Below are positions 1 through 64,000 of a stretch of 64,000 nucleotides of DNA, one piece after another. The notes below the pieces were generated by a model. That model did no database searches. It saw only the letters and a program-made list of their open reading frames with translations, and had not been told where the DNA came from. The first letter of the stretch is position 1. Every line of letters begins with the position of its first letter. The stretch is from the NCBI GenBank assembly GCA_034003725.1, contig JAVEYB010000014.1:1-64000 (forward strand), read 5' to 3'. A program made the position numbers and the translations under genes. This stretch comes from Candidatus Zixiibacteriota bacterium (GTDB lineage Bacteria; Zixibacteria; MSB-5A5; GN15; FEB-12).

Positions 1-111
1 CTGGTCAGATACAACGAGCAGCGGTGTCACGACGCCCTGGGCGGCCTGCCGCCGACGATCTTCCGGGAACGTCAAACCGCCGAAAACTCTACTTATGAAT
101 TGTCTACTTGA
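1..111 (+). CDS. IS3-family transposase OrfB, C-terminal end (partial)
   Basis: The first frame is open from the window edge to TGA at 109-111 and encodes 36 residues containing YNEQRCHDALGGLPPTIF. This matches the end of the DDE integrase (rve) domain of IS3/IS481-type transposases, where a YN..RPH.ALGG.P motif precedes the C-terminus. The start and catalytic D,D,E residues lie outside the window, so whether the element is intact cannot be judged. No terminal inverted repeat was recognised downstream. The repeat-rich, gene-free stretch that follows is consistent with a mobile-element landing zone. Confidence 0.75.
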   Translation: MVRYNEQRCHDALGGLPPTIFRERQTAENSTYELST

Positions 112-924
112 CAGGGAAGCTTACGGCTGGCATCATGGTCACGTACGAACTGTATATTCCTCGATCGACGGCAGCATCCTTCTCTCGGGCAGTTCACCCG
201 AAGTCACCTACGACGATCTTCGAAGAGATGGATGGACCAGGAAGGAGTTCTGCAAATTCTGTGGAGAGTGGATCTCAGAGGAGGAATGGAATCAACCATC
301 CCCTTATTGAAGGTGCTATTCGGGGTTTGCACTCCGAAACGCTCCTATGGCCGAAAGCTCATCTGGTCGCGGCGTCTCGCACCGCCGGCTTAGCAAAGCG
401 GAAGCAGCTTGCGGAGGAGGTTCGAGGCGCACCTCTCTGTTCTAACCGCGAAGTGTATCGTAGTGCATCGAACTTCACTGAACTTCACCGAAGTGCCGCG
501 AACTTAACCCTTGATGTGGCAGTGAATTGGGCGTATCTAACGGTCATTGAGAGGCTTGCGCACAAGACGAGGCGGCGAATCCCAGTCGCTCCGCTTTGAT
601 GAGATCGGTCGGGGTGACCCACCCTGCGTCTGTCCGTCTGTGGCAGGGTGGGCTTCTCGTGGGGCGAAGGATCCGTTCATGCATTGTATAATCGCCCAAC
701 CAGCCTATATTGCAGTCAACTTCGACACATCACACGCGCCGGAGGCGCGGGGGGACGCAGCGTGAAATATCCGAGAGAAGCCGGAGGGGATGGGGACGAT
801 TCGGTTGGAACCCACAGCCCGCCGCGGCGGGTGGGCGACGCGGCCGTTGAGCTGGTAGGGAAAGTGTGCGGTTGGTGGAACAGAATCGTTTCACGGGAAC
901 CCACCTGGAAGGTGGGCCACCCGG

Positions 925-1008
925 GTACGCCATGCACGGCGGGAAGGTGGCGCTGTTACCTGTGTCGTGAGTCTAGACCGTTACCCATGTTCGGGAACGT
1001 TCAGGTCG
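925..1008. repeat. 84-bp direct repeat, copy 1
   Basis: This stretch starts gtacgccatgcacggcggg and ends gggaacgttcaggtcg. It recurs at 1111-1194 with about three mismatches. Both copies contain the near-palindromic core gttcgggaac. The pair resembles relics of insertion-sequence ends, but no target duplication was seen. Confidence 0.9.
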
Positions 1009-1110
1009 TCCGTCATGCCCACCCCTGCCCGCCACAGGCGGACCTGACGGCCACGGCGGGCGGCCTAGCACGTGACGCAACGCTCGTGAGGGTTCGTGGC
1101 GCACGAGGAC

Positions 1111-1194
1111 GTACGCCATACACGGCGGGAAGGTGGCGCTGTTACCTATGTCGCGAGTCTAGACCGTTACCCATGTTCGGGAACGTTCAGGTCG
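1111..1194. repeat. 84-bp direct repeat, copy 2
   Basis: Second copy of the 925-1008 repeat, same orientation, 186 bp away start to start. The differences are catgcac/catacac and two changes in the tgtgtcgtg/tatgtcgcg segment. Confidence 0.9.
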
Positions 1195-1349
1195 GCGGTC
1201 GATCCCACCCGAGGACGGGTGGGCTACTCGGATACTCGACTACATCACGCACGGAATCCGCGGCAGCGCAAAATGCGGGTAAAGTCGATCTGGGCGGTCC
1301 ATTGAAAGTTCTAGTCGCATCGAGTTTTTGAACATCGTATCATTTGTCC

Positions 1350-2783
1350 ATGACAAAAGCGTTGTCCGAAGACTGGCTGGCCCTGATCGTGGGCCTGTTC
1401 GTATTCGTTCTGGCCCTGGGACTGCTTTTGGGCGCCGATATGCTCGGCTGGGCGGTCGCGACATCGGTCTGGACCAGTATCGGCGCGGCACTCGGGCCGT
1501 GTTCGAAGGCGTTCGCGGGACTTCCCGGACCGGTATCCTTGCTTTTGACCTACCTGTTTTTGCTGGCGATCATGACGATCGGCGCCTCGCTTCTGAAGGC
1601 CAACGTGAAGAAGTTTGCGGTATCGTTTACGGTGATTTTTTTCGTCAGCTACCTGTGCTGGATACTGGGATGTTTCGCCAACATCGCGGCGACGCCGAAT
1701 CAGCTGAAGGCGTTTGACATATCGTGGTCGATGAACCTGACATCGGAGGCGGGATATATTATCGCGCTGCTGGTGGGTTTGTTTATCGGGAATTTCGCTC
1801 CGGGTTTCGCGCGCGCGATCAACGAAGGGATACGGCCGGAGTTGTATATCAAGTCGGCGATCGTGATTCTGGGAGGGTATTTGGGAATCACGGCGGCGGA
1901 GCAGCTTGGCCTGGCGACCTCGGTGATGTTCCGTGGGTTCTGTGCGATAATCGAAGCATACCTGATTTACTGGGCGCTGGTCTATTTCATATCCCGGAAG
2001 TATTTCAAATTCAGTCGTGAGTGGGCGGTTCCGCTTGCGAGCGGTATCTCTATTTGCGGCGTGTCGGCGGCTATTGCCACGGGCTCCGCAATCAAGGCCC
2101 GTCCGGTGGTGCCGATCATGGTGTCATCGCTGGTGGTCATTTTCGCGGTTGTTGAGCTTCTGTTGCTGCCGTTTTTGTCGCAGCAGTTTTTGAGCGGCGA
2201 GCCGATGGTGGCGGGGGCCTGGATGGGGCTGGCGGTGAAGACGGACGGTGCGGCGGTGGCCAGCGGGGCGATCGCGGAGTCCTTGATTCTGGCTGAGGCG
2301 GCCGTGCGGTACGGAGTCAACTATCAGCCGGGGTGGATCATGGCGACGACCACCACGGTGAAGGTGTTCATCGACGTGTTTATCGCCGTGTGGGCGTTTA
2401 TTCTTGCGTGGATCTGGTCGACCCGGATCGAGCGACGGGAGAACGAGAAGGTTCGGATTTCGCAGATATGGGATCGTTTCCCGAAGTTCATTCTCGGATA
2501 TATGGCGACGTTCGTGATCGTGATCCTGATTGCCGTTTTGGCCCCGAGTCTGGTAAAAAGCACGAAGGCCGCGATGGCCGAAGCGAACGTGTTCCGGGGG
2601 ATCTTTTTCGTCATGACGTTTTTCACGATCGGCGTGAGTTCAAACTTCCGCAAGCTCTGGACGGAAGGGATCGGCAAACTGGCGCTGGTGTATGTGATCT
2701 GCCTGTTCGGATTCATCATCTGGATCGGGCTGTTCATTTCGTGGTTGTTTTTCCACGGGGTGACGCCGCCGATTGCGGGATGA
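1350..2783 (+). CDS. YeiH/YadS-type putative sulfate exporter (UPF0324), membrane protein
   Basis: A 477-aa polytopic membrane protein with about ten or more hydrophobic segments. The segment GISICGVSAAIATGSAIKA (about residue 230) matches the glycine/alanine-rich signature of the 'conserved hypothetical 698' (PF03601) family, annotated as putative sulfate exporters; the substrate is not established. It is longer than the roughly 340-aa E. coli YeiH and has extra C-terminal transmembrane segments. ATG at 1350 is used; an in-frame TTG lies two codons upstream at 1344. A 50-aa single-span membrane protein follows 10 nt after the stop and is probably co-translated. Confidence 0.8.
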   Translation: MTKALSEDWLALIVGLFVFVLALGLLLGADMLGWAVATSVWTSIGAALGPCSKAFAGLPGPVSLLLTYLFLLAIMTIGASLLKANVKKFAVSFTVIFFVSYLCWILGCFANIAATPNQLKAFDISWSMNLTSEAGYIIALLVGLFIGNFAPGFARAINEGIRPELYIKSAIVILGGYLGITAAEQLGLATSVMFRGFCAIIEAYLIYWALVYFISRKYFKFSREWAVPLASGISICGVSAAIATGSAIKARPVVPIMVSSLVVIFAVVELLLLPFLSQQFLSGEPMVAGAWMGLAVKTDGAAVASGAIAESLILAEAAVRYGVNYQPGWIMATTTTVKVFIDVFIAVWAFILAWIWSTRIERRENEKVRISQIWDRFPKFILGYMATFVIVILIAVLAPSLVKSTKAAMAEANVFRGIFFVMTFFTIGVSSNFRKLWTEGIGKLALVYVICLFGFIIWIGLFISWLFFHGVTPPIAG

Positions 2784-2793
2784 GGTTGCACTG

Positions 2794-2946
2794 ATGGACG
2801 AGCCGAAGATCAAAGACGAGATCGAGAAGATGGCGTACGAGCCGCTTCTGCCGATCGAGAAGAAGTTGATCGTCTGGAGTCTCATTCTCGGCGTCGTACT
2901 GATAGTCGTGCTGGTCTGGGTCAGCCACACGTTTTTTGAAGTCTGA
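2794..2946 (+). CDS. Small single-span membrane protein (50 aa)
   Basis: ATG at 2794 opens a 50-codon frame ending TGA at 2944-2946. The first 22 residues are charged (MDEPKIKDEIEK...), then one hydrophobic helix of about 20 residues (LIVWSLILGVVLIVVLVWV) runs almost to the C-terminus. It starts 10 nt after the YeiH-like gene, so the two look like one transcription unit. A role as accessory subunit of that transporter is inferred only from position. No family recognised. Confidence 0.6.
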   Translation: MDEPKIKDEIEKMAYEPLLPIEKKLIVWSLILGVVLIVVLVWVSHTFFEV

Positions 2947-3128
2947 CGTCTCCCCTTCCTTCGGGGCGGTTCTTGACGATTGGCCGGCGTTGCCCTGTTT
3001 TGGGGTGAGGGCACTCCACGCCAGCCGACATCGCATTCCCTACGCATTTCACATTCACGACCCGGGGCTCGATGGTTCAGGCCATATCCGTTGCACGCAT
3101 CGAGCTCGCATGTAGCAGGAGGTGCGCA

Positions 3129-3407
3129 ATGAAAGCGGAGAATTTACTGAAGGGGCATGAGCGGTTCCGGTCGTTACATGTGAAGGACGCCGATCAACTG
3201 TCGAACGCGTCTTCGACGAAGGAGTGTCACAGCGGCGAGACGATCTTCAAGTGCGGGGCGCCATCAAGTCATGTCTACATGCTCATGAGCAGGGACGTGC
3301 ACCTGATGCTCCCGGCGGAAAAGAGTTCGCCGGGGATAGTCCTTGCCAAGGTGGCGCGGATCTATTTCGAGCGGTATCTGGAGCTGGTGAAGGACCTGCA
3401 GGGGTAG
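3129..3407 (+). pseudogene. Truncated cyclic-nucleotide-binding-domain (CRP-type) protein
   Basis: ATG at 3129 follows a strong AGGAGG at 3117-3122 and gives 92 aa. Residues 1-70 resemble the start of a cNMP-binding fold: LLKGHERFRSL (initial helix), then GETIFKCGAPSSHVYMLMSR, which corresponds to the G.xIF..G.....Y.I..G.V beta segment. The remaining beta-roll with the phosphate-binding cassette is missing; after 'GIVLAKV' the frame goes directly into a helical end and stops. This looks like an internal deletion, so I call it a remnant. An in-frame ATG at 3072 exists but lacks the ribosome binding site. Confidence 0.45.
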
Positions 3408-3497
3408 TGAACCAGATTCCGTTTGCGCCCCAGCCGGCGGTTGCTCGAGCAGTTCAGCGAGGGGTTCCGCGACCGGATTACCTAAACGAGGGGGTAA

Positions 3498-4010
3498 TCA
3501 GTCGCGGAGGAGATTTCCGGCCCGTGCGAGTTTTTCCTGTGCGATTACGAGTTTGCGGGTCGAGCCGTAGCGCGGCCGCACCAGCTGGAAGGTGATGAAC
3601 GAAAGCACCACGAAAGCTACGGTTTCGAGAAACTGGCCGGTTAGAAAGAAGAACAGGTATCCCCACAGCGAGATCGAGGCGATCACGACGAAGATGATTC
3701 TGCTTCGTTTGAGCAGTTCATCGGAGAAGTCGTCCTCGAATGTTTCCATTCGGCGGATCATGGGCATGTGAAACATGCGTTGCCGAAGCCAGAGGGCGGC
3801 GGCGGCTTCGACGAGCGCACCGGCGGCGAAGACATAAAACAGGGTGACGCCGAGATCTCCCACTTTGTTGTTTACCTGCTGGTTGTTGCTGAGGTGGTAA
3901 CACACAAACAGAAGCACCATCGGTACGATAATGTTCACCATCATGCCGAAGTACAGCGGCCGGGCGACAATGCGGGTGAGGTCGTAGTCTTCGTCGAAGA
4001 TCGTATTCAC
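3498..4010 (-). CDS. Membrane protein of unknown function (170 aa)
   Basis: Four hydrophobic segments are visible (for example MMVNIIVPMVLLFVCYHL and IIFVVIASISLWGYLFFFL), with a charged loop between the second and third. GTG at 4010 is chosen because it overlaps the stop of the preceding gene (GTGA), giving 170 aa; the longer upstream frame is Arg/Pro-rich out-of-frame reading. It is the third gene of a coupled tadA operon. No family recognised; same overall style as its upstream neighbour, so the two may be diverged paralogues or partners. Confidence 0.6.
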   Translation of the reverse strand: MNTIFDEDYDLTRIVARPLYFGMMVNIIVPMVLLFVCYHLSNNQQVNNKVGDLGVTLFYVFAAGALVEAAAALWLRQRMFHMPMIRRMETFEDDFSDELLKRSRIIFVVIASISLWGYLFFFLTGQFLETVAFVVLSFITFQLVRPRYGSTRKLVIAQEKLARAGNLLRD

Positions 4011-4459
4011 GGTTTCTCCATTCGTTCGAGCAGTGAGTGCAGTCGCGATTCGGTGGGCCAGAACGGGAAGGTCCAGCCGATGGCGATAGCGTAGAAAAAC
4101 AGCATGTTGGTTATGGCGGCGGTAAGCAGGAAGGCCACGAGGCCGTAGATATACACGGCCTCGATCATCGCGCACCGGACAAGGACGAGCGAGAAGAGAA
4201 ACTGTCGCGGCGACTGCGCGGAGGCGCGATTTTTCCATCCGGCGATCTGGAATCGTTCGATCAGCGGGATGGTTGCGGGAGTCAGCAGTGCGACGGCGAG
4301 GAGCATATAGAGAAAGACGTTCCGGCCGGTGTCGGTTTCGGCGGTGACGGTGATGACGGCGGCGACCGCGAGGTAGAGGAGGGGCGCGCCGATCAGCATG
4401 GCGAAGACGATAATCTTCAGGACCGGCGAATCGACGGGTGCGGGGGTCGAGTCATTCAT
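4007..4459 (-). CDS. Membrane protein of unknown function (150 aa)
   Basis: The start ATG at 4459 overlaps the tadA stop by one base (TGATG), giving 150 aa. Four hydrophobic stretches are seen, beginning after a short Pro/Asp-rich N-terminus (MNDSTPAPVDSPV): LKIIVFAMLIGAPLLYLAV, VFLYMLLAVALLTPATIPL, an amphipathic middle, and YIYGLVAFLLTAAITNMLF. It overlaps the next gene by four bases. The tight coupling of tadA and two small membrane proteins suggests co-expression, not necessarily shared function. No family recognised. Confidence 0.6.
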   Translation of the reverse strand: MNDSTPAPVDSPVLKIIVFAMLIGAPLLYLAVAAVITVTAETDTGRNVFLYMLLAVALLTPATIPLIERFQIAGWKNRASAQSPRQFLFSLVLVRCAMIEAVYIYGLVAFLLTAAITNMLFFYAIAIGWTFPFWPTESRLHSLLERMEKP

Positions 4460-4935
4460 CAGTGAATCCGTTCGTTTTTGCGACGAATCTCCTGGAAAAA
4501 CTGCTTCATCAACTCCGAGACTTCGTCGGCGCGCACGCCTTCGATGACGGCGATGCGGTGGTTGAATCGCGGTTCGGCGGGGATATCGATGATTGAGCCG
4601 CAGGCGCCGAATTTCGGGTCGCGCGCGCCATAGACGAGCGTGTGGATTCGGGAGAGCATGGCGGCGCCGGCGCACATGGGGCAGGGTTCGAGGGTCGAAA
4701 AAAGCCAGCAGTTTTCCAGGCGCCAGTCGTTGAAGTGGGAATAGGCCGCGGAGAGGGCGACCATTTCGGCGTGAGCGGAGGCATCGCGCATGGAGGCGGT
4801 GAGGTTGTGTCCGCGGCCGACGATGCGGTTTTCGAAGACGACGACCGAGCCGACGGGCACTTCGCCCTTGTCGAAGGCCTCGGCCGCTTCGCGGAGGGCG
4901 ACGCCCATGAAGTAGTGCATCATTTCCGGTTCCAT
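4459..4935 (-). CDS. tadA: tRNA-specific adenosine(34) deaminase TadA
   Basis: Deaminates the wobble adenosine of tRNA-Arg(ACG) to inosine. The 158-aa protein has the cytidine-deaminase-fold zinc site: HAEM (His55, Glu57 as proton shuttle) and PCPMC (Cys85, Cys88). The flanking GEVPVGSVVV and ASMRDASAHAEMVAL segments are typical of TadA, as is the length. The start is placed at MEPEMMHYF (4935) because upstream codons read Arg-rich and lack a ribosome binding site; the second Met pair four residues in is possible. It heads a coupled operon with two membrane proteins. Confidence 0.93.
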   Translation of the reverse strand: MEPEMMHYFMGVALREAAEAFDKGEVPVGSVVVFENRIVGRGHNLTASMRDASAHAEMVALSAAYSHFNDWRLENCWLFSTLEPCPMCAGAAMLSRIHTLVYGARDPKFGACGSIIDIPAEPRFNHRIAVIEGVRADEVSELMKQFFQEIRRKNERIH

Positions 4936-5057
4936 GCGGCCAATATACGAGCCGGGCAGGCGGGTGCCAGTTTTTTTGTCCGGAACCGGGCGGGTGGTGC
5001 GGGTGTTTCGGCGGTATCGATCTCGAAAAACAATCAACTCAGTAAGGAAGAGACAAA

Positions 5058-5576
5058 ATGGACCGACCGAATGCGATCACGCTGAAAGGCAACCCGCTGA
5101 CCCTGACCGGCAACCCGGTGAAGGTAGGCGACAAAGCGCCGGATTTTACGGCGCTCAACAACGAGCTTAAACCGGTGACGTTGAATGATTCGAAGGGGAA
5201 GGTGCGGCTGATATCCGTGGCGACATCGCTTGACACGTCGGTGTGCGACACCCAGACGGTGACGTTCAACAAGCGGGCGGCGGAACTCGGCGAGGACGTG
5301 GCGCTGTACACGATTACGATGGACCTTCCGTTCGCGCAGAAGCGGTTCTGCACGGCGAAGGCGGTGGATCGTTTGACGATGCTGTCCGACTACAAGGATG
5401 CGTCATTCGGGGAGGCGTACGGGCTGCTGATCAAGGAGCTTCGCCTGCTCGGCCGCGCGGTGCTGGTGATCGACAAAAACGATACAATCAGCTACATGCA
5501 GGTGAACAAGGAAGTGGCCTCGGAGCCGGATTACGAGTCGGCGCTGAACGCGGTGAGGAAAGCGCTCGGCAAGTAG
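5058..5576 (+). CDS. tpx: Thiol peroxidase Tpx
   Basis: A 172-aa atypical 2-Cys peroxiredoxin that reduces alkyl and hydrogen peroxides using thioredoxin. The N-terminus (ITLKGNPLTLTGNPVKVGDKAPDF) and the motif SLDTSVCDTQT (peroxidatic Cys63) are diagnostic; the resolving cysteine is Cys98 in AQKRFCTAK. Full family length. Preceded by GGAAGAGACAAA as ribosome binding region. A single-gene unit, divergent from tadA and followed by a hairpin terminator at 5614-5650. Confidence 0.95.
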   Translation: MDRPNAITLKGNPLTLTGNPVKVGDKAPDFTALNNELKPVTLNDSKGKVRLISVATSLDTSVCDTQTVTFNKRAAELGEDVALYTITMDLPFAQKRFCTAKAVDRLTMLSDYKDASFGEAYGLLIKELRLLGRAVLVIDKNDTISYMQVNKEVASEPDYESALNAVRKALGK

Positions 5577-5613
5577 AAATCTGCTGTCTTTTGAGCACAC
5601 AAGCGGGGAAATG

Positions 5614-5650
5614 CGCCCGGCTGTCGAACGGCCGGGCGTTTATTTTTTGT
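5614..5650 (+). terminator. Intrinsic terminator after tpx
   Basis: Stem CGCCCGGC (5614-5621) pairs with GCCGGGCG (5631-5638), followed by a T-rich run. The T-run overlaps the stop codon of the convergent minus-strand gene at 5640, so it may partly serve both strands. Confidence 0.8.
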
Positions 5651-6005
5651 CGGTATCGGGAAGGTCGGACGGCGTGTCGGAGTCGGTGGCGGTGTCGTCC
5701 GGGGGCGGCGAGGAGCGGGGCGTTTCGAGGATCCGTCCGAGGGGGGTCAGCATCATAACGGCCAGCAGCAATCCCGGCACAAGGAACGGCAGAAACATGA
5801 GCGGGGTCGGGATGTTCTGGCTGGGGGCTGACGGCATGGGGTTTTCGGGGGTCCCGACGGCCTCCCAGCCGAGCTGCCCGTCGGGGCGCCAATAGTTGTC
5901 ACCGGGCCAGAGCGGATAGGAATCGCCGTAGACGGCGTGCAGGGCAACCGAGATGGTCGCGTACAGGGCGATCAGCACGAGCAGGAAGATGACGCTTTTT
6001 TTCAT
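5640..6005 (-). CDS. Small membrane protein (121 aa), unknown function
   Basis: The N-terminal hydrophobic segment MKKSVIFLLVLIALYATISV (anchor or signal) is followed by a Trp/Tyr/Pro-rich exposed stretch (YPLWPGDNYWRPDG), a second hydrophobic segment (LMFLPFLVPGLLLAVMML) and an acidic Pro/Asp/Thr-rich cytoplasmic-looking tail. The layout suggests two membrane spans. Monocistronic and convergent with tpx. No family recognised. Confidence 0.55.
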   Translation of the reverse strand: MKKSVIFLLVLIALYATISVALHAVYGDSYPLWPGDNYWRPDGQLGWEAVGTPENPMPSAPSQNIPTPLMFLPFLVPGLLLAVMMLTPLGRILETPRSSPPPDDTATDSDTPSDLPDTDKK

Positions 6006-6109
6006 ACGGGTAGTCTACGCCGTGGCGGAGTGCCTGTCAACGTCATCTGATTACATTTGTTGCTCTTGGCGGGCAATCGTTCTATAGTCGAGCAAAAAGC
6101 GAGGAGGCT

Positions 6110-6664
6110 ATGCCGAATTCGACACGACCGCCACTGACCGCGCCGTCGCTGGTCGGACGTCATCTCTACCTTCGACCGGCCGCGGCCGAGGATATCACGG
6201 CTACGAACCACTGGATCGCGTTAAGCGAACCGCAGTCTCTCCTGGTCGGCACAGCGCCGATCGAAACGTCATCGGCCGCTGCCGAGTCGTTCAAAAAGGG
6301 TGATCCCGCCGGGCGATCGATTTTCATGCTGGTCCGACGCGACGACAACATGCCGGTGGCGCAGGTGATGTATTTCAATGTCAACCATCAGAACCGATCG
6401 GCGGAGTTCATGGTGGTTGTGGACCCGGATCTTCGGCGCAAGGGGTACGCCTCGGACGGCATACACCTGTTATGCGGATACCTGTTCGACCAACGTGGAT
6501 TCAACAAGGTGTACACGCAGGTCGCACAGTGCAATCATGCGGCGGTTGGATTGCTGGAGAAGATCGGGTTCAAGCGGGACGGTACGCTTCGTCAGCATTT
6601 CTACTTCGGCGGCGAGTACCACAACGCGCTGGTGTTTTCACTGCTGCGGTTTGAATTCGTTTGA
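6110..6664 (+). CDS. GNAT-family N-acetyltransferase (RimJ/RimL-like)
   Basis: A 184-aa acetyl-CoA-dependent acyltransferase. LVGRHLYLRPAAAEDI is the usual N-terminus of RimJ/RimL-type GNATs; DPDLRRKGYASDGIHLL (about residue 110) is motif A, the acetyl-CoA pyrophosphate loop (R-x-x-G-x-A), and QCNHAAVGLLEKIGFKRDGTLR is motif B. The substrate cannot be read from sequence. ATG 6110 follows GAGGAGG. The last 27 nt overlap the 3' end of pyrF on the other strand. Confidence 0.85.
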   Translation: MPNSTRPPLTAPSLVGRHLYLRPAAAEDITATNHWIALSEPQSLLVGTAPIETSSAAAESFKKGDPAGRSIFMLVRRDDNMPVAQVMYFNVNHQNRSAEFMVVVDPDLRRKGYASDGIHLLCGYLFDQRGFNKVYTQVAQCNHAAVGLLEKIGFKRDGTLRQHFYFGGEYHNALVFSLLRFEFV

Positions 6665-7627
6665 GCCTGACTCCGGACGCGGCGAAGCGGGGTTCTGATC
6701 GGTGCGCGCATCGCCGGGTTGTTGCGGCAGCTCTTGCGAAGGTGTTGCCGGGGCCGACGGCGACTCCGGCTGCGGCGCCGGTGCGGGTTGATCGGTCGGC
6801 CGGTTATCGGGGCGTTCGCCACTTCGTAGATCATTCACGGTTTTGTTAAGTTTCTCAAGCTCCTGACGGGCGCGCTGGGCGAAGTCCTGATCGGTGGACG
6901 CATACAGCACGGAGCGCGACACGTTGATGAGCGCGAGCTTGCGGAACGAGTCGGTACCCGACATCACGGCGGTTTCCAGCGCTCCTCCCTGCGCGCCGAC
7001 CCCGGGGATCAGCAGCGGCATCTCCCCCGCGGCCGCACGGACATCATCGAGTTGTTCCGGGTGCGTAGCGCCGACCACCAGCCCGCAATTGTGTTCCTTG
7101 TTCCAGTAGTTAACCTTCTCGGCAACCAGGCGGTACAGAGGAACGCCGTTGAACTCGAGCATCTGGAAATCTTTGGAGCCGCTGTTTGACGTCAGGCAAA
7201 GGACGAACACGCCTTTCTCCTTGTATTCGAGAAAGGGTCGCATGGAATCATAGCCCATGTAGGGATTCAGGGTCACCCAGTCGCCGCGGAGCTTCTCGAA
7301 GAGGAAAGCCGCGTAATGGGACGCCGTATTGCCGATGTCACCGCGCTTGCCGTCGAGAATAATCGGGATGTGGTCGGGGATTCGCTCGGTGATGAGTCGG
7401 AGCAACGAGATGCCCTCGGCGCCGAGGCTTTCGTAGAAAGCGAGGTTCGGCTTGTAGGCGCACACCAGATCGGAGGTTGCATCGATCACGCGGTGAGCGA
7501 AGTCGAACATTCCCTTGACGGTATTGGCAAACGGAGCGGGCATGCGCTTGGGATCGAGGTCGAGGCCGAGACAGATCATCGACTTCTGATCCTGCTGTAT
7601 CTTCTGGAGTTTTCGGACGGCGGTCAT
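6638..7627 (-). CDS. pyrF: Orotidine 5'-phosphate decarboxylase (class II) with Pro-rich tail
   Basis: Last step of UMP synthesis. The 329-aa protein carries the catalytic Asp/Lys/Asp motif DGKRGDIGNTASHYA (residues 92-106) and the class II features LGLDLDP and LIPGVGAQGG. The family normally ends near residue 270; here residues 269-329 form a Pro/Gln/Ser/Ala-rich disordered tail, whose coding end runs 27 nt into the opposite-strand GNAT gene, so stop loss is the likely origin. ATG at 7627 abuts the pyrD stop. Third pyrimidine gene of a pyrK-pyrD-pyrF operon. Confidence 0.93.
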   Translation of the reverse strand: MTAVRKLQKIQQDQKSMICLGLDLDPKRMPAPFANTVKGMFDFAHRVIDATSDLVCAYKPNLAFYESLGAEGISLLRLITERIPDHIPIILDGKRGDIGNTASHYAAFLFEKLRGDWVTLNPYMGYDSMRPFLEYKEKGVFVLCLTSNSGSKDFQMLEFNGVPLYRLVAEKVNYWNKEHNCGLVVGATHPEQLDDVRAAAGEMPLLIPGVGAQGGALETAVMSGTDSFRKLALINVSRSVLYASTDQDFAQRARQELEKLNKTVNDLRSGERPDNRPTDQPAPAPQPESPSAPATPSQELPQQPGDARTDQNPASPRPESGSNEFKPQQ

Positions 7628-8548
7628 TTAGTACTTCCTCACCTTGCCGATCAGCTCGCGGACCGACGAGAGTTTTTTTCGGGCCAGGTAGCGCTTGAGT
7701 CCTTCAACCATCTTCAGCGGTGCATCGGGTTCGACAAACAGCGCGGTTCCGATCTGGACAGCGGAGGCCCCGACGAGCAGAAACTCCACGACATCGGACG
7801 CGTTGGTGATGCCGCCGATGCCGATGATGGGCAGCTTGCACTGGCTGTTGTAGACGCGATCGACGGCCGCGAGCGCAATCGGTTTAATGGCCGGCCCGGT
7901 CAGGCCGCCTTTGTTGTTCGTGATCCGCGTGCGCCATGATTCCGGGTCGACGGCCATGCCGACGACCGAGTTAATGACCGAGACGGCATCGGCGCCGCCG
8001 TTTTCAGCGGCGATGGCGATCTTCGAGATGTCAGTTACATTGGGGGCGAGTTTGGCGATAATCGGCCGCGCGAAGACTTTCCGCACGCGACGGACGGTTT
8101 CCTCGGTCAGTTTCGGGTCGGTGCCGAACTCGATTCCGCCGACGTCGACATTGGGACAACTGATATTCAACTCGACCATGTCGACGCGTGCAATGTCATT
8201 GAGGCGCGCGCACAGCTCGACATATTCGTCGATTTTGGAGCCGGCCACATTAACAACGATGGTCGTTTTCTGCTTTTCGAGGAATGGAATTTTTTTCGCA
8301 ATGAACTCATCGATCCCGACATTCGCCAGGCCGATGGCGTTGATCATGCCGCCGGTGGTTTCCGCCGTTCGCGGCGGCGGGTGCCCCGGTCGCGGGTTTT
8401 TCGTTATGGACTTGGTGACCAGTCCGCCGAGTTTCGCCAGCGGGAAAAGATCGGCGAGCTCTTCGCCATAACCGCAACAGCCGGAGGCCGTGAGAATCGG
8501 GTTTTTGAAAGAAACGCCGGCGATGCTCACGCCGAGGTCGGGAGTCAT
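7628..8548 (-). CDS. pyrD: Dihydroorotate dehydrogenase B, catalytic subunit
   Basis: A 306-aa FMN enzyme that oxidises dihydroorotate to orotate and passes electrons to the PyrK subunit (NAD-linked type 1B). Visible features: N-terminal GVSFKNPILTASGC, substrate loop NAIGLANVGID, NISCPNVDVGG with catalytic-base Cys131, and the FMN phosphate site IGIGGITNASDVVEFLLVGASAVQIGT (in two parts). Cysteine rather than serine as base indicates class 1B, matching the adjacent pyrK. Overlaps pyrK by four bases. Confidence 0.95.
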   Translation of the reverse strand: MTPDLGVSIAGVSFKNPILTASGCCGYGEELADLFPLAKLGGLVTKSITKNPRPGHPPPRTAETTGGMINAIGLANVGIDEFIAKKIPFLEKQKTTIVVNVAGSKIDEYVELCARLNDIARVDMVELNISCPNVDVGGIEFGTDPKLTEETVRRVRKVFARPIIAKLAPNVTDISKIAIAAENGGADAVSVINSVVGMAVDPESWRTRITNNKGGLTGPAIKPIALAAVDRVYNSQCKLPIIGIGGITNASDVVEFLLVGASAVQIGTALFVEPDAPLKMVEGLKRYLARKKLSSVRELIGKVRKY

Positions 8549-9339
8549 AGCACCACCTCGCCGATCTTAAACACGGGGCCATCGGCGCAGACCCGCGCGT
8601 ATCCGCCTTTGACCAGCGGTACCACACAGCCAAGGCACACGCCGATCCCGCACGGCATGGGGGCTTCGAACGCGAGTTCTCCGGGGACGGACAGATCCAA
8701 TCCGATCTGATTGGTGGCGCGCAGCATGCCTTCCGGCCCGCAGCCATACAGCACGAACTTTTCTTTCCGGCCGTTTTCGATCATGTCACGGACGAACTGC
8801 GTGACCAGGCCGGTGCGTCCGACCGAACCGTCTTCGGTGACGGGGTAAAAGTTGAGGCCGAGCTTTTTGATGCGGGAACGCTCGATGATATCGGGAGCGC
8901 TTCGACCGCCGTAGAAGAATTCGATTTTTTTCGGGTCGAATCCTGCCTGCACGAGATCGGAGGCGAGATAAAACAACGGCGGGAATCCGATCCCGCCGGC
9001 GACGCAGATAACCCGATCGGATTTTCGAGGTTTCGCGAAGCCCTTTCCCAGTGGCCCGAGCACGTCGAGCGTATCCCCGGTACGGAAGGTCGCAAGGCGC
9101 GTGGTCCCCCGCCCGAAGACTCTGAAGATAATCTCCAATTCGTTCGTATCGGGATACACCGCAGCGACCGACATGGCGCGACGGAAGTAGATGTCGGAAG
9201 TCGGCAGCTTGATGTGGACGAAATTACCCGGGCGACAGGCGGACAGCGAGTGGATCGGCCCAAAGGTCAGAGAGTAGTAATTGTTGTGAAGATCGCGGCG
9301 GCGGGTGATGACGGCTTCTTCACTGACGATTTTGCTCAT
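8545..9339 (-). CDS. pyrK: Dihydroorotate dehydrogenase electron-transfer subunit PyrK
   Basis: A 264-aa FAD/[2Fe-2S] protein that transfers electrons from PyrD to NAD+. The FAD-binding segment is YFRRAMSVAAV, the nucleotide-binding loop is VAGGIGFPPLFYLA (about 113-126), and the cluster ligands are Cys230, Cys235, Cys238 and Cys251 in CGIGVCLGC...C. The last-to-first overlap with the preceding TPR gene (ATGA, 9336-9339) and with pyrD indicates one transcript. Confidence 0.94.
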   Translation of the reverse strand: MSKIVSEEAVITRRRDLHNNYYSLTFGPIHSLSACRPGNFVHIKLPTSDIYFRRAMSVAAVYPDTNELEIIFRVFGRGTTRLATFRTGDTLDVLGPLGKGFAKPRKSDRVICVAGGIGFPPLFYLASDLVQAGFDPKKIEFFYGGRSAPDIIERSRIKKLGLNFYPVTEDGSVGRTGLVTQFVRDMIENGRKEKFVLYGCGPEGMLRATNQIGLDLSVPGELAFEAPMPCGIGVCLGCVVPLVKGGYARVCADGPVFKIGEVVL

Positions 9340-11519
9340 CGCAAATGTTCCGGCTTGTCCACTTGATACTTGTACAGGAACCAGTGTCCCTGACCGCTTG
9401 GATCGGGGGGCTGACCGATGAGGTCAATCAGTCGCGAGGTTTCGATGGCGTCAAAGGTCATCGAGGCAATGGTACGCGACGCCCGGGCGTTCAATTCATC
9501 CCAGCGGGACGGGACTTTCAGGTCATATTCTATAACTTTGCCGGAAAAATCAAGCAGGATTTGGAAATAGAGCACGATGAAGTCCTGCTCCATGTTGAAC
9601 GCCTCGGGCGGAAACTCGAACGGTTCTTCGATCAGAACCGGCTCGTCATCGAGAAGGATGACCGTATCGCCGTTTGGCCGCAAATACAGGGAGGTTTGGA
9701 CATCGGCATAGGAACCGCCTTCGTCGTCGAGGGCCGACATCTCCCCGGCCGTATCGTCAACTTCGGCGAAGAGGTCTTCCTCCCGGTCATCAGTGGGCCG
9801 GTCGTCGCCCGGTTTCGGTCGGACACGCGGGGGCGTCTGACTGAGGCGCTGGGAGGCGAGATTAGCCCAATCGGTACCGGGGAAGGAGTCGGCAAGGTCC
9901 CGGTAGGCGAAGACGAGCGACGAGTCACCGGGCAGGGCATACTGCTCCTGTACGAACAGGGCACCAAACTGCGCCTGCAGCCAATACCTGGATTCCGGGA
10001 AGTGGTCCGCGACATAGCGATAATAGTACATCGCCGAGTCGGGATTCCCGCTATCGACGAGGAACTGCTCGGCGCGATGGATATAGAGCTCGGCGTAGCC
10101 GGTATCGGCGGCGGTGCCGCGGAGACCGAGCAGGTCCAGCGCCAGCGGGACATCGTCGGAGTTCGGATACGTTTTCAACATCAAACGCAGCAGGGAATCG
10201 GCGGCGGATGTATCGGCCTGATGGTCGCGGTACATTTGCGCCAGTGCGATCATGGCCCGGGGGGCGTGTTCGGACTCAGGGTAGGCATCGAGGATGTAGG
10301 CCATTTCGACCATAGCCGATTCGGGTTTATTGAGCTGGAACCAGTACAGTTCGGAGAGGAGGTACTGGGTGTGTGCCGCCTCGTTGATGGCTTCCTCGGT
10401 GGCGGTCGAATCGAGCTCGGTGTCACGCGCGTAGGTTTCGAGTTTGCCGATATCCGACGATTTCTGGAGGGCGAGCTGGCCGGCCTCTACCCCGCGATTG
10501 GCCTCAGCCGCCTTGTCGTAATATTCCTTGGCGCGTTTCAGATCGTCGTAATCATACTGGGCGATTAGTCCCAGGCGGTAGTACGCTTCGGCGATAATCG
10601 GTTTTTTGTTGGCGCGGACGGTGATGTCCTCGTAGGTCGCTTCCGCCAGCATGAGATCCTCGTTCATTTCATAGCCGTGGGCAACCTCCAGCAGGAGGAC
10701 ACCAAGCGAATCGTAGTAGAGGTCGTCGGTGAGGAGGCGATCGAGGTAATCCAGGCCGTCGTCGATGCGCTGCATGTGGTAGGAGCACTGGGCGGCCTGG
10801 AAGAGGGCGTGGTATTTCTGATCGGGGGGCGGGTTCATGCCGAGCACCTGCAGGTAATCGCCAAGCGCATCCCGAAAGCGATAGGCGTTGTAGGCGGCGT
10901 CAGCAATCAGCGCCTGCGCCTGCAGTTCGAGATCGCTGCCGCCGAGGGAGTCGCGCACCGCCAGGAAGTAGCTTCGGGCGCGGTCCCAGTCGCTTTCCGA
11001 GAAGTGGTAATTACCGAGGGCGAGAGCGGCCTGAGCCTTGAGATCGCGGGAATACTCGGGATCGGCGAATATTCCCTCGAAGAGGACCATGGCGTCGGAC
11101 TCTTCCTCGAGCTGCAGTTTCGATTGCGCGAGGTACAGAGTGGCTTCGGGGACGTATTTCGATTCCGGGTAATTGGCGAGCAGTTCGCGGAAGCGTCGTT
11201 CCGCTTTGCCGGGCTGGTCGGTGTGGAAGTATGAGACGCCGAGGACGTACAGGGCGTCGTCGTACCAGCTCGAGTTGGGATAGTTCTCGACAACTTTGAG
11301 GGATTTGTCGATCGCGACGCGGTAGGCGCTTTCGCCGCCTCGGCCGGCCTGTTTGGAGCCTTTGCGCTGCTGCTCAGCCTCGTTGAACGCCTTGCGCGCG
11401 TTGTAAAACGTATTGTAGTAGACGCATCCTGAGAGGGCGATAAGCGCGATTGCCAGCACAGCGAGCAAAAGCGGGCGGCGGGCGGCGGCAGCGGGGTTGT
11501 GGGAGTGTGGTGTCATCAT
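9336..11519 (-). CDS. TPR-repeat lipoprotein (727 aa)
   Basis: The signal peptide ends in lipobox LSGC (Cys32), followed by VYYNTFYNARKAFNEAEQQ and then many tetratricopeptide-like helix pairs (for example ALYVLGVSYFHTDQPGKAERRF, ALALGNYHFSESDWDRARSYF). A Pro/Asp-rich linker near residue 560 leads to a C-terminal beta-rich domain ending in a TonB-like '...WDELNARASRTIASMTFD' stretch. The YYNTFYNA opening is common in outer-membrane TPR lipoproteins of the FCB group. A scaffold role in envelope assembly is inferred. It is coupled to pyrK by a 4-base overlap. No good ribosome binding site before the double ATG. Confidence 0.7.
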   Translation of the reverse strand: MMTPHSHNPAAAARRPLLLAVLAIALIALSGCVYYNTFYNARKAFNEAEQQRKGSKQAGRGGESAYRVAIDKSLKVVENYPNSSWYDDALYVLGVSYFHTDQPGKAERRFRELLANYPESKYVPEATLYLAQSKLQLEEESDAMVLFEGIFADPEYSRDLKAQAALALGNYHFSESDWDRARSYFLAVRDSLGGSDLELQAQALIADAAYNAYRFRDALGDYLQVLGMNPPPDQKYHALFQAAQCSYHMQRIDDGLDYLDRLLTDDLYYDSLGVLLLEVAHGYEMNEDLMLAEATYEDITVRANKKPIIAEAYYRLGLIAQYDYDDLKRAKEYYDKAAEANRGVEAGQLALQKSSDIGKLETYARDTELDSTATEEAINEAAHTQYLLSELYWFQLNKPESAMVEMAYILDAYPESEHAPRAMIALAQMYRDHQADTSAADSLLRLMLKTYPNSDDVPLALDLLGLRGTAADTGYAELYIHRAEQFLVDSGNPDSAMYYYRYVADHFPESRYWLQAQFGALFVQEQYALPGDSSLVFAYRDLADSFPGTDWANLASQRLSQTPPRVRPKPGDDRPTDDREEDLFAEVDDTAGEMSALDDEGGSYADVQTSLYLRPNGDTVILLDDEPVLIEEPFEFPPEAFNMEQDFIVLYFQILLDFSGKVIEYDLKVPSRWDELNARASRTIASMTFDAIETSRLIDLIGQPPDPSGQGHWFLYKYQVDKPEHLR

Positions 11520-11547
11520 TTGTTATACGCGGTGTTTGTCATACCGA

Positions 11548-12297
11548 TCATGCGGGGTGGTCCGATCCGGCCCGTTTTCGGAGCGCGTCCAGCAGCGCCG
11601 GGAGGAATTCGCCGGAACGCTGGGGGATGCGGAAGTCGGCAAGGGCGCTGAGGGGCGTTTCTTCGGGGTTGATTTCCACCAGGGTCGCTCCGCAGTGCCT
11701 GGCGGTCAGCGGAAGCGACGCGGCGGGATGGACGATTGCGGAGGTGCCGACGGAGAAGAACAGGTCGGCCTGTTCGGACCGCCGAAACGCGGCATCGATG
11801 ATTTCGCCGGGCAGCATTTCGCCGAACCAGACGACGCCGGGGCGAATCTGACCGCCGCAGGACGGGCATCGGGGGATCCGATCGGGGTCGATCTCGCGGT
11901 CTTCATACGGGGTGTCACACTTGACACATTTGTTGCGGTTGATATTGCCGTGCAGCTCGAGGATGTCTTCGGAGCCGGCCAGCCGGTGCAGACCATCGAC
12001 ATTTTGCGTCACGAGCGTGAAGGAGTCGAAATAACGGGCGAGGTCGACGAGGGCGTAGTGGCCGGGATTGGGACGGACGTCGCCAATCAGGCGGCGTCGC
12101 CAGTTATACCACTCCCAGACGATTTTGGGGTTGGCGAGGAAGGCTTCCATGGTGGCCAGCTCTTCGGCGCGGAATTTTCCCCACAGTCCTTCTTTGCCGC
12201 GAAAGGTCGGGACGCCGGACTCGGCGGAGATGCCGGCGCCGGTCAGAACGACGGCCCGTCGGCAGCGCGACACCAGATCACACAGCGTTTCCAGCAT
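11548..12297 (-). CDS. cobB: NAD-dependent sirtuin deacylase (SIRT5-like CobB)
   Basis: A 249-aa sirtuin that removes acyl groups from lysine, consuming NAD+. Motifs: GAGISAESGVPTFRG (20-34), TQNVDGLH (98-104), catalytic His116 in ELHGN, and a structural zinc site CVKC/CPSC (Cys124, 127, 144, 147). The YNWR sequence (Tyr64, Arg67) is the YxxR signature that binds negatively charged acyl groups, so desuccinylase/demalonylase activity is likely in addition to deacetylation. Complete length; lies in a run of minus-strand genes without overlap. Confidence 0.92.
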   Translation of the reverse strand: MLETLCDLVSRCRRAVVLTGAGISAESGVPTFRGKEGLWGKFRAEELATMEAFLANPKIVWEWYNWRRRLIGDVRPNPGHYALVDLARYFDSFTLVTQNVDGLHRLAGSEDILELHGNINRNKCVKCDTPYEDREIDPDRIPRCPSCGGQIRPGVVWFGEMLPGEIIDAAFRRSEQADLFFSVGTSAIVHPAASLPLTARHCGATLVEINPEETPLSALADFRIPQRSGEFLPALLDALRKRAGSDHPA

Positions 12298-12356
12298 GGA
12301 AAAAACATACGCCGTGCCGGGAGAAAAGACAAAGACTTTCTCTTAGCGGCGGAGGG

Positions 12357-13262
12357 TCAGAAAAGTTCGAACTTGAGGTTGATATACTTGTCCGGATTCT
12401 GACGAATATCGAGGATGAGATCATCGAGATCGTCGGCGGTTCTCCGCAGATCATCGTACAGCCGCCGGTCTTCGAGCAGAGCCTGGAGCGTTCCGTCGCC
12501 CTCGTTAAACGCCCGCGCCAGGCGGCGGGTGGCATTGGAGAGTGAATCCAGCGTGTTTACAAAGGCTTCGAAGCCGACGGAGGCGCGGTTGAAGCGGGTG
12601 AGGGTCGAGTCTATTATTTGAACGTTGCCGCTCACGATACGGCGCACATCGCGGCTCGCTTCGAGCATGTTGAGGGCGGTGGTGTCCATCCGCGAACGGT
12701 TGTCGGCCAGAAACGAAGCCATCGTGGCGGTGACGCTCTCGAGGTTGCCGAGGGTCTTGTTGAGTCGATCGATAGTCGACTCCGGTCCCATGGCGGTTCG
12801 CAGATCCTGCAGAGTCAGTTTGAGTTCGGAGACGACCTCGCCGATCATTCCCATCACTTCCGGGATGCCGACGTCGTAGTCGCCGGGCAGGATGCCGGAG
12901 GTTTCGAGGAAATCGGGGGCGGCGCCGGGGTCGATGGCGATATATCGCTCGCCCATGACGCCCATGTTTCGGATACGGAACGTGGCATCGGAGCGGAGTA
13001 CGACATCCTGGTAAATGAGCAGTTCGACGACGACGCCGGTGTCGGAGAGGGCCATGGCGTTGACCTTGCCCTTATGGACACCGGAGACCGCCACTTTGTC
13101 GCCAACCGACAGGGTGCCAACGTCTTCAAAGTGTACCCGCACGACGTAGGCGTTGCTTTCCAGCTTGTATCCCTGGAGCCAGTAGAGCGATACGGCGAGC
13201 ATGATGATGCCGATGAGGATCAGCAGGCCGACTTTAAACTCTTTGCTGCTTTTGGGCGCCAT
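12357..13262 (-). CDS. MCE/MlaD-family lipid-transport protein
   Basis: A 301-aa single-pass protein. N-terminal anchor VGLLILIGIIMLAVSLYWL (about 10-28) followed by one MCE domain: YVVRVHFEDVGTLSVGDKVAVSGVHKGKV and GVVVELLIYQDVVLRSDATFRIRNMGVMGERYIAI. The C-terminal 150 residues are helical and likely form a coiled-coil barrel, as in longer MlaD relatives. It is expected to bind phospholipids in the periplasm next to an MlaFE-type ABC transporter, whose genes are not in this window nearby. Confidence 0.88.
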   Translation of the reverse strand: MAPKSSKEFKVGLLILIGIIMLAVSLYWLQGYKLESNAYVVRVHFEDVGTLSVGDKVAVSGVHKGKVNAMALSDTGVVVELLIYQDVVLRSDATFRIRNMGVMGERYIAIDPGAAPDFLETSGILPGDYDVGIPEVMGMIGEVVSELKLTLQDLRTAMGPESTIDRLNKTLGNLESVTATMASFLADNRSRMDTTALNMLEASRDVRRIVSGNVQIIDSTLTRFNRASVGFEAFVNTLDSLSNATRRLARAFNEGDGTLQALLEDRRLYDDLRRTADDLDDLILDIRQNPDKYINLKFELF

Positions 13263-13306
13263 ATAGTTCCTTATCGGCCCGTGTCGGTTCGGCCTGCACC
13301 GGGGAG

Positions 13307-14230
13307 TCAGCGTCCCGGCAGTGAGCCGTAGATAGCCCTGTAATTGTCATACCGGAGGCGACTTACGGTGCCGTCGGCCACGGCGGATTGCACCGCGCAG
13401 CCGGGTTCATGGGTATGGCTGCAGGGTTTGAAGCGGCACTGGTTCCGTAACCTTTCGAATTCAGGGTAGTAGTCGGCCAGTTCGGACCGGCTGACTTCCC
13501 AGAGGCCCAAGAGCTTGAGTCCGGGGGAATCAACGGCGAAGCCTCCGCTGGGGAGTTCGTAGAATTCGACTGATGTGGTAGTGTGCTTCCCCTTGTTGGA
13601 ATAGGCCGAGACTTCGCGGGTTTTGATATTCAGGCCGGGAATGAGTCGGTTCAACAGGGTGGACTTCCCCACCCCGGAATGGCCGACAAAGATTGTCCGG
13701 TGGGACGCGAGGCGTGAGCGCAGCGTATCGACGCCGTCGCCGGTCTCCGCCGAGACTTTCAGGATAGTGAAACCGATCCTGTGGTAGGTGTCGACGAACT
13801 CATCGAAACCGTCGGCGGGAGAAAGATCGATTTTGTTAATGACAATCAGCGGGGACAGCGAGCCGCGATAGGCGGCGACAATACATCGGTCGATGAAACC
13901 CGGCTTGAGCGGGGGCGAGACGACGGACGCGACGACGGCAAGTTGATCGAGGTTAGCGGCGATCACCTGTTGGTTGTGTTCCAGACCGACCATCGGGCGG
14001 AAAAACGCTGAGCGGCGTGGGCGAACCTCTTCGATCACGCCACGGCTGTCGTCGGTTCTGCAGAAAACGACGTCGTCGCCCGCCGCGACCGGCGTCGTGT
14101 TACAGGCGTCGGTTTTGACCTTCTGGCGCACCTCGCACAACATTCGACTTCCGTCCGTGGCGCTGACTTCGAAGAGCCGCCCGCGGAGGGCGACCACAAT
14201 GCCGGGTTCCGTCTCGTGCATTCTGAACAC
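13307..14230 (-). CDS. rsgA: Ribosome biogenesis GTPase RsgA
   Basis: A 307-aa circularly permuted GTPase that assists late 30S maturation. Order of motifs: OB-fold N-terminus, G4 NKID (132-135), then G1 GHSGVGKST (183-191), G3 DSPG, and a C-terminal zinc knuckle Cys265, Cys270, His272, Cys278. The permutation and zinc site are diagnostic. ATG at 14230 or at 14221 (MHETEP) are both possible. Followed on the minus strand by the MCE gene after 44 nt. Confidence 0.94.
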
Positions 14231-14378
14231 AAAGTACAGCCCGGCATCGCAGCGGGCAAGCGCTCATTGGTCAGCCCGGAGTTCGTACCGGCCGCCTTCG
14301 AGCGGGCACAGACGGCGGTAAGACGGTGTTGTACCCGGTATGTCGTGCACGATGAGCAGGGGAAGTGCAACGGGGCAA

Positions 14379-14407
14379 TTGCACTTGTGTATCAAATGTG
14401 CTATGCT
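14379..14407 (+). promoter_or_regulatory. Possible sigma-70-type promoter of secA
   Basis: TTGCAC at 14379-14384 and TATGCT at 14402-14407 are separated by 17 bp in an AT-richer patch about 50 bp upstream of the secA start. The -35 match is poor (TTG only), so this is tentative. Confidence 0.3.
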
Positions 14408-14455
14408 GTATGATTACACGAGAAAAACACCGCTAAAGGAACTCTATAGACAATC

Positions 14456-17431
14456 ATGTGGAACCTGATCACAAAAGTATTCGGCACGAAACACGAACGC
14501 GAGGTCAAGCGGCTGACGCCGATCGTCGACGAGATCAACGCGCAGTTCGGCACACTCAGTACGCTCAGCGAGGATGAACTTCGGGGAAAGACCGCGGAGT
14601 TTCGGTCTCGACTGGCGGCCGGTGAGACACTGGATGACATTCTCCCGGAGGCGTTTGCGGTCGTCAAGGAGGCGTGTCGCCGGCATGTCGGGACATCGTG
14701 GAAGGTGGTCGGTCAGGACACCGACTGGAACATGGTCCATTTCGACGTGCAGTTGATGGGTGGAATCGTTCTGCACGAGGGCAAAATCGCAGAGATGGCC
14801 ACGGGCGAAGGGAAAACGCTGGTGGCGACGCTGCCGACGTACCTCAACGCCCTACCCGGCACGGGTGTCCACATAGTGACGGTGAACGATTACCTCGCCC
14901 GGCGCGACCGCGAGTGGATGGGGCGGATATACGAGTATCTGGGGCTGACGGTCGGGGTGATTCAGAACCAGATGAACAACGAAGAGCGCCGGGCGGCGTA
15001 CGGCTGTGACGTGACGTTCGGCACGGCCAACGAGTTCGGATTCGACTATCTCCGCGACAACATGGCGCAGCGGGCCGAGGACCGGGTGCACAGGAACTAC
15101 TCGTACGCGATCATCGACGAGGTCGATTCGATATTGATCGACGAGGCCCGGACGCCGCTGATCATCTCAGGGCAGGTCGAGGCGAGCGGGCACGATCGGT
15201 ACCGCCAGATGAAAGCGACGGTGGAGACGCTGGTACGCAAACAGACCAACCTGCTCAACGAAACAGTCGCGGAGGCGGAGAAGCTGCTGGAGGAGGGTAA
15301 ATCCGACGATCAGTTCGAGGCCGGGTCGAAGCTGCTGGCGGTTCGTCGCGGCGCGCCGAAGAACAAGCGATTGCTCAAGGTGCTCAAGGAGCCGGGTGTT
15401 CAGCAGCTGGTGACCGACGTGGAGTCGGCGTATATGCGCGACAAGCGGCTGCACGAGATCGACGATCGTCTGTATTACTATATCGACGAGCGCGAACATA
15501 CGATCGCGCTGACGGATCTCGGCAACAGCCAGTTCTCTCCGGAGGAGCAGCGTCTGTTCGAGATTCCGGATTTGTCGACGCAGTTGTCAGAGCTCGACGG
15601 AGACGAGAGCCTGTCGGCGGAGGAACGCCAGTCCCGCACCGAGGAGTTGTATGCGCTGCATGCGGAGCGTTCCGAGAAGGTACATGCAATCAACCAACTC
15701 CTGCGGGCATATTCTCTGTACGAGAAGGATGTCGAATACGTGGTGCAGGACGGCAAGGTGATGATTGTCGACGAGTTTACGGGCCGCATCCTGCCGGGAC
15801 GGCGCTACGCGGACGGGCTTCACCAGGCGATCGAGGCGAAGGAAGGCGTCACGATCGAGGCCGAGAGCCAGACGCTGGCGACGATTACGCTGCAGAACTA
15901 CTTCCGCATGTACGACAAGCTGGCGGGCATGACGGGTACGGCGGAGACCGAGGCGCCGGAGTTCTGGGACATTTACAAAATGGATGTAAACGTCATTCCG
16001 ACCAATCTGCCGTGTATCCGCGACGATCGGGACGACCAGATATACCGCACGAGGCGCGAGAAATACAACGCGATTATCGACGAGATCGCCGACAAACACC
16101 GGGCCGGTCGGCCGGTGCTGGTAGGGACGATATCGGTTGAAGTTTCGGAGACGCTGTCGCGGATGCTGAAGCGTCAGAATATCCCGCACAACGTGCTCAA
16201 CGCGAAGCAGCACCAGCGTGAAGCGGAGATAGTAACACAGGCCGGTCAGCCGGGAGCGGTGACGATCGCCACCAACATGGCGGGTCGCGGCACGGATATC
16301 AAGCTGGGACGAGGAGTGGCCGAAGCGGGCGGACTGCATATCGTGGGTACGGAGCGGCACGACTCCCGTCGTATCGACCGTCAGCTTCGCGGGCGCGCCG
16401 GACGCCAGGGCGACCCCGGATCATCGATCTTCTTCCTCTCGCTGGAGGACGACCTGATGCGGTTATTCGGCGGCGAGCGGCTCGGCTCGCTGATGGACCG
16501 GCTCGGACTCGAGGAAGGCGAAGTGATCACGCACAAGATGGTCACAAACGCAATCGAGCGGGCGCAGAAGAAGGTCGAGGCGCAGAATTTCGCGATTCGC
16601 AAACACACGCTGGAATACGACGACGTGATGAATGTCCAGCGCAAGTGGATCTACGAACGACGACTGGCGGCGCTGGAACGAGAGTCCATCAAGGAGGAAG
16701 TGGTCGAGTTGATCGGCGAGGTGGTGGACGGCATGATCGAGGAATACTGCCCGGCCAAGATCGAATACGCCGAGAACTGGAACCTGACCGGCTACCTCGA
16801 CGAGCTTCGAAAGATATTCCTCGTCAACCTGCGAATCGCCGATGAATATATCGAGCAGTTGTCGCAGGAGAAGTTGAAAGAATCGTCGATGGAGCTCGTG
16901 ATGAAAATCTACGAGCAGAAGGAGGCGGCGTACGGCGAACAGATCATGCGGCAGCTGGAGCGGTACGCGGTGCTGTCGACGATCGACCGCCACTGGCGTG
17001 ATCACCTCGCCGAGATGGACGAACTTCGGACCGGAATCGGCCTGCGGGCGTATCACGGGGCGATGGGCAAGCCGATCGACATCTACAAGCGAGAAGCGTT
17101 CAAGATGTTCGAGAAGATGATCGGCGAAATCGATCGCGAGATCGTCAATCTCGTTTTCAAGCTGCAGGTACGCATGCCGGAGCAGGAGCGCCAGCAGCAG
17201 CGTCAGCCGGAGATGGTGGCGCGGCATGCCGACTCGACCGGTATGGGCTACGCGGCGGCGGCGGTCGCCGACCCGAGCGGACGACAGGAGAAAAATCCGA
17301 TGGCGGAGGCATCGCAGGCCGGGACCGGGCAGCGCACGGTGCGGCGGGAGATGCCGAAGGTGGGTCGGAACGATCCCTGTCCGTGCGGATCGGGCAAGAA
17401 GTACAAGAAGTGCCACGGGGCGAACGGGTAG
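14456..17431 (+). CDS. secA: Protein translocase ATPase SecA
   Basis: A 991-aa motor for Sec-dependent export, which the many secreted proteins in this window depend on. Walker A region [14 protein letters not shown] (about 114-126), [18 protein letters not shown] (DEAD-type Walker B), and [20 protein letters not shown] (motif VI) are present. The C-terminus ends in the zinc-binding SEC-C motif [14 protein letters not shown], which contacts SecB or the ribosome. An insertion of about 80 residues near 270-350 relative to E. coli matches the longer SecA seen in many phyla. ATG 14456 follows AAAGGAACTC. Confidence 0.98.
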
Positions 17432-17463
17432 CGGGTGCAGTTGCAGCGAGCGAGATAGAGCCT

Positions 17464-19008
17464 CTACCCTTCGAGCAGGGCGAAGGCTTTGGGTAGGAAA
17501 GAAATCATATCAGTGGGGATCATGGCGCGGTTCGTGTAGGCCTCGGCCGCCAGATCGCCGGTCATGCCGTGAATGAACACGCTGGCAACAGCCGCTTCGA
17601 TGGGCGTCATCCGCTGCCCCAGAAACGAACCTATCATTCCCGAGAGCACATCGCCCGAACCGCCGGTAGCCATGCCGTCGTTGCCGGTCTGATTCACGTA
17701 CGTCAAGCCGCCGGGTTCGCCGATGATGGTCGGTGAACCTTTGAGTACGAGCACGACGCCGAGGTCGGTGGCAACCTCACGCACCATCGCGCAGGTTTCG
17801 CGGAAATCTTCCGGAATATCGAGGCCGGTCAGGCGCCTGTATTCTCCCGGGTGGGGCGTGAGCACGAGCGGAGCGGAGCACTCGCGGACGATATCGAGAT
17901 GGTCGGCGAGCGCATTCAGGCCATCGGCATCGATGATTGTCGGCTTGTCGAGTTGCGCGAGCAGGCGGCGCACGAGCTCGAATGTCTCGCGATGCCGTCC
18001 GATACCGGGGCCGAGCACGAGAGCGTCGTGTTCATTCAACAGCGCGCGAATTTCGCCGAGCGAGCGAAGTGCGAGTGCGCCCTTCCGTGCGACATCGGGC
18101 AACGGGTACGTCATCACTTCGGTCAGTTTCGATGCGATAATCGGCAGGACCGTTTTGGGGCAGGCGATCTTGACCAGCCCGGAGCCGCATCGGACCGCGG
18201 CCTGCCCGGCCATACACGCCGCCCCGGTTAATCCGGTTGATCCAGCCACCAGCAACAGCTTGCCAAAATCCCCTTTGTGGCCGTCCGGTTTGCGCATCGG
18301 CAGCATATCGGTCACCATCTCCAGGGTGATTAACTCATCCGGCAACTGCGCCGCCTCGACGACCGCATCAGGAATACCGATCGGCACCGTCTCGGTCACA
18401 CCCGACAATTCGCGACCCGGCGTCAGATACAGGCCGTACTTCGGAAGCGCCAGCGTGTAGGTGTAGCTCGCCTCGATCACGGCGCCATCATGCTGGCCGG
18501 TGTCGGCGTTGAGCCCGGAGGGCATGTCGACCGCGATGACTTCGGCGTCCTGACGATTGATGTATTCGATCAGTTCGCCGGCCAGTCCGCGCGGAGAACC
18601 CTCGAAACCCGTTCCAAAGACAGCGTCGACGACGATGTCGCATTCGAGTTCTTCGGGGAGGTCGGCTATGTCGGTGAGTTGATGCATTTCGACGCCGACT
18701 TTCAGGGCCCGATCGTGATTCAGCCGGGCGTCATCGGAGAGCTTCTCAACCGGACCAAGAAACAACACCGAGACCTGGACATCGTTCTCATGCAGGTACC
18801 GGGCGATCACGAAGCCGTCGCCGCCATTGTTGCCTTTGCCGCAGAAGACGACGACGTGGGTGTCTTCAGGGTGGGCGATATGGTCGGCGAGGATTTCGGC
18901 GGCGATGCCACGGCCGGCGTTTTCCATGAGTTCCGGGCCGGGAATCCCGACCGCGTGGATGGTCTCGTGGTCGATGGCCCGCATCTGGGCGGCGGTGACC
19001 AGTTTCAT
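17464..19008 (-). CDS. nnrD: Bifunctional NAD(P)H-hydrate epimerase / ADP-dependent dehydratase
   Basis: Repairs hydrated NAD(P)H. 514 aa: residues 1-215 are the YjeF_N epimerase (GKGNNGGDGFVIARYL, DAVFGTGF, DMPSGLNADTG); residues 230-514 are the ribokinase-like dehydratase (LLVAGSTGLTGAACMAG, VLTPHPGEYRRLTG, GNDGMATGGSGDVLSGMIG with the catalytic Asp). The fused arrangement and length match E. coli Nnr. Convergent with secA. Confidence 0.95.
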   Translation of the reverse strand: MKLVTAAQMRAIDHETIHAVGIPGPELMENAGRGIAAEILADHIAHPEDTHVVVFCGKGNNGGDGFVIARYLHENDVQVSVLFLGPVEKLSDDARLNHDRALKVGVEMHQLTDIADLPEELECDIVVDAVFGTGFEGSPRGLAGELIEYINRQDAEVIAVDMPSGLNADTGQHDGAVIEASYTYTLALPKYGLYLTPGRELSGVTETVPIGIPDAVVEAAQLPDELITLEMVTDMLPMRKPDGHKGDFGKLLLVAGSTGLTGAACMAGQAAVRCGSGLVKIACPKTVLPIIASKLTEVMTYPLPDVARKGALALRSLGEIRALLNEHDALVLGPGIGRHRETFELVRRLLAQLDKPTIIDADGLNALADHLDIVRECSAPLVLTPHPGEYRRLTGLDIPEDFRETCAMVREVATDLGVVLVLKGSPTIIGEPGGLTYVNQTGNDGMATGGSGDVLSGMIGSFLGQRMTPIEAAVASVFIHGMTGDLAAEAYTNRAMIPTDMISFLPKAFALLEG

Positions 19009-19024
19009 AGGTTGTCCCCGGCGA

Positions 19025-21418
19025 TCATTTCACGGACGACTTTTTGGAGCGCCGGGTCGTTTTTTTCGGCGCCGGCTTGTCCAGGGCAAAGTTAATGGCC
19101 GAGAGCACATCGGAGAAGAACTTCATTTTGAGTTTCTTGCGGACTTCGGCCGGCAGTTCGGTGATATCTTTGCGGTTGTCTTCCGGCAGGATGACGGTGT
19201 CGACGCCGAGGCGCACCGCGGCCAGTAGCTTCTCCTTGAGACCGCCGATGGGGAGCAGCTCACCGCGCAGGGTCACCTCACCGGTCATGGCCAGACAGGG
19301 CTTAACCGGGCGTTTGGTGTACAGCGACGCCAGGGCGACGGCCATGGTGATACCGGCGGAGGGGCCGTCTTTGGGAGTGGCGCCTGCCGGAACATGGATG
19401 TGCAGCTCCGAGTCTTTGAAGGTTTCCGGGTCGATTCCGAGCGGTTCGTGATTGGAGCGAATGAACGACAGCGCCGCCTGGGCCGACTCTTTCATGACGT
19501 TGCCGAGGTGGCCGGTCAGCGTCATGCCGTTTTTGCCGGGCATACAGGTCGCTTCGACAAACAGGACTTCGCCGCCGACCGCGGTGTAGGCCAGCCCGGG
19601 CACGACGCCGATCAGTCCCTTGCGGGTGAGGACCTCGCGGGTGAAGCGGACCGGACCGAGGAGTTTGGGGATGTTTTTGCTGTCGATCACGGTTTTGCGG
19701 GCGGACCGTCCGCCGGCGACCCTGCGAGCGACTTTGCGGGAGACCGATGCGATTTCGCGTTCGAGATTGCGTAGGCCCGCTTCGCGCGTGTAGCCGTCGA
19801 TGAGTGTCCGTATGGCGGCGTCGGTCAGCTCCATATGGGAATCGGTCAGGCCGTGGTTTTCGAGCTGCTTGGGCAAGAGGTGCCGCCGCGCGATCTGCAG
19901 TTTCTCGATATCGGTGTAACCGGGAATACGGATGACTTCCATGCGATCGCGGAGGACCGGGGGAATCGGTTCGAGCCAGTTGGCGGTCGTAATAAACATG
20001 ACTTTCGACAGGTCGAAGGCGATATCGAGGTAGTGATCCGAGAAGGTGTTGTTCTGTTCCGGATCGAGCACTTCGAGCAGGGCGGACGCCGGGTCGCCTC
20101 GGAAGTCGGAACCGAGTTTATCGATTTCATCGAGCATGATGATGGGGTTGTTGGACTCGCAGCGGCGGATGCTCTGGATGATGCGTCCGGGCATGGAACC
20201 GATATAGGTACGGCGGTGGCCTCGGATTTCGGCCTCGTCGCGCATGCCGCCCAGCGCGACGCGGGCGAATTTGCGGCCCATAGCACGGGCGATCGAACGG
20301 CCGAGGGAGGTCTTCCCCACGCCGGGCGGACCGACGAAGCAGATGATCGGGCCCTTGATATCGGCCTTCAGTTTACGCACGGCGAGGTGTTCGAGGATGC
20401 GGTCTTTCACTTTCTCGAGATCATAATGGTCTTCGTCGAGAATGCGTTTGGCCTTTTTCAGATCGAGGATGTCTTTGGTGGAAACCGACCAGGGCAGCGC
20501 GACGAGCCAGTCGAGGTAGGTGCGCGAGACGGTGTATTCGGCCGACGAGGGCGACATTTGGCGGAGTCGGTCGAGTTCCTTGAACGCGGCCTTTTCCGCG
20601 TACTCGGGCATGCGGGCCTCTTTGATTTTGATATCAAACTCATCGAGTTCCGCCTTGCCGTCGGCTTCGCCCAGTTCGCGCCGGATGGCCTTGAGCTGTT
20701 CGCGGAGGATGTATTCGCGCTGCGATTTTCCCAGTTCGCTGGCGGCCTCGGCCTGAATTTTCTGCGAGAGTTCAAGAACCTCGATTTCTTTTGAGATCCA
20801 CTGGTAGAGCTTTTTCAGTCGCTGGAGCACATCGCGCTCGGCCAGAACGGCCTGTTTGTCTTCGAGCGTGATATTCAGGTTCGAGGCGATGAAGTCGGCC
20901 TGCTTGGAAATCGTATCCTGATTGATGACGGAAACGTGGAACTCTTCGTTGAGATACGGCGCAAGCTCGACGAGTTTTTTGATGGCGGTCAGGATAGTTC
21001 GCTGCTGCGCCTCGGTTTTCACCGGGTCGGTATTGACTTCGTCGATCTCTTCGACTTCGCCCGACAAGTACGGCTCGGTGGTCGCGAATCGTTTGATCCG
21101 GACGCGCGCGAGTCCCTGGATGAGAAACCGCACGGTTCCATCGGGGAACCGAAGCATTTTCAGGATATTGCCGGAGGTACCGATGTCGTGGAGATCCTTC
21201 GGGCCGGGGTTATCCTGTTGCGGGTTTTTCTGGACGAACAGCCCGATCCGCGAACCGCGCATGAGGGCTTCATCGACAAGGCGGACATACTCCGCCTCCT
21301 GTATCATCAGCGGCACGACGAGAAACGGGTAGACCACCGTTCCCTTTAGTGGGAGGATTGGAATTGCCTGCGAGCCGCTCTGGCTGTCTGTTTTGGTATC
21401 GGTTTTGGTCTGTTCCAT
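19025..21418 (-). CDS. lon: ATP-dependent protease Lon
   Basis: A 797-aa quality-control protease. N-terminal LON substrate-binding domain (ILPLKGTVVYPFLVVPL), helical middle with the REYILREQLKAIRRELGE segment, AAA+ module with Walker A GPPGVGKTS (363-371) and Walker B IIMLDEIDKL, and C-terminal Ser-Lys protease with PKDGPSAGITMA and GGLKEKLLAAVR. A basic tail (APKKTTRRSKKSSVK) ends the protein. The gene ends 16 nt before the nnr start, so the two may share a transcript. Confidence 0.97.
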   Translation of the reverse strand: MEQTKTDTKTDSQSGSQAIPILPLKGTVVYPFLVVPLMIQEAEYVRLVDEALMRGSRIGLFVQKNPQQDNPGPKDLHDIGTSGNILKMLRFPDGTVRFLIQGLARVRIKRFATTEPYLSGEVEEIDEVNTDPVKTEAQQRTILTAIKKLVELAPYLNEEFHVSVINQDTISKQADFIASNLNITLEDKQAVLAERDVLQRLKKLYQWISKEIEVLELSQKIQAEAASELGKSQREYILREQLKAIRRELGEADGKAELDEFDIKIKEARMPEYAEKAAFKELDRLRQMSPSSAEYTVSRTYLDWLVALPWSVSTKDILDLKKAKRILDEDHYDLEKVKDRILEHLAVRKLKADIKGPIICFVGPPGVGKTSLGRSIARAMGRKFARVALGGMRDEAEIRGHRRTYIGSMPGRIIQSIRRCESNNPIIMLDEIDKLGSDFRGDPASALLEVLDPEQNNTFSDHYLDIAFDLSKVMFITTANWLEPIPPVLRDRMEVIRIPGYTDIEKLQIARRHLLPKQLENHGLTDSHMELTDAAIRTLIDGYTREAGLRNLEREIASVSRKVARRVAGGRSARKTVIDSKNIPKLLGPVRFTREVLTRKGLIGVVPGLAYTAVGGEVLFVEATCMPGKNGMTLTGHLGNVMKESAQAALSFIRSNHEPLGIDPETFKDSELHIHVPAGATPKDGPSAGITMAVALASLYTKRPVKPCLAMTGEVTLRGELLPIGGLKEKLLAAVRLGVDTVILPEDNRKDITELPAEVRKKLKMKFFSDVLSAINFALDKPAPKKTTRRSKKSSVK

Positions 21419-21543
21419 AGGTTCAGTGTATTTTCGCGCCCGGTCACATGTTCGTTGTACGCATAATCATACTTTCGGCAGTCCTGCGCAAGTTTTGAAC
21501 AGGGCAGGCAATAGAACAGGAGAGAAGCGGTTCGGTTCCCTGC

Positions 21544-22596
21544 TTAAACGTTGAACCGAAAGAGGATAACGTCGCCGTCGGCAACCACGTATTCTTTGCC
21601 TTCGAGGCGCATCTTCCCTGCCGCCTTGATGGCCGCCGGCGTCTGGAGGGCAACGAAGTCTTCGTAGGTGATTACCTCGGCGCGGATGAAGCCGCGTTCG
21701 ATGTCGGAGTGGATGACACTGCCGGCGCGAGGCGCGGTATACCCGCGCGGGATGGTCCACGCTCGCACTTCTTTTTCCCCCTGTGTGAGAAATGATATGA
21801 GGCCAAGCAGCGCGTAGGACTTCTGGATGACCTGGTCCATGGCGGGCGCGGCGATGCCGAGATCGTTGAGAAAGGCTGTACGGTCGGCGGCATCGAGTCC
21901 GACCAGTTCCATTTCAATTTTTCCGCACAGCACCGCGACTTCGCGCCGGCCGGCAGAAACGACCGACGCGTATTCGGCGCCGATTTGTTCGGCCCGGGGG
22001 ATATCTTCTTCCGCGATATTGATCGCGACCAGCAGAGGCTTCTGGGTCAGAAACGTGAAGCCTCGGATCAGCTTGTGTTCCTCCTCGGGAAGACCCAGTT
22101 CTATGATCGGGGTTTCCTGTTCGAGAGCGGCGCGACATCGCGAGAGCACGTCGATTATGCGTTCCTCCGATTTGTCGCCGGACAACTGACGCTTTCGCGT
22201 TTTCTTATCCAGAATGGACTCGATATGCGCGGCATCGAGCAGGACCATTTCATCGATGAGGTTCTGCATGTCGATTTTCGGACGTGCGCCGGACGAGAAC
22301 GCATCGACGACCATGATAAGGGCATCGGCGCCGCGAAGGTCGGCTCCGATTTCCACGGCGCCGGCCTCCTTCCCCTGTCCCGTAAGACCGGGAGCATCGA
22401 GCAATTCGATCTCGGCATAGGTGATTTTTTTCGGGTTGACGATTTGGGCGAGGCGGTCGACACGTGGGTCCGGGACTTTGATCTGTGCGCGGTGGATGGC
22501 TTTGGAGAAGTCGCCGACAGCGACTTCCTGGCCTGCGGCCGCGTTGAACACGGTCGTCTTCCCCGCCTGCGGCTTGCCGATGATGCCTAGTTTCAT
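21544..22596 (-). CDS. ychF: YchF-family ATPase (TGS/DUF933 domain)
   Basis: A 350-aa Obg-related ATPase. The P-loop reads GKPQAGKTTVF instead of the usual G.PNVGKST; the base-specificity motif is NIAEED, lacking NKxD as in other YchF proteins, which explains ATP preference. The C-terminal TGS/DUF933 end VITYEDF...VADGDVILFRFNV is typical. YchF proteins bind ribosomes and respond to oxidative stress. The start is set at MKLGIIG (22596); an upstream ATG adds three residues. Confidence 0.85.
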   Translation of the reverse strand: MKLGIIGKPQAGKTTVFNAAAGQEVAVGDFSKAIHRAQIKVPDPRVDRLAQIVNPKKITYAEIELLDAPGLTGQGKEAGAVEIGADLRGADALIMVVDAFSSGARPKIDMQNLIDEMVLLDAAHIESILDKKTRKRQLSGDKSEERIIDVLSRCRAALEQETPIIELGLPEEEHKLIRGFTFLTQKPLLVAINIAEEDIPRAEQIGAEYASVVSAGRREVAVLCGKIEMELVGLDAADRTAFLNDLGIAAPAMDQVIQKSYALLGLISFLTQGEKEVRAWTIPRGYTAPRAGSVIHSDIERGFIRAEVITYEDFVALQTPAAIKAAGKMRLEGKEYVVADGDVILFRFNV

Positions 22597-22647
22597 AGGG
22601 AGCAATGGTAGGGAATTCGGGGGGGGATGGCAAGGGGGAAGTGAATC

Positions 22648-22672
22648 GGACCGGCGGAGCCGGCCCGACTCG
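22648..22672. other. Short GC-rich hairpin downstream of the secreted-protein gene
   Basis: The stretch ggaccggcggagccggccc can fold into a short GC hairpin between the 373-aa gene and ychF. No T-run follows, so a terminator role is uncertain. Confidence 0.3.
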
Positions 22673-22757
22673 GTGGATTGGACGGTGATGTGGGCGGCAT
22701 CTTGTGGGAAAGGGTGGTATGGTTTGTCGAGTCGGTGGGGGTGAAAACGGAGCAGAC

Positions 22758-23879
22758 CTACTCAGTGCTTTTCGGTAGCGGTGTCGGATAGTTGGGGTAG
22801 ATACTCCATCTGATGAGTAACTTCCGCAGTTGGAGCAGTTTGTCTCCTCTTACTTCCGTGCGATAATACCCAGCGCGTTCCGTGGGGACCAACGAATCTG
22901 CGATTCGCGATGCCTTTTCGAGCAACTCCGGGTTCGAGAGATCCAGCACAACGTCGTGCAGCGCGGTGTCGGCCCACTGGCGAACAGAGTCCGCGTGCTG
23001 TTTCGCTACCACCTTGAGTTCCTCTTTGGTGTAGCCAACGGACTTGTGGAAGAGGCTGTCACCGGGGGCTCTGAGCCACAGTTCACCGTCAACCATCACA
23101 GCTTGATCGGAACGTCCCTCGAGCGGCTCCTTCTCCAGCTCGCGAAGCTTCTGCATCTCGACTTCGCGGCGGTGCTCGTTGCGGTCCACCTTCTTCTTGG
23201 TACCGTCCTCCAATCGCACCCAGCCGGAGTCGCCGACCGCCCGCAAGGAATCAAAGTGCGCTTTCTGTGCGGCGAGGAAGCGGGTGTGAGCACGAACTTT
23301 GGCCTCTTCGGGAGTGAGTTGACGTCCGTTCTCCGATGGCCAGACTGCTTCGGGAGGCCGGCTCATTAAGCGCTCCATCGCCTCCAGGCGAGCTTTCCAT
23401 TCGCTGGAGTCAGGAATGATCACCTCCTCCCGGGTGTTTACTGCGTAGACGCGGACGTCGTGGGTCCAGACCTCGACCGAATCGGGGCCGGTCACCCAGA
23501 AGCGCCCCGCCCACTGGGGATAGCCGCACGACGACTCGAACTTCATCCAGAAGCCGCAGGTGTCGTTTTCCGGGAGGACGACCGGCAGGTCGATGATCAC
23601 GCTCGGCTCCTGCTCGGTTTTGATCACGGGAAACGTTTTGGGGCCGCTGTAGCCCATGTTGTCGTCGTGGAAAAACTCGGCTGAGATGTCGGTGCAGCCG
23701 GTGGTGTCATAGAGCGTCACGCGGAGCGTGACCGGACCCGGCTGCAGGGCCGGGATGAACTCGTAGGAGTAATAAAAGAAGCGGGGAGGCATCGGCTTGG
23801 CGAACACCGTCCGCGCACCGCAGGTGATCAGCAGCGCGCATGCCAGCGCGGCCGTCAGGACCGAACCAATCTGTCGCAT
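22758..23879 (-). CDS. Secreted protein of unknown function under sigma-54-type promoter (373 aa)
   Basis: ATG at 23879 is preceded by GGAGGGGAGAG and starts a clear signal peptide (MRQIGSVLTAALACALLITC...ARTVFA). The first 150 mature residues are beta-rich with four cysteines (TTGCTD, DTCGFWMKFESSCGYPQW), resembling an immunoglobulin-like domain; the rest is charged and helical, with VEMQKLRELEKEP coiled-coil-like. The upstream 63 codons in frame are not used. It lies about 235 nt downstream of a predicted -24/-12 element (24124-24140) and a palindromic activator site. No family recognised. Confidence 0.65.
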   Translation of the reverse strand: MRQIGSVLTAALACALLITCGARTVFAKPMPPRFFYYSYEFIPALQPGPVTLRVTLYDTTGCTDISAEFFHDDNMGYSGPKTFPVIKTEQEPSVIIDLPVVLPENDTCGFWMKFESSCGYPQWAGRFWVTGPDSVEVWTHDVRVYAVNTREEVIIPDSSEWKARLEAMERLMSRPPEAVWPSENGRQLTPEEAKVRAHTRFLAAQKAHFDSLRAVGDSGWVRLEDGTKKKVDRNEHRREVEMQKLRELEKEPLEGRSDQAVMVDGELWLRAPGDSLFHKSVGYTKEELKVVAKQHADSVRQWADTALHDVVLDLSNPELLEKASRIADSLVPTERAGYYRTEVRGDKLLQLRKLLIRWSIYPNYPTPLPKSTE

Positions 23880-24123
23880 GATAGCTCTCCCCTCCGGATG
23901 TCCGGTTTTGCCGCACCGGACAGGCCAGAGCGATTTTGACACAAGATACGTGACGCACGCTCACCCCACCACAGATTATACGTTCACGGATCCATTTTTG
24001 AGCCGCCGAGCCGATGGCGACGAGGGTCTCGGTCGTGGCGGGACCATCGGCCCGGCGGTCAGGCAATAACAGCGCTCGAACGGACAACGGAGGCGACCTC
24101 CCCGTCCGCCCGTGAAGCGCGTA

Positions 24124-24140
24124 TGCAACCGCCGTACCGG
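24124..24140 (-). promoter_or_regulatory. Sigma-54-type promoter of the 373-aa secreted-protein gene
   Basis: On the minus strand: CCGGTACGGCGGTTGCATA. GG (24138-24137) and GC (24126-24125) are exactly 10 bp apart, with TTGCA at -12 matching the RpoN consensus and GGTAC at -24 one base off GGCAC. The activator palindrome begins 99 bp further upstream. Confidence 0.75.
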
Positions 24141-24236
24141 ATCGTGTGACTGATTGTAACAATCGACTAACAGTATGCGGGAGGACAGGATGTGCATGCG
24201 AAGAGACATTCGGGGAGAGTTTGCGGATCGTGTGGA

Positions 24237-24278
24237 GTGCGCGAATTCGCGCAGGAGCATGTGGGGTGCGTCGCGCAG
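24237..24278. promoter_or_regulatory. Palindromic upstream activator site D
   Basis: TGCGCGAATTCGCGCA (24238-24253, perfect palindrome) followed by a second TCGCGCAG half-site at 24271-24278, 24 bp after the first. Same arrangement as four other sites in the window; lies about 100 bp upstream of a -24/-12 element. Confidence 0.8.
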
Positions 24279-24350
24279 GGGGAGGTCGTGTGACAGGGCA
24301 ACATCCTGCCCGATGATACCGGTTCGAGACGAGTGGTTGTTTAGCGGGCA

Positions 24351-24381
24351 GTCCGAACCCCGCCTCGGCGGGGGTTCGGAC
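24351..24381 (-). terminator. Hairpin after the TPR/sigma-54 activator gene
   Basis: GTCCGAACCCC (24351-24361) pairs with GGGGTTCGGAC (24371-24381) around a short loop, 25 nt beyond the regulator stop on the minus strand. The T-run is poor. Confidence 0.55.
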
Positions 24382-24405
24382 CTGCTGCCATGTTATTCGA
24401 CCGAA

Positions 24406-26553
24406 TCAGAAACTGGCCGGGACCTGCTCTGCGGTATCGATTCCGAATTTGCGGAGGCGGTAGCGAATGGTGGAGTCGCTGACATTGAGGCGGCGGGCCA
24501 TCTCGCGGCGATTTCCCCCGCAGGTGTCGAGCAATTCCAGCAATTCGCGGCGTTCGATATCGGAGCGGTCGCGATCGAGCATATGGGCCATGCGATCGAT
24601 ACTGCCGCGCGATTCGACCCAGAGGCGGCGCACTTCCGCCTGCAGTTCCCGGACGTTTCCCGGCCAGATGCGGGACGACAACACTTTTGCCAGTCGAGCG
24701 ATGTCATGCCGACACCGCACGAGATCACCGTCGGCGCCGTTCAGGCGCAGGAAGTGACCGATCAGCGGCAAGATGTCCTCGGGCCGTGTGCGAAGGGCCG
24801 GGAGGGCGATGGGGATTTCGTTCAGGCGGTGGTAGAGATCGGCACGGAACTTGTTTTGCTGCACGAGCGCGACGATATCGATGTTTGAGGCGGCGATCAG
24901 GCGGAAGTCAACGGCCCGTTCGTTGTTCTCGCCGAGCCTGCGGAGGCGTTTGTTCTCGATGACTTCGAGCAGTTTCGCCTGGACGGCGGGTGTCGTGTCG
25001 GCGATTTCATTGAGATAAAACGTTCCGCCGGCGGCCAGTTCGATCAGGCCCGCGCGGTCGCTTTCGGCGCCGGTGTAGGCGCCGCGTTTGTAGCCGAACA
25101 ACTCGGCCTCGAACATGTTGTCCGGGATCGCGGCGGCGTTGACGGAGACAAACTCGCCGGTCCGCCCGGAGACATGGTGAATCCACCGTGCGATCAAATC
25201 CTTGCCGGTACCGGTCTCTCCGAGCAGGAGGACATTCATGTTCGACGGGGCGACGTACTCGATTTTCTCGAGAATGGTCTGCATGGCCCGGCTCTGGGAG
25301 ACGACAATCGGGGCTTCGCGGTCGGCGGTGGCGGGTTTGGCCCGGTGGGAGGTGAGGGTATGGAGGGCGCGGTCGGTTTTGTCGAGGTACGGCTTGACCT
25401 GCTCCCGCGCGAAATACTCCTTGGCGAGAGTGAGGTGTGCGATAGACTCTGTACTTGTGTATATGCCTGACTCGACGGCGCAGAAACGTGTGACTGCCAA
25501 CTCGTACTGGGCGCCGATCATCGCCAGCATATCGATGGCTTTGCGGAACCACTCGCGGGCGGACTCATACTCACCCCGATAGGCATCGACCTGTCCGAAC
25601 ACCCGGTGACAGGCGGCTATTTCAAGACGTTCGTTTATCTTGGTTGCGACCGCGAGGGCTTCCTCGGCGACAGTTCTCGCCCGGTCATAATCTTTCATGG
25701 CGACATAGACATCGGCGAGGAGGCGTTTGGTTTGGGAGACGAGGGTTGACTCGGGGGCGATCTGCAGAGAGAGTTTGAGCCCTTCGGAGAGATGCTTTTC
25801 GGCTTTGGTGAGATTGCCGCGAAGGGTTTCTAGTTTGCCTTTGACCTCGAGGGCAACCGCATGCTCGCGTGGATGAGACATTAAGCTCTCTGAAACTTCG
25901 TCTAGGTAGCCTCGCGCGCGATCGTACTCGCCGACGAGACACTCGGACAGACTTGCGTTAATAAAGAAATTGGTGACCCCTCTCTCACCCACGTCGAGAA
26001 TCATGGCTTCAAGTTCACCATACAGCTCACGCGCTTCAGCAAACCGCCCTATACGGCAAAGCAGGTGCGCCTTGTTCGCTTTCGCATTCATAGACTTGTC
26101 ACGACTACCAGCTTCGATATGCAACTGCGAAGCTCGATCAAGATTCAGAAGCGCCGTCGATTGGTTGCCAACATGCGTCTCCACAAACGCGAGCAGGTTC
26201 AGCGCACTCGCAGCTTTGGATTTCGAGTTGAGCCTGAGATAGCCAGCGTAAGACTCAACAAGCTGTTCCCTCGCAGCGAGAAAGTCACTTTGCATCGCCA
26301 ATTGCCATCCTTTGACATACTTCGCGCGGGCAAACATTTCGGACTGATCGCCGAATCTGAGCGCTTCAATGGCTTCGTCAATTCGCAGATTCTGACACTC
26401 ACCACTGTGCAAGAGTAGCTCGCTCTCCATGACTATGTAGAGATTCAACAACGGTGAGTCCGGATTTGGCACGCCCTGTGACTTGAGTAGTTGAAGAGCT
26501 TCGCTAAAGTCCTTCGAATCAATCAGCCGCTGAACCTCATCGAATCGTTTCAT
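24406..26553 (-). CDS. TPR-domain sigma-54 activator (bacterial enhancer-binding protein)
   Basis: 715 aa in three parts. Residues 1-400 are about ten TPR-like helix pairs with no receiver, GAF or PAS domain, suggesting control by protein or peptide binding. Residues 413-640 are the AAA+ domain: Walker A GETGTGKD (445-452), the RpoN-contact loop GAYTGA (491-496; Tyr replaces the usual Phe), Walker B TFYLNEI with Asn515 where Asp is normal, and FRADLYHRL with the arginine finger. Residues 670-705 are a Fis-type HTH (GGNRREMARRLNVSDSTIRYRL). The probable binding sites are the five palindromes listed here (inference). Start 26553 overlaps the preceding secreted-protein gene by 17 nt. Confidence 0.85.
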   Translation of the reverse strand: MKRFDEVQRLIDSKDFSEALQLLKSQGVPNPDSPLLNLYIVMESELLLHSGECQNLRIDEAIEALRFGDQSEMFARAKYVKGWQLAMQSDFLAAREQLVESYAGYLRLNSKSKAASALNLLAFVETHVGNQSTALLNLDRASQLHIEAGSRDKSMNAKANKAHLLCRIGRFAEARELYGELEAMILDVGERGVTNFFINASLSECLVGEYDRARGYLDEVSESLMSHPREHAVALEVKGKLETLRGNLTKAEKHLSEGLKLSLQIAPESTLVSQTKRLLADVYVAMKDYDRARTVAEEALAVATKINERLEIAACHRVFGQVDAYRGEYESAREWFRKAIDMLAMIGAQYELAVTRFCAVESGIYTSTESIAHLTLAKEYFAREQVKPYLDKTDRALHTLTSHRAKPATADREAPIVVSQSRAMQTILEKIEYVAPSNMNVLLLGETGTGKDLIARWIHHVSGRTGEFVSVNAAAIPDNMFEAELFGYKRGAYTGAESDRAGLIELAAGGTFYLNEIADTTPAVQAKLLEVIENKRLRRLGENNERAVDFRLIAASNIDIVALVQQNKFRADLYHRLNEIPIALPALRTRPEDILPLIGHFLRLNGADGDLVRCRHDIARLAKVLSSRIWPGNVRELQAEVRRLWVESRGSIDRMAHMLDRDRSDIERRELLELLDTCGGNRREMARRLNVSDSTIRYRLRKFGIDTAEQVPASF

Positions 26554-26839
26554 GAGGGACGCTCTCCGTCGGTGAGGGATAGGAAACAGGCACGAGGAGC
26601 CGCACGATTACATCAAGCCATAGATGTCGCATTGGCTGAATCGCCTCGTGATCGGGTTCGGTAGTCTCCGGACCCACGACTGCAGCGTCGACATTCCAAC
26701 CAGTCTCCTCGCCCTGTGGTTTGTCGGCGCGGTTTTGCAGCTGGTCCATCCACATCGGGCGGCTTCGCGCCGAGACCCCGGGCGCAAAGATGCACACGAG
26801 CATAGCCACCATTACGAGTGCTACACATATCTTCTTCAT
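26537..26839 (-). CDS. Small secreted protein coupled to the activator (100 aa)
   Basis: The signal peptide MKKICVALVMVAMLVCIFAPGVSARS is followed by an 75-residue hydrophilic, Cys-free mature part rich in Pro, Glu and Trp (RPMWMDQLQNRADKPQGEE). GGAAGGGT precedes the ATG at good distance. The stop lies inside the first codons of the TPR activator gene, so translation is coupled. A role as a signal or anti-activator for the TPR domain is an inference from position alone. Confidence 0.6.
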   Translation of the reverse strand: MKKICVALVMVAMLVCIFAPGVSARSRPMWMDQLQNRADKPQGEETGWNVDAAVVGPETTEPDHEAIQPMRHLWLDVIVRLLVPVSYPSPTESVPHETIR

Positions 26840-27379
26840 AACAGAGACCCTTCCGGTCTGGTCGTTAAATCGTCTCTACCGCTCCGGGCCGCCACGACTA
26901 CGCCCCGGGGCGCAATATGCAAAAGCCGACAGTCGCGTGTGAGTCACGCGGTGCGTAAGCGATTCATTTTGTTGCTTGTACGGACCCTTCCCTCGGGCGC
27001 TTCCGCAACGGGTCGGACACAATCAGCCGAGACACACGACCACGGTGCGGGTGGGATTCCGATGTACGATCACGATGCGAGATCACTCCCCGCCGAGTTC
27101 AAACCGCAGGCTCCCCCAGAGACCGGGTTTGAATGTCATTAAACTCACACGCAGAATACGCGGTGTGGCAGGATTTTGTCAAGGCAGAAATTGCGCGCAA
27201 GCTGCTGAAACGTCACGAGATGACTTTCACTGCCGTGACTTGACAGTGGAATTGTTAGAAATAGCGTCGATTTGCGAATAAACTCGCGTGCGGCCGGCTG
27301 TTTGCGAGGGACAGTTTTTGTCACACGGCAGGTAGGCAAAGGGAAGGCGGGTCCGAGGATGGACCCGCCTTGCTGCTGC
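26840..27379. other. Intergenic region with decayed relative of the activator-site region
   Basis: 540 bp without a gene. The stretch 27190-27260 (cgcgcaagctgctgaaacgtcac...cttgacag) is recognisably similar to 34458-34505 beside activator site B, but the palindrome itself has been lost; only TTGCGCGCAA remains at 27191-27200. A hairpin (TTCAAACC...GGTTTGAA, about 27099-27133) and the terminator of the 82-aa gene (27344-27371) are also here. No convincing -24/-12 element was found. Confidence 0.55.
27344..27371 (-). terminator. Terminator after the 82-aa membrane protein
   Basis: AAGGCGGGTCC (27344-27354) pairs with GGACCCGCCTT (27361-27371). On the minus strand it lies just after the stop at 27380 and is followed by CCCTTTGCC. 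Confidence 0.7.
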
Positions 27380-27628
27380 TCAATTCCAGCGCATGAAGTA
27401 CGAGATCGCGATAAGGAGAAATCCGGCGGTGACGAGAATCGGTCCGATCCTTTGAAGAACGTACCCAGGTGGGGTCCACCACTCCTTCTTCCATCCAAAA
27501 TGTCCGAGAAACACAGGATGATAGAAAGGACGGGGATTCTCCGGAGTCCTGAAGAAGTTGGCCACCAGGATCATCGCGATTCCACCGCCGATGAAACTGA
27601 GAGAAATCACAGCCAGTGTTTTGTACAT
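27380..27628 (-). CDS. Small two-span membrane protein (82 aa)
   Basis: Two hydrophobic segments, MYKTLAVISLSFIGGGIAMILVANFF and IGPILVTAGFLLIAISYFM, flank a Trp/Pro-rich loop (FYHPVFLGHFGWKKEWWTPPG). GGAGGAAGGTC precedes ATG 27628. It follows the 84-aa membrane protein and a strong hairpin at 27691-27727, so it may be transcribed by read-through or by its own promoter. Unknown family. Confidence 0.55.
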   Translation of the reverse strand: MYKTLAVISLSFIGGGIAMILVANFFRTPENPRPFYHPVFLGHFGWKKEWWTPPGYVLQRIGPILVTAGFLLIAISYFMRWN

Positions 27629-27690
27629 GACCTTCCTCCCTTTTGGAAAATGTCAGCAATTGTACACGCGGCCGCGACGCCGCACGCGGC

Positions 27691-27727
27691 AAAAGCAGCC
27701 CCCACCCGGTGTACGGGTGGGGGCTGC
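27691..27727 (-). terminator. Strong hairpin terminator between two small membrane-protein genes
   Basis: GCAGCCCCCACCC (27695-27707) pairs perfectly with GGGTGGGGGCTGC (27715-27727); on the minus strand the stem is followed by TTTT. It would end the operon driven from the promoter at 29849-29865. Confidence 0.85.
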
Positions 27728-27749
27728 GAGGAATGTTGCGGCGAGTCAA

Positions 27750-28004
27750 TCAACTGGGAAAGTAGTGGAGTATCGCCCACATCACAGCGCCCAGAAGCAC
27801 CGGAAGGACCACCAACCGAACCGGGTTCAGCTTCTCCTTCGGTACAAACGTGAGTTGGGCGAGCAGTGCGCAAATCGCTACGGCGACTCCCCAGCCGATT
27901 GCAGCCTCATTGAATTGCCTTGTGATAATGACGGCTACCGCAACTGCAACGCACATTCCGAGCAGGTGCAGGGCAACCGCACGATTACTGCAGGCAAACG
28001 ACAT
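27750..28004 (-). CDS. Small membrane protein beside the first precursor (84 aa), immunity candidate
   Basis: Two to three hydrophobic helices: VALHLLGMCVAVAVAVIITR, AAIGWGVAVAICALLAQLTF and LVVLPVLLGAVMWAILHYF. ATG 28004 follows AGAGGAGAAGA. It lies 11 nt downstream of the Cys-rich precursor gene. A different small membrane protein sits at the same place after the paralogous precursor (34667-34906), which supports a role paired with the precursor, for instance immunity; this is inference. Confidence 0.55.
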   Translation of the reverse strand: MSFACSNRAVALHLLGMCVAVAVAVIITRQFNEAAIGWGVAVAICALLAQLTFVPKEKLNPVRLVVLPVLLGAVMWAILHYFPS

Positions 28005-28015
28005 GTTCTTCTCCT

Positions 28016-28780
28016 CTATGATTCGGAGCTCCCACCAAATATGGCGTCGATGCCACAAATGATGGCACTCGCACCTGCACTTACACCTACACACTTGAAG
28101 TAGAGGCAGTTTGTAACAGCACAACCCAGAAGAGCGCTGCCGGTGCTCTGACCCAGGCACTTCCAGAATCCGGCAAGGTCGACCGGTTCGGGATCCGGTA
28201 TGAACTCTCCACCAACGAAAGAACCACTTCTCATAACCGCGGCCGTGTCAGTACTCACATCCATCTCCAGAAAGACGCTATTCTTGACGCCGGCGTTGGT
28301 CCAGCGCGTAACGATTGCAGTGTGATTCGCCGGATCGCTGGTCGGGTTCTCAAATGCCGCCCAGAGTATGGTATCCTCCAAGACCCGGACCGGATCATTG
28401 CCAAGAAATGGCTTCCGAGCCGCCTGCGACTCGGCGTCGATGTCGGCCGCTGACTCCGGTTCGGCATTCGTGTACCGTTTCACGAGCACAACGCTGTTGG
28501 TGTCCATGAACGAGTACCCCTGGGCTGTCAGCCATTCATGGGCATCGACCACATCCTCATCGTTCAGCGCCGATGAGATTGCCGAAGTCTTGGTCGGCGA
28601 TTCGTCCAGATACTTGGAGCACACTGTGGCTGTCAAACCATCCGACAATTCTGTGTTCGAAGGTGCGGTGATGTCGTCGGACTGCTGGTTGTCAAACCAG
28701 CTATTACAGCCGATCGTCAGGTTCATCATGGCTACGATAACCATCAGAACCATCCCCCTTGAGATAATCTTACTAAGCAT
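28016..28780 (-). CDS. Lipoprotein-like precursor with Cys-rich hydrophobic tail, paralogue 1
   Basis: 254 aa. The first 26 residues (signal with ISRGMVLMVIVAMMNLTIGC) are almost identical to those of the gene at 34957-35754 and end in a lipobox-like LTIGC. Residues 27-200 are hydrophilic and acidic with no recognised domain. The last 55 residues are hydrophobic and rich in Cys, Gly and Ala: FWKCLGQSTGSALLGC, then NCLYFKCVGVSAGASAIIC, five cysteines in all. A large N-terminal part with a hydrophobic Cys-rich C-terminal peptide recalls halocin C8-type precursors, a resemblance of architecture, not demonstrated homology. Located after the redoxin gene in a sigma-54-type operon. Confidence 0.6.
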   Translation of the reverse strand: MLSKIISRGMVLMVIVAMMNLTIGCNSWFDNQQSDDITAPSNTELSDGLTATVCSKYLDESPTKTSAISSALNDEDVVDAHEWLTAQGYSFMDTNSVVLVKRYTNAEPESAADIDAESQAARKPFLGNDPVRVLEDTILWAAFENPTSDPANHTAIVTRWTNAGVKNSVFLEMDVSTDTAAVMRSGSFVGGEFIPDPEPVDLAGFWKCLGQSTGSALLGCAVTNCLYFKCVGVSAGASAIICGIDAIFGGSSES

Positions 28781-28833
28781 AACAATGCTCCCTTCATAGT
28801 TCGATGCAAGTTGTTTTTTGGGCGAGCGTCCGG

Positions 28834-28858
28834 CGGTCGCACGCTTTCCGTGCGACCG
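28834..28858. other. Conserved hairpin between redoxin and precursor genes
   Basis: CGGTCGCACG (28834-28843) pairs with CGTGCGACCG (28849-28858), next to the redoxin stop. No T-run follows on the minus strand. The hairpin recurs upstream of the second precursor (35807-35832) with a changed loop, so it is conserved by duplication and perhaps function. Confidence 0.7.
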
Positions 28859-29473
28859 TCAGGACCGTTTCGCCAACATCTCGCTCAACCACAAAGCCGC
28901 GCGCTCGAAATCCTCCTGGCTCTCCGGCGTATTGTCGGCCCCCCGGATGTAAACGGCGGTCATGGTTGAGTCGTACAGGATCTTGAACGGCATGAATCGG
29001 GAGGAAATGCCCATCTGCGCAAAAGTCATCGAAGTATCGTCGGCGCCGATCACCAGCGGAATTTCCAGCTCCCAGTCGTCGAGCTGCTGCGCGATCGCGC
29101 TCGAGTCGCGAAGCGTGCAGATCGCCACGATCGACTGCTCGCGTTCTTTGAAGACGGGAAGAAGATTCCGAAAAACGTGCGCTTCGCTCATACTCACCGG
29201 GCAGGTTGTCTCCGAAGAGAGAAACACGGCCAGGGTAAGCGAAGGCACTTCTTCGATTGGGGCGCCGTCGGCGACGATCATCCGGCCGATGCCGGGGTAG
29301 GTGTAGATTCCCCGAAGGTCTTCGTACACTCCCCCGTAGTCGACCAGAAACGACGGCTGCTCGTCCTGCTTCTGAATGACTTCTTTCAGTTGGAAGTTCT
29401 GTATCAGGAGCATGACGTTCAGCACCACCAGGATGACAAACGCAGTCGGGATCATTACCTTTTTCATTCTCAT
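28859..29473 (-). CDS. Membrane-anchored thioredoxin-fold (redoxin) protein
   Basis: 204 aa: N-terminal anchor MIPTAFVILVVLNVMLLI, then a thioredoxin-like domain. SSETTCPVSM (about residue 90) is at the CxxC position, but only the first cysteine remains (CPVS). PFKILYD supplies the loop corresponding to the cis-Pro region. It ends in LWLSEMLAKRS; a remnant encoding WLSEMLARRS occurs upstream of the second precursor. The gene follows the short peptide at 29503 and is likely to act on its disulfide or on the precursor (inference). ATG 29473 follows GAGGTGGAGGTAG. Confidence 0.7.
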   Translation of the reverse strand: MRMKKVMIPTAFVILVVLNVMLLIQNFQLKEVIQKQDEQPSFLVDYGGVYEDLRGIYTYPGIGRMIVADGAPIEEVPSLTLAVFLSSETTCPVSMSEAHVFRNLLPVFKEREQSIVAICTLRDSSAIAQQLDDWELEIPLVIGADDTSMTFAQMGISSRFMPFKILYDSTMTAVYIRGADNTPESQEDFERAALWLSEMLAKRS

Positions 29474-29502
29474 CTACCTCCACCTCGTTCGAGCAATCGC
29501 TG

Positions 29503-29772
29503 TTATTGGGTGTGCACCCCCGCGCTTGACACTGTCAGTTGGGCGTCGCCGATCGGGATTGTCAGACAGTCCGATCCGACTCCCCAGCAGCCGAGGAACG
29601 TGCCCTGCGCATTGAACTGTTTCTTCTTGAGCTTGAGGATGCCAATCGGGAACAGCCGGGCTTCGATCATCGAATGCGAGTCGGTCGTGACCGGCGCGTT
29701 GATCTGGGCGAGATTGGCGGTTACCAGCAGACCGAGAAACAGCCCTGCGATGACACGTTTGGTGCGTGACAC
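29503..29772 (-). CDS. Short secreted peptide with paired cysteines (89 aa)
   Basis: GTG at 29772 is chosen because GAGGTG lies 7 nt upstream; a TTG two codons earlier is too close to it. Signal peptide KRVIAGLFLGLLVTANLA is followed by a mature part of about 65 residues ending GTFLGCWGVGSDCLTIPIGDAQLT with two cysteines. The size, the signal and the late Cys pair recall the NVEALA-type secreted peptides of Bacteroidota, which also neighbour 6-bladed propeller and thioredoxin genes. First gene after a predicted sigma-54-type promoter. Confidence 0.6.
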   Translation of the reverse strand: MSRTKRVIAGLFLGLLVTANLAQINAPVTTDSHSMIEARLFPIGILKLKKKQFNAQGTFLGCWGVGSDCLTIPIGDAQLTVSSAGVHTQ

Positions 29773-29848
29773 AGTCAATCACCTCTTTTCGCGGTTAAGG
29801 ATTGAAGTTACTCTGTCTCAAGTGTCAACGTCGACGTGTTTCCGTATC

Positions 29849-29865
29849 TACAACCTTCGTGCCAA
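29849..29865 (-). promoter_or_regulatory. Sigma-54-type promoter of the 29503 peptide operon
   Basis: On the minus strand: TTGGCACGAAGGTTGTAGA. The -24 box TTGGCACG is a perfect consensus; the -12 box is TTGTA, with T in place of the usual C at the GC position. GG to GT spacing is 10 bp. The activator palindrome starts 101 bp upstream; transcription would start near 29838. Confidence 0.7.
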
Positions 29866-29963
29866 TCACCTATGGATTCGCACTGAAATCGTACAAGAGG
29901 ATGTCGGGGAGAGAGTTGGCGTGTGTGTGATAGATGACGGATAGTGACGTTCGGTTGGTCCAA

Positions 29964-30005
29964 CTGCGCGAATTCGCGCAGTAGACTTTTCGCCGCGTCG
30001 CGCAG
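29964..30005. promoter_or_regulatory. Palindromic upstream activator site A
   Basis: CTGCGCGAATTCGCGCAG (29964-29981, perfect 18-bp palindrome), then TCGCGCAG at 29998-30005, 24 bp after the first half-site. It ends eight bases from the stop of the barrel gene at 30013 and lies 101 bp upstream of the -24 box. Confidence 0.85.
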
Positions 30006-30012
30006 CAAACAT

Positions 30013-32160
30013 TCACATGCTCACCAGATAGCGAACCTTCATCACGAACACCTGCTCCAGCGGCTGATAGGTGTGATCATCGCGGCGCCGCTGATAGTCA
30101 TTGTAAGCAAGGTAGAGCCAGCTTTTCGGCAGGAAATTGTACGCCAGCGACAGCCCCACACGAACCGACCGAATCCCCACACTCCGATATACCGTCGACT
30201 CACCATACGCCCGCATGCTGATGTCCCGTGTGACCGAGTACGAACAGCCGGGGCGAAATCGCCAGGTGATCTCCTCGACAGATCCGCCGGGATCGTTTTC
30301 TATCCAGGCGTCACCGTTGAAGAAGACCGACATTGCCGACTGCGGCTTGAAGCTCGCGTACCAGTCGATATTCCACGACCGGGCGAGATAGTACCGCAGA
30401 TAGTTGAAAGATCGTGATGTACTGACGTTCACTATGAACCAGGCCCGCCGGGAGACGTCGCTTCGCAGAAAGCCCGACCAACTTCGGGGATCATAGCGCA
30501 TGTCCTGTTCGAAGTCTCTCCCCCAGGCATAGGTCAGCCCGGCGCCCCAGTTGCATCGCATGGCCAGCGCCAGGTTGATCGAGTAGCGGCTGGCGTAGAT
30601 TGACTCACCGTACTCGCGGTCGAACTGTGTCCCAAATGCGATCTTCCCGTAGGTCAACAATCCGGACGACGGATATACGGTCGGGCCTGCCGAAGCAGCG
30701 TACGACCGGTAGTCGTACCAGGGGACGAACCCAATATCGGAGACGTCGAAATCGTAGCCGATACTCACTGCGTCGGCTCGTAGTGAAAGCCCGCGCGGCG
30801 TGTAATGAAACGACCCCAACCACGCCCAGTCGTTGTAGTCGTCGTAGCGGCTCCGCGCCACCTGACCGTAGACATCCAGCAGCGCGTTGCTGAGGCCGGC
30901 GTCGACCGAGTAGACATCGTTGTGGTGATCCTGTTCGTACTCACCGGCCTGGAACAGCCCGACCGTCGTTCCGGGAGTCGGATGGACGGTGACGCGATTG
31001 ACCGCGAAGGTGGCGGCCTGCTGCGTCTCGGGACCGTACCAGCCCTCGTAGTCTTCGCTCCCGGTGCGTGCCAGCAGCGTCCCAAACTCCACTCTGGGGA
31101 GCTTGCCGACCAGTCGGCCGCCGGCCTGAATGGGCACCTCGGTCCCGTCCGGAAGTTTCTTGCCAATCGACCGGGAATAGAACAGCGTGAGGAGGCCGGC
31201 CATCGCCCCGCCGGGGGGATCGAAAAACTCCTGTCCTTCGACAAAAAACGGCCGTTTCTCGGAGAAGTAGATCGCATACTTGGAGAGATTCAGCGCGAAT
31301 GGGTCAGCTTCGACCTGTGCGAAATCCGGATAGAAGGTTGTCTGGAGACGCACCGCGGGTGTCAGCGCCCAGTTTATATCGGCTCCCACGCGCACCCGGT
31401 CACTTCGCTCGTTGTAGCTTTTCTCCGCGCGAAAGAACGTAGTGGGCGCCAGTTCGAGTCCGAGGTTTCGGTCTGCCGGCGCCACTCCTTCGAGCCGCCC
31501 GAACCCTGAGACGGATAACGCTTCGTTCTGTTTAACAGGGACGGCGTATCCGACCTCGCCCTGCTTTGGAATCTTCCGCTCAAGATTAAAGCCCCAGGCC
31601 GGCGCGCCTTTGTCGAACTGCAGACTCGACCATGGAATCGCCATTTCAACAATGAAGATGCCCGTATCGACGTAGACCGCCGACTCAAACACCCCGTCCC
31701 AGGTGATATTCTCCTCCCGTCCATTGGCGGAGAGCACCGCATCCGATTGCACGTTGCCACAGGACACAGTGAACCGATAGGCGGTCTGACGGTCGAAAAA
31801 CGTATCGAGAAACAACGACACCTCGTCGCCGCTCCTGCTCTCACGCGTCTCTCGACGGCAGTCCGGATACCTGTTCGGCGTCTTGCATTTGAAGGCTATG
31901 TAGAGGGCCCGGCTGTCCTGAAGTATGTAGACGGTGGTTGGCTCCGACAGCGGCAGGCCTTCGTCCGGGGTTACCTGCACGAACGACGTTACGGAGTCGC
32001 CGGTACGCCAGCACAGATCGAGAAGGCCGTCGATCTCCGGTGCAGCAGTAACGGTCGTCACACGATATGAAAGCTGATCATCGGAAGCGAGTGCGGCGAG
32101 CCATAGCATGAGTAGAAGTGCGGCGCACCTCGCCAGTGTTTTACAAGTTCGCCACAGCAT
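30013..32160 (-). CDS. Outer-membrane barrel with CBM9-like N-terminal domain (DUF5916 family)
   Basis: 715 aa. ATG 32160 overlaps the TlpA-like gene by 20 nt and starts a signal peptide (LARCAALLLMLWLAALA). Residues about 30-210 resemble the family 9 carbohydrate-binding module (APEIDGLLDLCW, ALYIAFKC, EVSLFLDTFFDRQTAYRF, FIVEMAIPWSSL). KYAIYFSEKRPFFVEGQEFFDPP and the beta-strand-rich remainder ending VFVMKVRYLVSM match DUF5916 outer-membrane proteins. It closes the peptide-propeller-TlpA operon and could be the outer-membrane exit or receptor for its products (inference). Confidence 0.8.
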   Translation of the reverse strand: MLWRTCKTLARCAALLLMLWLAALASDDQLSYRVTTVTAAPEIDGLLDLCWRTGDSVTSFVQVTPDEGLPLSEPTTVYILQDSRALYIAFKCKTPNRYPDCRRETRESRSGDEVSLFLDTFFDRQTAYRFTVSCGNVQSDAVLSANGREENITWDGVFESAVYVDTGIFIVEMAIPWSSLQFDKGAPAWGFNLERKIPKQGEVGYAVPVKQNEALSVSGFGRLEGVAPADRNLGLELAPTTFFRAEKSYNERSDRVRVGADINWALTPAVRLQTTFYPDFAQVEADPFALNLSKYAIYFSEKRPFFVEGQEFFDPPGGAMAGLLTLFYSRSIGKKLPDGTEVPIQAGGRLVGKLPRVEFGTLLARTGSEDYEGWYGPETQQAATFAVNRVTVHPTPGTTVGLFQAGEYEQDHHNDVYSVDAGLSNALLDVYGQVARSRYDDYNDWAWLGSFHYTPRGLSLRADAVSIGYDFDVSDIGFVPWYDYRSYAASAGPTVYPSSGLLTYGKIAFGTQFDREYGESIYASRYSINLALAMRCNWGAGLTYAWGRDFEQDMRYDPRSWSGFLRSDVSRRAWFIVNVSTSRSFNYLRYYLARSWNIDWYASFKPQSAMSVFFNGDAWIENDPGGSVEEITWRFRPGCSYSVTRDISMRAYGESTVYRSVGIRSVRVGLSLAYNFLPKSWLYLAYNDYQRRRDDHTYQPLEQVFVMKVRYLVSM

Positions 32161-32695
32161 AACCCAGATCCCTCCAGAAACGCTCGCGTTCTTCCCCCGG
32201 GCTCCTGGGCGGGTCCGCCCACTGAATTCGTGCTGTCGAGTCAACCAGCACCTTCAGCGGCGTGACTCGAAAGTTCATCTCCCTCTCGAGCCAGCCTGTC
32301 GTATCAAGATACGCTTGAATTCCCCATTCAGTGTTGTCCACCCATTGAAAGAATTCGGGCGCGTTGGTGTGCGTGCCTACACCGTACACGGCGGCGTCAC
32401 CGCGCCGGACAACTTCATTCCACAGCTCCGATTCGCTGAAGCAGGGCGGGCAATCGGATGGTGCGAAAAAGACAAACATGGTGTGCCCGTGTCTTGCCGC
32501 GATCTCCCGCAGGGAGACGGAGTCTCCATCTCGATCTACAACCGTCATATCAGGGAGTCGAATTGCGCCGACATACGTATCGGCGGGAGCAATGACAGCT
32601 ACCGCTGATTCGCGGGCGTGTTTCAACTGGACGATCAGCGCGATGTTGGCGACAGCGAGGACCGCGATGATGGTGATGCTCCAACCCTTGCGCAT
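32141..32695 (-). CDS. TlpA-like membrane-anchored thioredoxin
   Basis: 184 aa: signal anchor ITIIAVLAVANIALIV, then a thioredoxin fold with active site SDCPPC and the cis-Pro loop VTPLKVLVD. Unlike the relative at 28859 both cysteines are present, so reductase or isomerase activity in the periplasm is expected. The gene starts two bases after the propeller gene and overlaps the barrel gene, indicating one transcript from the promoter at 34307-34322. Its likely substrates are the Cys-containing peptides of the operon (inference). Confidence 0.82.
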   Translation of the reverse strand: MRKGWSITIIAVLAVANIALIVQLKHARESAVAVIAPADTYVGAIRLPDMTVVDRDGDSVSLREIAARHGHTMFVFFAPSDCPPCFSESELWNEVVRRGDAAVYGVGTHTNAPEFFQWVDNTEWGIQAYLDTTGWLEREMNFRVTPLKVLVDSTARIQWADPPRSPGEERERFWRDLGYAVANL

Positions 32696-32697
32696 AG

Positions 32698-33804
32698 CTA
32701 CCTCCCAACCGTGCAGGACGCGCGGACCAGGTCGCTCCCGTCGACGCTCAACAGAAAAACCGAGCCGTCGTCGCAGGCTCCCACCGGCCAGTAGTCGGAG
32801 TAGATCGCGTCGCCGAGATGTTGTCCCTCACGGGAGAACACGTCGATCACAAACCGCGACGTGCACCCCGGGACAAACCCGTTGGCTTCAGCAACTCGAA
32901 TCAGTCGACCGTCGGCGAGTCGAACCAGCTTCACTATGCGCGTCCACGAAGTGAGGTGTCCTTCGGGCGGGCTGTCGTAGTCGCCTTTGATTCGCAGCAT
33001 CTCGTGCGGCCCAACCCACCAATCGGGCCGATCTCCGATCGTGCCGGTCAGTTTGCCGTTTCTGTCGAAGATATAAATCGTCGGGTCGACTGAAAACACG
33101 ACAAAGGTGTTGCCCTGTTCGTCGGTCTCGACCGAGGATGACACGCCGGTCCACAGTCTTTTCGAGAACGCGATATCGGGCGTGTAGGCGTACGCCTGCA
33201 GCCACTTGCCGGTTGTGTCGACCACATTGCAGTAGAAGCCCGCGTTGATGTCCTGCGGGTCGCTCATGACCAGGCATGACAGCAGCAGTGTATCCGGTCC
33301 GAGCAGGTCGCAATCCCAGGGCGTATCCATATCCGGAGGGAGCAGAAAACTGAATCGGAACGCTTCGTCGGCATCGAATACTGACACCCGCCTGCTGCCG
33401 GCATCGCTGACAAACAGGTTACCATCGCCGGTCCAGACAACGGCGCTGGGAAGGTTGACGTCGCCGGGATATGCGCCCTGAGCTGCAATGCGATCAACGT
33501 TCTGCGAGGGCACATAGGCCTCGAGTTCGGCGGTCTCGCTGAACGAGACATGGGTGGCCTGGGAGGTGTGACGCGCGACCGATTTCACGACCTCATCGCG
33601 GAGATCCATGACGCATACTTCATGGCGAGCCAGATCGATAAACGCGGCTTTCGTGCCTTCACGATTGACCGACCAGAACGAGTAGAAGGTCCACTCTCGT
33701 TCAGCAGAGACCTGGAAATCGGGCGGAATGGACCATCTCTCTTCGGCCACAAATGTCGAATCGGTTGCGAGTACAGCCGTCATTATTAGCAAAACCGTAA
33801 ACAT
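32698..33804 (-). CDS. 6-bladed beta-propeller secreted protein
   Basis: 368 aa. The signal peptide (MFTVLLIMTAVLA) is followed by repeats of NHL/6-bladed-propeller type, best seen in LPSAVVWTGDGNLFVSDAGSRRVSVFDAD and VETDEQGNTFVVFSVDPTIYIFDRNGKL. AAGGAGGG precedes ATG 33804. In Bacteroidota such propellers commonly neighbour short NVEALA-type secreted peptides, as is the case here. It is probably periplasmic or surface-exposed and may bind the peptide (inference). Confidence 0.8.
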   Translation of the reverse strand: MFTVLLIMTAVLATDSTFVAEERWSIPPDFQVSAEREWTFYSFWSVNREGTKAAFIDLARHEVCVMDLRDEVVKSVARHTSQATHVSFSETAELEAYVPSQNVDRIAAQGAYPGDVNLPSAVVWTGDGNLFVSDAGSRRVSVFDADEAFRFSFLLPPDMDTPWDCDLLGPDTLLLSCLVMSDPQDINAGFYCNVVDTTGKWLQAYAYTPDIAFSKRLWTGVSSSVETDEQGNTFVVFSVDPTIYIFDRNGKLTGTIGDRPDWWVGPHEMLRIKGDYDSPPEGHLTSWTRIVKLVRLADGRLIRVAEANGFVPGCTSRFVIDVFSREGQHLGDAIYSDYWPVGACDDGSVFLLSVDGSDLVRASCTVGR

Positions 33805-33830
33805 GATTTCCCTCCTTACTTGAAGGTCGC

Positions 33831-33856
33831 CGACGCCTCCCGCGGAGAGGCGCCGG
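33831..33856 (-). other. Hairpin between peptide and propeller genes (possible attenuator)
   Basis: CGCCTC (33834-33839) pairs with GAGGCG (33847-33852) and can be extended. It lies between the 69-aa peptide gene and its downstream operon partner, with no T-run, so it might stabilise the peptide message or attenuate read-through. Confidence 0.4.
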
Positions 33857-33948
33857 ACGACATCGGTTGCAACTGACTCGATATTAGGCCGCCGATCCAG
33901 GAGCGTTGCGCGGCCATATCCACGTCGCAGCTATCTCACGCGGTCCGG

Positions 33949-34158
33949 CTACGACTCGTTGTTGTACTGACAAACACACGGTCCCGTGTCCTTTGGACAC
34001 ATGCAGCCGACGATTTGACCGCCCTGGATCAATTGATCTCCGGCAGAGAACTGGACTTTCGGCTTTCGAACGTCGGCTTTCGCAAACAGCGCCGTGCCGT
34101 TGAGCGCCGCAAAGGCGCAGACAAGACAGACAATCGCGATGCATTTGATGGACTTCAT
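33949..34158 (-). CDS. Short secreted peptide with four cysteines (69 aa)
   Basis: ATG 34158 follows AAAGGGGGTGATG. Signal peptide MKSIKCIAIVCLVCAFAALNGTALFA, then a mature part of about 43 residues that ends GCMCPKDTGPCVCQYNNES. The double CxC (CMC, CVC) flanking Pro/Gly is unlike the peptide at 29503, but size, signal and position at the head of an operon are the same. A member of the NVEALA-like or another short-peptide class is a guess; no sequence homology could be established. Confidence 0.6.
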   Translation of the reverse strand: MKSIKCIAIVCLVCAFAALNGTALFAKADVRKPKVQFSAGDQLIQGGQIVGCMCPKDTGPCVCQYNNES

Positions 34159-34306
34159 GACATCACCCCCTTTCACAACCGGAGTGGAACAAGTCTGGTC
34201 GTGGCAGTTCGGCAAGAGGTAGTTTCGAGCTGAATCGAAACGTGACCGCCCAAACTTGATGAAGAACAACTCGCGTGAAGCTCCACATGTATCAGTGTGT
34301 TCGCAA

Positions 34307-34322
34307 TACAACTTTCGTGCCG
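34307..34322 (-). promoter_or_regulatory. Sigma-54-type promoter of the peptide-propeller-TlpA-barrel operon
   Basis: On the minus strand: CGGCACGAAAGTTGTATTG. GG at 34321-34320, GT at 34309-34308, 10 bp apart; -24 GGCACG matches consensus, -12 is TTGTA as in the promoter at 29849. The palindrome begins exactly 101 bp upstream (34422). Confidence 0.7.
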
Positions 34323-34421
34323 ATCGCCCATGGATTTACACAGAATTCGTACAAGCGGATGTTGGGTATGGAGTTGGAGTGTGTGTGACGGATGACGGAC
34401 ACTGACGTTCAGTGGTGTCTC

Positions 34422-34463
34422 CTGCGCGAATTCGCGCAGCAAACCCCTCGCCGCGTCGCGCAG
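34422..34463. promoter_or_regulatory. Palindromic upstream activator site B
   Basis: CTGCGCGAATTCGCGCAG at 34422-34439 and TCGCGCAG at 34456-34463, 24 bp after the first half-site. Identical core to sites A and C. Confidence 0.85.
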
Positions 34464-34601
34464 GCAGAAACGTCATGTGGTGACTCGTACTGCCACACTT
34501 TGACAGGTGAAAGGCGAAAAAAGTCGTAGATTGGATGAGATTTCAAGACGTGGGCATGGAGCGTCGTTGACAGTTTGTGACGCGGGATCGTATTTGAGCA
34601 A

Positions 34602-34631
34602 CAGACCCCGCCTGTGGTGGGGCGGGGTCTG
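34602..34631 (-). terminator. Terminator after the 79-aa membrane-protein gene
   Basis: CAGACCCCGCC (34602-34612) pairs with GGCGGGGTCTG (34621-34631). On the minus strand it lies downstream of the stop at 34667 and is followed by TTGCTCAAAT. Confidence 0.75.
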
Positions 34632-34666
34632 TCGGCGATGAAATAGTTATCGCACGTCGGTACGGT

Positions 34667-34906
34667 CTACTGATTCCTGACGGTTTTTTCGTGTTTGTCA
34701 TCGCGGCCGAGTGCCCATTGGAAGAGCAGCGCGGTTACCAAGCCGAGGCCGAACGATATCAGATTCCAGGCCAGTGCGGGAATGAACTCCCCGCCGCTTG
34801 CAGCTCCAGTCGAGAATCCAAGCCCGAGACCGACGGCGAGGCCGATCCCGATCCAGGAACCCGCACTAATGGGCTTCTTACTTGTGTCGGCGGCATTTTT
34901 GCTCAT
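34667..34906 (-). CDS. Small Gly-rich membrane protein beside the second precursor (79 aa), immunity candidate
   Basis: Two hydrophobic segments: WIGIGLAVGLGLGFSTGAASGG and FIPALAWNLISFGLGLVTALLFQW, with charged ends (MSKNAADTSKK, GRDDKHEKTVRNQ). It follows the precursor gene by 50 nt and precedes a terminator. Position equals that of the 84-aa membrane protein after the first precursor, although the sequences differ. A pairing with the precursor, such as immunity or export, is inferred. Confidence 0.55.
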   Translation of the reverse strand: MSKNAADTSKKPISAGSWIGIGLAVGLGLGFSTGAASGGEFIPALAWNLISFGLGLVTALLFQWALGRDDKHEKTVRNQ

Positions 34907-34956
34907 ACGCTACTCCTCATTTGAACCAGTTTGCTACACTGGCTGCCCATATTCCA

Positions 34957-35754
34957 TCATCCGAATACCTTGAATGCACATTTGACAGCGGCATAGATAG
35001 CCCCTGCCGCACAGCCGAGCGCGACGCATTTCGGGTACCCCGGGCCCGTGGCACCGCAGACTATCAAGGCACCAACACACGGCCATGCTGCTTCTCGACG
35101 AACACAGTCGAGGTACTTGAATATCTGCGCATCGAGCGTTGCAGCATTGCCGTCACGCCCGCTCATCGCTCGTGCCGGATAGACTGCTGCCGGGTAGTCA
35201 AACTGCCAAACGCCGTCCGTCACTCCAGCCCACCCCTGCTGACCGCTCGGATAGACAAACGACAGCAAGTAGGGTGAGATGACGCGACCGTACTCGCAAT
35301 CGATGACATCGACATACGCAGCTTTCTCGGTCGTGTCAGCAGCATAGACGAACGCCACTGTAATCCGGTTGACGAAAACGGAGTCGGTCCCGTCGTCAGA
35401 TACCGCGTACAGCGACTGGGCAAACGAGTACGTACGAGAGAAACGATACCCATTAGTATAGAAGCTATCGACGATCGCCTCGATTCTCGGCATCTGAAGC
35501 GCTCCGATCAGGGGATCATCCCCCGGCTCGATGTACTCGTCGGTCCCGACAATAGCATCGCGCCAGCCGTCCTGGAGGAAGTCGTTGATGGCTGAATGCT
35601 CGGCTGCCGATGTCTGAGAGACCTTGTCAGTTTCGGTGGCAGTCGGTTGAACCGAATCTGTCGGTGCGGTGTGGTGGTTGCAGCCGATCGTGAGGTTCAT
35701 CATGGCCACGATAACCATCAGAACCATCCCCCGTGAAATAGTTTTATGAAACAT
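34957..35754 (-). CDS. Lipoprotein-like precursor with Cys-rich hydrophobic tail, paralogue 2
   Basis: 265 aa. Signal MFHKTISRGMVLMVIVAMMN...LTIGC matches that of 28016-28780 at 22 or so of 26 positions, and the DNA is likewise conserved there, but the middle domain differs (about residues 30-215, mixed alpha/beta, no family recognised). The last 50 residues are hydrophobic with six cysteines: DCVRREAAWPCVGALIVC, GYPKCVALGC, AAVKC. The YxKCV segment aligns with YFKCV of paralogue 1. First gene after a consensus sigma-54-type promoter, with a leader of about 200 nt containing a gene remnant. Confidence 0.6.
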   Translation of the reverse strand: MFHKTISRGMVLMVIVAMMNLTIGCNHHTAPTDSVQPTATETDKVSQTSAAEHSAINDFLQDGWRDAIVGTDEYIEPGDDPLIGALQMPRIEAIVDSFYTNGYRFSRTYSFAQSLYAVSDDGTDSVFVNRITVAFVYAADTTEKAAYVDVIDCEYGRVISPYLLSFVYPSGQQGWAGVTDGVWQFDYPAAVYPARAMSGRDGNAATLDAQIFKYLDCVRREAAWPCVGALIVCGATGPGYPKCVALGCAAGAIYAAVKCAFKVFG

Positions 35755-35833
35755 AACATTGGTCCTTTCGCAGTGCGATGCAAGTGTTTTTTGGGCAAGC
35801 GCCCGACGGTCGCACGCGCAGACCGTGCGACTG

Positions 35834-35915
35834 TCAGGACCGCCTCGCTAACATTTCGCTCAACCACGGAACCGTGCGTCCACAGTCTGCGTGAACCGCC
35901 GGCGTACTCGTGATT
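35834..35915 (-). pseudogene. Remnant of a second redoxin gene 3' end
   Basis: Read on the minus strand, 35866-35834 encodes WLSEMLARRS followed by a stop, against WLSEMLAKRS-stop at the end of the intact redoxin (28859). Similarity of the DNA continues upstream (ccggcgta... segment) to about 35915, with the reading frame lost. The conserved hairpin follows in the same order as in the intact locus. Confidence 0.75.
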
Positions 35916-35966
35916 GATCGTTACAACAATGATCTCTCGAGCGTCAACGTTGACTGCGCGGCGTAA

Positions 35967-35982
35967 AGCAACAGATGTGCCG
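35967..35982 (-). promoter_or_regulatory. Sigma-54-type promoter of precursor 2 operon
   Basis: On the minus strand: CCGGCACATCTGTTGCTTT. GG (35981-35980), N10, GC (35969-35968), with GGCAC and TTGCT: the closest match to the RpoN consensus in the window. The palindrome begins 101 bp upstream. Confidence 0.85.
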
Positions 35983-36081
35983 GACTCTGATGATGTGGTG
36001 TGAAAAAGACCGAAGGAGTTACGCTTTAACGGGTTAGTGTTGTATCACCAAGGTGTGTGACTACAGTGCAGGAGGGGTTTG

Positions 36082-36123
36082 CTGCGCGAATTCGCGCAGT
36101 AAACCTCTCGCCGCGTCGCGCAG
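36082..36123. promoter_or_regulatory. Palindromic upstream activator site C
   Basis: CTGCGCGAATTCGCGCAG at 36082-36099 and TCGCGCAG at 36116-36123; 24-bp half-site spacing as in sites A, B and D. Confidence 0.85.
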
Positions 36124-36203
36124 CAGCAAAACTGTCTAGTGAAAAGTCGGTGGGCCGGCAGAGTGTGGTCTCGGCGCGTGTGCAAAAGCAGGGGATATAA
36201 ACC

Positions 36204-37058
36204 TCAGTCGGTTTTCATACTGACGAGATAGTCGTCTTTTCCGCTTATGACGGCCACCGCGGGTTCGCAGTCGTAGCAGATCGTGATATACAGGCGGACC
36301 GTGCTTTCGACCGGGTGGCCGTTGACTATTCTTGCCTTGTAGTCGTAGCGGAAGACAATCGCATCCTCGGTTACCGATCTGAATCCCCGGCCGGGGGGCT
36401 GTTCACTGATGAACTGATATGATATCGTTTCATCTTCGTGAATGGTGATATCGACGACGACATAGCCGGTGTCGCTTCGGTGAGCGGTCATCGGCCAGAA
36501 GATATTGCTGACCGCAATCATGGCGCATCGATCATGACCGCGTAAAATCAGGTCGGGTTCGCTCGCAGCGGGGAGATCGAAACGGGCTGCGACCGGCAGC
36601 AGCCAGTTCTCTGCGGGCAGGCCGAAGTCGGTGTCGCCGCCCGAACCGTCACCGTCACCGGCCTGCGCGTATATCACGGCGGGATCACCCAGTTCGAATC
36701 CAGGGAGAGGGGACAGTGGTTGGTCGTTCGGGATAGTCAGAGTCAGGGAGACGCGCGGCGTATCGGGGATGATTCTGATGCTTGCCAGCAATCCTCCTGC
36801 GAACACGGCGTGTGCGCGCTCGCCGGCAGTCGGCGCAGTGTGCCGTCCCGGGCCGCCGCTGCGAAAGCCTGTCGGCAGCGTTGGTTCGCTAACGGTGAAG
36901 CGAACCAACGTGGATGGTCCGGGCCCGAAACACAGGCTGCCGATCACAACGGCGACGACGCTTGAAATGGTGACGATCAGCAGGCTGATCGCCATATTGC
37001 GCTGATAGGAGCGTTTGTGGTCCAGTCCCAGGTATCGCCAATGACCTTGCGATTGCAC
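36204..37058 (-). CDS. TonB-family energy transducer
   Basis: GTG at 37058 is preceded by GGAGGG at the right distance and gives 284 aa; an in-frame ATG at 37106 lacks one. A short cytoplasmic part is followed by the anchor MAISLLIVTISSVVAVVIGSL and a periplasmic linker. The last 80 residues resemble the TonB C-terminal domain: GYVVVDITIHEDETIS, PPGRGFRSVTEDAI, YKARIVNGHPVESTVRLYITICY. It would couple inner-membrane energy to an outer-membrane receptor; no ExbB/ExbD is nearby. Last gene of the operon from the promoter at 38975. Confidence 0.75.
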   Translation of the reverse strand: MQSQGHWRYLGLDHKRSYQRNMAISLLIVTISSVVAVVIGSLCFGPGPSTLVRFTVSEPTLPTGFRSGGPGRHTAPTAGERAHAVFAGGLLASIRIIPDTPRVSLTLTIPNDQPLSPLPGFELGDPAVIYAQAGDGDGSGGDTDFGLPAENWLLPVAARFDLPAASEPDLILRGHDRCAMIAVSNIFWPMTAHRSDTGYVVVDITIHEDETISYQFISEQPPGRGFRSVTEDAIVFRYDYKARIVNGHPVESTVRLYITICYDCEPAVAVISGKDDYLVSMKTD

Positions 37059-37151
37059 TTTTGCGACTCCCTCCACGTACGACGAGCCCACTGTCCCGAT
37101 TCTCATACCGCGAGTTACGCGGCAGCGGCAGGACACGAGGGTATGGTGAAC

Positions 37152-37391
37152 TTACCAGGTTTCAAATGGCCCAACAAGCCAGAAGTCGGGCGGAAACACC
37201 GCCTGGAATACACAGAACAGCGCCCACGCCGCGCAGGACGACATGCCGACGCATCCGCCCGCACAGGTCGCAGGGACGCCGTCGATCGCGACATTGATCG
37301 GGTCAGCGGGTCCGATGGCGAACGCGACGGACTGCGCGCAGGCCACAAACAGGACCAGCAACATCAGCACGGTAACCATCTTCTTCAGCAT
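37152..37391 (-). CDS. Short secreted peptide with four mature cysteines (79 aa)
   Basis: AAAGGAG precedes ATG 37391. Signal peptide MLKKMVTVLMLLVLFVACAQSVAFA; mature part IGPADPINVAIDGVPATCAGGCVGMSSCAAWALFCVFQAVFPPDFW. Four cysteines spaced 3, 6 and 6 residues apart lie in a hydrophobic stretch, similar in style to the tails of the two precursors. Sits between a membrane-anchored protein and the TonB gene, all in one sigma-54-type operon. No family recognised. Confidence 0.6.
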   Translation of the reverse strand: MLKKMVTVLMLLVLFVACAQSVAFAIGPADPINVAIDGVPATCAGGCVGMSSCAAWALFCVFQAVFPPDFWLVGPFETW

Positions 37392-37525
37392 CCTGAACTC
37401 CTTTCAAGAAGATCCGCTTTCTGATTCCGTTCGGGATTGATTCCTATATCCCCCGCGAAGATTCCGATGGCAGTTCCTCCCTGTATAGAAGTTATCGGCA
37501 CCTACGAGGCCGAACTGACGGCGCC

Positions 37526-38125
37526 CTACAGTCGATCTTTGTCCGACAGTCGCGTCAAATCGCGACGCGACATCATTATCTGCACAGCGCGTTCGTCCTT
37601 CACGAGCGCGAGGATGTTAAAGGGATACGCAGCCCGGAGCAGACCGGAAGAAACCCAGCGGTCCCGTTCCACCGGAAGTCCGTCCGCGAGTTCCGCCCGG
37701 ACGATCAACGCATCAAACAGGCCACTGACTTCACAGCCGCAATGGCGATTGAACACGAGCATGACGGCTTGAGTCTCAGGGTTGCTTCTGACGATGAAGC
37801 CGTGCTGGGGTAGTTGCGAATCGAACAGGAACACCGAGTCCTGACGTAACGAGTCGTAGAGACGCCAGTAGAAATCGGCGAGGCCGGCGGTGACGGACGA
37901 ATCCGGCAGGGAGGCGTCGAGATCGACGATGTACACCTCGACCGGATGCGGATGGGCCTGGTCGGACACCTGCCGGGCAATTGCCCGCGCACGGGGTACA
38001 ATGAAACTCAAGAAGAAGATCAGGCATAACGCGGCCACAAAACCGATTGAGGCGAACACGTAGATCAGCGCCTTGTACAGCGTGACGCCCTGTCTTCTTT
38101 CTATTGCCTGCGGCTTTGATTGCAT
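37526..38125 (-). CDS. Membrane-anchored protein of unknown function (199 aa)
   Basis: ATG 38125 (MQSKPQAIERRQG) follows GGGGAGAGGAAG; a TTG two codons upstream is less likely. One N-terminal anchor, ALIYVFASIGFVAALCLIFFLSFIV, is followed by about 150 extracytoplasmic residues containing a CGC pair (NRHCGCEVSGLF). The HGFIV...MLVFNRHCGCEV region could be a thioredoxin-like beta strand and active-site turn, but no domain was recognised. Second gene of the operon starting at 38871. Confidence 0.55.
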   Translation of the reverse strand: MQSKPQAIERRQGVTLYKALIYVFASIGFVAALCLIFFLSFIVPRARAIARQVSDQAHPHPVEVYIVDLDASLPDSSVTAGLADFYWRLYDSLRQDSVFLFDSQLPQHGFIVRSNPETQAVMLVFNRHCGCEVSGLFDALIVRAELADGLPVERDRWVSSGLLRAAYPFNILALVKDERAVQIMMSRRDLTRLSDKDRL

Positions 38126-38142
38126 GGGCAACTTCCTCTCCC

Positions 38143-38871
38143 CTACTCAAACATCCAAATATCGATCAGATGCAGCAGGCCAAACACCGCACCCGCCACC
38201 CAGTAGCCTTCGCGTCCGCGAAACGAAAACACGCGCTGCATTCCGGAACCGACCACGACAGCCTGCCACACCAGCGGAAGACTGATAGTGAGCAGAAACA
38301 ATTCGTAGAAGTCTCCTGGGCGGCCGCCCAGAGCGAGGACAATCGGACGGAGACTGATTTCAATGGAGGTCGTTCGGGTGAGCAGTATCAGGGGAAGCAG
38401 GAGGTACGCGCAGAGGATTGCGATGGTTTCGCCCAGGATAGCCACATACAGGATTCTCGAGAAGGTGCGCGGCGCGGAAAGCGAGCCGGGGTGGCTGACA
38501 CCGATCGGGCCGGCGCCTTCGGCTGAACCGGTCAGCCGTGCGACGAACAGCGCCGCTCCCCACAGAAGGGCTGCGGTGAGAAGCGGTTTTATAATTGGAG
38601 AGATAATCCCCATCAACACCGTGAGAATCTCGATGAATCGGGCGGCCTGTGCGGTATCAATCGGCTGGCGGTCCAGGTACGCCGTTTTCGCCGCAAGGAA
38701 TGTTTGGGCTTCGATTCGACAGGTAAGCAGCGCGAACACCAGTGAGAGCAGAATCAGGGCAGTCCAGAGCGCGCGGGTGTGGGGTCGGTTGTGGAGCGCG
38801 TGGAGTACGAAGGGATCGACGACGAATGTGGCGACGCTCGGGTTCACCGATTGGGCGCTCTCTCGATGCAT
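38143..38871 (-). CDS. Yip1-like multi-span membrane protein (242 aa)
   Basis: Five hydrophobic segments, starting after a 35-residue cytoplasmic part with FVLHALHNRP. The FSRILYVAILGETIAILCAYLLLPL and WVAGAVFGLLHLIDIWMF segments, together with the overall size, resemble Yip1-domain proteins, a weak family assignment. GAGGGGCTGTCC precedes ATG 38871. First gene of the operon under promoter E, followed 17 nt later by the anchored 199-aa protein. Confidence 0.55.
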   Translation of the reverse strand: MHRESAQSVNPSVATFVVDPFVLHALHNRPHTRALWTALILLSLVFALLTCRIEAQTFLAAKTAYLDRQPIDTAQAARFIEILTVLMGIISPIIKPLLTAALLWGAALFVARLTGSAEGAGPIGVSHPGSLSAPRTFSRILYVAILGETIAILCAYLLLPLILLTRTTSIEISLRPIVLALGGRPGDFYELFLLTISLPLVWQAVVVGSGMQRVFSFRGREGYWVAGAVFGLLHLIDIWMFE

Positions 38872-38974
38872 GGACAGCCCCTCGTGAGAGAGTTAAAAGA
38901 GATTCAGTTTATCCGGATTGGACCGTGCGAGATGAGTGAACCGGTGATTATTCGATGCTGATAGAATTACAGTA

Positions 38975-38990
38975 AACAACTTCAGTGCCG
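38975..38990 (-). promoter_or_regulatory. Sigma-54-type promoter of the Yip1-like/peptide/TonB operon
   Basis: On the minus strand: CCGGCACTGAAGTTGTTTA. GG (38989-38988), N10, GT (38977-38976). The -24 box GGCAC matches; the -12 box is TTGTT. The activator palindrome begins 98-99 bp upstream. Confidence 0.65.
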
Positions 38991-39086
38991 GTTTTTTCGG
39001 GCATACCGCATAAAACTTATGCGCATGGGGATCAAGCGCTTAGGCTAAACGGGACGGGTGGCGGGGAAGCCGTGTGAGTGCATAAG

Positions 39087-39192
39087 GTGCGCGAATTCGC
39101 GCAGGTGCCGCGCGGAAATTCGCGCAGCTATCGGAAGCTATGGTGCGACAAGAGGATAAAGCCGCGCTATTTCGCGCAGCATTTTCGCGCAG
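39087..39192. promoter_or_regulatory. Clustered activator site E (four half-sites)
   Basis: TGCGCGAATTCGCGCA palindrome (39088-39103), then TCGCGCAG half-sites at 39120-39127, 39172-39179 and 39185-39192. The second is preceded by GCGCGGAAAT, making an imperfect palindrome. More half-sites than at any other site in the window. Confidence 0.8.
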
Positions 39193-39229
39193 TGGGGACC
39201 AGCACGATCGGGAGCGTGTGGGAAAGTGA

Positions 39230-40102
39230 TCACTTGATCAGCGAGCGGAGGAGTTTCAGGTTGCGGATGTCGTCGGAGAGCGTGTCGTCTTTCGGTGTCT
39301 CCAGCACCATCGGGATGTTCTTGAGGCGACGGTCGTTCATGAAACTGCGGAACGCCTCGATACCGATTTCCCCGTCGCCGATATGCTCGTGACGGTCGCG
39401 GCGTGAGCCGAGCCCCTTCTTGCTGTCGTTGAGGTGAATCACTTTCAGCTTGTCAAGACCGATCACGGTATCAAAGGACTTCAGAGTCGTTTTGAAGTCT
39501 TTCGGATCTGACAAGGGATAGCCGGCGGCGAACGCGTGGCAGGTATCGAGACAGACGCCGACATGTTCGCGGTCGTCGACCCGGTCGATGATCGCGCGGA
39601 GTTGTTCGAAGGTGTGACCGATAGTCGTTCCCTGTCCGGCGGTCGTTTCGAGGCAGAGCGTGACGGTATTGGCGGGGACGCTTTCGAGAATGCGGTTGAT
39701 GTTGCGGGCGATGGCGGCGATTCCTTTCTCTTCGCCCGACTCCATGTGGGCTCCCGGGTGGAACACGAGGCCGGGGATCTTGAGCGTGTTGCATCGCTCG
39801 ACCTCTTCCTTCAGCGCCAGGAACGATTTTTTGTTCAGCGCTTTGTCGGGGGATGCGAGGTTGATCAGGTAGCTGGCGTGCGAGCAGGCGACGGTGATCC
39901 CGGTTCGCTCGATTTCGGCGAAGTATCGGTCGATCTCATCGGTGGTCAGGATCTTGGCTTTCCACTGGCTGTTCGACTTGTTGAACATCTGGACAGTATC
40001 GCAGGTGGCCCGCTCGCCGTTGAGGATGGCGTTAAACACGCCGCCGGCGATGGATTCGTGGGCGCCGAGTTTCGGCAGGCGCGTTCGTGGTTTCGTGCTC
40101 AT
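39230..40102 (-). CDS. nfo: Endonuclease IV (AP endonuclease)
   Basis: A 290-aa TIM-barrel enzyme that cleaves 5' to abasic sites in base-excision repair. Zinc-ligand motifs: GAHESIAGG near the start, CLETTAGQG (Glu), GVCLDTCHAFAAGYPL (Asp, His), IHLNDSKKGLGSRRDRHEHIGDGEIG (in two pieces) and MVLETP. Full length. Its upstream neighbour ridA ends 6 nt before this start, suggesting one transcript. Confidence 0.95.
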   Translation of the reverse strand: MSTKPRTRLPKLGAHESIAGGVFNAILNGERATCDTVQMFNKSNSQWKAKILTTDEIDRYFAEIERTGITVACSHASYLINLASPDKALNKKSFLALKEEVERCNTLKIPGLVFHPGAHMESGEEKGIAAIARNINRILESVPANTVTLCLETTAGQGTTIGHTFEQLRAIIDRVDDREHVGVCLDTCHAFAAGYPLSDPKDFKTTLKSFDTVIGLDKLKVIHLNDSKKGLGSRRDRHEHIGDGEIGIEAFRSFMNDRRLKNIPMVLETPKDDTLSDDIRNLKLLRSLIK

Positions 40103-40108
40103 GTCCGA

Positions 40109-40507
40109 CTAGTCCTGCCGTTCGTCGATGATGCATTCGGCTTCGATTTCGACGAGGAAATCCTCTCGAATCAGCCCGGCGACTCCAACCATGGTGGCGG
40201 CGGGCCGGACGGACCGGAAGAACTCGCCGTGAGCCCGGCCGACCGCGTCGGCGTACGCGAGATCGGTCACATACATGCGGGTACGGACCACGTCATCAAG
40301 GCGACCGCCGAGTTGCTCGATTGCGTCGCGGATGATCTCGAGGCAGCGGACAGCCTGGCGGTACGGATCACCGGGAGCGGCCGTGGAGCCGTCGGGGGCC
40401 ACCGGCGCGGTGCCTGACACGACTATCTGATTGCCGGCCCGCACAGCCCGGCAATAGCCGATTGGTTCTTCCCACGGTGAGCCGGATGAGACGCGCTGTC
40501 GTAGCAT
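40109..40507 (-). CDS. RidA-family enamine/imine deaminase
   Basis: 132 aa of the YjgF/YER057c/UK114 family: IGYCRAVRAGNQIVVSGTAPV at the start, RMYVTDLAYADAVGRAH in the middle, and MVGVAGLIREDFLVEIEAECI at the end. The usual catalytic Arg position near the end (PARS/..V) reads ATMVGVAGL, so activity as a true RidA is uncertain. ATG 40507 is used because AAAGGT lies just upstream; the longer frame begins at 40522. Confidence 0.85.
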   Translation of the reverse strand: MLRQRVSSGSPWEEPIGYCRAVRAGNQIVVSGTAPVAPDGSTAAPGDPYRQAVRCLEIIRDAIEQLGGRLDDVVRTRMYVTDLAYADAVGRAHGEFFRSVRPAATMVGVAGLIREDFLVEIEAECIIDERQD

Positions 40508-40592
40508 GTGATGACCTTTCATTTTCGCTGACGTCCCCTGTCAGTGGGACTGCCTTTCTTGTCCGATAAATACTGGAGTAAAGGGGTCGTTG

Positions 40593-41066
40593 ATGCAAAA
40601 GTCAATCGTGATTCGCGACACCGGCGTATCGGTCACCGACATTCTTCGTGGTATCGGCAAGGGGTACACTTACGAACAGATCCTCAGGTATTTGCCGGCG
40701 CTGAACCAGACCGACATCATGGCGGCGGCGATGTTCGCGCATGATCTGATTATGGCGCAGGTATCAACCGAACACGAGATTCAAATCGAGGCTGAGATCA
40801 AGTTGATTGCGAACAAAGGGCAGGTGATCGACCTGACGAAGCTTCGCGAGAAGTTCCCGCGCGCGTACGAGAACTGGGAGTCGGGCGAAGACAACCAATT
40901 GGTTTCGATGCACCGTCAGGGTTTATCGATCAACGAGATTTCGGTGCAACTCAAGCGGCAGCCGGGAGCGATTGTCTCCCGGCTGAAATCACTGGGGGCG
41001 TTTTCCCGCGGCGACGCAAGCCGACAAGATCATCGGCCTAGCGGAGGTTCATCGAAAGGATCTTGA
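40593..41066 (+). CDS. DUF433 protein with C-terminal helix-turn-helix
   Basis: 157 aa. Residues 1-60 contain a DUF433-like segment: IVIRDTGVSVTDILRGIGKGYTYEQILRYLPALNQTDIMAAAMFA. DUF433 domains are often antitoxin-like and DNA-binding. Residues 95-140 (DNQLVSMHRQGLSINEISVQLKRQPGAIVSRLKSLG) form an HTH like those of small transcription factors. No toxin partner lies next to it. ATG 40593 follows TAAAGGGG; TTG at 40590 is the alternative. The last 29 nt overlap the convergent aldehyde dehydrogenase gene. Confidence 0.75.
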   Translation: MQKSIVIRDTGVSVTDILRGIGKGYTYEQILRYLPALNQTDIMAAAMFAHDLIMAQVSTEHEIQIEAEIKLIANKGQVIDLTKLREKFPRAYENWESGEDNQLVSMHRQGLSINEISVQLKRQPGAIVSRLKSLGAFSRGDASRQDHRPSGGSSKGS

Positions 41067-42462
41067 TCTCGGTCATGTCCTCGATGGCGTACCGCACGCC
41101 TTCGCGGCCGATCCCGGAGTCTTTGATCCCGCCGTAGGGTTGGTGATCCGCCCGGAACGTGGGAACGTCGTTTATCACAAGCCCGCCGACGTCGACGTGC
41201 CGGAAGGCGAAGAAGACGTCGTCGAGCCGGTTCGTGAAGATACCGGCCTGCAGACCGAACGGGGTGTCGTTGAGATCATCGACGACTTTCCTGAAGTCCT
41301 TGTATTTCGTGACGGCGATCAGCGGAGCGAAGGCCTCCATCGAACAGGCCTTCATCGATTTCGTGACGTTTGTCAGGATGGTTGGTTCGACCAGGCGGCC
41401 TTTGATTTTGCCGCCGGTGACAAAGGTCGCGCCGCCTGCCCGAGCGTCGTCGAAAATGGCTTTCGTTTTTTCGATCGCGCGGTCGTCGACCATGGTCCCA
41501 ATATCGGTTTTTTCGTCGAGCGGGTCTCCGAGTTTCAGTTTTTTGACGCGCGCGGTAATTTTGGAGAGAAACGGATCGAAGATTTTCTCCTGAACGAAAA
41601 CACGCTGGACCGAGATGCAGGACTGTCCGGCCGAGCCGAACCCGCCTTTCACGACGCGTTCGACGGCGAAGTCGAGGTCGGCATCGTCGGCGAGAACGAC
41701 GCCGGCGTTGCCGCCGAGTTCGAGCACGACGCGCGCCTTTTTCGCGCGGGACTTGATCCACCAGCCGACCGTATCGGATCCGGTGAACGAGATCAGTTTT
41801 ATTCGCTCGTCTTCGATGAGCGGCGAGGAATCCTCGTTGGCGGCGGGCAGAACGGAGACGGCGCCTTTCGGGTAGTCGGTCTTGTCGATCAATTCGGCCA
41901 GCATCAGGGCGATAACGGGCGTTTTGGGCGCCGGTTTCAGGACGATCGTGTTGCCGGTGGCCATGGCCGGGGCAATCTTGTGCGCCACCAAATTGAGCGG
42001 AAAGTTAAACGGCGAGATACCGGCGATGACGCCGATCGGAAAGCGACGGATAAGCCCCAGGCGGTTTTCGGCGCCACGGGTCCAGTCGAGGTCGGTGATT
42101 TCGCCGCCGATCCGACGCGCTTCCTCGGCGGCCGTTTTGAAGACTTCGACGGCGCGGGCGACTTCGGCCCGCGAATCCACCAGCGCCTTGCCGACTTCCA
42201 TCGACATCATCGCGGCAAACTTCTCGGCGTTGCGGCGAAGACCGTCGGCAACCGCCAGACATGCTTCTTCGCGCTGATAAGTGGTCAACTCGCGGGTTTG
42301 ACGGAAGGCGTCGTGGGCCCGGGCGATTGCGGTCGTCAGGTCTTCTTTGGAGGCGCGGGCGACAGTCGCCACCAGTGAGTTGTCATACGGGTTTTCTACG
42401 CGGATGGTCTCCTTGCGGTCGACCCATTCTCCGGCAAGGTACATCTTGTATTTCTTCGCCAT
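41038..42462 (-). CDS. NAD(P)-dependent aldehyde dehydrogenase
   Basis: A 474-aa ALDH-superfamily enzyme oxidising an aldehyde to an acid. General base Glu248 in LELGGNAG, catalytic Cys282 in GSAGQSCISVQRVFV, and Rossmann-type segment IAGISPFNFPLNLVAHKIAPAMATGN are present. The overall pattern is nearest to lactaldehyde or phosphorylating-independent glyceraldehyde-type ALDHs, but the substrate cannot be read. Stands alone, convergent with the DUF433 gene. Confidence 0.9.
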   Translation of the reverse strand: MAKKYKMYLAGEWVDRKETIRVENPYDNSLVATVARASKEDLTTAIARAHDAFRQTRELTTYQREEACLAVADGLRRNAEKFAAMMSMEVGKALVDSRAEVARAVEVFKTAAEEARRIGGEITDLDWTRGAENRLGLIRRFPIGVIAGISPFNFPLNLVAHKIAPAMATGNTIVLKPAPKTPVIALMLAELIDKTDYPKGAVSVLPAANEDSSPLIEDERIKLISFTGSDTVGWWIKSRAKKARVVLELGGNAGVVLADDADLDFAVERVVKGGFGSAGQSCISVQRVFVQEKIFDPFLSKITARVKKLKLGDPLDEKTDIGTMVDDRAIEKTKAIFDDARAGGATFVTGGKIKGRLVEPTILTNVTKSMKACSMEAFAPLIAVTKYKDFRKVVDDLNDTPFGLQAGIFTNRLDDVFFAFRHVDVGGLVINDVPTFRADHQPYGGIKDSGIGREGVRYAIEDMTEIKILSMNLR

Positions 42463-42889
42463 GGTCCTTTGTCCCCCGCGCGGCGGCGCGGTTTTATCGC
42501 TGTCGTTCCAATGCTTTGCAGTGTTCGGGCGTATCCCGGCTCTCCCCCGAGTCTTCCAAGTATACTGAGGAGCAGTCGGCTGCTCAATTGCAATCCTGAC
42601 GTCCGAGGCTCGAAGCGACCTGGATCATCTCTTTCCACGGTCAACATCGGCGCGCCCCGGTGAGTTCATTTCCTGTGCAAATGGTATTGGACGCATCCCA
42701 TACCTGTAGGGGGACAATGGACACGATTGCTGCGGACACGGTCCTTTCAAGGGCCGTTCCGAAGCGGGATGGCAGTATCCAATTGGTTGGACGGTAGGCA
42801 CATAGGCGTCGACCGGAGAGGCGGTCGGGGAATTGTAGCGCCGTGGCATACTATTTACACCCTTTGCGCCAAACATGAGGAATTTCGAC
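42463..42889. other. Divergent intergenic region (427 bp)
   Basis: Between aldehyde dehydrogenase (minus) and the pilin operon (plus). It should contain promoters for both. I see no consensus element or gene; open frames are short, overlapping and lack ribosome binding sites. Confidence 0.5.
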
Positions 42890-43255
42890 ATGAAGATGAA
42901 ACGCATACAGAATCAGGATGGTATCACGCTGCTGGAAGTGTTGATCGCCATGATCATCCTCACGTTGTCTCTGCTGGTGCTGTTGAACATGGCGATGGTT
43001 GCGCTCGACGGCAACGACTGGGCCAACCACACGACCGTAGCGACGCAGTTGCTTCAGGACAAGCTGGAGGAGTTGCGGGGCGACGGCTTCCCGGTGAGCG
43101 GCAGTGATACGGTCGGCGATATCGCGCGGACGTGGACGGTGACGGCGGTGTCGAGTCACTTGCGCCGGGTGGACGTGCAGGTGAACTGGCGCGATATCAG
43201 TGACGACCAGCAGACAAATTCGATAACGAGTTTCATACGGACCGATTCGGTGTAG
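42890..43255 (+). CDS. PilV-like minor type IV pilin
   Basis: 121 aa. A prepilin peptidase site, DG-ITLLEVLIAMIILTLSLLVL, with Glu at +5, is followed by a short beta-rich globular part. ATG 42890 follows GAGG at good distance; an earlier ATG at 42875 is possible. First gene of a three-gene minor-pilin set; such proteins prime pilus or type II pseudopilus assembly in the inner membrane. Confidence 0.85.
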   Translation: MKMKRIQNQDGITLLEVLIAMIILTLSLLVLLNMAMVALDGNDWANHTTVATQLLQDKLEELRGDGFPVSGSDTVGDIARTWTVTAVSSHLRRVDVQVNWRDISDDQQTNSITSFIRTDSV

Positions 43256-43262
43256 GTGGTAT

Positions 43263-44084
43263 ATGAAGAAACTGAGCATACTGAAAAACTCGCGCGGCTT
43301 TTCGCTGCTGGAGGTATTGATCGCCCTGACGCTTACGGGCGTGATCACGGCGGCGATTCTCCAGGCATACGTCACGCAGCACCGCAACTACATGGTGCAG
43401 GATGACGTAACCGCCGTGCAGCAGAGCGCCCGCGCCGCGATCGATGAGATCGGTCGGCATGTCCGTATGGCCGGCAATGGTCTTCCGGCGGGCGTCGACG
43501 GTTTGATTCCGGTCAATTCCAACCCGGACAGTCTGTGGGTCCGATATCGAGTCGACAACTGCGAGGCGACCCTGGACACGACGATGGCGTCGGTGACCGC
43601 AGACATCATCTGCGCCGGCAGCGTGGGTTGTTTTGAGGCGGACCAGATCGCGTACATTTTCCATCCCGACTCCGGGGGTGGGGAGTGGTTCTGGGTGACC
43701 TCGGTGGACAGCGCGAACGGCCGGATCAGCCACGCGACGGCGCCGTTGTCGCAGGCCTACGTGGAAGGCGCGGTCGTGATGACGATGGAGCAGGTGCTGT
43801 TCTATGTTGATCAGACGACGACGCCGGACAACCCGCTGCTGATGATCCAGCTGCCGGGCCAGGCGGCACAGATCTACGCGGACAACGTCAGCGACCTCCA
43901 GTTCCGGTATCGCATTCAGAGCGGCGCGGTGGTCGACAATCCGCTGCTGATCGAAGACGTGCGGGAGGTTCTGATCAGCGTAACCGGCCGCTCGGAAACG
44001 CCGGATGCCGAGGCCGATGAAGACGAGCAATATCGCGAGCGCACGTACGCATCGGCGATTCACTTACGCAATATAGGCCTCTAA
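43263..44084 (+). CDS. PilW-like minor type IV pilin
   Basis: 273 aa with prepilin site RG-FSLLEVLIALTLTGVITAAIL. The next part (QHRNYMVQDDVTAVQQSARAAIDEIGRHVRMAGNGLP) is the typical helix of PilW proteins, where 'RMAG..' recurs. Cysteines NCEA, ICAGSVGCFE could form a disulfide. Starts 7 nt after the PilV-like gene. Confidence 0.87.
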   Translation: MKKLSILKNSRGFSLLEVLIALTLTGVITAAILQAYVTQHRNYMVQDDVTAVQQSARAAIDEIGRHVRMAGNGLPAGVDGLIPVNSNPDSLWVRYRVDNCEATLDTTMASVTADIICAGSVGCFEADQIAYIFHPDSGGGEWFWVTSVDSANGRISHATAPLSQAYVEGAVVMTMEQVLFYVDQTTTPDNPLLMIQLPGQAAQIYADNVSDLQFRYRIQSGAVVDNPLLIEDVREVLISVTGRSETPDAEADEDEQYRERTYASAIHLRNIGL

Positions 44085-44100
44085 CAGGCAGGTGCAGCAT

Positions 44101-45798
44101 ATGAACCGAACGAAACTGAAATCCGAACAGGGCATCGTCACCGTCATCGCCCTGATTATGGTTGGCATGTTGACGCTGATCGGACTGGCGGCGCTGTCGA
44201 CGTCAGACGACGAAGTCAATATTGCCGGCAACGAGTTCCAGGAGATGCGGGCGTTTTATGCCGCTGAAGCGGGACTCGAGGCGGCGGCGGCGACGCTGCA
44301 GCACGAATATGAGTCGACGGGGGTTCCGCCGACCATCATGCCGGCCGGCAGCGACTCGGTCAACGGGTGTCGGGTCCGGTATATCACCGCGGACGACGGT
44401 CCTGCAACACAGCGCACGCTGACGACCGGCACGCTGGCGGGGCTGCACGCGCTGGTGAAGTCGTTTACCATCTCATCGGCCGGATACAAGTCTGCCGACC
44501 GCTCCCGAGTGGCGCTTCAGCAGTCATTTGAGACGGCGCTGGTGCCGATATTCCAGTTCGCGGTGTTTTACGGCAACGATCTCGAGATCGCACCGGGCGC
44601 CGAGATGACGCTGATCGGTCGCGTGCACTCGAACGGCAATCTCTGGGTGCAGGCGGCGAGCACGCTTCGCATGGACTCGTACGTGACGTGCAGCGGGGAG
44701 TTCCTGCACGGCCGTAAGGGACCCGGCAGCGTGGACGGCGGTGATGTCCGGATCAAGGACGCGACGGGTACCTATCGCTCGGCGCAGGCGAGCGCTCCGG
44801 CCGACGTCAACGGCGACGGCTGGTTGACGCATCTTGATACGAGCTGGTACAACCAGTCGGTCGACCGGTGGGACGGCCGCGTCCAGGACGGCGCGCACGG
44901 GCAGGGTGAATTGAACCTGCCGTTGTCGAACGCCGATGATCCGCACAAGATTATCGAACGCGGCAATTCCAACCCTGACTCCTACGAGCACAAGGCGACG
45001 CTGAAGTTTATCGACGGGCAGGCGTACCAGAAAGTCGGCGGCGTCTGGAACAACGTCACCGCGAGCATGATCGCGGACGGCGTCATCACGACTACGGCCA
45101 ACAAGTTCTACGATCAGCGTGAGCAGACGTGGGTCGACGTGATGGACCTTGATATCGGCCGGATGTACGACGAGGGCTACGCGCCCGACAACGGCGTGGT
45201 GTATTTCTCGGATGAGATCAGCGGTTCGGGTGACTGGCCGGCGCTGAGGCTGAACAACGGCGCCCAGCTTGACGCGCCGCTGACTATCGCGAGCGAGAAC
45301 CCGCTCTACACGAAGGGCAATTTCAACAGCATCAATAAGCAGCCTGCGGCTATCATGGGTGACGCCATCACGTTTCTTTCGGGGAATTTCGATGATTCGA
45401 AGAGTACGTTGGGCAAGGACAACCGGCAGGCGATCGAGACGACCGTCAACGTATCCTACCTGACGGGCAACACGGAGACGACCGCATCGAACTACAACGG
45501 CGGTTTCGAGAACCTTCCGCGCTTCCTCGAGGTGTGGTCCGGTCGTGCGTTCAACTGGAGCGGCTCGGCGGTCAACCTGTGGTACTCGCAGCAGGCTGAC
45601 GGTCTTTGGGGCGGTTCGTATTACTCGCCGCCGGTCCGTAACTGGCAATATGACACGGATCTCGACGACCCGAACAAGCTGCCTCCCGAAACCCCGGTGG
45701 TGCGCATTTTCCAGCGCACCGGCTGGCGGCAGGTCAACGTCGGATATGCCGATGCAGCCGACGACTTCGACTGGGACGCGCTGGTTCCGACCAACTAA
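44101..45798 (+). CDS. PilX-like minor pilin with long C-terminal domain
   Basis: 565 aa. N-terminal EQGIVTVIALIMVGMLTLIGLAAL and FYAAEAGLEAAAATL match the PilX N-terminal domain. The remaining about 480 residues are beta-rich with repeats of Trp/Tyr/Asn, and may form an adhesive tip-like structure; they are longer than ordinary PilX. ATG 44101 is chosen over GTG at 44092. Third gene of the set; no PilY1 or PilE is visible next to it. Confidence 0.8.
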   Translation: MNRTKLKSEQGIVTVIALIMVGMLTLIGLAALSTSDDEVNIAGNEFQEMRAFYAAEAGLEAAAATLQHEYESTGVPPTIMPAGSDSVNGCRVRYITADDGPATQRTLTTGTLAGLHALVKSFTISSAGYKSADRSRVALQQSFETALVPIFQFAVFYGNDLEIAPGAEMTLIGRVHSNGNLWVQAASTLRMDSYVTCSGEFLHGRKGPGSVDGGDVRIKDATGTYRSAQASAPADVNGDGWLTHLDTSWYNQSVDRWDGRVQDGAHGQGELNLPLSNADDPHKIIERGNSNPDSYEHKATLKFIDGQAYQKVGGVWNNVTASMIADGVITTTANKFYDQREQTWVDVMDLDIGRMYDEGYAPDNGVVYFSDEISGSGDWPALRLNNGAQLDAPLTIASENPLYTKGNFNSINKQPAAIMGDAITFLSGNFDDSKSTLGKDNRQAIETTVNVSYLTGNTETTASNYNGGFENLPRFLEVWSGRAFNWSGSAVNLWYSQQADGLWGGSYYSPPVRNWQYDTDLDDPNKLPPETPVVRIFQRTGWRQVNVGYADAADDFDWDALVPTN

Positions 45799-45853
45799 GA
45801 GGTGACGTCGCCGAAAGCATCGACGCACGACACCTTCGACGCCCTTACAACGA

Positions 45854-45885
45854 AAAGCCCGCCGCATGCGGCGGGCTTTTTGTTT
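45854..45885 (+). terminator. Terminator of the minor-pilin operon
   Basis: AAAAGCCCGCCGC pairs with GCGGCGGGCTTTTT around ATGC (about 45854-45883), with A- and T-runs on both sides, so it can act in both directions for the convergent sppA-like gene. Confidence 0.9.
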
Positions 45886-45903
45886 GTGGCGAAAGGTCGG
45901 CGA

Positions 45904-48327
45904 TCATTCGATTGTCACGTCGAACGGAAGTCGCGCGAGAAGCGTCGGGCCGTCGTCGGTCGATACCGTTGACGACCACAGCTTGTCCGGCGAGGTATCG
46001 CCTCGGGCGAGTATCGATGCGGCGGCACGGACCAGCGACCCTCCCGGAAGGATAAAGAGCGGGCGTCGCTCGGGGTACACAACGATATCGTAGTCGTCGA
46101 GTCCGAGCTGCGAGGCCGTATATTCCAGCGCTTGTTTGAGCCCGCCGATTTCGTCGACCAGTCCCGCCTGAAGGGCGTCGCGGCCGCTGAACACCCGCCC
46201 CTGTCCAAGCGCATCGACCGAGTCGCGGGACAGGGAGCGGTTGTCGCTGACAAGGTCGACGAAATGGTTGTAGAACGCCTGCAGCTGGTAGAAGTACTTC
46301 GCCCGTTCGTCGTCGGTGAACGGTCGCGATGCGGTCATCATGCCCGCGTACTGTCCACGGGTGTAGAGTTCCTTGTGCAGAGCGATCTTTTCGTAGAGCC
46401 CGCTGAGATCCGCCTTGCCGCCAAAAATGCCGATTGAGCCGGTGATCGAGCCTTCGTCAGCGAACAGGCGGTGCGCCGGCATACTGAAGTAATAGGCGGC
46501 CGACGCCGACACGTTTGCCATCGACACGACCAGAGGTTTCTGCCGGGCGGCGAGATCGACGGCGCGATGGATCGATTCTCCGGCCAGCGCCTCGCCGCCG
46601 GGGGAGTTCACCCTGAAGACGATACCTTTGATACTGCGGTCGCCGGCCGCCTGTCGGAGTGCGCCGGCCATGGCGCCGGGGGTAACGCCCTCCCCCGCCA
46701 GAAACGGCATTGACGCCAATCGATCGACCACGTCACCGTCGGCTACCACGACGGCGATTTTCGGCCGAGGGGTCCAGGAGTCGTTGAGCAGAGTGTCGCG
46801 CAGATAGTGCTTGAAGGAGACCTGCGGTTGACCGGTCAAATACTCGCCGATCAAACGGTCGCGGTACAAGAGCCCGTCGACAAGACCGGCCGCGAGGGCG
46901 TCCTCGGACGTATACGGCCCCTGGTCGATCAGTGCGCGTACCGAGTCGGGGCTGAGTCCGCGACCGCGCGCGATGCCGTCCACGAACTGGTCGTACGTTT
47001 CATCGAGCAGACGGTCGACCTGTTCGCGGTATTCAGGCGAAGCCGAGCTGCGTGTAAACGGCTCGGCACCGGACTTATAGTCGCCGATCCTCAGTAATTC
47101 GACGTTGATGCCGAGTTTGTCGAGCGTGCCGGCATAGAAGGTGAGTTCCGCCCGCAAGCCGACCAGATTGACGCGACTGACCGGCGGGATGAGGATGTCG
47201 TCGCAGACCGACGCGACATAGTAAGCGATGTTGTTGGCGTCCTGGACGTAGCAGGTGACGGGCTTGCCGTGATCGCGAAAGAAGTGGAGCGCCGAGCGTA
47301 ATTCCTGTGCCTGCGCCAAACCGAGGCGGAGCCGTTTGAGATCGAGAATCATGGCGGATATCGACGGGTCTTCGGCGGCTCGATAGATGGTCGTGAGCAA
47401 GGTCGCGAACGGTTCGGTCTGCGGGCCGAAGACAGGGCGCGGAGGATTCTCCGGCTGCTCACCGGACAGGGCGAGGGCGAGCCGGCGTTTCGGCTGATTG
47501 ATTATGGACGTTTGTCGGTGGTTCGTCAGGCCCACGAATGCTATCGTTCCCCTGCCGTCACCCTCGTCGGTGAAGCGGCTCCGGGCGCCTGCAAAATACT
47601 CGACGAGATTCGTACGGAAGCCGAGCATGAAGTTGTGATGGGAGTCCAGGCTGCCATAGAGGTAGAGTCCGCGTATCGGCGTGTAGGTACCGTGGTAGAT
47701 CCAGTCGGCATCGGACGTGCTCGTCCCGGTCGACAGCAGCATATCGGCAGCGAGGGTGGCTTTGGGGCCGAACGGCTGCAGGGCCAGCGAGTAACGCATT
47801 TCGGTTTCCGTGCGGTCACCGTCGACTCGGCCTCTGTTGAGATTGGAGAACAGCGCACCCCAGCGGACTTTGGGTCCGTACGCGCCCGACACCCCGATAT
47901 TCCAGAAGTGGCGATTGTTGTAGAATCCGGGACCGTCGCTGAAGTACCGGTACGAGACGCCCGCCTGAATGCCGGACATGACCGGAAACCCGGCGGCCCA
48001 AATCCACTCTTTGTAGATGCCATCGGGACGGTCGAGATAGCGGTACGCGGAAGTCACATGATCGCCCGTCACCGCCCAGCCCCAGCTTCGTGCGACCTTA
48101 CCGTCGAAATAGTCAGCCATAATCATCGCGGCGCGGGCACGGTATCGCGCCAGTTCCGCCGGGTTGGTCCAGGCGGCCTCAACGCCGAAGGCGTCGGCGG
48201 CGGGTACGTGAAAAAACACTCCGTCAGGAACAGGGATTCGGTCGATTGACTGGGCGGCGGAGTTTCGGGCGAACACACAGGCCAGGCAGAGGGCGAGGAC
48301 GGTCGTGATTGTCGTGCATCTTCTCAT
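45904..48327 (-). CDS. SppA-type signal peptide peptidase with extra N-terminal barrel-like region
   Basis: 807 aa. After a signal peptide (ending NSAAQS), residues 28-275 form a Tyr/Trp/Gly-rich beta region with alternating hydrophobics (AGVSYRYFSDGPGFYNNRHFW, LYLYGSLDSHHNFMLGFRTNLVEYFAGA) that resembles an outer-membrane barrel. Residues 285-790 are a two-repeat SppA: Lys418 in IGDYKSGAEPF and Ser609 in ANVSASAAYYFS are the expected dyad. E. coli SppA is anchored by an N-terminal helix; here the protease would be tethered to the outer membrane, which is unusual. Overlaps the preceding gene by one base (TAATG). Confidence 0.82.
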   Translation of the reverse strand: MRRCTTITTVLALCLACVFARNSAAQSIDRIPVPDGVFFHVPAADAFGVEAAWTNPAELARYRARAAMIMADYFDGKVARSWGWAVTGDHVTSAYRYLDRPDGIYKEWIWAAGFPVMSGIQAGVSYRYFSDGPGFYNNRHFWNIGVSGAYGPKVRWGALFSNLNRGRVDGDRTETEMRYSLALQPFGPKATLAADMLLSTGTSTSDADWIYHGTYTPIRGLYLYGSLDSHHNFMLGFRTNLVEYFAGARSRFTDEGDGRGTIAFVGLTNHRQTSIINQPKRRLALALSGEQPENPPRPVFGPQTEPFATLLTTIYRAAEDPSISAMILDLKRLRLGLAQAQELRSALHFFRDHGKPVTCYVQDANNIAYYVASVCDDILIPPVSRVNLVGLRAELTFYAGTLDKLGINVELLRIGDYKSGAEPFTRSSASPEYREQVDRLLDETYDQFVDGIARGRGLSPDSVRALIDQGPYTSEDALAAGLVDGLLYRDRLIGEYLTGQPQVSFKHYLRDTLLNDSWTPRPKIAVVVADGDVVDRLASMPFLAGEGVTPGAMAGALRQAAGDRSIKGIVFRVNSPGGEALAGESIHRAVDLAARQKPLVVSMANVSASAAYYFSMPAHRLFADEGSITGSIGIFGGKADLSGLYEKIALHKELYTRGQYAGMMTASRPFTDDERAKYFYQLQAFYNHFVDLVSDNRSLSRDSVDALGQGRVFSGRDALQAGLVDEIGGLKQALEYTASQLGLDDYDIVVYPERRPLFILPGGSLVRAAASILARGDTSPDKLWSSTVSTDDGPTLLARLPFDVTIE

Positions 48328-49394
48328 TACTGATTATCCCTTCCTGTCCCCCGCAGATAGATGTTGCCCTTTCCGCGCACCGAGCCGCTGATACTGACAT
48401 CGGCGTCACCGGAGCGAAAGGCAAGCCGGTTCGGCTTGACGAGGTCCGCCCGGAACGGGAGGCTGACGGCTTCGATGATGCTGTTGTCTTCGACAGAGAA
48501 CGAGAAGTAGGCGGAAATGTCCGAAGGCACGGTCATTTCGATATCGTCGTATCGGTTGGTAACGACGAGCTGTCCGTTCGGCATCGAGAGGACTTCGATT
48601 GCGATCGGCTCGGAGGCGCCTCGGATGAAGCTGCTTTCGCCGGTCGCAACGAAGCCGACGATGTCGATTCTTCCGAAGCTGTTGCGGACATTGATTTGTC
48701 CGTGAACATCTTCGATGCGGATGTCGCCGCCGTCGTTACGAAACCGCGACGCGACCGAGGGCGACCGCACACCCGCCGCGCTCAACAGGGCGTTGGTGGT
48801 CGAGACGGTTATGTCGCCGGAGACGTCCTTGATCGTCACTCGCTGGTTCTTGGTGTCCAGTTCGAGCTTGCGGGTAACGCGGCTGACGTCGAGCCGGCCG
48901 TACGAGGACGGGATGTTGAGTTCGGCGAAGGGGCCGGTCGCCTCGATATCGAAATAAAGCGCTTCGACGCGCACTTCGCAGTCGACCGGCAGCGTGATAC
49001 GCAGGTCGACCTGCCCGGATTCCATGTTTTCGCTCCACGGCGCGGGGTTGGGCGCACGAAGGTCGACGCGGATGTAGTCGGGAAGGGCATCCACGGTGAC
49101 GGAGATGACGTCGATGTAGTCGAAAGCGCGGGAGCGCGAGTCGGTCCTCGCCTGCTTGGTATAGGTCGCGACAACATTTGAAGCGGGGCCCGTTTCGATA
49201 CGCAGGCGCCCGGTCAGGTTCTCGGTCGAGCGAACCTGTACGCGCCGCCGCTGACCCATCGCCCTTGAGACGACCAATTCCGGGGTGGAGAACGATCCGC
49301 GTTCGATCTCGAATATATCCTGCGCGGACGCGGGCACGAGATCGCACAGCAGAGCCGCGATCACAAGGAGGAGTATACGTCGCAGAGGCGTCAT
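48327..49394 (-). CDS. Secreted DUF4097-like adhesin-type beta protein (355 aa)
   Basis: Signal peptide MTPLRRILLLVIAALLCDLVPASA followed by beta-helix-like repeats with the DUF4097 pattern (GRLDVSRVTRKLELDTKNQRVTIKDVSGDITVST, FRNDGGDIRIEDVHGQINVRNSFGRIDI). Function unknown; related to putative surface adhesins. It is coupled to the methyltransferase upstream (4-nt overlap) and to the SppA-like gene downstream. Confidence 0.75.
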   Translation of the reverse strand: MTPLRRILLLVIAALLCDLVPASAQDIFEIERGSFSTPELVVSRAMGQRRRVQVRSTENLTGRLRIETGPASNVVATYTKQARTDSRSRAFDYIDVISVTVDALPDYIRVDLRAPNPAPWSENMESGQVDLRITLPVDCEVRVEALYFDIEATGPFAELNIPSSYGRLDVSRVTRKLELDTKNQRVTIKDVSGDITVSTTNALLSAAGVRSPSVASRFRNDGGDIRIEDVHGQINVRNSFGRIDIVGFVATGESSFIRGASEPIAIEVLSMPNGQLVVTNRYDDIEMTVPSDISAYFSFSVEDNSIIEAVSLPFRADLVKPNRLAFRSGDADVSISGSVRGKGNIYLRGTGRDNQ

Positions 49395-50194
49395 GTCGTC
49401 CTTTCCCGAGTGAAGTCATAAATCTGTTTCATAAGTATCGACCCGGCGACGGCGGCATTGAGCGACTCCACCGCAGTTTCATGCTCCAGTCGGACGACCA
49501 GGTCCGCAGCCTGCAGCACGTTCGCGGACAGGCCTTCAGCTTCGGAGCCGACCGCCAGCATGAAAGGCGACCGGGCAGCGAGATCGCCGAGCGACGGGGG
49601 GTCGATCTGGCCAGTGTTGTCGGCCGCGATCAACTTCATCTGTCGCTTCTGGCGCAGACCGAGAACCTCATCAAGGCCGGCCTGTGCGATGGCCACGGCG
49701 AAGATCGAACCTGCCGAAGACCGGACGACTTTCGGCGCAAATGGTTCGGCGCAAGCGCCGAGCAGTCCGACCACTCCGAAACCGAATGCGGCCGCGGACC
49801 GGATCAGCGTTCCGAGATTGCCCGGGTCGCCTATGTTCTCACACAGAAGGACCTTACGAACGGAAGATCGGCAAAGTTCGGTGAATCGACCGTCGGGCAC
49901 GGGAAAAACGGCCAGAATGCCCTGACTGGTCATCGTATCGGTCACCGACTGGATTCGCTGGGCTGAGAGTTCCTTGATCACGACGCCGCGCTTGGCGAAC
50001 ACCGTCACCAGCCCTTCGCCACGATCGGAGATCAGCGACGGCGCGTAGTAGATGGCTGCCGGGCTTGCTTGATTTCGATAAGCTTCCTCGAGCACACGAA
50101 CGCCTTCGGCGACAAATTGTGCGTGTTCTTTTCGTCCTTTTTTCGTAAGAAGAGATTTAATATGTTTGAGTTCGGTACCGGTAATGGTCGCCAT
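49391..50194 (-). CDS. TrmH/SpoU-family RNA 2'-O-methyltransferase
   Basis: 267 aa. N-terminal substrate-binding domain (FVAEGVRVLEEAYRN), then the trefoil-knotted SpoU methyltransferase: ENIGDPGNLGTLIRSAAAFGF (motif 1), VGSEAEGLSANVLQAADLVVRL (motif 2) and ESLNAAVAGSILMKQIY (motif 3). Closest in style to the RlmB/TsnR group that methylates 23S rRNA; the exact target is not determinable. First gene of a three-gene coupled set. Confidence 0.92.
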   Translation of the reverse strand: MATITGTELKHIKSLLTKKGRKEHAQFVAEGVRVLEEAYRNQASPAAIYYAPSLISDRGEGLVTVFAKRGVVIKELSAQRIQSVTDTMTSQGILAVFPVPDGRFTELCRSSVRKVLLCENIGDPGNLGTLIRSAAAFGFGVVGLLGACAEPFAPKVVRSSAGSIFAVAIAQAGLDEVLGLRQKRQMKLIAADNTGQIDPPSLGDLAARSPFMLAVGSEAEGLSANVLQAADLVVRLEHETAVESLNAAVAGSILMKQIYDFTRERTT

Positions 50195-50229
50195 AGCGAG
50201 CCTTTCGCAAATCCAATGGTGGTAATGTC

Positions 50230-52872
50230 TTGAGACTTCGGCAGCTTATGCAAGCGAAAACTGTTTTCGTTCTATGCCTCACGCTGTTGTGGTTCGCGTC
50301 GTTGTGCCCTGCGGCCGAGGAACGAGTGCGCCTCGGCGGCCTCGACGGACTCGATCCACTCGGCGACTCTACCGACTATCCCGTGCTGCTGGCGCTGTCG
50401 GGCGGTGGCGCGCGGGGTCTTGCGGCGATTGGCGTGCTCAAGGCATTCGAGGAAAAAAACCTGACCATACGCGGCATCGCGGGCACGTCAATGGGCGGTA
50501 TTGTCGGCGGCCTGTACGCCTGCGGCTATACTCCCGACGAGCTGGCGGACACGGTGGGCGCGTTCGACTTTTCCGAAGTTTTTTCCAACCAGCCGGCGCG
50601 ATCGACAATGTTCCAGACACGGCGGGCGGACCGCGATCGTCATCTGGTCACGATCCGATTTGACGGGATTACGCCGTATATTCCGCAGGGGCTTACGACG
50701 GGCCAGAAGCTGACCGCGCTGTTCACGCGCCTGACCACCAAGGCGAACTACCTCGCGGGCGGCGATTTCAGTCGGTTTGTCGTTCCGTTTGTCACAGTCA
50801 GTACCGATGTGGTGTCGGGTGAACTCGTGCCGCTGCGAGGCGGTTCTCTGTCGGATGCGATGCGGGCGACAATGGCTTTTCCGCTCGCGTTCACGGGCGT
50901 GGAGACGGACGGGCGACTGCTGATGGACGGCGGCATGCTGGCGCCGGTGCCGGTCGACCTGGCGCGAGCGTTGGTGGATTCGGTGTCGTTCGTGGTGGCA
51001 GTCAATACGACCAGCCCGCTCGTCGGCAAGGACGACCTGACGACACCGGTAGATATCGCGGGTCAGGTGACATCAATCATGACCGCGGACCAGCTCCGCG
51101 ATCAGTTGTCTCGCGCATCGTACGTCGTGACTCCGGCCATCGAAAGCTACTCATCGTCCGATTTCGACAGCAAGGACAGCCTGATTGCTTTGGGCTACCG
51201 CGCCGGTCTGAGCGCCGCCGACAGTATTATCGCACTCCAGGAAGCGCAGCATCGTGCGCGGCTCGTTCGCATACACGCGGTTCGGGTGGCGGGAGTCGAT
51301 CGCTTTCATGCGGACCGGCTGCACGCCGAGTTGATCGACCGCCTCATGTCACGCCGCGAGCTTATCGCGCACCTGCGGTCCTTCTATCGGGAGGTCGAGC
51401 CCTTCCAGATAGAGGCCATCATTCGCGACGCGGTTTTGGATGAAGGGATGTCGTCCGACCACGCGGTCGACGTGGAGATAGTTGTCGAGCCGGCGTTGCC
51501 GCGAGAGCGCGTCACGGTTACGTTCGATAACAACGCCATTTATGACGACTCGACACTGACCTCACTCATGCGCCTGTCCGACGGCGATATCAGCGCACGC
51601 GATCTGCGGGCGGGTATCGACAGTATTCGGGCGCAGTATCGTCGCGACGGCTACGATTTCGCCGACATCCGCACGATCAGCTACAACCGGGACAGCGCCA
51701 GAGTGACGATTGCAGTCGACGAGGCAATTATCCGGCGAATCGACGTGGAGAACAACTCGCGCAGCCGCGACTGGTTGATCCGGTCGTACTTTCCCTTTCG
51801 GGTCGGTCAGCCGTACTCAACGTCGGGCGCCGCGCAGGGGGTTTCAAACCTCTATGGTACGGACCTGTTCGACCGCGTGAGTGTCGACCTCATTCCGTAT
51901 CGAGGGGGGGCAATCGTCAAGATCCAGGTGGTCGAAAAAAGATATACGCAGCTTCGTGTCGGGTGGCACTGGGTTGACGAGTACCAGTCGGAGGAATTTT
52001 TCGAACTGCGGGATGACAACCTGTACGGCGTCGGTCTCGAGGCGCTCGCGCACGCCCGGGTGGGGAAGGATCGCTGGCAGTACTTCGTAAAGGGAAAACT
52101 CGATCGCATCTTTTTCACGTACATGACGGCGCAGACGCGCCTTTTCTACGAACGGATCGATCGTTCGCTGTTTTCGTCGCGGGGAGTCGAACTGGGCGAG
52201 CGCGAAGAGGAACGCTGGGGCGGCGAGTTTACGATCGGACAGCAGATTGCCCGGCTGGGCACGGTAACCGCTGGGCTCACCACCGAGGCAATCAGGTGGT
52301 ACGACAAGGTCGAGGATGCGGGAAACCGCATGAGCCTGCGATCGCTGACGCTGGAATCCAGAGTGGAGAATCTCGATCACGTTCCCTTCCCGACATCGGG
52401 CAATCAGCACCATTTCAAGCTGCAGTTGACCGGGGAGGTTTTCGGCGGCGACGTGGAGTTCACGAAGTACTATTCGTCGCTGGAGTCCTACTGGACATTC
52501 GGCACGGCGCTCACGGTGCATCCCAGGGTCGCGATCGGGCTGTCGCGCACGGGCATGCCGCCGCCCGAGAAGTTTTACGTGGGCGGTGCACAGTCGTTCG
52601 TGGGATATCATACCGACGAGCTGTCGGGAGACAAGGTGTTTTTGTTCAACCAGGAAGTGCGGTTGAATCTGCCGCTCAACCTGTACGCGATCGCACGATT
52701 CGATATCGGAGACGTGTACTCGTCGACGGATCAGATCAAGCTGAGGAATCTCCGTCACGGGTACGGCGCGTTCGCGGCCTACAGCTCGCCGCTCGGCCCG
52801 ATCGAATTCGGGTATGGGAGAGCGGATGACGATGTCGATCAGTTTTACTTCAATGCGGGGTTTGCGTTCTGA
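50230..52872 (+). CDS. Patatin-like phospholipase fused to a BamA-type barrel (type Vd-like)
   Basis: 880 aa. Signal peptide, then a patatin domain: GGGARG oxyanion hole (58-63), GTSMGG with Ser87, and DGG with Asp233. Next come POTRA-like segments (RVTVTFDNNAIYDDSTLTS, ...IRRIDVENN) and a C-terminal 16-strand-type barrel ending in FYFNAGFAF with terminal Phe. This layout matches PlpD-type autotransporters, which present a lipase at the surface. TTG 50230 after GGTGG, or ATG 50248, are both possible starts; I keep TTG because of the ribosome binding site. Confidence 0.87.
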   Translation: MRLRQLMQAKTVFVLCLTLLWFASLCPAAEERVRLGGLDGLDPLGDSTDYPVLLALSGGGARGLAAIGVLKAFEEKNLTIRGIAGTSMGGIVGGLYACGYTPDELADTVGAFDFSEVFSNQPARSTMFQTRRADRDRHLVTIRFDGITPYIPQGLTTGQKLTALFTRLTTKANYLAGGDFSRFVVPFVTVSTDVVSGELVPLRGGSLSDAMRATMAFPLAFTGVETDGRLLMDGGMLAPVPVDLARALVDSVSFVVAVNTTSPLVGKDDLTTPVDIAGQVTSIMTADQLRDQLSRASYVVTPAIESYSSSDFDSKDSLIALGYRAGLSAADSIIALQEAQHRARLVRIHAVRVAGVDRFHADRLHAELIDRLMSRRELIAHLRSFYREVEPFQIEAIIRDAVLDEGMSSDHAVDVEIVVEPALPRERVTVTFDNNAIYDDSTLTSLMRLSDGDISARDLRAGIDSIRAQYRRDGYDFADIRTISYNRDSARVTIAVDEAIIRRIDVENNSRSRDWLIRSYFPFRVGQPYSTSGAAQGVSNLYGTDLFDRVSVDLIPYRGGAIVKIQVVEKRYTQLRVGWHWVDEYQSEEFFELRDDNLYGVGLEALAHARVGKDRWQYFVKGKLDRIFFTYMTAQTRLFYERIDRSLFSSRGVELGEREEERWGGEFTIGQQIARLGTVTAGLTTEAIRWYDKVEDAGNRMSLRSLTLESRVENLDHVPFPTSGNQHHFKLQLTGEVFGGDVEFTKYYSSLESYWTFGTALTVHPRVAIGLSRTGMPPPEKFYVGGAQSFVGYHTDELSGDKVFLFNQEVRLNLPLNLYAIARFDIGDVYSSTDQIKLRNLRHGYGAFAAYSSPLGPIEFGYGRADDDVDQFYFNAGFAF

Positions 52873-53631
52873 CCAAAACCGTCACACGCAACATCTGCGC
52901 CGCGATAATGATAGTGTGTGACGGTCTTTGTTTTGCCTTGACAGGTACCGGGGCCCCGTCTATACTGCCAGTAGCACTGAGAGAAGTGCAGTACTCTTGA
53001 GACTCCCCATCCTCAAAACCTCTCAACCCTCCACTGCCGTTGGCGTACGCGCGAAAACGTGACAACGGATGGAGGAAAGCCTATGGAATGAATTGTTCCG
53101 GGGCGTCGCCCTGCAGGGATGAGAGCGACAGTCTCGGAAGACATCAAGAAGAGAGACAGACCAATCAGAAACGGCCTGTCGGCCGCCAGTGCCGGCCGGC
53201 CGACATCGGCGCTTATCCGACGAACAGGGATTGATCCACCGCCCGTTCACTGCGCGCTTGGGTGGTCGCAACAGTCCGGAGTGGCTCTCGGGACCGCGTT
53301 GCCGGTTCCTGAGGTATCGGGGAGTGTCCGGTGGAGATCCGTTCCGAGACTCACCACGAACGGATCAAACGCTGCGCAAAACGATCGCCCGGTGTCGTAA
53401 CCCGCCACCGGGCATTTCCTTAGCCTACATACTGGGGGAGGCTCCCCCCAATCGGCGCTGTCCGGCGCCACGGAAAAGGTTTCCCGGCTGCTCATTTCTC
53501 CCACAATCTCCCGCATAAGATACTGATTTACAACGCCTTAGCTCAAGTCATCCGGTGCCGCCCCGGCGACGGCATTCCCCTTGCACATCTGTCGGAAAGC
53601 GAAGACGAAACTGCTTAGAGGACGGGTGACA
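52873..53631. other. Unassigned 759-bp region with several hairpins
   Basis: No gene has ribosome binding site and plausible composition. Hairpins: GTCGGCCG...CGGCCGAC (about 53177-53201), CCCGGTG...CACCGGG (53389-53413), GGGGGAGGCTCCCCCC (about 53433-53448). The distribution suggests a structured or regulatory RNA or insertion relic. I could not match it to RNase P, tmRNA, 6S or a riboswitch by eye. Confidence 0.5.
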
Positions 53632-53859
53632 ATGAAGGTCAAGTTTGTGCTCACCATGGATGACGTCGTCGTGGAAGACCGTCGAATCGACCAGCTCGTA
53701 CTCGACTGGATCGACGATCTGGCGCAGGAAGAGATACTGGAAATCTCTCACCGCTGGATCACCACCCAGAATTTTCTGACGACCCGCATGGAGGGATTGA
53801 TGCGGGTCGGCGAATCGTCGCTGACGATCGAGCCGTTGGAAGAGGGCAACAATGTTTAA
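53632..53859 (+). CDS. Small hypothetical protein (75 aa)
   Basis: ATG 53632 follows AGAGGACGGGTGAC. The sequence is acidic, beginning MKVKFVLTMDDVVVEDRRIDQLVLDWIDDLAQEEILEIS, with likely beta-alpha content and no hydrophobic segment. Overlaps the next gene by 8 nt, so it is probably coupled to that membrane protein. No family recognised. Confidence 0.55.
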   Translation: MKVKFVLTMDDVVVEDRRIDQLVLDWIDDLAQEEILEISHRWITTQNFLTTRMEGLMRVGESSLTIEPLEEGNNV

Positions 53860-54187
53860 CGCAGAGTTGATTGCTCAGGTCAGGGAGTTCGCCGACAAAG
53901 CCGCCGCGCGTGCGCACGAATACGAAGGGGTGATCGGGCAGGCGCGGCAGTGGATAGTCGACCATTTCGGTCAGAACGGCCTGCTCGCGGCTTATATCGC
54001 CGGCGGCGTTATCGTGATCGTGCTTCTTTCCCGTCTCGCCAAAATCGGATTCAACGCACTGAAGTACCTGGTAGTACCGTCGGTGGTGCTGGCGGGCCTG
54101 GCCTCGTACTTCATGGGGCTCAACTTCGCGGTCGCCCTGCCGGTGACGGTGACCATCTGCTCGCTGGTGATGCTCTTCAAAGGATAG
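53852..54187 (+). CDS. Small membrane protein (111 aa)
   Basis: A 45-residue amphipathic start (ELIAQVREFADKAAARAHEYEGVIGQARQWI) precedes a long hydrophobic segment (AAYIAGGVIVIVLLSRLAKIG) and two further ones (LVVPSVVLAGLASYFM, AVALPVTVTICSLVMLF). Overlaps the 75-aa gene by 8 nt. No family recognised. Confidence 0.6.
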   Translation: MFNAELIAQVREFADKAAARAHEYEGVIGQARQWIVDHFGQNGLLAAYIAGGVIVIVLLSRLAKIGFNALKYLVVPSVVLAGLASYFMGLNFAVALPVTVTICSLVMLFKG

Positions 54188-54418
54188 GCCGCGTCCCACT
54201 CAGTATAGCGAATCATCCCCACAGTTCGCGACGGAACAGCCCATGTATGATCGTGCCCGGAGATCGGTAACCACCTGCCTGAGGGAGGGATACGTGGTCT
54301 TTTGCGCCTCCGGCAGCGTGCTTGCACGGGCTGACGGCACCAGAGAGACAATTACGCGGATCACTGCGGGGAGCAATTCTCGCTAAACACGCCGTGGCCG
54401 AGAGCCGAAGGAGGCCCG

Positions 54419-54868
54419 ATGCCGGAGCCGAAACACTGTGTCAACTGCCAGAGCGAACTGGTTACGATCGGATCGATCAGCCTCTGCCCTCACTGCAATG
54501 CGCAGGATCTTGCCGAACTTCGGGTCTTCCTCGACGCCGATGATGACACGGCTTACGTGGTGATAGAGTGTCCCGGCGCGACCTTGTACGCGGAGGACGG
54601 AATCACGGTGGCCAAAGGAGTACGCTGGAAGAATGACGACGACCCGTCACAGGGCTACGAGGTGGTCGATCAGCAGATTTACGCTCCTACCCATCGCCGA
54701 TTCCGCCGTATCAAGAAGGACGCTTTGGGGAATATTCGTCGCTGCCAGGGCTGTCAGGACTACACGGTGCGCATGCGACGCCGTGAAGGACCGGATTTCT
54801 TCATTCCCTCCCCCCGACATCCCAACCGCAAGAAACTGAAGTCGGTTGAGTACGTAACTCGCCGCTGA
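54419..54868 (+). CDS. Zinc-ribbon protein (149 aa)
   Basis: GAAGGAGG precedes ATG 54419. The N-terminus has CVNCQSELVTIGSISLCPHC (C-x2-C...C-x2-C) and a further C-x2-C pair (RCQGCQDYTVRM) near residue 112. The charged C-terminus has RHPNRKKLKSVEYVTRR. Likely binds nucleic acid or protein; no named family. Monocistronic. Confidence 0.6.
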   Translation: MPEPKHCVNCQSELVTIGSISLCPHCNAQDLAELRVFLDADDDTAYVVIECPGATLYAEDGITVAKGVRWKNDDDPSQGYEVVDQQIYAPTHRRFRRIKKDALGNIRRCQGCQDYTVRMRRREGPDFFIPSPRHPNRKKLKSVEYVTRR

Positions 54869-54964
54869 CAATCGTCGGCACCGCAACGCAACCTCGCCCC
54901 TGTTTCGTTCGTATGACAGATACAACACAAGCGCAGTTCACGTCAGAAGCAGGGAGAGAGATTC

Positions 54965-55642
54965 ATGAAACGCACAGTGCGCTGGGTACTTCCGTTGCTT
55001 GCCGCGGTTTTGATGCCGATCGGTTCGGTTGTGGCCGACGACTGGTTCACGTGGGGCAACGGCGTCAAGGGTTCGGGAGATATCGTAACGGAAAGCCGTG
55101 ACGTGGGGGATTTCGATCGGATCAATTCGGCGGGCGCGTTCGACATCCACGTGACGGTCGGCCCGGAACCGACATTGAAGATCGAGTTCGACGACAACCT
55201 CATCGAGCTCATCGAAACCGAGGTGCGCGGCGGTACGCTGCGCATCGACTCGCGCAAATCCTTCCGCTCGCGCAGCGACTGCACGATCACCATCACGGTA
55301 CCATCGCTGGAACGGATTACCTCGAGCGGCTCGGGTGACATAACTGTCGAACGTCTCAGCGGCGAACTGTTTGAATGTCGCCTGTCCGGATCCGGGTCTA
55401 TTACGGCAGAAGGCGAGATAGGCGAGATCGAGGCGACGATATCCGGTTCGGGAGATATCGACGCGCGTAATCTGAAAGCGAAGTCGGCGTTCGCGCGCGT
55501 GTCGGGATCGGGAGAGATCGCTGTCTACGCGACGGATGATTTCGACGGAGTTGTCAGCGGCAGCGGCGATATTTTCTATTACGGTGATCCGGCGAAAACT
55601 TCAGTGAACGTGTCGGGCTCGGGTCGTATCAAAGCACGCTGA
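54965..55642 (+). CDS. Secreted head-GIN-domain adhesin-like protein (DUF2807)
   Basis: GCAGGGAGAGAG precedes ATG 54965. Signal peptide, then a Gly/Ser-rich beta-helix-like repeat of DUF2807: DFDRINSAGAFDIHVTVG..., LERITSSGSGDITVERLSG, ...EATISGSGDIDARNL. The repeated SGSGD turns are the hallmark of this putative autotransporter-adhesin family. Function unknown. A related but distinct DUF4097 protein lies at 48327-49394. Confidence 0.85.
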   Translation: MKRTVRWVLPLLAAVLMPIGSVVADDWFTWGNGVKGSGDIVTESRDVGDFDRINSAGAFDIHVTVGPEPTLKIEFDDNLIELIETEVRGGTLRIDSRKSFRSRSDCTITITVPSLERITSSGSGDITVERLSGELFECRLSGSGSITAEGEIGEIEATISGSGDIDARNLKAKSAFARVSGSGEIAVYATDDFDGVVSGSGDIFYYGDPAKTSVNVSGSGRIKAR

Positions 55643-55914
55643 CGGGCGCCTTTCGTGTCCCGCCGTGATTCTACCAGACGCATGAGCGTGCTTTGCCGGC
55701 GAATCGAAGTCGGCGCGGCACGTTTTTTTCGTGACTTTCGTGGTCCACGTTCATGACGTCGATGGCTCAAAAGTCCTGCGGTTTGACACGTCAAACGGGA
55801 CTGCTGATCTGTTGAAAAACAGACCTTTCGAAACCGTCGTAACTGGTTGTTCCACAATAAATTAAATAGAGTTTTTTTCTTGCAGGAGGAGGGTAAATCT
55901 GGTATCTTATACGC

Positions 55915-58213
<2,299 letters not shown>

Positions 58214-58235
58214 TCAATTCTCAGAGACGAGTCAT

Positions 58236-58283
58236 AACCTCCCTGCCGGGGACTGCGGTCTTCGGACGGGAGGTTTCTTTTTG
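58236..58283 (+). terminator. Terminator after gyrB
   Basis: AACCTCCC (58236-58243) pairs with GGGAGGTT (58268-58275), followed by TCTTTTT. Confidence 0.85.
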
Positions 58284-58308
58284 CCGTGGATCGCCACGGT
58301 GCTCGGAC

Positions 58309-58815
58309 TCAGGAGGCGGGTGATTCGGTGGGTCCGCTCTTTTCATTCTGCTGGCGCTTGAGGACCGATTCCGGACGGGTCGGCATGTTTTTGATCTCAT
58401 CGGGAAGCTCGACACGGGGCGCCCGAATGCCAAACCACCGCTGGTACCACTTCCACGACTTCTTCTGTTCCTTGTAGTACTTCTTAATGGCCCGTTCGCG
58501 TTTGAGGAAGACCGCGTCTTCGGCCTCGACTTTCTGAATGAGAATCTCTATTGATTCGCGGCGTTCCAGGACCAGGCGCAGAGCGTCGTAATCACGCCAG
58601 TTGAATACGGTCTGAACGATCGGCTCAAAAAACACCATTGCCTGCGAGCCGATATAATTCAGGGGCTTGATCGACTCGAGGAACACGATGGCTGGAACGG
58701 TCATGCCGCGTTTGACCACCTGGAAGGCGACCTTGTCAAGCACCGCCTCCTGCTCGTCGGGAAGCGGGTTCTTCTCGGGGTCGGGCAGCTGCATGGATCG
58801 CCCGAAAATATTCAT
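58309..58815 (-). CDS. Conserved-looking hypothetical protein (168 aa)
   Basis: The protein is basic in its last third (KRERAIKKYYKEQKKSWKWYQRWFGIRAPR) with hydrophobic VIFLESIKPLNYIGSQAMVFFEPIV in the middle, perhaps a membrane-associated segment. Overlaps the preceding gene by four bases. No family recognised. Confidence 0.55.
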   Translation of the reverse strand: MNIFGRSMQLPDPEKNPLPDEQEAVLDKVAFQVVKRGMTVPAIVFLESIKPLNYIGSQAMVFFEPIVQTVFNWRDYDALRLVLERRESIEILIQKVEAEDAVFLKRERAIKKYYKEQKKSWKWYQRWFGIRAPRVELPDEIKNMPTRPESVLKRQQNEKSGPTESPAS

Positions 58816-59333
58816 GCCGACACTCCATTGTCGGGAGCAGAGGACTCGGTGTGGACGTGACGACGGACAAAGGCAACCACGTCGTCGGCGTTGTTATTGA
58901 AAATCAGGTAGAGGCCGCGGAAGTTTTCGAGTCGCGACGGTTCGACGAACGGCGAGAGCAGAACGCCGTTGCGATCGGGATAAAAGCTCCGGTAGATCGA
59001 CCAGTCCTTGTTAAGCGTCTGGGTGGTGGTCCTGACGGTGACGCCGGTCGAGGAGAGCCGATACCGGGTCGGGAAATAGAATTTGGCCAGTGAACCGAAC
59101 AAGATGGCCAGCGCCAGGCCGGCGAACCAGGTGGAGTTGGTGGAAATATAGGTGATAAAGCAGCAGGCAAGGATGAAGACGGTGACGGCCGCCGACACGA
59201 GCGGCTTGCGCTTCACCGGATGTGACACCCATTCGAGAGTTTCTCCCGGGGTGCTTTCGGACGGCGGCGCCTGCGGCTCGGCATTCAGCGACATTTCGGT
59301 CTGTCGGGAATCGCGTCGCTCCTGATCGGTCAT
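58812..59333 (-). CDS. Two-span membrane protein, PH-like (173 aa)
   Basis: An acidic start, then VSAAVTVFILACCFITYIS and FAGLALAILFGSLAKFYF, followed by a beta-rich part (YRLSSTGVTVRTTTQTLNKDWSIYRSFYPDRNGVLLSPF) resembling bacterial PH domains. Starts 3 nt after the 72-aa gene. Role unknown. Confidence 0.6.
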   Translation of the reverse strand: MTDQERRDSRQTEMSLNAEPQAPPSESTPGETLEWVSHPVKRKPLVSAAVTVFILACCFITYISTNSTWFAGLALAILFGSLAKFYFPTRYRLSSTGVTVRTTTQTLNKDWSIYRSFYPDRNGVLLSPFVEPSRLENFRGLYLIFNNNADDVVAFVRRHVHTESSAPDNGVSA

Positions 59334-59336
59334 CGA

Positions 59337-59555
59337 TCATCCCTCGGCAGCACCGGAATCCGCCTGGCGGTACCGCTCTTTTTTCACACGCTCCATCATG
59401 TCGAGCAATTCGTTCGGGGCGAACAACTTCTTTTCGATCAGAAGCCGGACGAGCGCTTCCTGTGCGAGGTTATTGGACAAGGCAAGTTCTTCGTACGTAA
59501 CGTCGCGCTCCTTGCCGTTGATGACCATTTTGATGGCGACTCTGTCGCTGCCCAT
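59337..59555 (-). CDS. Small hypothetical protein (72 aa)
   Basis: A highly charged helical protein, MGSDRVAIKMVINGKERDVTYEELALSNNLAQEALVRLLIEKKLF..., without membrane segment. First of a three-gene set on the minus strand with the PH-like and 168-aa proteins. Unknown family. Confidence 0.5.
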   Translation of the reverse strand: MGSDRVAIKMVINGKERDVTYEELALSNNLAQEALVRLLIEKKLFAPNELLDMMERVKKERYRQADSGAAEG

Positions 59556-59637
59556 GTTCGATTCTCCGGTTATCGCAAGTGTCGTGTTTTCAGCAGGTCG
59601 AACCCGTCCGGCCGATGCGGGTCATATCGGGCCGCCG

Positions 59638-61431
59638 CTACGGCTTTTCTGTCACGGGTTCGGTCGGCGCGATGAGATCGCCAGCAAGGCCGATATACTC
59701 CGCAGCGCCGTCGGTGATGCGGTAAATGGGCAGGGCCGTGTTTTCACGGGAGTGTCCGAACGAAATTGGTCCGGCTGCACCATGCCAGTCGGCGGTCGCG
59801 GCGATTTGTCGAATCAATCCTTCCCGCGTGGCGGCGCCGTCGCGCGCAGCCCGTGTCGCGAGTGAAACGGCGTCGTAACCGAGTCGCGAGAGCCGTCCGG
59901 GCGTCCCGCCGAACCGGGCGTCATAGGCGGCGGCGAATCGCACGAACTCCTCCGAGCGGTCGCCCTCGAGAAACGGGGACGGGAATACCGCCCGACGGGT
60001 GATCCGTTCGTCGAGCCGATACACGCTTTCGTCGCCCCAACCGTCGGAACCCAGCAGAGCCGCATTCAGATTGTAGAACAGAATTTGGGGCAGCAGGAGT
60101 CGAAGCTGGCCCGGCGAGCCCGGCAGAAACAGGCAATCGATGTGGGCCGGTATCACGTCAAGATCGAGCGTGTCGCCCGAAGCCGGATCGATATAATAAG
60201 TGGAGTCGGCGGGATCACCAACCAGCAGACGCTTGACGTCGCGAACGTACGGTCCGAAGTCCTTTTCGCGCGCGCGATAGTATTCGATAGCCACGAGCGT
60301 ACCGCCCAGTTCCGTGAAGCGGTCGGAAAAAGCGCGGGCCATCCGCAGGTGCTCGTAATCGGTCGAGGTGATGACGGCTGCCGAATCCGCCGCCAGGTTG
60401 TACCGGGCATATTCCGCCATGCGGACACCCTGCAGCTCTACGTTCGGTGACAACTGAAAGGCCGACTCGGAGAGCCGGGTGAGCCCGGCCTGCGTTGCGG
60501 CGGGTGCAATCAGAGGTACCGCATCACAGGCGAGGGTGGCCGACGCCACGGCGCTTTCTTCGCTCGTGAGCGGACCGATGATCAGGTCGGTCGCACCGGC
60601 GGCGAGTTCGCGCACGATGCGCGCGGCCGTAATCGGATCGCCTTCGGTATCGTACAACGCGAGATTCAGAGACCGGCCGGTTTCCTGACGGAACTGCTCG
60701 GCGGCGATTATGGCGCCATTGTACAGTTCCTGTCCGAACGATTCCAACTCTCCCGACAGCGGCAAAACCACGGCGATATCGAGTGCGGTCATCGGCGAAC
60801 CGGTCGCACCGGGGACCGATGAGGCCGCCTGTCCGCATTCGGCTCGAAGCCTCTTCGCTGATTCGGATTCATCGCGTGTGACGAGGGCGTCCGCGACGGC
60901 CAGCATAAGGGGACACCGACGATCGGCCGGGACCGACCGAAAGTCGGCGGGAGAGAGCGCGACGGACCGGGCGTTGATCACGGCAGCCGTCAGCGAAGAC
61001 ACGATGAGATCGGACAGGCGCGGGTCGCCGGACGCGGCATAGGCGGCGATATAGTCCTCCACGGCGCGGTCGACAAGGCCGCGCATGTAGTCGATGTTAG
61101 CCTGAAAGAAGGTCGCATACGGTGCGAGTGGTGAGCCGGGGAATCGCGCCGAGTAGTTCGAGAAACCGGCTTCGGCCTTGGCCAGGTCGCCGAAGTGATA
61201 GTCGGCCTTGGCTCTATGAAACAAGAACAGATCAAGATTGGGAGACTGCGGAAAGCGACCGGCCAGTTGTTCGAAGACGCGCGAGGCTTCGAGGAAGTCG
61301 CCCTCGCGCATGAGGCGCTTGCCTTTCGCGTAGGACGAGACGGCCTCCGGGGTGTCGTCGATCGTGTCCGCGGAGACGAGCGCCGCGCACATCGCGACAA
61401 CGGCAATGAGCATGACTGGAATGCGTATCAC
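59638..61431 (-). CDS. TPR plus periplasmic-binding-protein (LivJ/LpoA-like) protein
   Basis: 597 aa with a signal peptide (AMCAALVSA). Residues 30-150 contain TPR-like helices (GDFLEASRVFEQLAGRFPQS). Residues 220-590 resemble type 1 periplasmic-binding domains (AVVLPLSGELESFGQELYNGAIIAAEQF, LIIGPLTSEESAVAS, PLIAPAATQAGLTRLSES). TPR plus this fold is the architecture of LpoA-type penicillin-binding-protein activators and some amino-acid-binding proteins; I cannot choose between them from sequence. Not part of an ABC operon here. Confidence 0.78.
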   Translation of the reverse strand: MIRIPVMLIAVVAMCAALVSADTIDDTPEAVSSYAKGKRLMREGDFLEASRVFEQLAGRFPQSPNLDLFLFHRAKADYHFGDLAKAEAGFSNYSARFPGSPLAPYATFFQANIDYMRGLVDRAVEDYIAAYAASGDPRLSDLIVSSLTAAVINARSVALSPADFRSVPADRRCPLMLAVADALVTRDESESAKRLRAECGQAASSVPGATGSPMTALDIAVVLPLSGELESFGQELYNGAIIAAEQFRQETGRSLNLALYDTEGDPITAARIVRELAAGATDLIIGPLTSEESAVASATLACDAVPLIAPAATQAGLTRLSESAFQLSPNVELQGVRMAEYARYNLAADSAAVITSTDYEHLRMARAFSDRFTELGGTLVAIEYYRAREKDFGPYVRDVKRLLVGDPADSTYYIDPASGDTLDLDVIPAHIDCLFLPGSPGQLRLLLPQILFYNLNAALLGSDGWGDESVYRLDERITRRAVFPSPFLEGDRSEEFVRFAAAYDARFGGTPGRLSRLGYDAVSLATRAARDGAATREGLIRQIAATADWHGAAGPISFGHSRENTALPIYRITDGAAEYIGLAGDLIAPTEPVTEKP

Positions 61432-61436
61432 CGTAC

Positions 61437-61937
61437 CTACAGCGAGTATTTCCCGAAATCTTCGGGATTGATTCTGCGAAGGCGCTCGCGCAGCGATTCC
61501 GGATCGGTCGGCATATCGGGGGCCTGCCCCGACGAGTCATCGGGGCGCTGATTAAAGAGCTCCTCGTTGACATAGATACGCGCCTGGGTTTTGAGCGCAA
61601 GCGCAAGCGAGTCCGACGGTCGTGCGTCGATCACCTTCTCCGCGCCGTTGCCGATGTCGAGATGGATCAGGGCGTAAAACGTCTGCTCTTTCAATTCGGT
61701 GATTTCCACCTTCTCGACGGTGGCGCCGAGGGTGTCGATCACGCGTTTCAGCAGATCGTGCGTCATGGGGCGGTTGGAGCCGACGTTCGACAGCTCCATT
61801 GCGATAGCCCACGCCTCGGCATGGCCGATCCAGATCGGAAGCACCTTGTCGATGTCCAGAGGCGACAGAACCACCACCGGTGTGTTGGTGGTCATATCCA
61901 GCGCCAGGCCCTCAATTTTGGCTTCCAGCATTTTCAT
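61437..61937 (-). CDS. Bifunctional nuclease family protein (DUF151)
   Basis: 166 aa. IEGLALDMTTNTPVVVLSPLDIDKVLPIWIGHAEAWAIAMEL and TFYALIHLDIGNGAEKVIDARPSDSLALALKT are the characteristic blocks of the BFN domain, reported as DNase/RNase in plants and bacteria. The C-terminal 40 residues are disordered, Pro/Asp/Ser-rich. In an operon with rplI and the TPR-binding protein. Confidence 0.88.
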   Translation of the reverse strand: MKMLEAKIEGLALDMTTNTPVVVLSPLDIDKVLPIWIGHAEAWAIAMELSNVGSNRPMTHDLLKRVIDTLGATVEKVEITELKEQTFYALIHLDIGNGAEKVIDARPSDSLALALKTQARIYVNEELFNQRPDDSSGQAPDMPTDPESLRERLRRINPEDFGKYSL

Positions 61938-61968
61938 ACGGGCCCTTGCGATTGGGTTGCTACGTACG

Positions 61969-62421
61969 TTACGCCTGCGGCTTTTTCACCACAAACAGCT
62001 TCAGATTGGCGACGACTTCCTTTTCGACCTTCACCGGCACCGTGTATACGCCGAGCGCCTTGATCGGCTCATCGAGCTGGATCATACGCTTGTCGACCTG
62101 CACGCCCTGCTCTTCGAGCAGGCGAGTGATGTCGGCATTGGTCACCGATCCGAACAACTTCTCTTCCTCGCCCACGAGAACCTCGACCGACAGCGACAGT
62201 TTCTCGATGTGGTCCTTGACCTTTTCAGCGCTGCGACGGCGCTTTTTCTCGCGGATCTCATGCTGTTTTTCGATCTCGGAGATTGCCTGCAGATTGGCCT
62301 TGGTGGCCGGAACAGCCAGATTACGCGGCAGCAGGAAATTCCTGCCGTAGCCGCCCTTCACCTCGACCGTCTGGCCGACTTTTCCGAGGCGGGGAATGTC
62401 TTCGCGGAGTATGACCTTCAT
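61969..62421 (-). CDS. rplI: Ribosomal protein L9
   Basis: 150 aa, standard length. N-terminal domain MKVILREDIPRLGKVGQTVEVKGGYGRNFLLPRNLAVPAT with the long connecting helix after it, and C-terminal domain EKLFGSVTNADITRLLEEQGV. Lies downstream of rpsR and DUF2232, as in the common rpsF-ssb-rpsR-...-rplI operon. Confidence 0.97.
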   Translation of the reverse strand: MKVILREDIPRLGKVGQTVEVKGGYGRNFLLPRNLAVPATKANLQAISEIEKQHEIREKKRRRSAEKVKDHIEKLSLSVEVLVGEEEKLFGSVTNADITRLLEEQGVQVDKRMIQLDEPIKALGVYTVPVKVEKEVVANLKLFVVKKPQA

Positions 62422-62474
62422 AACGACCTCAATATAAGGAGACGAACATTGTTTCGAAACCGATACTTTGTTTT

Positions 62475-63470
62475 TTACCGTGCGTCCACGCGCCAGCCAA
62501 ACAGCGAGTCAATCACACCCACCAGGGCGATCGCCGCGAGTCCGTATAAGTGCGTGAGCGCTATTACTATATACACTACAATCCGAATCCAGATCGGCGC
62601 ACGCCGGGCCTGAAATACATATTCAAGAGCGGCGAATCCGGTCACCGAATAGAATATCAGCAGCCCGAGCAGGACGTTATCGGCGATCAGCCGGGGTCCC
62701 GCGGAACCGACCAGATGAACGAGGGCCGCCGCGAGCAACACCAGGACAACCGGTCGCGGCATTTTCCATCGCGTGAACGACAGCGTCACCGCAGAACTGA
62801 CCGAGCGCCGGGCCACCCCGTAGAAGAACCACAGCGCACCAACCGAGAATTGCACTACTGTACTCATGGTCAGCAGTCCCGGAACAAACGGCACCACCCG
62901 GTGCATCATTCGCAGGTAACCTCGGCCGAACGGCACGGATGCGAGCCCGGCGGCATCGAGAGCGCCCTCGCCGTCGTGCGCGATCACCTCATCGGTCATG
63001 TATGTCAGATCCCGTATCATCGACGGCCATTCGTTCCAGTAACGGACCAGTAAACAACCAATCAACACGATCAGTCCGAGCACGTACGCACTGCGGAATC
63101 GTACTGCGCGCCGCGCCGCCAAGCCGACTGCCACCGACGAGAGCACGGGGACGGCCAGCTCCACGGCAATCATCCAGACGCTGCTCTGCCTCGAGAGTAC
63201 GACGGCGATAGCAAACGACGCCGCTGACGCGACTGCCACCATCCACAGGCGATCATCGAATGTCATCCGTGCCAGCACCCGGTACACAATCATCGCGAGA
63301 AGGTATCCGAGTGCGGCGAGAAGCATGATCGCCGCCGGGGCTCCGAGAGCCTCACTGCCGAAGCGGATCCCCGCGTATAGCGGCAGCACGCCGGCAGTCA
63401 GCAGGGCTATTCCGGTCCCATGCGGGACACGGTCGGACACGCCGCGTTGCTCCTTATCGGTACGACTCAC
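62475..63470 (-). CDS. DUF2232 (YybS-like) membrane protein
   Basis: 331 aa with eight or so hydrophobic segments and few charged loops; size and position between rpsR and rplI match the YybS/DUF2232 family found in this operon in Firmicutes. Start overlaps the rpsR stop by 17 nt. Function unknown, presumed transport- or lipid-linked membrane protein. Confidence 0.75.
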
Positions 63471-63690
63471 TCACAAAAGGCAGAATCGCCAGATGTCGGG
63501 CGCGCTTGATTGCGGTCGTCAGCTTGCGCTGCATCGGCGCACACGTACCGGTGATGCGGCGCGGGACGATCTTACCGCGCTCCGTGATAAACCGGCGCAG
63601 CAGGCGCTCGTCCTTGTAGTCAATGAACCTGATGCCGTTCTCTTTGAAGCGGCATACTTTCTTGCGTTTCTTGCCGGCGAAAAATGCCAT
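63454..63690 (-). CDS. rpsR: Ribosomal protein S18
   Basis: 78 aa, standard. [48 protein letters not shown] followed by [19 protein letters not shown] is the S18 signature. Downstream of the partial upstream gene, as in rpsF-(ssb)-rpsR. Confidence 0.97.
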
Positions 63691-63745
63691 GCTGATACCC
63701 TATGTTATTCAGTCAGATTGTTCGGTGAACGTGATCGCGCGGCTC

Positions 63746-64000
63746 CTACAGCTCGTCGCCTTCGGTCAGCCGGTCCTTCCGTTCCTCAGACGGTCTCGAC
63801 GGTGCGGCAGTGCCGGAGCCGCGAGGCGAGACGCCGGCGTCATCGGCCGAATCCCGCTGGCCGCGGTCACCCATCGGGCGCGACTCGCGCCGGCCCATCT
63901 CGGGGCGACGCTCGCCGCCGCCATCGAATTCAGGACGGCGGCCGGAGCCGGTCGTGGTCGGCATCGGGGCAGGAGCAACTCTCTCAGCCATATCCTGCGG
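63746..64000 (-). CDS. Partial gene upstream of rpsR: C-terminal tail of S6 or SSB
   Basis: The frame is open to the window edge. What is seen is the end of a protein: residues PQDMAERVAPAP lead into a Gly/Arg/Ser/Pro-rich disordered tail ending RLTEGDEL. In the normal operon order this position is occupied by rpsF (S6) or ssb; both can carry such tails. The structured domain is outside the window, so I do not choose. The ATG at 63991 need not be a start. Confidence 0.6.
   Translation of the reverse strand, partial: PQDMAERVAPAPMPTTTGSGRRPEFDGGGERRPEMGRRESRPMGDRGQRDSADDAGVSPRGSGTAAPSRPSEERKDRLTEGDEL

Follow-up and report, generated by a model that had tools for sequence, protein, structure and literature searches.

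The window is a stretch of 64,000 nucleotides from a member of the Zixibacteria, a little-known phylum of bacteria of Gram-negative type. Five of its intergenic regions had been predicted to hold a palindromic site followed by a -24/-12 element. Exactly five copies of the 16-mer TGCGCGAATTCGCGCA were found, each intergenic and each paired with such an element (Table 1). The spacings of the original prediction (99, 101, 101, 101 and 98-99 bp) were reproduced with end points that differ by one base; the gap is counted here between the last base of the 16-mer and the first of the -24 element. The sigma-54 activator encoded at the locus is the only one in the window, as had been claimed; the genome has about 24 in total. 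Among the names previously given to the products, propeller has an NHL-type match behind it and barrel a DUF5916/CBM9 match. One redoxin was supported by its AhpC-TSA match and the second match is weak, as is the match behind the TonB label (TonB_C E 0.02). The gene at 27380..27628 has a gap of its own, and its membership of operon B is uncertain.

Table 1. Features of the locus, in window coordinates.
Feature	Position	Strand	Basis or remark
Target A: secreted 373-aa protein	22758..23879	-	homologue E 9.5e-107 under palindrome in sister species
-24/-12 element A (CGGTACGGCGGTTGCA)	24124..24139	-	98 bp downstream of site A
Palindromic site A (TGCGCGAATTCGCGCA)	24238..24253	-	exact copy; aligned
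Activator, TPR - sigma-54 AAA+ - Fis-type HTH, 715 aa	24406..26553	-	Pfam, family alignment, TPR model
Gene for candidate signal peptide of 100 aa with putative Sec-type signal and the acidic-W motif GEETGW	26537..26839	-	sequence; sister homologue
Block of about 200 nt around promoter and leader	27085..27284	-	nearly identical in sister species
Sigma-70-type promoter TTGACA-18-TATTCT, peptide-activator operon	27153..27182	-	kept in sister species
Small membrane protein	27380..27628	-	homologues L080_3957, L086_7398 beside other activators
Operon B: small membrane protein, immunity-like position	27750..28004	-	homologue L194_6968 beside another activator
Operon B: lipoprotein, Cys-rich hydrophobic C-terminal tail C-x11-C-x4-C-x4-C-x11-C	28016..28780	-	
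Operon B: redoxin-like membrane-anchored protein	28859..29467	-	weak AhpC-TSA match, E 0.05
Operon B: secreted peptide, 89 aa, CWGVGSDC	29503..29772	-	sequence
-24/-12 element B (TGGCACGAAGGTTGTA)	29849..29864	-	gap 100 bp
Palindromic site B	29965..29980	-	exact copy of TGCGCGAATTCGCGCA; aligned
Operon C: CBM9 + DUF5916 protein, probable outer-membrane barrel	30013..32244	-	
Operon C: AhpC-TSA family redoxin	32141..32695	-	E 1e-6
Operon C: NHL-type beta-propeller protein	32698..33804	-	NCBIfam NHL model E 6e-7
Operon C: secreted Cys-rich peptide, 69 aa	33949..34158	-	sequence
-24/-12 element C (CGGCACGAAAGTTGTA)	34307..34322	-	gap 100 bp
Palindromic site C	34423..34438	-	exact copy of TGCGCGAATTCGCGCA; aligned
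Operon D: small membrane protein, immunity-like position	34667..34906	-	homologue in sister species
Operon D: lipoprotein, C-terminal six-Cys scaffold C-x8-C-x6-C-x9-C-x4-C-x10-C	34957..35754	-	
-24/-12 element D (CGGCACATCTGTTGCT)	35967..35982	-	gap 100 bp
Palindromic site D	36083..36098	-	exact copy of TGCGCGAATTCGCGCA; aligned
Operon E: membrane-anchored protein, weak TonB_C match	36204..37058	-	homologue E 2.5e-43 under sister-species palindrome
Operon E: secreted Cys-rich hydrophobic peptide, 79 aa	37152..37391	-	sequence
Operon E: membrane-anchored protein, no family	37526..38125	-	
Operon E: multi-pass membrane protein	38143..38871	-	weak YknW-family match E 6e-5, far below family cut-off
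-24/-12 element E (CGGCACTGAAGTTGTT)	38975..38990	-	gap 97 bp
Palindromic site E	39088..39103	-	exact copy; two 3-mismatch copies at 39111, 39163

Palindromic sites and the regulon

Seven matches to TGCGCGAATTCGCGCA with up to three mismatches were found in the window, against a mean of 1.2 in dinucleotide shuffles, none of which reached seven. Matches resembling -24/-12 elements were by themselves at chance level (27 seen, 21 expected). The significance lies in their pairing with the palindrome and not in the -24/-12 consensus alone. When the whole 3.73-Mb genome was scanned, the combined pattern CGCGAATTCGCG-N90-110-GGYAYN5TTG had exactly six matches and its reversed control none. The sixth exact copy of the palindrome is located on contig C2, with a -24/-12 element 101 bp away, upstream of a gene encoding a secreted 258-aa protein. 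Since this site lay beyond the view of the original prediction, it serves as independent confirmation; the five promoters stand, but the regulon is larger than had been proposed. Random scattering of the palindrome and absence of rpoN had been named as observations that would speak against a regulon. Neither applies: the palindrome is not scattered, with no one-mismatch copies in the genome and eight with two mismatches, and rpoN is encoded (E 6e-58).

The sites are conserved together with the activator. A second species of the same genus (the sister species) has an orthologous activator at 64% identity and three palindrome sites in front of homologous genes. The nine sites of the two species (six here, three in the sister species) all share the invariant 17-mer CTGCGCGAATTCGCGCA and a second CGCGA half-site 23-24 nt upstream. 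The exact palindrome was found in 2 of 61 related genomes, which are the two with the orthologous activator. Another genome of the genus (G002) has neither; palindrome and orthologous activator are thus present or absent together across three same-genus genomes. More distant homologous activators adjoin related palindromes that are spaced by about 103-109 bp and often present twice, 31 bp apart. Of the 18 TGCGTA-type sites found genome-wide in five genomes, 13 have an activator no more than about 6 kb away. The genome-wide exclusivity, the sites in the sister species, the distant palindromes beside activators and the presence of rpoN give good support to a single sigma-54 regulon, putatively under the control of the local TPR activator.

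Direct binding of the palindromes by the local activator is very probable. Another of the genome's many sigma-54 activators could bind them while the local one controls something else, a proposal that draws on their number and on the fact that local binding is what we infer; it is improbable in light of the co-occurrence across the three same-genus genomes and the homologous activators that elsewhere adjoin palindromes of their own. A reading of the palindrome as a repeat that was duplicated or is mobile, without any function in regulation, is scarcely credible and was rejected on conserved spacing and genome-wide exclusivity: the extended similarity common to sites B, C and D does indicate that some promoters were duplicated, but sites A, E and F and a G001 site have diverged outside the palindrome and -24/-12 element while keeping both and their spacing, and the whole genome has six copies and no more.

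The activator and its adjoining peptide gene

The activator is composed of TPRs (TPR_12 E 1e-18), a sigma-54 interaction AAA+ domain (PF00158 E 4e-59) with the loop sequence GAYTGA, and a C-terminal Fis-type HTH (PF02954 E 7e-9). The Walker B Asp is replaced by Asn in 25 of the 30 matched group sequences, whereas all 99 comparison activators have Asp. The TPR region was modelled as a superhelix, with the near-invariant polar residues N119, E236, Q274, R277, D281 and R317 at concave positions. Fold matches of the model include NprR, Rap-CSF and MalT, but LGN, MalT and generic TPRs fit the fold as well as the quorum sensors do. By sequence profile the region matches kinesin light chains, and its best non-AAA+ structural relatives include KLC1/2. 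RRNPP receptors were absent from the activator's sequence matches to PDB chains and appeared as fold matches only. Among 36 genomes from a collection search, full-length matches to the TPR activator came only from the one named Zixibacteria genome; every other match displayed covers the AAA+/HTH part alone. A single-protein search of genome contigs gave no match, and an alignment-based search for homologues returned mainly AAA+ domains of unrelated activators. One candidate homologue (L161) was rejected, as its match is of this last kind.

The start of the activator gene is overlapped by 17 nt by a gene for a small peptide, which the original prediction had passed over. This gene has a homologue in the sister species (E 1.5e-25; dN 0.42, dS 2.0), and dN/dS values of about 0.1-0.7 in eight pairs point to selection on the coding sequence. 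The conserved leader had no match in Rfam and folded no better than shuffles. At the 46 homologous TPR-sigma-54 activator loci, which are not independent counts, an adjacent signal-peptide ORF was found in 40 cases and one also bearing the acidic-Trp motif in 37, compared with 0 of 268 control genes for the latter, using in-house heuristic filters (not SignalP) and a motif defined after the sequences had been seen. A stricter filter had here replaced a first, looser one for upstream ORFs, which matched 68 of 290 controls. The Sec-type signal of the window peptide is a prediction from this heuristic, and several homologues of the peptide are 101-134 aa long. The genome's other two TPR activators are also accompanied by a peptide (DSHPWGGDE and AEHAWDAD), and none of 17 other activators in the same genome has a motif-bearing one. 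A second activator group has a peptide in 31 of 40 cases across the phylum, with the consensus [DE][DE]HPW[GQ][GD][DE]. Some homologous activators, such as the g30 subgroup (L093, L184-L186), have no recognisable peptide beside them. The overlap of the two genes and the phylum-wide retention of the peptide suggest what the activator may sense.

Possible roles of the peptide and the products

Beyond the observed sites, spacing, genome-wide exclusivity, conservation and phylum-wide linkage of peptide and activator, we infer a pheromone step and a toxin step. The sigma-70 promoter would drive expression of the small secreted peptide and, by overlapping translation, of the TPR-AAA+-HTH activator. 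The peptide with its acidic-Trp motif would leave the cell through Sec and later re-enter it, and the TPR groove of the activator would most likely bind a processed form. Binding at the groove would set the AAA+ domain free. Seated on the palindrome, roughly 100 bp before each of six RpoN promoters (one on contig C2, the other five in the window), the activator would then trigger bursts of secreted and envelope products. Among these would be two lipoproteins whose tails are Cys-rich and hydrophobic, the gene of each being followed by that of a small membrane protein, and the redoxins could set the disulfides of the Cys-rich peptides. Such a sigma-54 switch, complete in itself with a peptide of its own and RRNPP-like peptide-receptor logic, is slightly favoured as the whole explanation, and it is an even chance that the peptide is the ligand of the TPR domain.

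The gene of a small membrane protein lies directly downstream of each precursor gene (27750 after 28016, 34667 after 34957), an order also seen in L076, L082, L194, L198 and L312; the membrane nature of these proteins was judged by eye from hydrophobic stretches. The six-Cys tail scaffold of operon D is invariant in five genera. Strong -24/-12 sites are found upstream of six-Cys lipoproteins in eight relatives, and the phylum search revealed the tail next to a further activator in G127. In L315, a look-alike of the operon B redoxin sits before a six-Cys precursor. An antagonistic function, with the products as bacteriocin-type effectors accompanied by immunity, is judged a little short of an even chance. 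That the products instead serve the envelope as structural or redox components, or make up a system for surface display, with no antagonism, is likewise judged somewhat less than an even chance. Such components would fit the redoxins, propeller, DUF5916 barrel and TonB-like protein within the operons, and no known bacteriocin family in Pfam or NCBIfam was matched. The fixed-spacing Cys-rich hydrophobic tails on rapidly varying lipoproteins, with a small membrane protein next to them in many genera, and the CPBP-type proteases in some loci fit effectors instead.

A rather unlikely alternative keeps the regulon and activator as described but has the peptide act as an exported sensor or negative regulator that does not re-enter the cell. 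For instance, it might sit in the periplasm or the membrane and report on redox conditions or the state of the envelope, with the TPR domain answering another ligand or a partner protein. Many of the peptides do have a second hydrophobic stretch past the motif, the regulon products are envelope and redox proteins, and re-import would have to cross two membranes with no importer found. A soluble peptide ligand is better suited by the Sec-type signals with AxA-like cleavage sites, by the short acidic-W motif, which is at the extreme C-terminus of several peptides, and by the conserved polar residues of the TPR groove.

No such peptide-activator system was found in the literature searched, and nothing useful was found on NVEALA or on Zixibacteria. 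We know of no peptide signalling with RRNPP logic in this phylum. A tiny secreted acidic-tryptophan peptide beside the activator and its relatives across the phylum suggests an undescribed form of peptide signalling. It is tentatively proposed that these peptides are signals read directly by TPR-sigma-54 activators, leading in the window's branch to a regulon of antagonistic Cys-rich peptides. With so sharp a palindrome, membership of the regulon can be predicted from sequence, and the products would be candidate new antimicrobial peptides from uncultured bacteria.

Comparison with known systems

NtrC-type enhancer-binding proteins have the same sigma-54 AAA+ domain and Fis-type HTH, and likewise use dyad sites that precede -24/-12 elements by about 100 bp. 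The present activator differs from them in that a TPR sensor replaces the receiver, GAF or PAS domain and in the Walker B Asn found in most of its group. In bacteriocin-immunity pairs such as SdpC/SdpI and halocin C8, a small membrane protein comes after an exported precursor whose C-terminal part is hydrophobic and prone to disulfides. The lipoprotein operons resemble this arrangement, but here the precursor has a lipoprotein anchor and no family match.

In the PEP-CTERM/PrsK-PrsR regulon, a conserved upstream motif and a sigma-54 promoter precede many genes for exported proteins and are served by a dedicated activator, much as at this locus (PMC1569441). However, PrsR works as a response regulator with a partner histidine kinase, PEP-CTERM proteins are its targets, and a co-encoded peptide is not described there (PMC1569441).

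RRNPP quorum sensing in Firmicutes relies on TPR receptors of about 250-500 aa and adjacent genes for propeptides of 10-100 aa exported by Sec (PMC10075063). Similarly, the gene for a small, predicted Sec-exported peptide here directly adjoins that of a TPR regulator, and the window peptide falls within the propeptide size range. In contrast, the receptor is a sigma-54 activator outside the RRNPP size range and with no RRNPP receptor among its sequence matches to PDB chains; the peptide gene is upstream of it and carries the acidic-W motif, the phylum is of Gram-negative type, and peptide import and binding are here only proposed.

Kinesin light chain is a eukaryotic motor adaptor, and the likeness to it is one of motif and fold, with no claim of common descent. 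Its TPRs bind W-acidic peptides (PMC6214655). The TPR groove, the Trp flanked by acidic residues and the profile match to KLC1/2 are the points of resemblance. If the proposed signalling is correct, RRNPP logic would operate in a new phylum with a recognition code resembling that of kinesin light chain and W-acidic motifs. TPR-receptor peptide quorum sensing, described for Firmicutes, would thereby be widened and gain a testable motif and receptor.

Palindrome and -24/-12 units

The proposal of five promoters sharing one architecture was borne out in the window (C14:1-64000), where the exact palindrome TGCGCGAATTCGCGCA occurs five times, always between genes, with a -24/-12 element 97-100 bp downstream of each copy. 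Sigma-54-like matches by themselves were at chance level in the window. The genome (3.73 Mb, 35 contigs, 99.5% complete) holds six exact copies of the palindrome, none with one mismatch and eight with two. When the whole genome was scanned for the palindrome followed after 90-110 bp by GGYAYN5TTG, exactly six units were recovered, and the reversed control gave none. The sixth unit lies on contig C2, beyond the view of the original prediction; its -24/-12 element is at 101 bp and it faces a gene encoding a secreted 258-aa protein. A close look-alike of this protein, as compared by eye, stands under a palindrome within the syntenic cluster of the sister species. CTGCGCGAATTCGCGCA is invariant in 9/9 sites of both species, which also share a CGCGA half-site 23-24 nt upstream. 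Judged by sequence, duplication clearly gave rise to the promoters of sites B, C and D; sites A, E and F diverge everywhere but in the palindrome and the -24/-12 element. An opposite-strand ORF on the other side of the sixth palindrome carries a tandem repeat of GTCGTCGGCGCACGAGGACGTACGCCAACCACGAAT-like units (L002, 1940-2095).

Features of the regulon (all on the minus strand in the window)
Feature	Position	Description
Site A	24238	palindrome
Activator gene	24406-26553	TPRs, sigma-54 AAA+ domain, Fis-type HTH
Peptide gene	26537-26839	100 aa, predicted Sec-type signal, 17-nt overlap with activator start
Promoter and leader block	27085-27284	predicted sigma-70-type promoter of the peptide-activator operon
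Lipoprotein	28016-28780	Cys-rich hydrophobic tail; small membrane protein next
Cys-rich secreted peptides	29503, 33949, 37152	
Site B	29965	palindrome
Site C	34423	palindrome
Lipoprotein	34957-35754	Cys-rich hydrophobic tail; small membrane protein next
Site D	36083	palindrome
Site E	39088	palindrome
Site F	C2:157221	palindrome
Other operon products		redoxin-like proteins, NHL-type propeller, DUF5916 protein, TonB-like protein

A sigma-54 regulon presupposes rpoN, which does occur in the genome. Among three same-genus genomes, the palindrome is found in the two that encode an orthologous activator (64% identity); the third has neither. Homologous activators in other genera adjoin related palindromes (TGCGTAAATTACGCA, TTCGTAAATTTACGAA, CTCGTAAATTACGAG, TGCGTAGACTACGCA). 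Most of these have their centre 103-109 bp ahead of the -24 element, and they often come in pairs spaced by 31 bp, about three helical turns. An upstream palindrome was present at 38/480 candidate sites compared with 43/1976 in shuffles. Of the 18 TGCGTA-type palindromes in five of those genomes, 13 are no more than about 6 kb away from a homologous activator. This co-occurrence, together with the palindromes beside homologous activators, strongly argues that the window activator binds these sites. Only one named genome, that of a Candidatus Zixiibacteriota, encodes a full-length activator relative, which makes Zixibacteria the most likely phylum. Of 30 matched sequences from the activator's group, 25 have a Walker B motif reading LNE rather than LDE; comparison activators (85 matches from other phyla, 14 from the same genome) carry the Asp.

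A co-encoded acidic-Trp peptide

The activator had been recognized in the original prediction, but the gene for a putative secreted peptide directly upstream was overlooked; the sister species encodes two of this kind. A signal-peptide ORF adjoins 40 of the 46 homologous activators with sufficient upstream sequence, and 37 of these ORFs contain a Trp flanked by acidic residues. Control genes of the same loci (n=268) gave 25 signal-peptide ORFs and no motif (Fisher p 6e-40, for phylogenetically non-independent counts and a motif defined after inspection). The two remaining TPR activators of the genome each have a peptide (DSHPWGGDE; AEHAWDAD), and none of 17 other activators examined there has a motif-bearing one. 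In another group of activators, distributed across the phylum, the peptide consensus [DE][DE]HPW[GQ][GD][DE] is seen in 31/40 loci, the remainder being mostly degenerate versions. Both groups combined, activator matches (E up to 1e-120) occur in 98/132 genomes. Since dN is below dS in eight peptide pairs, the peptide ORFs are, by this signature, real genes. A second architecture (TPR, middle domain, sigma-54 AAA+; 985-991 aa) is seen at L038 on contig C3, L098 and L089, likewise preceded by acidic-W peptides (AEHAWDAD, GSEHPWDED and GEHPWNDD).

The predicted promoter of the peptide-activator operon lies within some 200 nt that are almost the same in both species (about 95% identity, against 64% for the activator proteins). 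The leader contains an inverted repeat, TTCAAACC/GGTTTGAA; Rfam gave no hit for this leader, and its folding energy is not unusual.

Products of the regulon

The tail of the second lipoprotein, C-x8-C-x6-C-x9-C-x4-C-x10-C, is invariant across five genera, and a search found a sixth genome with this tail directly downstream of its own activator. In eight relatives a strong -24/-12 site lies upstream of such a lipoprotein gene, and two of the lipoprotein loci encode CPBP-type proteases. The lipoprotein and small membrane protein units resemble bacteriocin-immunity units; no product matched bacteriocin family models. Both lipoproteins carry the near-identical signal peptide SRGMVLMVIVAMMNLTIGC on otherwise unrelated sequences, which suggests recent exchange of modules. 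At L183, in a relative, palindrome TTAAATTCGCATCTGCGAATTTAA occurs in two identical promoters, each upstream of an operon for an apparent small lipoprotein, a propeller-like and a redoxin-like protein. The layout is like that of window operon C; homology of the proteins was not established by phmmer.

Proposed peptide recognition and known systems

The TPR model is fairly confident (pLDDT mostly 70-95, residues 65-400), having been built with only one related sequence; the AAA+ part is poor. The TPR fold resembles, among others, LGN, NprR (a quorum sensor), peptide-bound Rap and MalT, and the fold alone is therefore non-discriminating. TPR positions 2, 5 and 9 point into the concave groove, and the near-invariant polar residues N119, E236, Q274, R277, D281 and R317 occupy these positions. 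In the best reading, peptide and activator would be produced together, the peptide exported, and a processed form read by the TPR groove; the activator would then fire the six RpoN promoters, yielding secreted effectors and envelope parts.

Kinesin light chains are sequence-profile matches of the TPR part, and their TPRs recognise a Trp with acidic neighbours (PMC6214655). This likeness is a suggestive parallel rather than a sign of common descent. TPR-sigma-54 activators with co-encoded peptides were not found described in the open-access journal literature searched. Four of the five published criteria of the RRNPP family hold or probably hold for the window pair (PMC10075063), which in this respect would work like an RRNPP pair. 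Receptor size departs from the fifth and no sequence relationship to RRNPP receptors was found, so the system is not classed as a member. Among known regulatory systems, the PEP-CTERM regulon comes closest (PMC1569441).

Follow-up and report, generated by a model that had tools for sequence, protein, structure and literature searches.

The locus raises the question of what is sensed by a predicted sigma54 activator composed of TPR repeats, an AAA+ domain and a Fis-type helix-turn-helix, and whether such a protein is active with an unusual ATP site. The gene of this activator (P0001), identified from its open reading frame and Pfam matches, occupies positions 24406..26553 on the minus strand of the window, i.e., of the whole analyzed stretch of 64,000 nucleotides, begins with ATG and encodes 715 aa. 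The Pfam models found in the protein are Sigma54_activat (4.2e-59, residues 418–582), the AAA lid, HTH_8, corresponding to a DNA-binding helix-turn-helix at residues 664–703 (24445..24564, minus strand), and TPR models; no receiver, PAS, GAF or other phosphorylation domain was found with Pfam. The Walker A lysine K451, the switch Asn472, the Walker B Glu516, the R-hand RxDxxxR (R570-D572-R576) and sensor II (R635) are retained. The host genome (3.73 Mb) encodes rpoN (Sigma54_DBD, 6e-58) and more than 20 other sigma54 activators, none of which lies on the same 78-kb contig.

A search for related loci with the activator protein as a single query gave no matches. In comparison with the nearest orthologue, dN/dS is about 0.15 for the AAA+ and HTH part (dN 0.17, dS 1.15), about 0.28 for the TPR part and about 0.27 for the secreted peptide encoded next to it; by these values, the AAA+ and HTH part is under strong purifying selection. 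Orthologues are 32–64% identical, and both Asn515 of the Walker B motif and the overlap of the activator gene with the secreted-protein ORF are conserved in many of them; together with the dN/dS values, this argues that neither feature is due to chance.

The proposed peptide-binding sensor is represented by a TPR superhelix, residues 1–408 (25330..26553, minus strand). The AlphaFold2 model of this part (pLDDT 93) is an all-helical repeat with 22 helices in residues 2–405, corresponding to about ten TPR-like pairs, so that Pfam and the model agree with the preliminary description, in which a TPR sensor without a phosphorylation domain had been recognized. The solved folds closest to the model in VIA-align are pheromone-bound Rap (Z 29.9), MalT domain III (28.6), RapF–PhrF (28.1) and NprR (27.8), with 338–348 residues aligned to Rap and NprR at 9–12% identity. 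Taken alone, the fold match is weak, since Z values of 22–28 are also reached by further TPR superhelices, LGN and APC/C among them. No RRNPP receptor was among the phmmer matches of the whole activator against all PDB chains. Asn119 and Asn160, which occupy corresponding positions in consecutive repeats, are invariant in 36 of 36 proteins from two subfamilies. RRNPP receptors grip the peptide backbone by a strictly conserved Asn, N227 in RapF (PMC3601957), of which Asn119 and Asn160 are at most candidate structural counterparts. The earlier idea that the sensor would bind a peptide or protein directly thus gains support from the predicted Rap-, MalT- and NprR-like fold and from the invariant Asn residues.

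A candidate ligand is the HPW-type small secreted protein of 100 aa with the core GEETGWNVD (26537..26839, minus strand), the gene of which overlaps the activator start by 17 nt. The pair is preceded by a sigma70-like promoter, TTGACA-18-TATTCT (27153..27182, minus strand), called by consensus match only; identical hexamers and spacing are present in the same-genus genome G053 (L074, 6361–6392). In orthologues, the HPW ORFs share little overall similarity and a common plan, namely, a signal peptide (called by a simple rule of charge and hydrophobicity, with no dedicated predictor), an acidic Trp core, then a stretch of moderate hydrophobicity, and a tail of polar residues. The consensus core is roughly D/E-x-H/G-P/G-W-x-D/E, with HPWGD, GSWVD and DSGWGE among its variants; the core found in the window, EETGWN, deviates from HPW, and the Trp is conserved in 34 of 35 aligned proteins. 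At 36 TPR-activator loci the small secreted ORF ends between −73 and +71 nt from the activator start, and no HPW motif was found upstream of 53 non-TPR activators.

The strongest test of the pairing, at the level of sequence, was a motif-first search of the phylum: 30 DHPW DNA matches were obtained, ten of them in unrelated ORFs and 20 in small ORFs with signal peptides, and all 20 of the latter directly precede a TPR activator, the alignable part of which begins about 90–300 nt downstream of the motif. Partners of the sister subfamily (activators of about 751 residues) have the core DHPWGG[DE], and those of a third subfamily (about 980 residues) DHPWDD/DG. All three TPR activators seen in the host genome have an HPW-type ORF, one with the variant AEHAWD. 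HPW ORFs are absent from the clade of orthologues L043, L077, L042 and L061, mostly of the Asp type; at least two of these four lie downstream of a groEL-type ORF (similar to the groEL C-terminus). The preliminary description had coupled the neighbouring secreted protein to the activator, and this claim is strengthened: as judged from gene order and motif conservation, the secreted HPW protein and the TPR activator are a previously unnoticed gene pair, widely conserved in many genera.

No family for the HPW proteins was found in Pfam and NCBIfam; stray single matches, including AimP and PhrA at E of about 0.08, were taken as signal-peptide noise. In 14 genomes of other phyla no HPW secreted ORFs were recognized, the examined DNA matches except L367 being unrelated ORFs. 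The motif was not found in relevant papers of the literature searched, where the single text match was an unrelated letter string. Several loci contain more than one core: three tandem HPW-type secreted ORFs stand directly before one Asn-type TPR activator (L362, 1423–2647), a second HPW-type ORF precedes in tandem the same-genus orthologue (L074, 6706–7026; cores ETGW and SGW), and a secreted ORF with five core repeats, HPWGD, HPWVD, HPWND, HPWGE and TPWGD, resembling a multi-copy signal precursor, is located 5 kb from a TPR activator (L078, 8058–8426; the same DNA as L363, 5059–5427).

The composition of the HPW proteins bears on an alternative that we regard as unlikely, in which the protein, instead of returning to the cell as a ligand, serves as a sensor or anti-activator in the periplasm or at the membrane, with the motif outside, and with the second hydrophobic stretch and the polar tail touching the TPR part inside and holding or releasing the activator. 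Such a geometry agrees with the make-up of the HPW ORFs, every one of which has a signal peptide and, past the motif, a second stretch of moderate hydrophobicity; most also have a polar tail of 11–46 residues. In most cases, however, this second stretch is not hydrophobic enough to form a transmembrane helix (17-residue Kyte–Doolittle mean of 0.55–2.4, mostly 1–1.5), and the precursor-like ORF with five repeats fits a released signal better.

It is improbable, too, that the secreted ORF is a mere co-expressed product or a translation-coupling leader while the TPR part senses something else. Overlaps of 10–70 nt with the activator gene in many orthologues do fit translational coupling, but a leader does not account well for the conservation of the Trp core, in variants particular to each subfamily (HPWGG, HPWDD and HPWQD), among several groups of receptors, for purifying selection on the secreted ORF at the protein level, or for the tandem copies and repeats.

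The second part of the question concerns the ATP site. Placed by motif position, Walker A GETGTGKD (residues 445–452; 25198..25221, minus strand) carries D452 where most activators have Glu, and Walker B FYLNEI (residues 512–517) carries Asn515 (codon 25009..25011, minus strand), correctly numbered in the preliminary description. The other activators tabulated from the host genome have Asp at the Walker B position. Among 25 sampled orthologue loci of the same family-level group, Asn is found in 17 and Asp in 8, and the tree of these loci requires five changes; each of 500 shuffles required more. Within this sample, Asn is the commonest state of the clade, and Asn and Asp interchange repeatedly; the distribution is consistent with Asn515 being ancestral with later reversions to Asp, the direction being unproven.

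Beyond the clade, a strict DNA pattern for the Asn type (GA[FY]TxA plus an N-E Walker B), checked on the window, had matches in 54 of 132 genomes from the phylum, and the reversed control had none. In a named genome collection, it was found in at least 117 stretches, which belong to several phyla; Zixibacteria, Desulfomonile, Bacteroidales, Elusimicrobia, Planctomycetota and others are represented among the stretches listed. In one 5.6-Mb Desulfomonile genome (G132, L084), 62 Sigma54_activat matches, a large expansion, were found, with several Asn-type members on separate contigs. The sensor domains of the 54 Asn-type proteins scanned include 26 receivers, 15 PAS and 7 TPR, and hence the Walker B Asn is not tied to TPR sensing; a survey of this residue, as earlier proposed for TPR-containing activators, shows it to be widespread. 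When the Asn and Asp types were compared at 76 further positions of the core, they differed most strongly at the residue after the Walker A Lys, which is Asp or Asn in 103 of 112 Asn-type proteins among the matches listed, versus Asp in 3 and Glu in 25 of 29 Asp-type proteins of the same class. The association (Fisher 5e-17, uncorrected for kinship) was not significant in a tree-corrected test, in which 2.3 pairs ran in the same direction and 0.1 in the opposite one and independent pairs were few. Asn515 is not an oddity particular to this activator, and, from the orthologue counts, the scans of the phylum and the collection, and purifying selection, we reject the idea of a private or decaying mutation. 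A PspF-like protein of a Symbiopectobacterium endosymbiont (L104) has an NE Walker B with canonical GKE and a short frame; this gene may be decaying, rather than a functional Asn type.

For the residue of PspF equivalent to D452, Glu43, the change E43D leaves a Vmax of 22 versus 39.5 per min, and D107A nearly abolishes hydrolysis, with a Vmax of 0.23 versus 39.5 per min, about 0.6% (PMC3419264). A measurement of the Asp-to-Asn change (D107N) was not found in the literature searched. The D107A value would agree with a reading half suggested by the preliminary description, in which Asn515 cripples hydrolysis and leaves the activator as a switch or decoy that binds ATP. So would PspF E108Q, which hydrolyzes ATP slowly and binds it tightly, and still remodels promoters opened beforehand (PMC4132715). 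We give this reading little probability, since Asn recurs in many lineages with the other catalytic motifs intact and a matched Walker A change, interchanges with Asp within the clade and stands in an AAA+ domain under strong purifying selection. Rather than a defect, the site, with D452 and Asn515 instead of GKE and Asp, is a recurrent natural GKD/NE variant that is probably active. It has one carboxylate fewer near Mg and preserves the R-fingers and the catalytic Glu516, so that ATP should still be hydrolyzed, perhaps with retuned activity.

The sigma54-contacting loop is represented by GAYTGA (residues 491–496; 25066..25083, minus strand, by motif position) instead of the usual GAFTGA, as the preliminary description had correctly read. 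Its Tyr493 is likewise no peculiarity of this activator: GAYTGA is a documented variant of the loop, found in other activators, including 17 of 130 Asn-type and 3 of 71 Asp-type sequences compared, and a reconstruction of the Clostridiales sigma54 regulon, which treats such variants as functional, suggests that they still activate (PMC6615313).

Candidate binding sites of the activator were found in the form of a perfect palindrome, TGCGCGAATTCGCGCA, six copies of which are present in the 3.73-Mb genome, five of them within 15 kb of the activator gene. Sigma54-like sites were located by a position-weight scan at 24139, 29864, 34322 and 35982, and each has a palindrome about 100 bp upstream. 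The first proposed enhancer, UAS 1 (24238..24253), lies 98 bp from the −24/−12 site CGGTACGGCGGTTGCA (24124..24139, minus strand), behind which is the gene of a secreted protein (proposed target 1; 22758..23879, minus strand). UAS 2 (29965..29980) lies 100 bp from TGGCACGAAGGTTGTA (29849..29864, minus strand), followed by the gene of a 91-aa secreted peptide (target 2; 29503..29778, minus strand) and then by genes of a thioredoxin-like protein (28859–29473) and a lipoprotein with a Cys-rich C-terminus (28016–28780). UAS 3 (34423..34438) and CGGCACGAAAGTTGTA (34307..34322, minus strand), 100 bp apart, precede the gene of a 69-aa Cys-rich secreted peptide (target 3; 33949..34158, minus strand), with genes of an NHL-type propeller, a redoxin and DUF5916 behind it. 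A lipoprotein with a Cys-rich C-terminus (target 4; 34957..35754, minus strand) is preceded by UAS 4 (36083..36098) and, 100 bp from it, CGGCACATCTGTTGCT (35967..35982, minus strand), and a membrane protein (target 5; 38143..38871, minus strand) by UAS 5 (39088..39103) and, 97 bp from it, CGGCACTGAAGTTGTT (38975..38990, minus strand). The UAS elements have no strand.

At up to 3 mismatches, the palindrome has 7 matches in the window; none of 100 shuffles gave more than 4. The same-genus genome G053 has three exact palindromes, all located within 10 kb of the orthologous activator gene, and in the same-genus genome G052 (92% complete) no exact palindrome and no activator orthologue were found. 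A sigma54 −24/−12 site 97–101 bp downstream, on one strand, accompanies all nine palindromes (six in the host genome and three in G053), which are not fully independent, several of the regions being related to each other. The pattern used to count sigma54 sites was itself derived from these sites, which makes that count circular; the weight lies on the spacing and on the number of palindromes. The corresponding null is 0.9% per random place, and such a site was found for 0 of 8 near-match orientations in G052. A blind search near more distant orthologues for repeated palindromes (at least 3 copies) with sigma54 sites recovered only the G053 set; therefore, the enhancer looks genus-specific. 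The palindromes, the sigma54 sites and the genes behind them appear, from these positions, to form a local regulon of the activator, to which the palindrome is assigned only by proximity and by presence and absence. That another regulator binds the palindromes as mere neighbours of the activator is improbable: the genome does encode more than 20 other activators and binding by this one is a prediction, but the 78-kb contig contains no other sigma54 activator, and the palindromes cluster at the G053 orthologue and lack exact copies in G052.

The region 27750–39000 of the window contains genes of short secreted Cys-containing peptides (33949–34158, 29503–29778 and 37152–37391), to which no family was assigned, as well as of lipoproteins with Cys-rich C-termini, thioredoxin-like proteins and an NHL-type propeller. 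This cluster is possibly a peptide-product locus.

On balance, we incline modestly to the view that the activator is the receptor half of a two-gene sensory unit with an HPW ligand, a palindromic enhancer, a sigma54 output and a variant ATP site. The processed HPW protein, or a fragment of it re-entering the cell, would bind the concave surface of the TPR part and change the hexamer state of the activator; its HTH would bind the palindromes, the GAYTGA loops would engage sigma54 at the −24/−12 sites, and ATP hydrolysis would open the promoters of the local secreted-protein cluster.

Similar to NtrC/PspF-type activators (PF00158 and HTH_8), the protein has the AAA+ core, GA[FY]TGA, R-hand, sensor II, lid and Fis HTH, with an enhancer predicted about 100 bp upstream of −24/−12 promoters. 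It differs from them in sensing by a TPR superhelix without receiver, PAS or GAF domains, in the combination of Walker A GKD with Walker B NE, and in the secreted partner gene that nearly always stands alongside. With the RRNPP(A) receptors of Firmicutes and phages (Rap, NprR, PlcR and AimR) it shares a cytoplasmic TPR superhelix of closely similar predicted shape, a propeptide gene for secretion next to that of the receptor, the occurrence of several paralogous pairs in one genome and, possibly, the invariant TPR Asn residues, while detectable sequence similarity is lacking, the output is a sigma54 AAA+ domain, the phylum is Gram-negative, and the propeptide gene is upstream and overlapping and encodes about 85–140 aa, with the HPW core in its interior. 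MalT domain III shows the same TPR fold within a transcription activator; MalT, unlike the activator described here, is a STAND ATPase sensing maltotriose and is not known to have a partner peptide. From this comparison, the pair is most likely an RRNPP-like peptide-receptor system with a sigma54 output, the ligand step of which we infer; it would work like RRNPP and yet does not belong to that family, since the test for homology at the sequence level was negative.

More tentatively, and short of what we would call probable, a form of peptide signalling unrelated in sequence to RRNPP might operate in this Gram-negative phylum, with HPW propeptide families, each with its own TPR sigma54 activator, often with the GKD/NE site, and a genus-level palindromic enhancer over a cluster of secreted Cys-rich peptides. 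The idea is testable, since the DNA itself gives the receptor, the proposed ligand, the enhancer with its promoters, and the genes under their control in this reading. The recurrent GKD and NE site provides natural material for asking about the role of the Walker B Asp in AAA+ activators. If the proposed reading is true, transcription control by peptide and receptor in the RRNPP style would have evolved independently, with a sigma54 output, in a phylum that does not belong to the Firmicutes and for which metagenomes are nearly the only source of knowledge.
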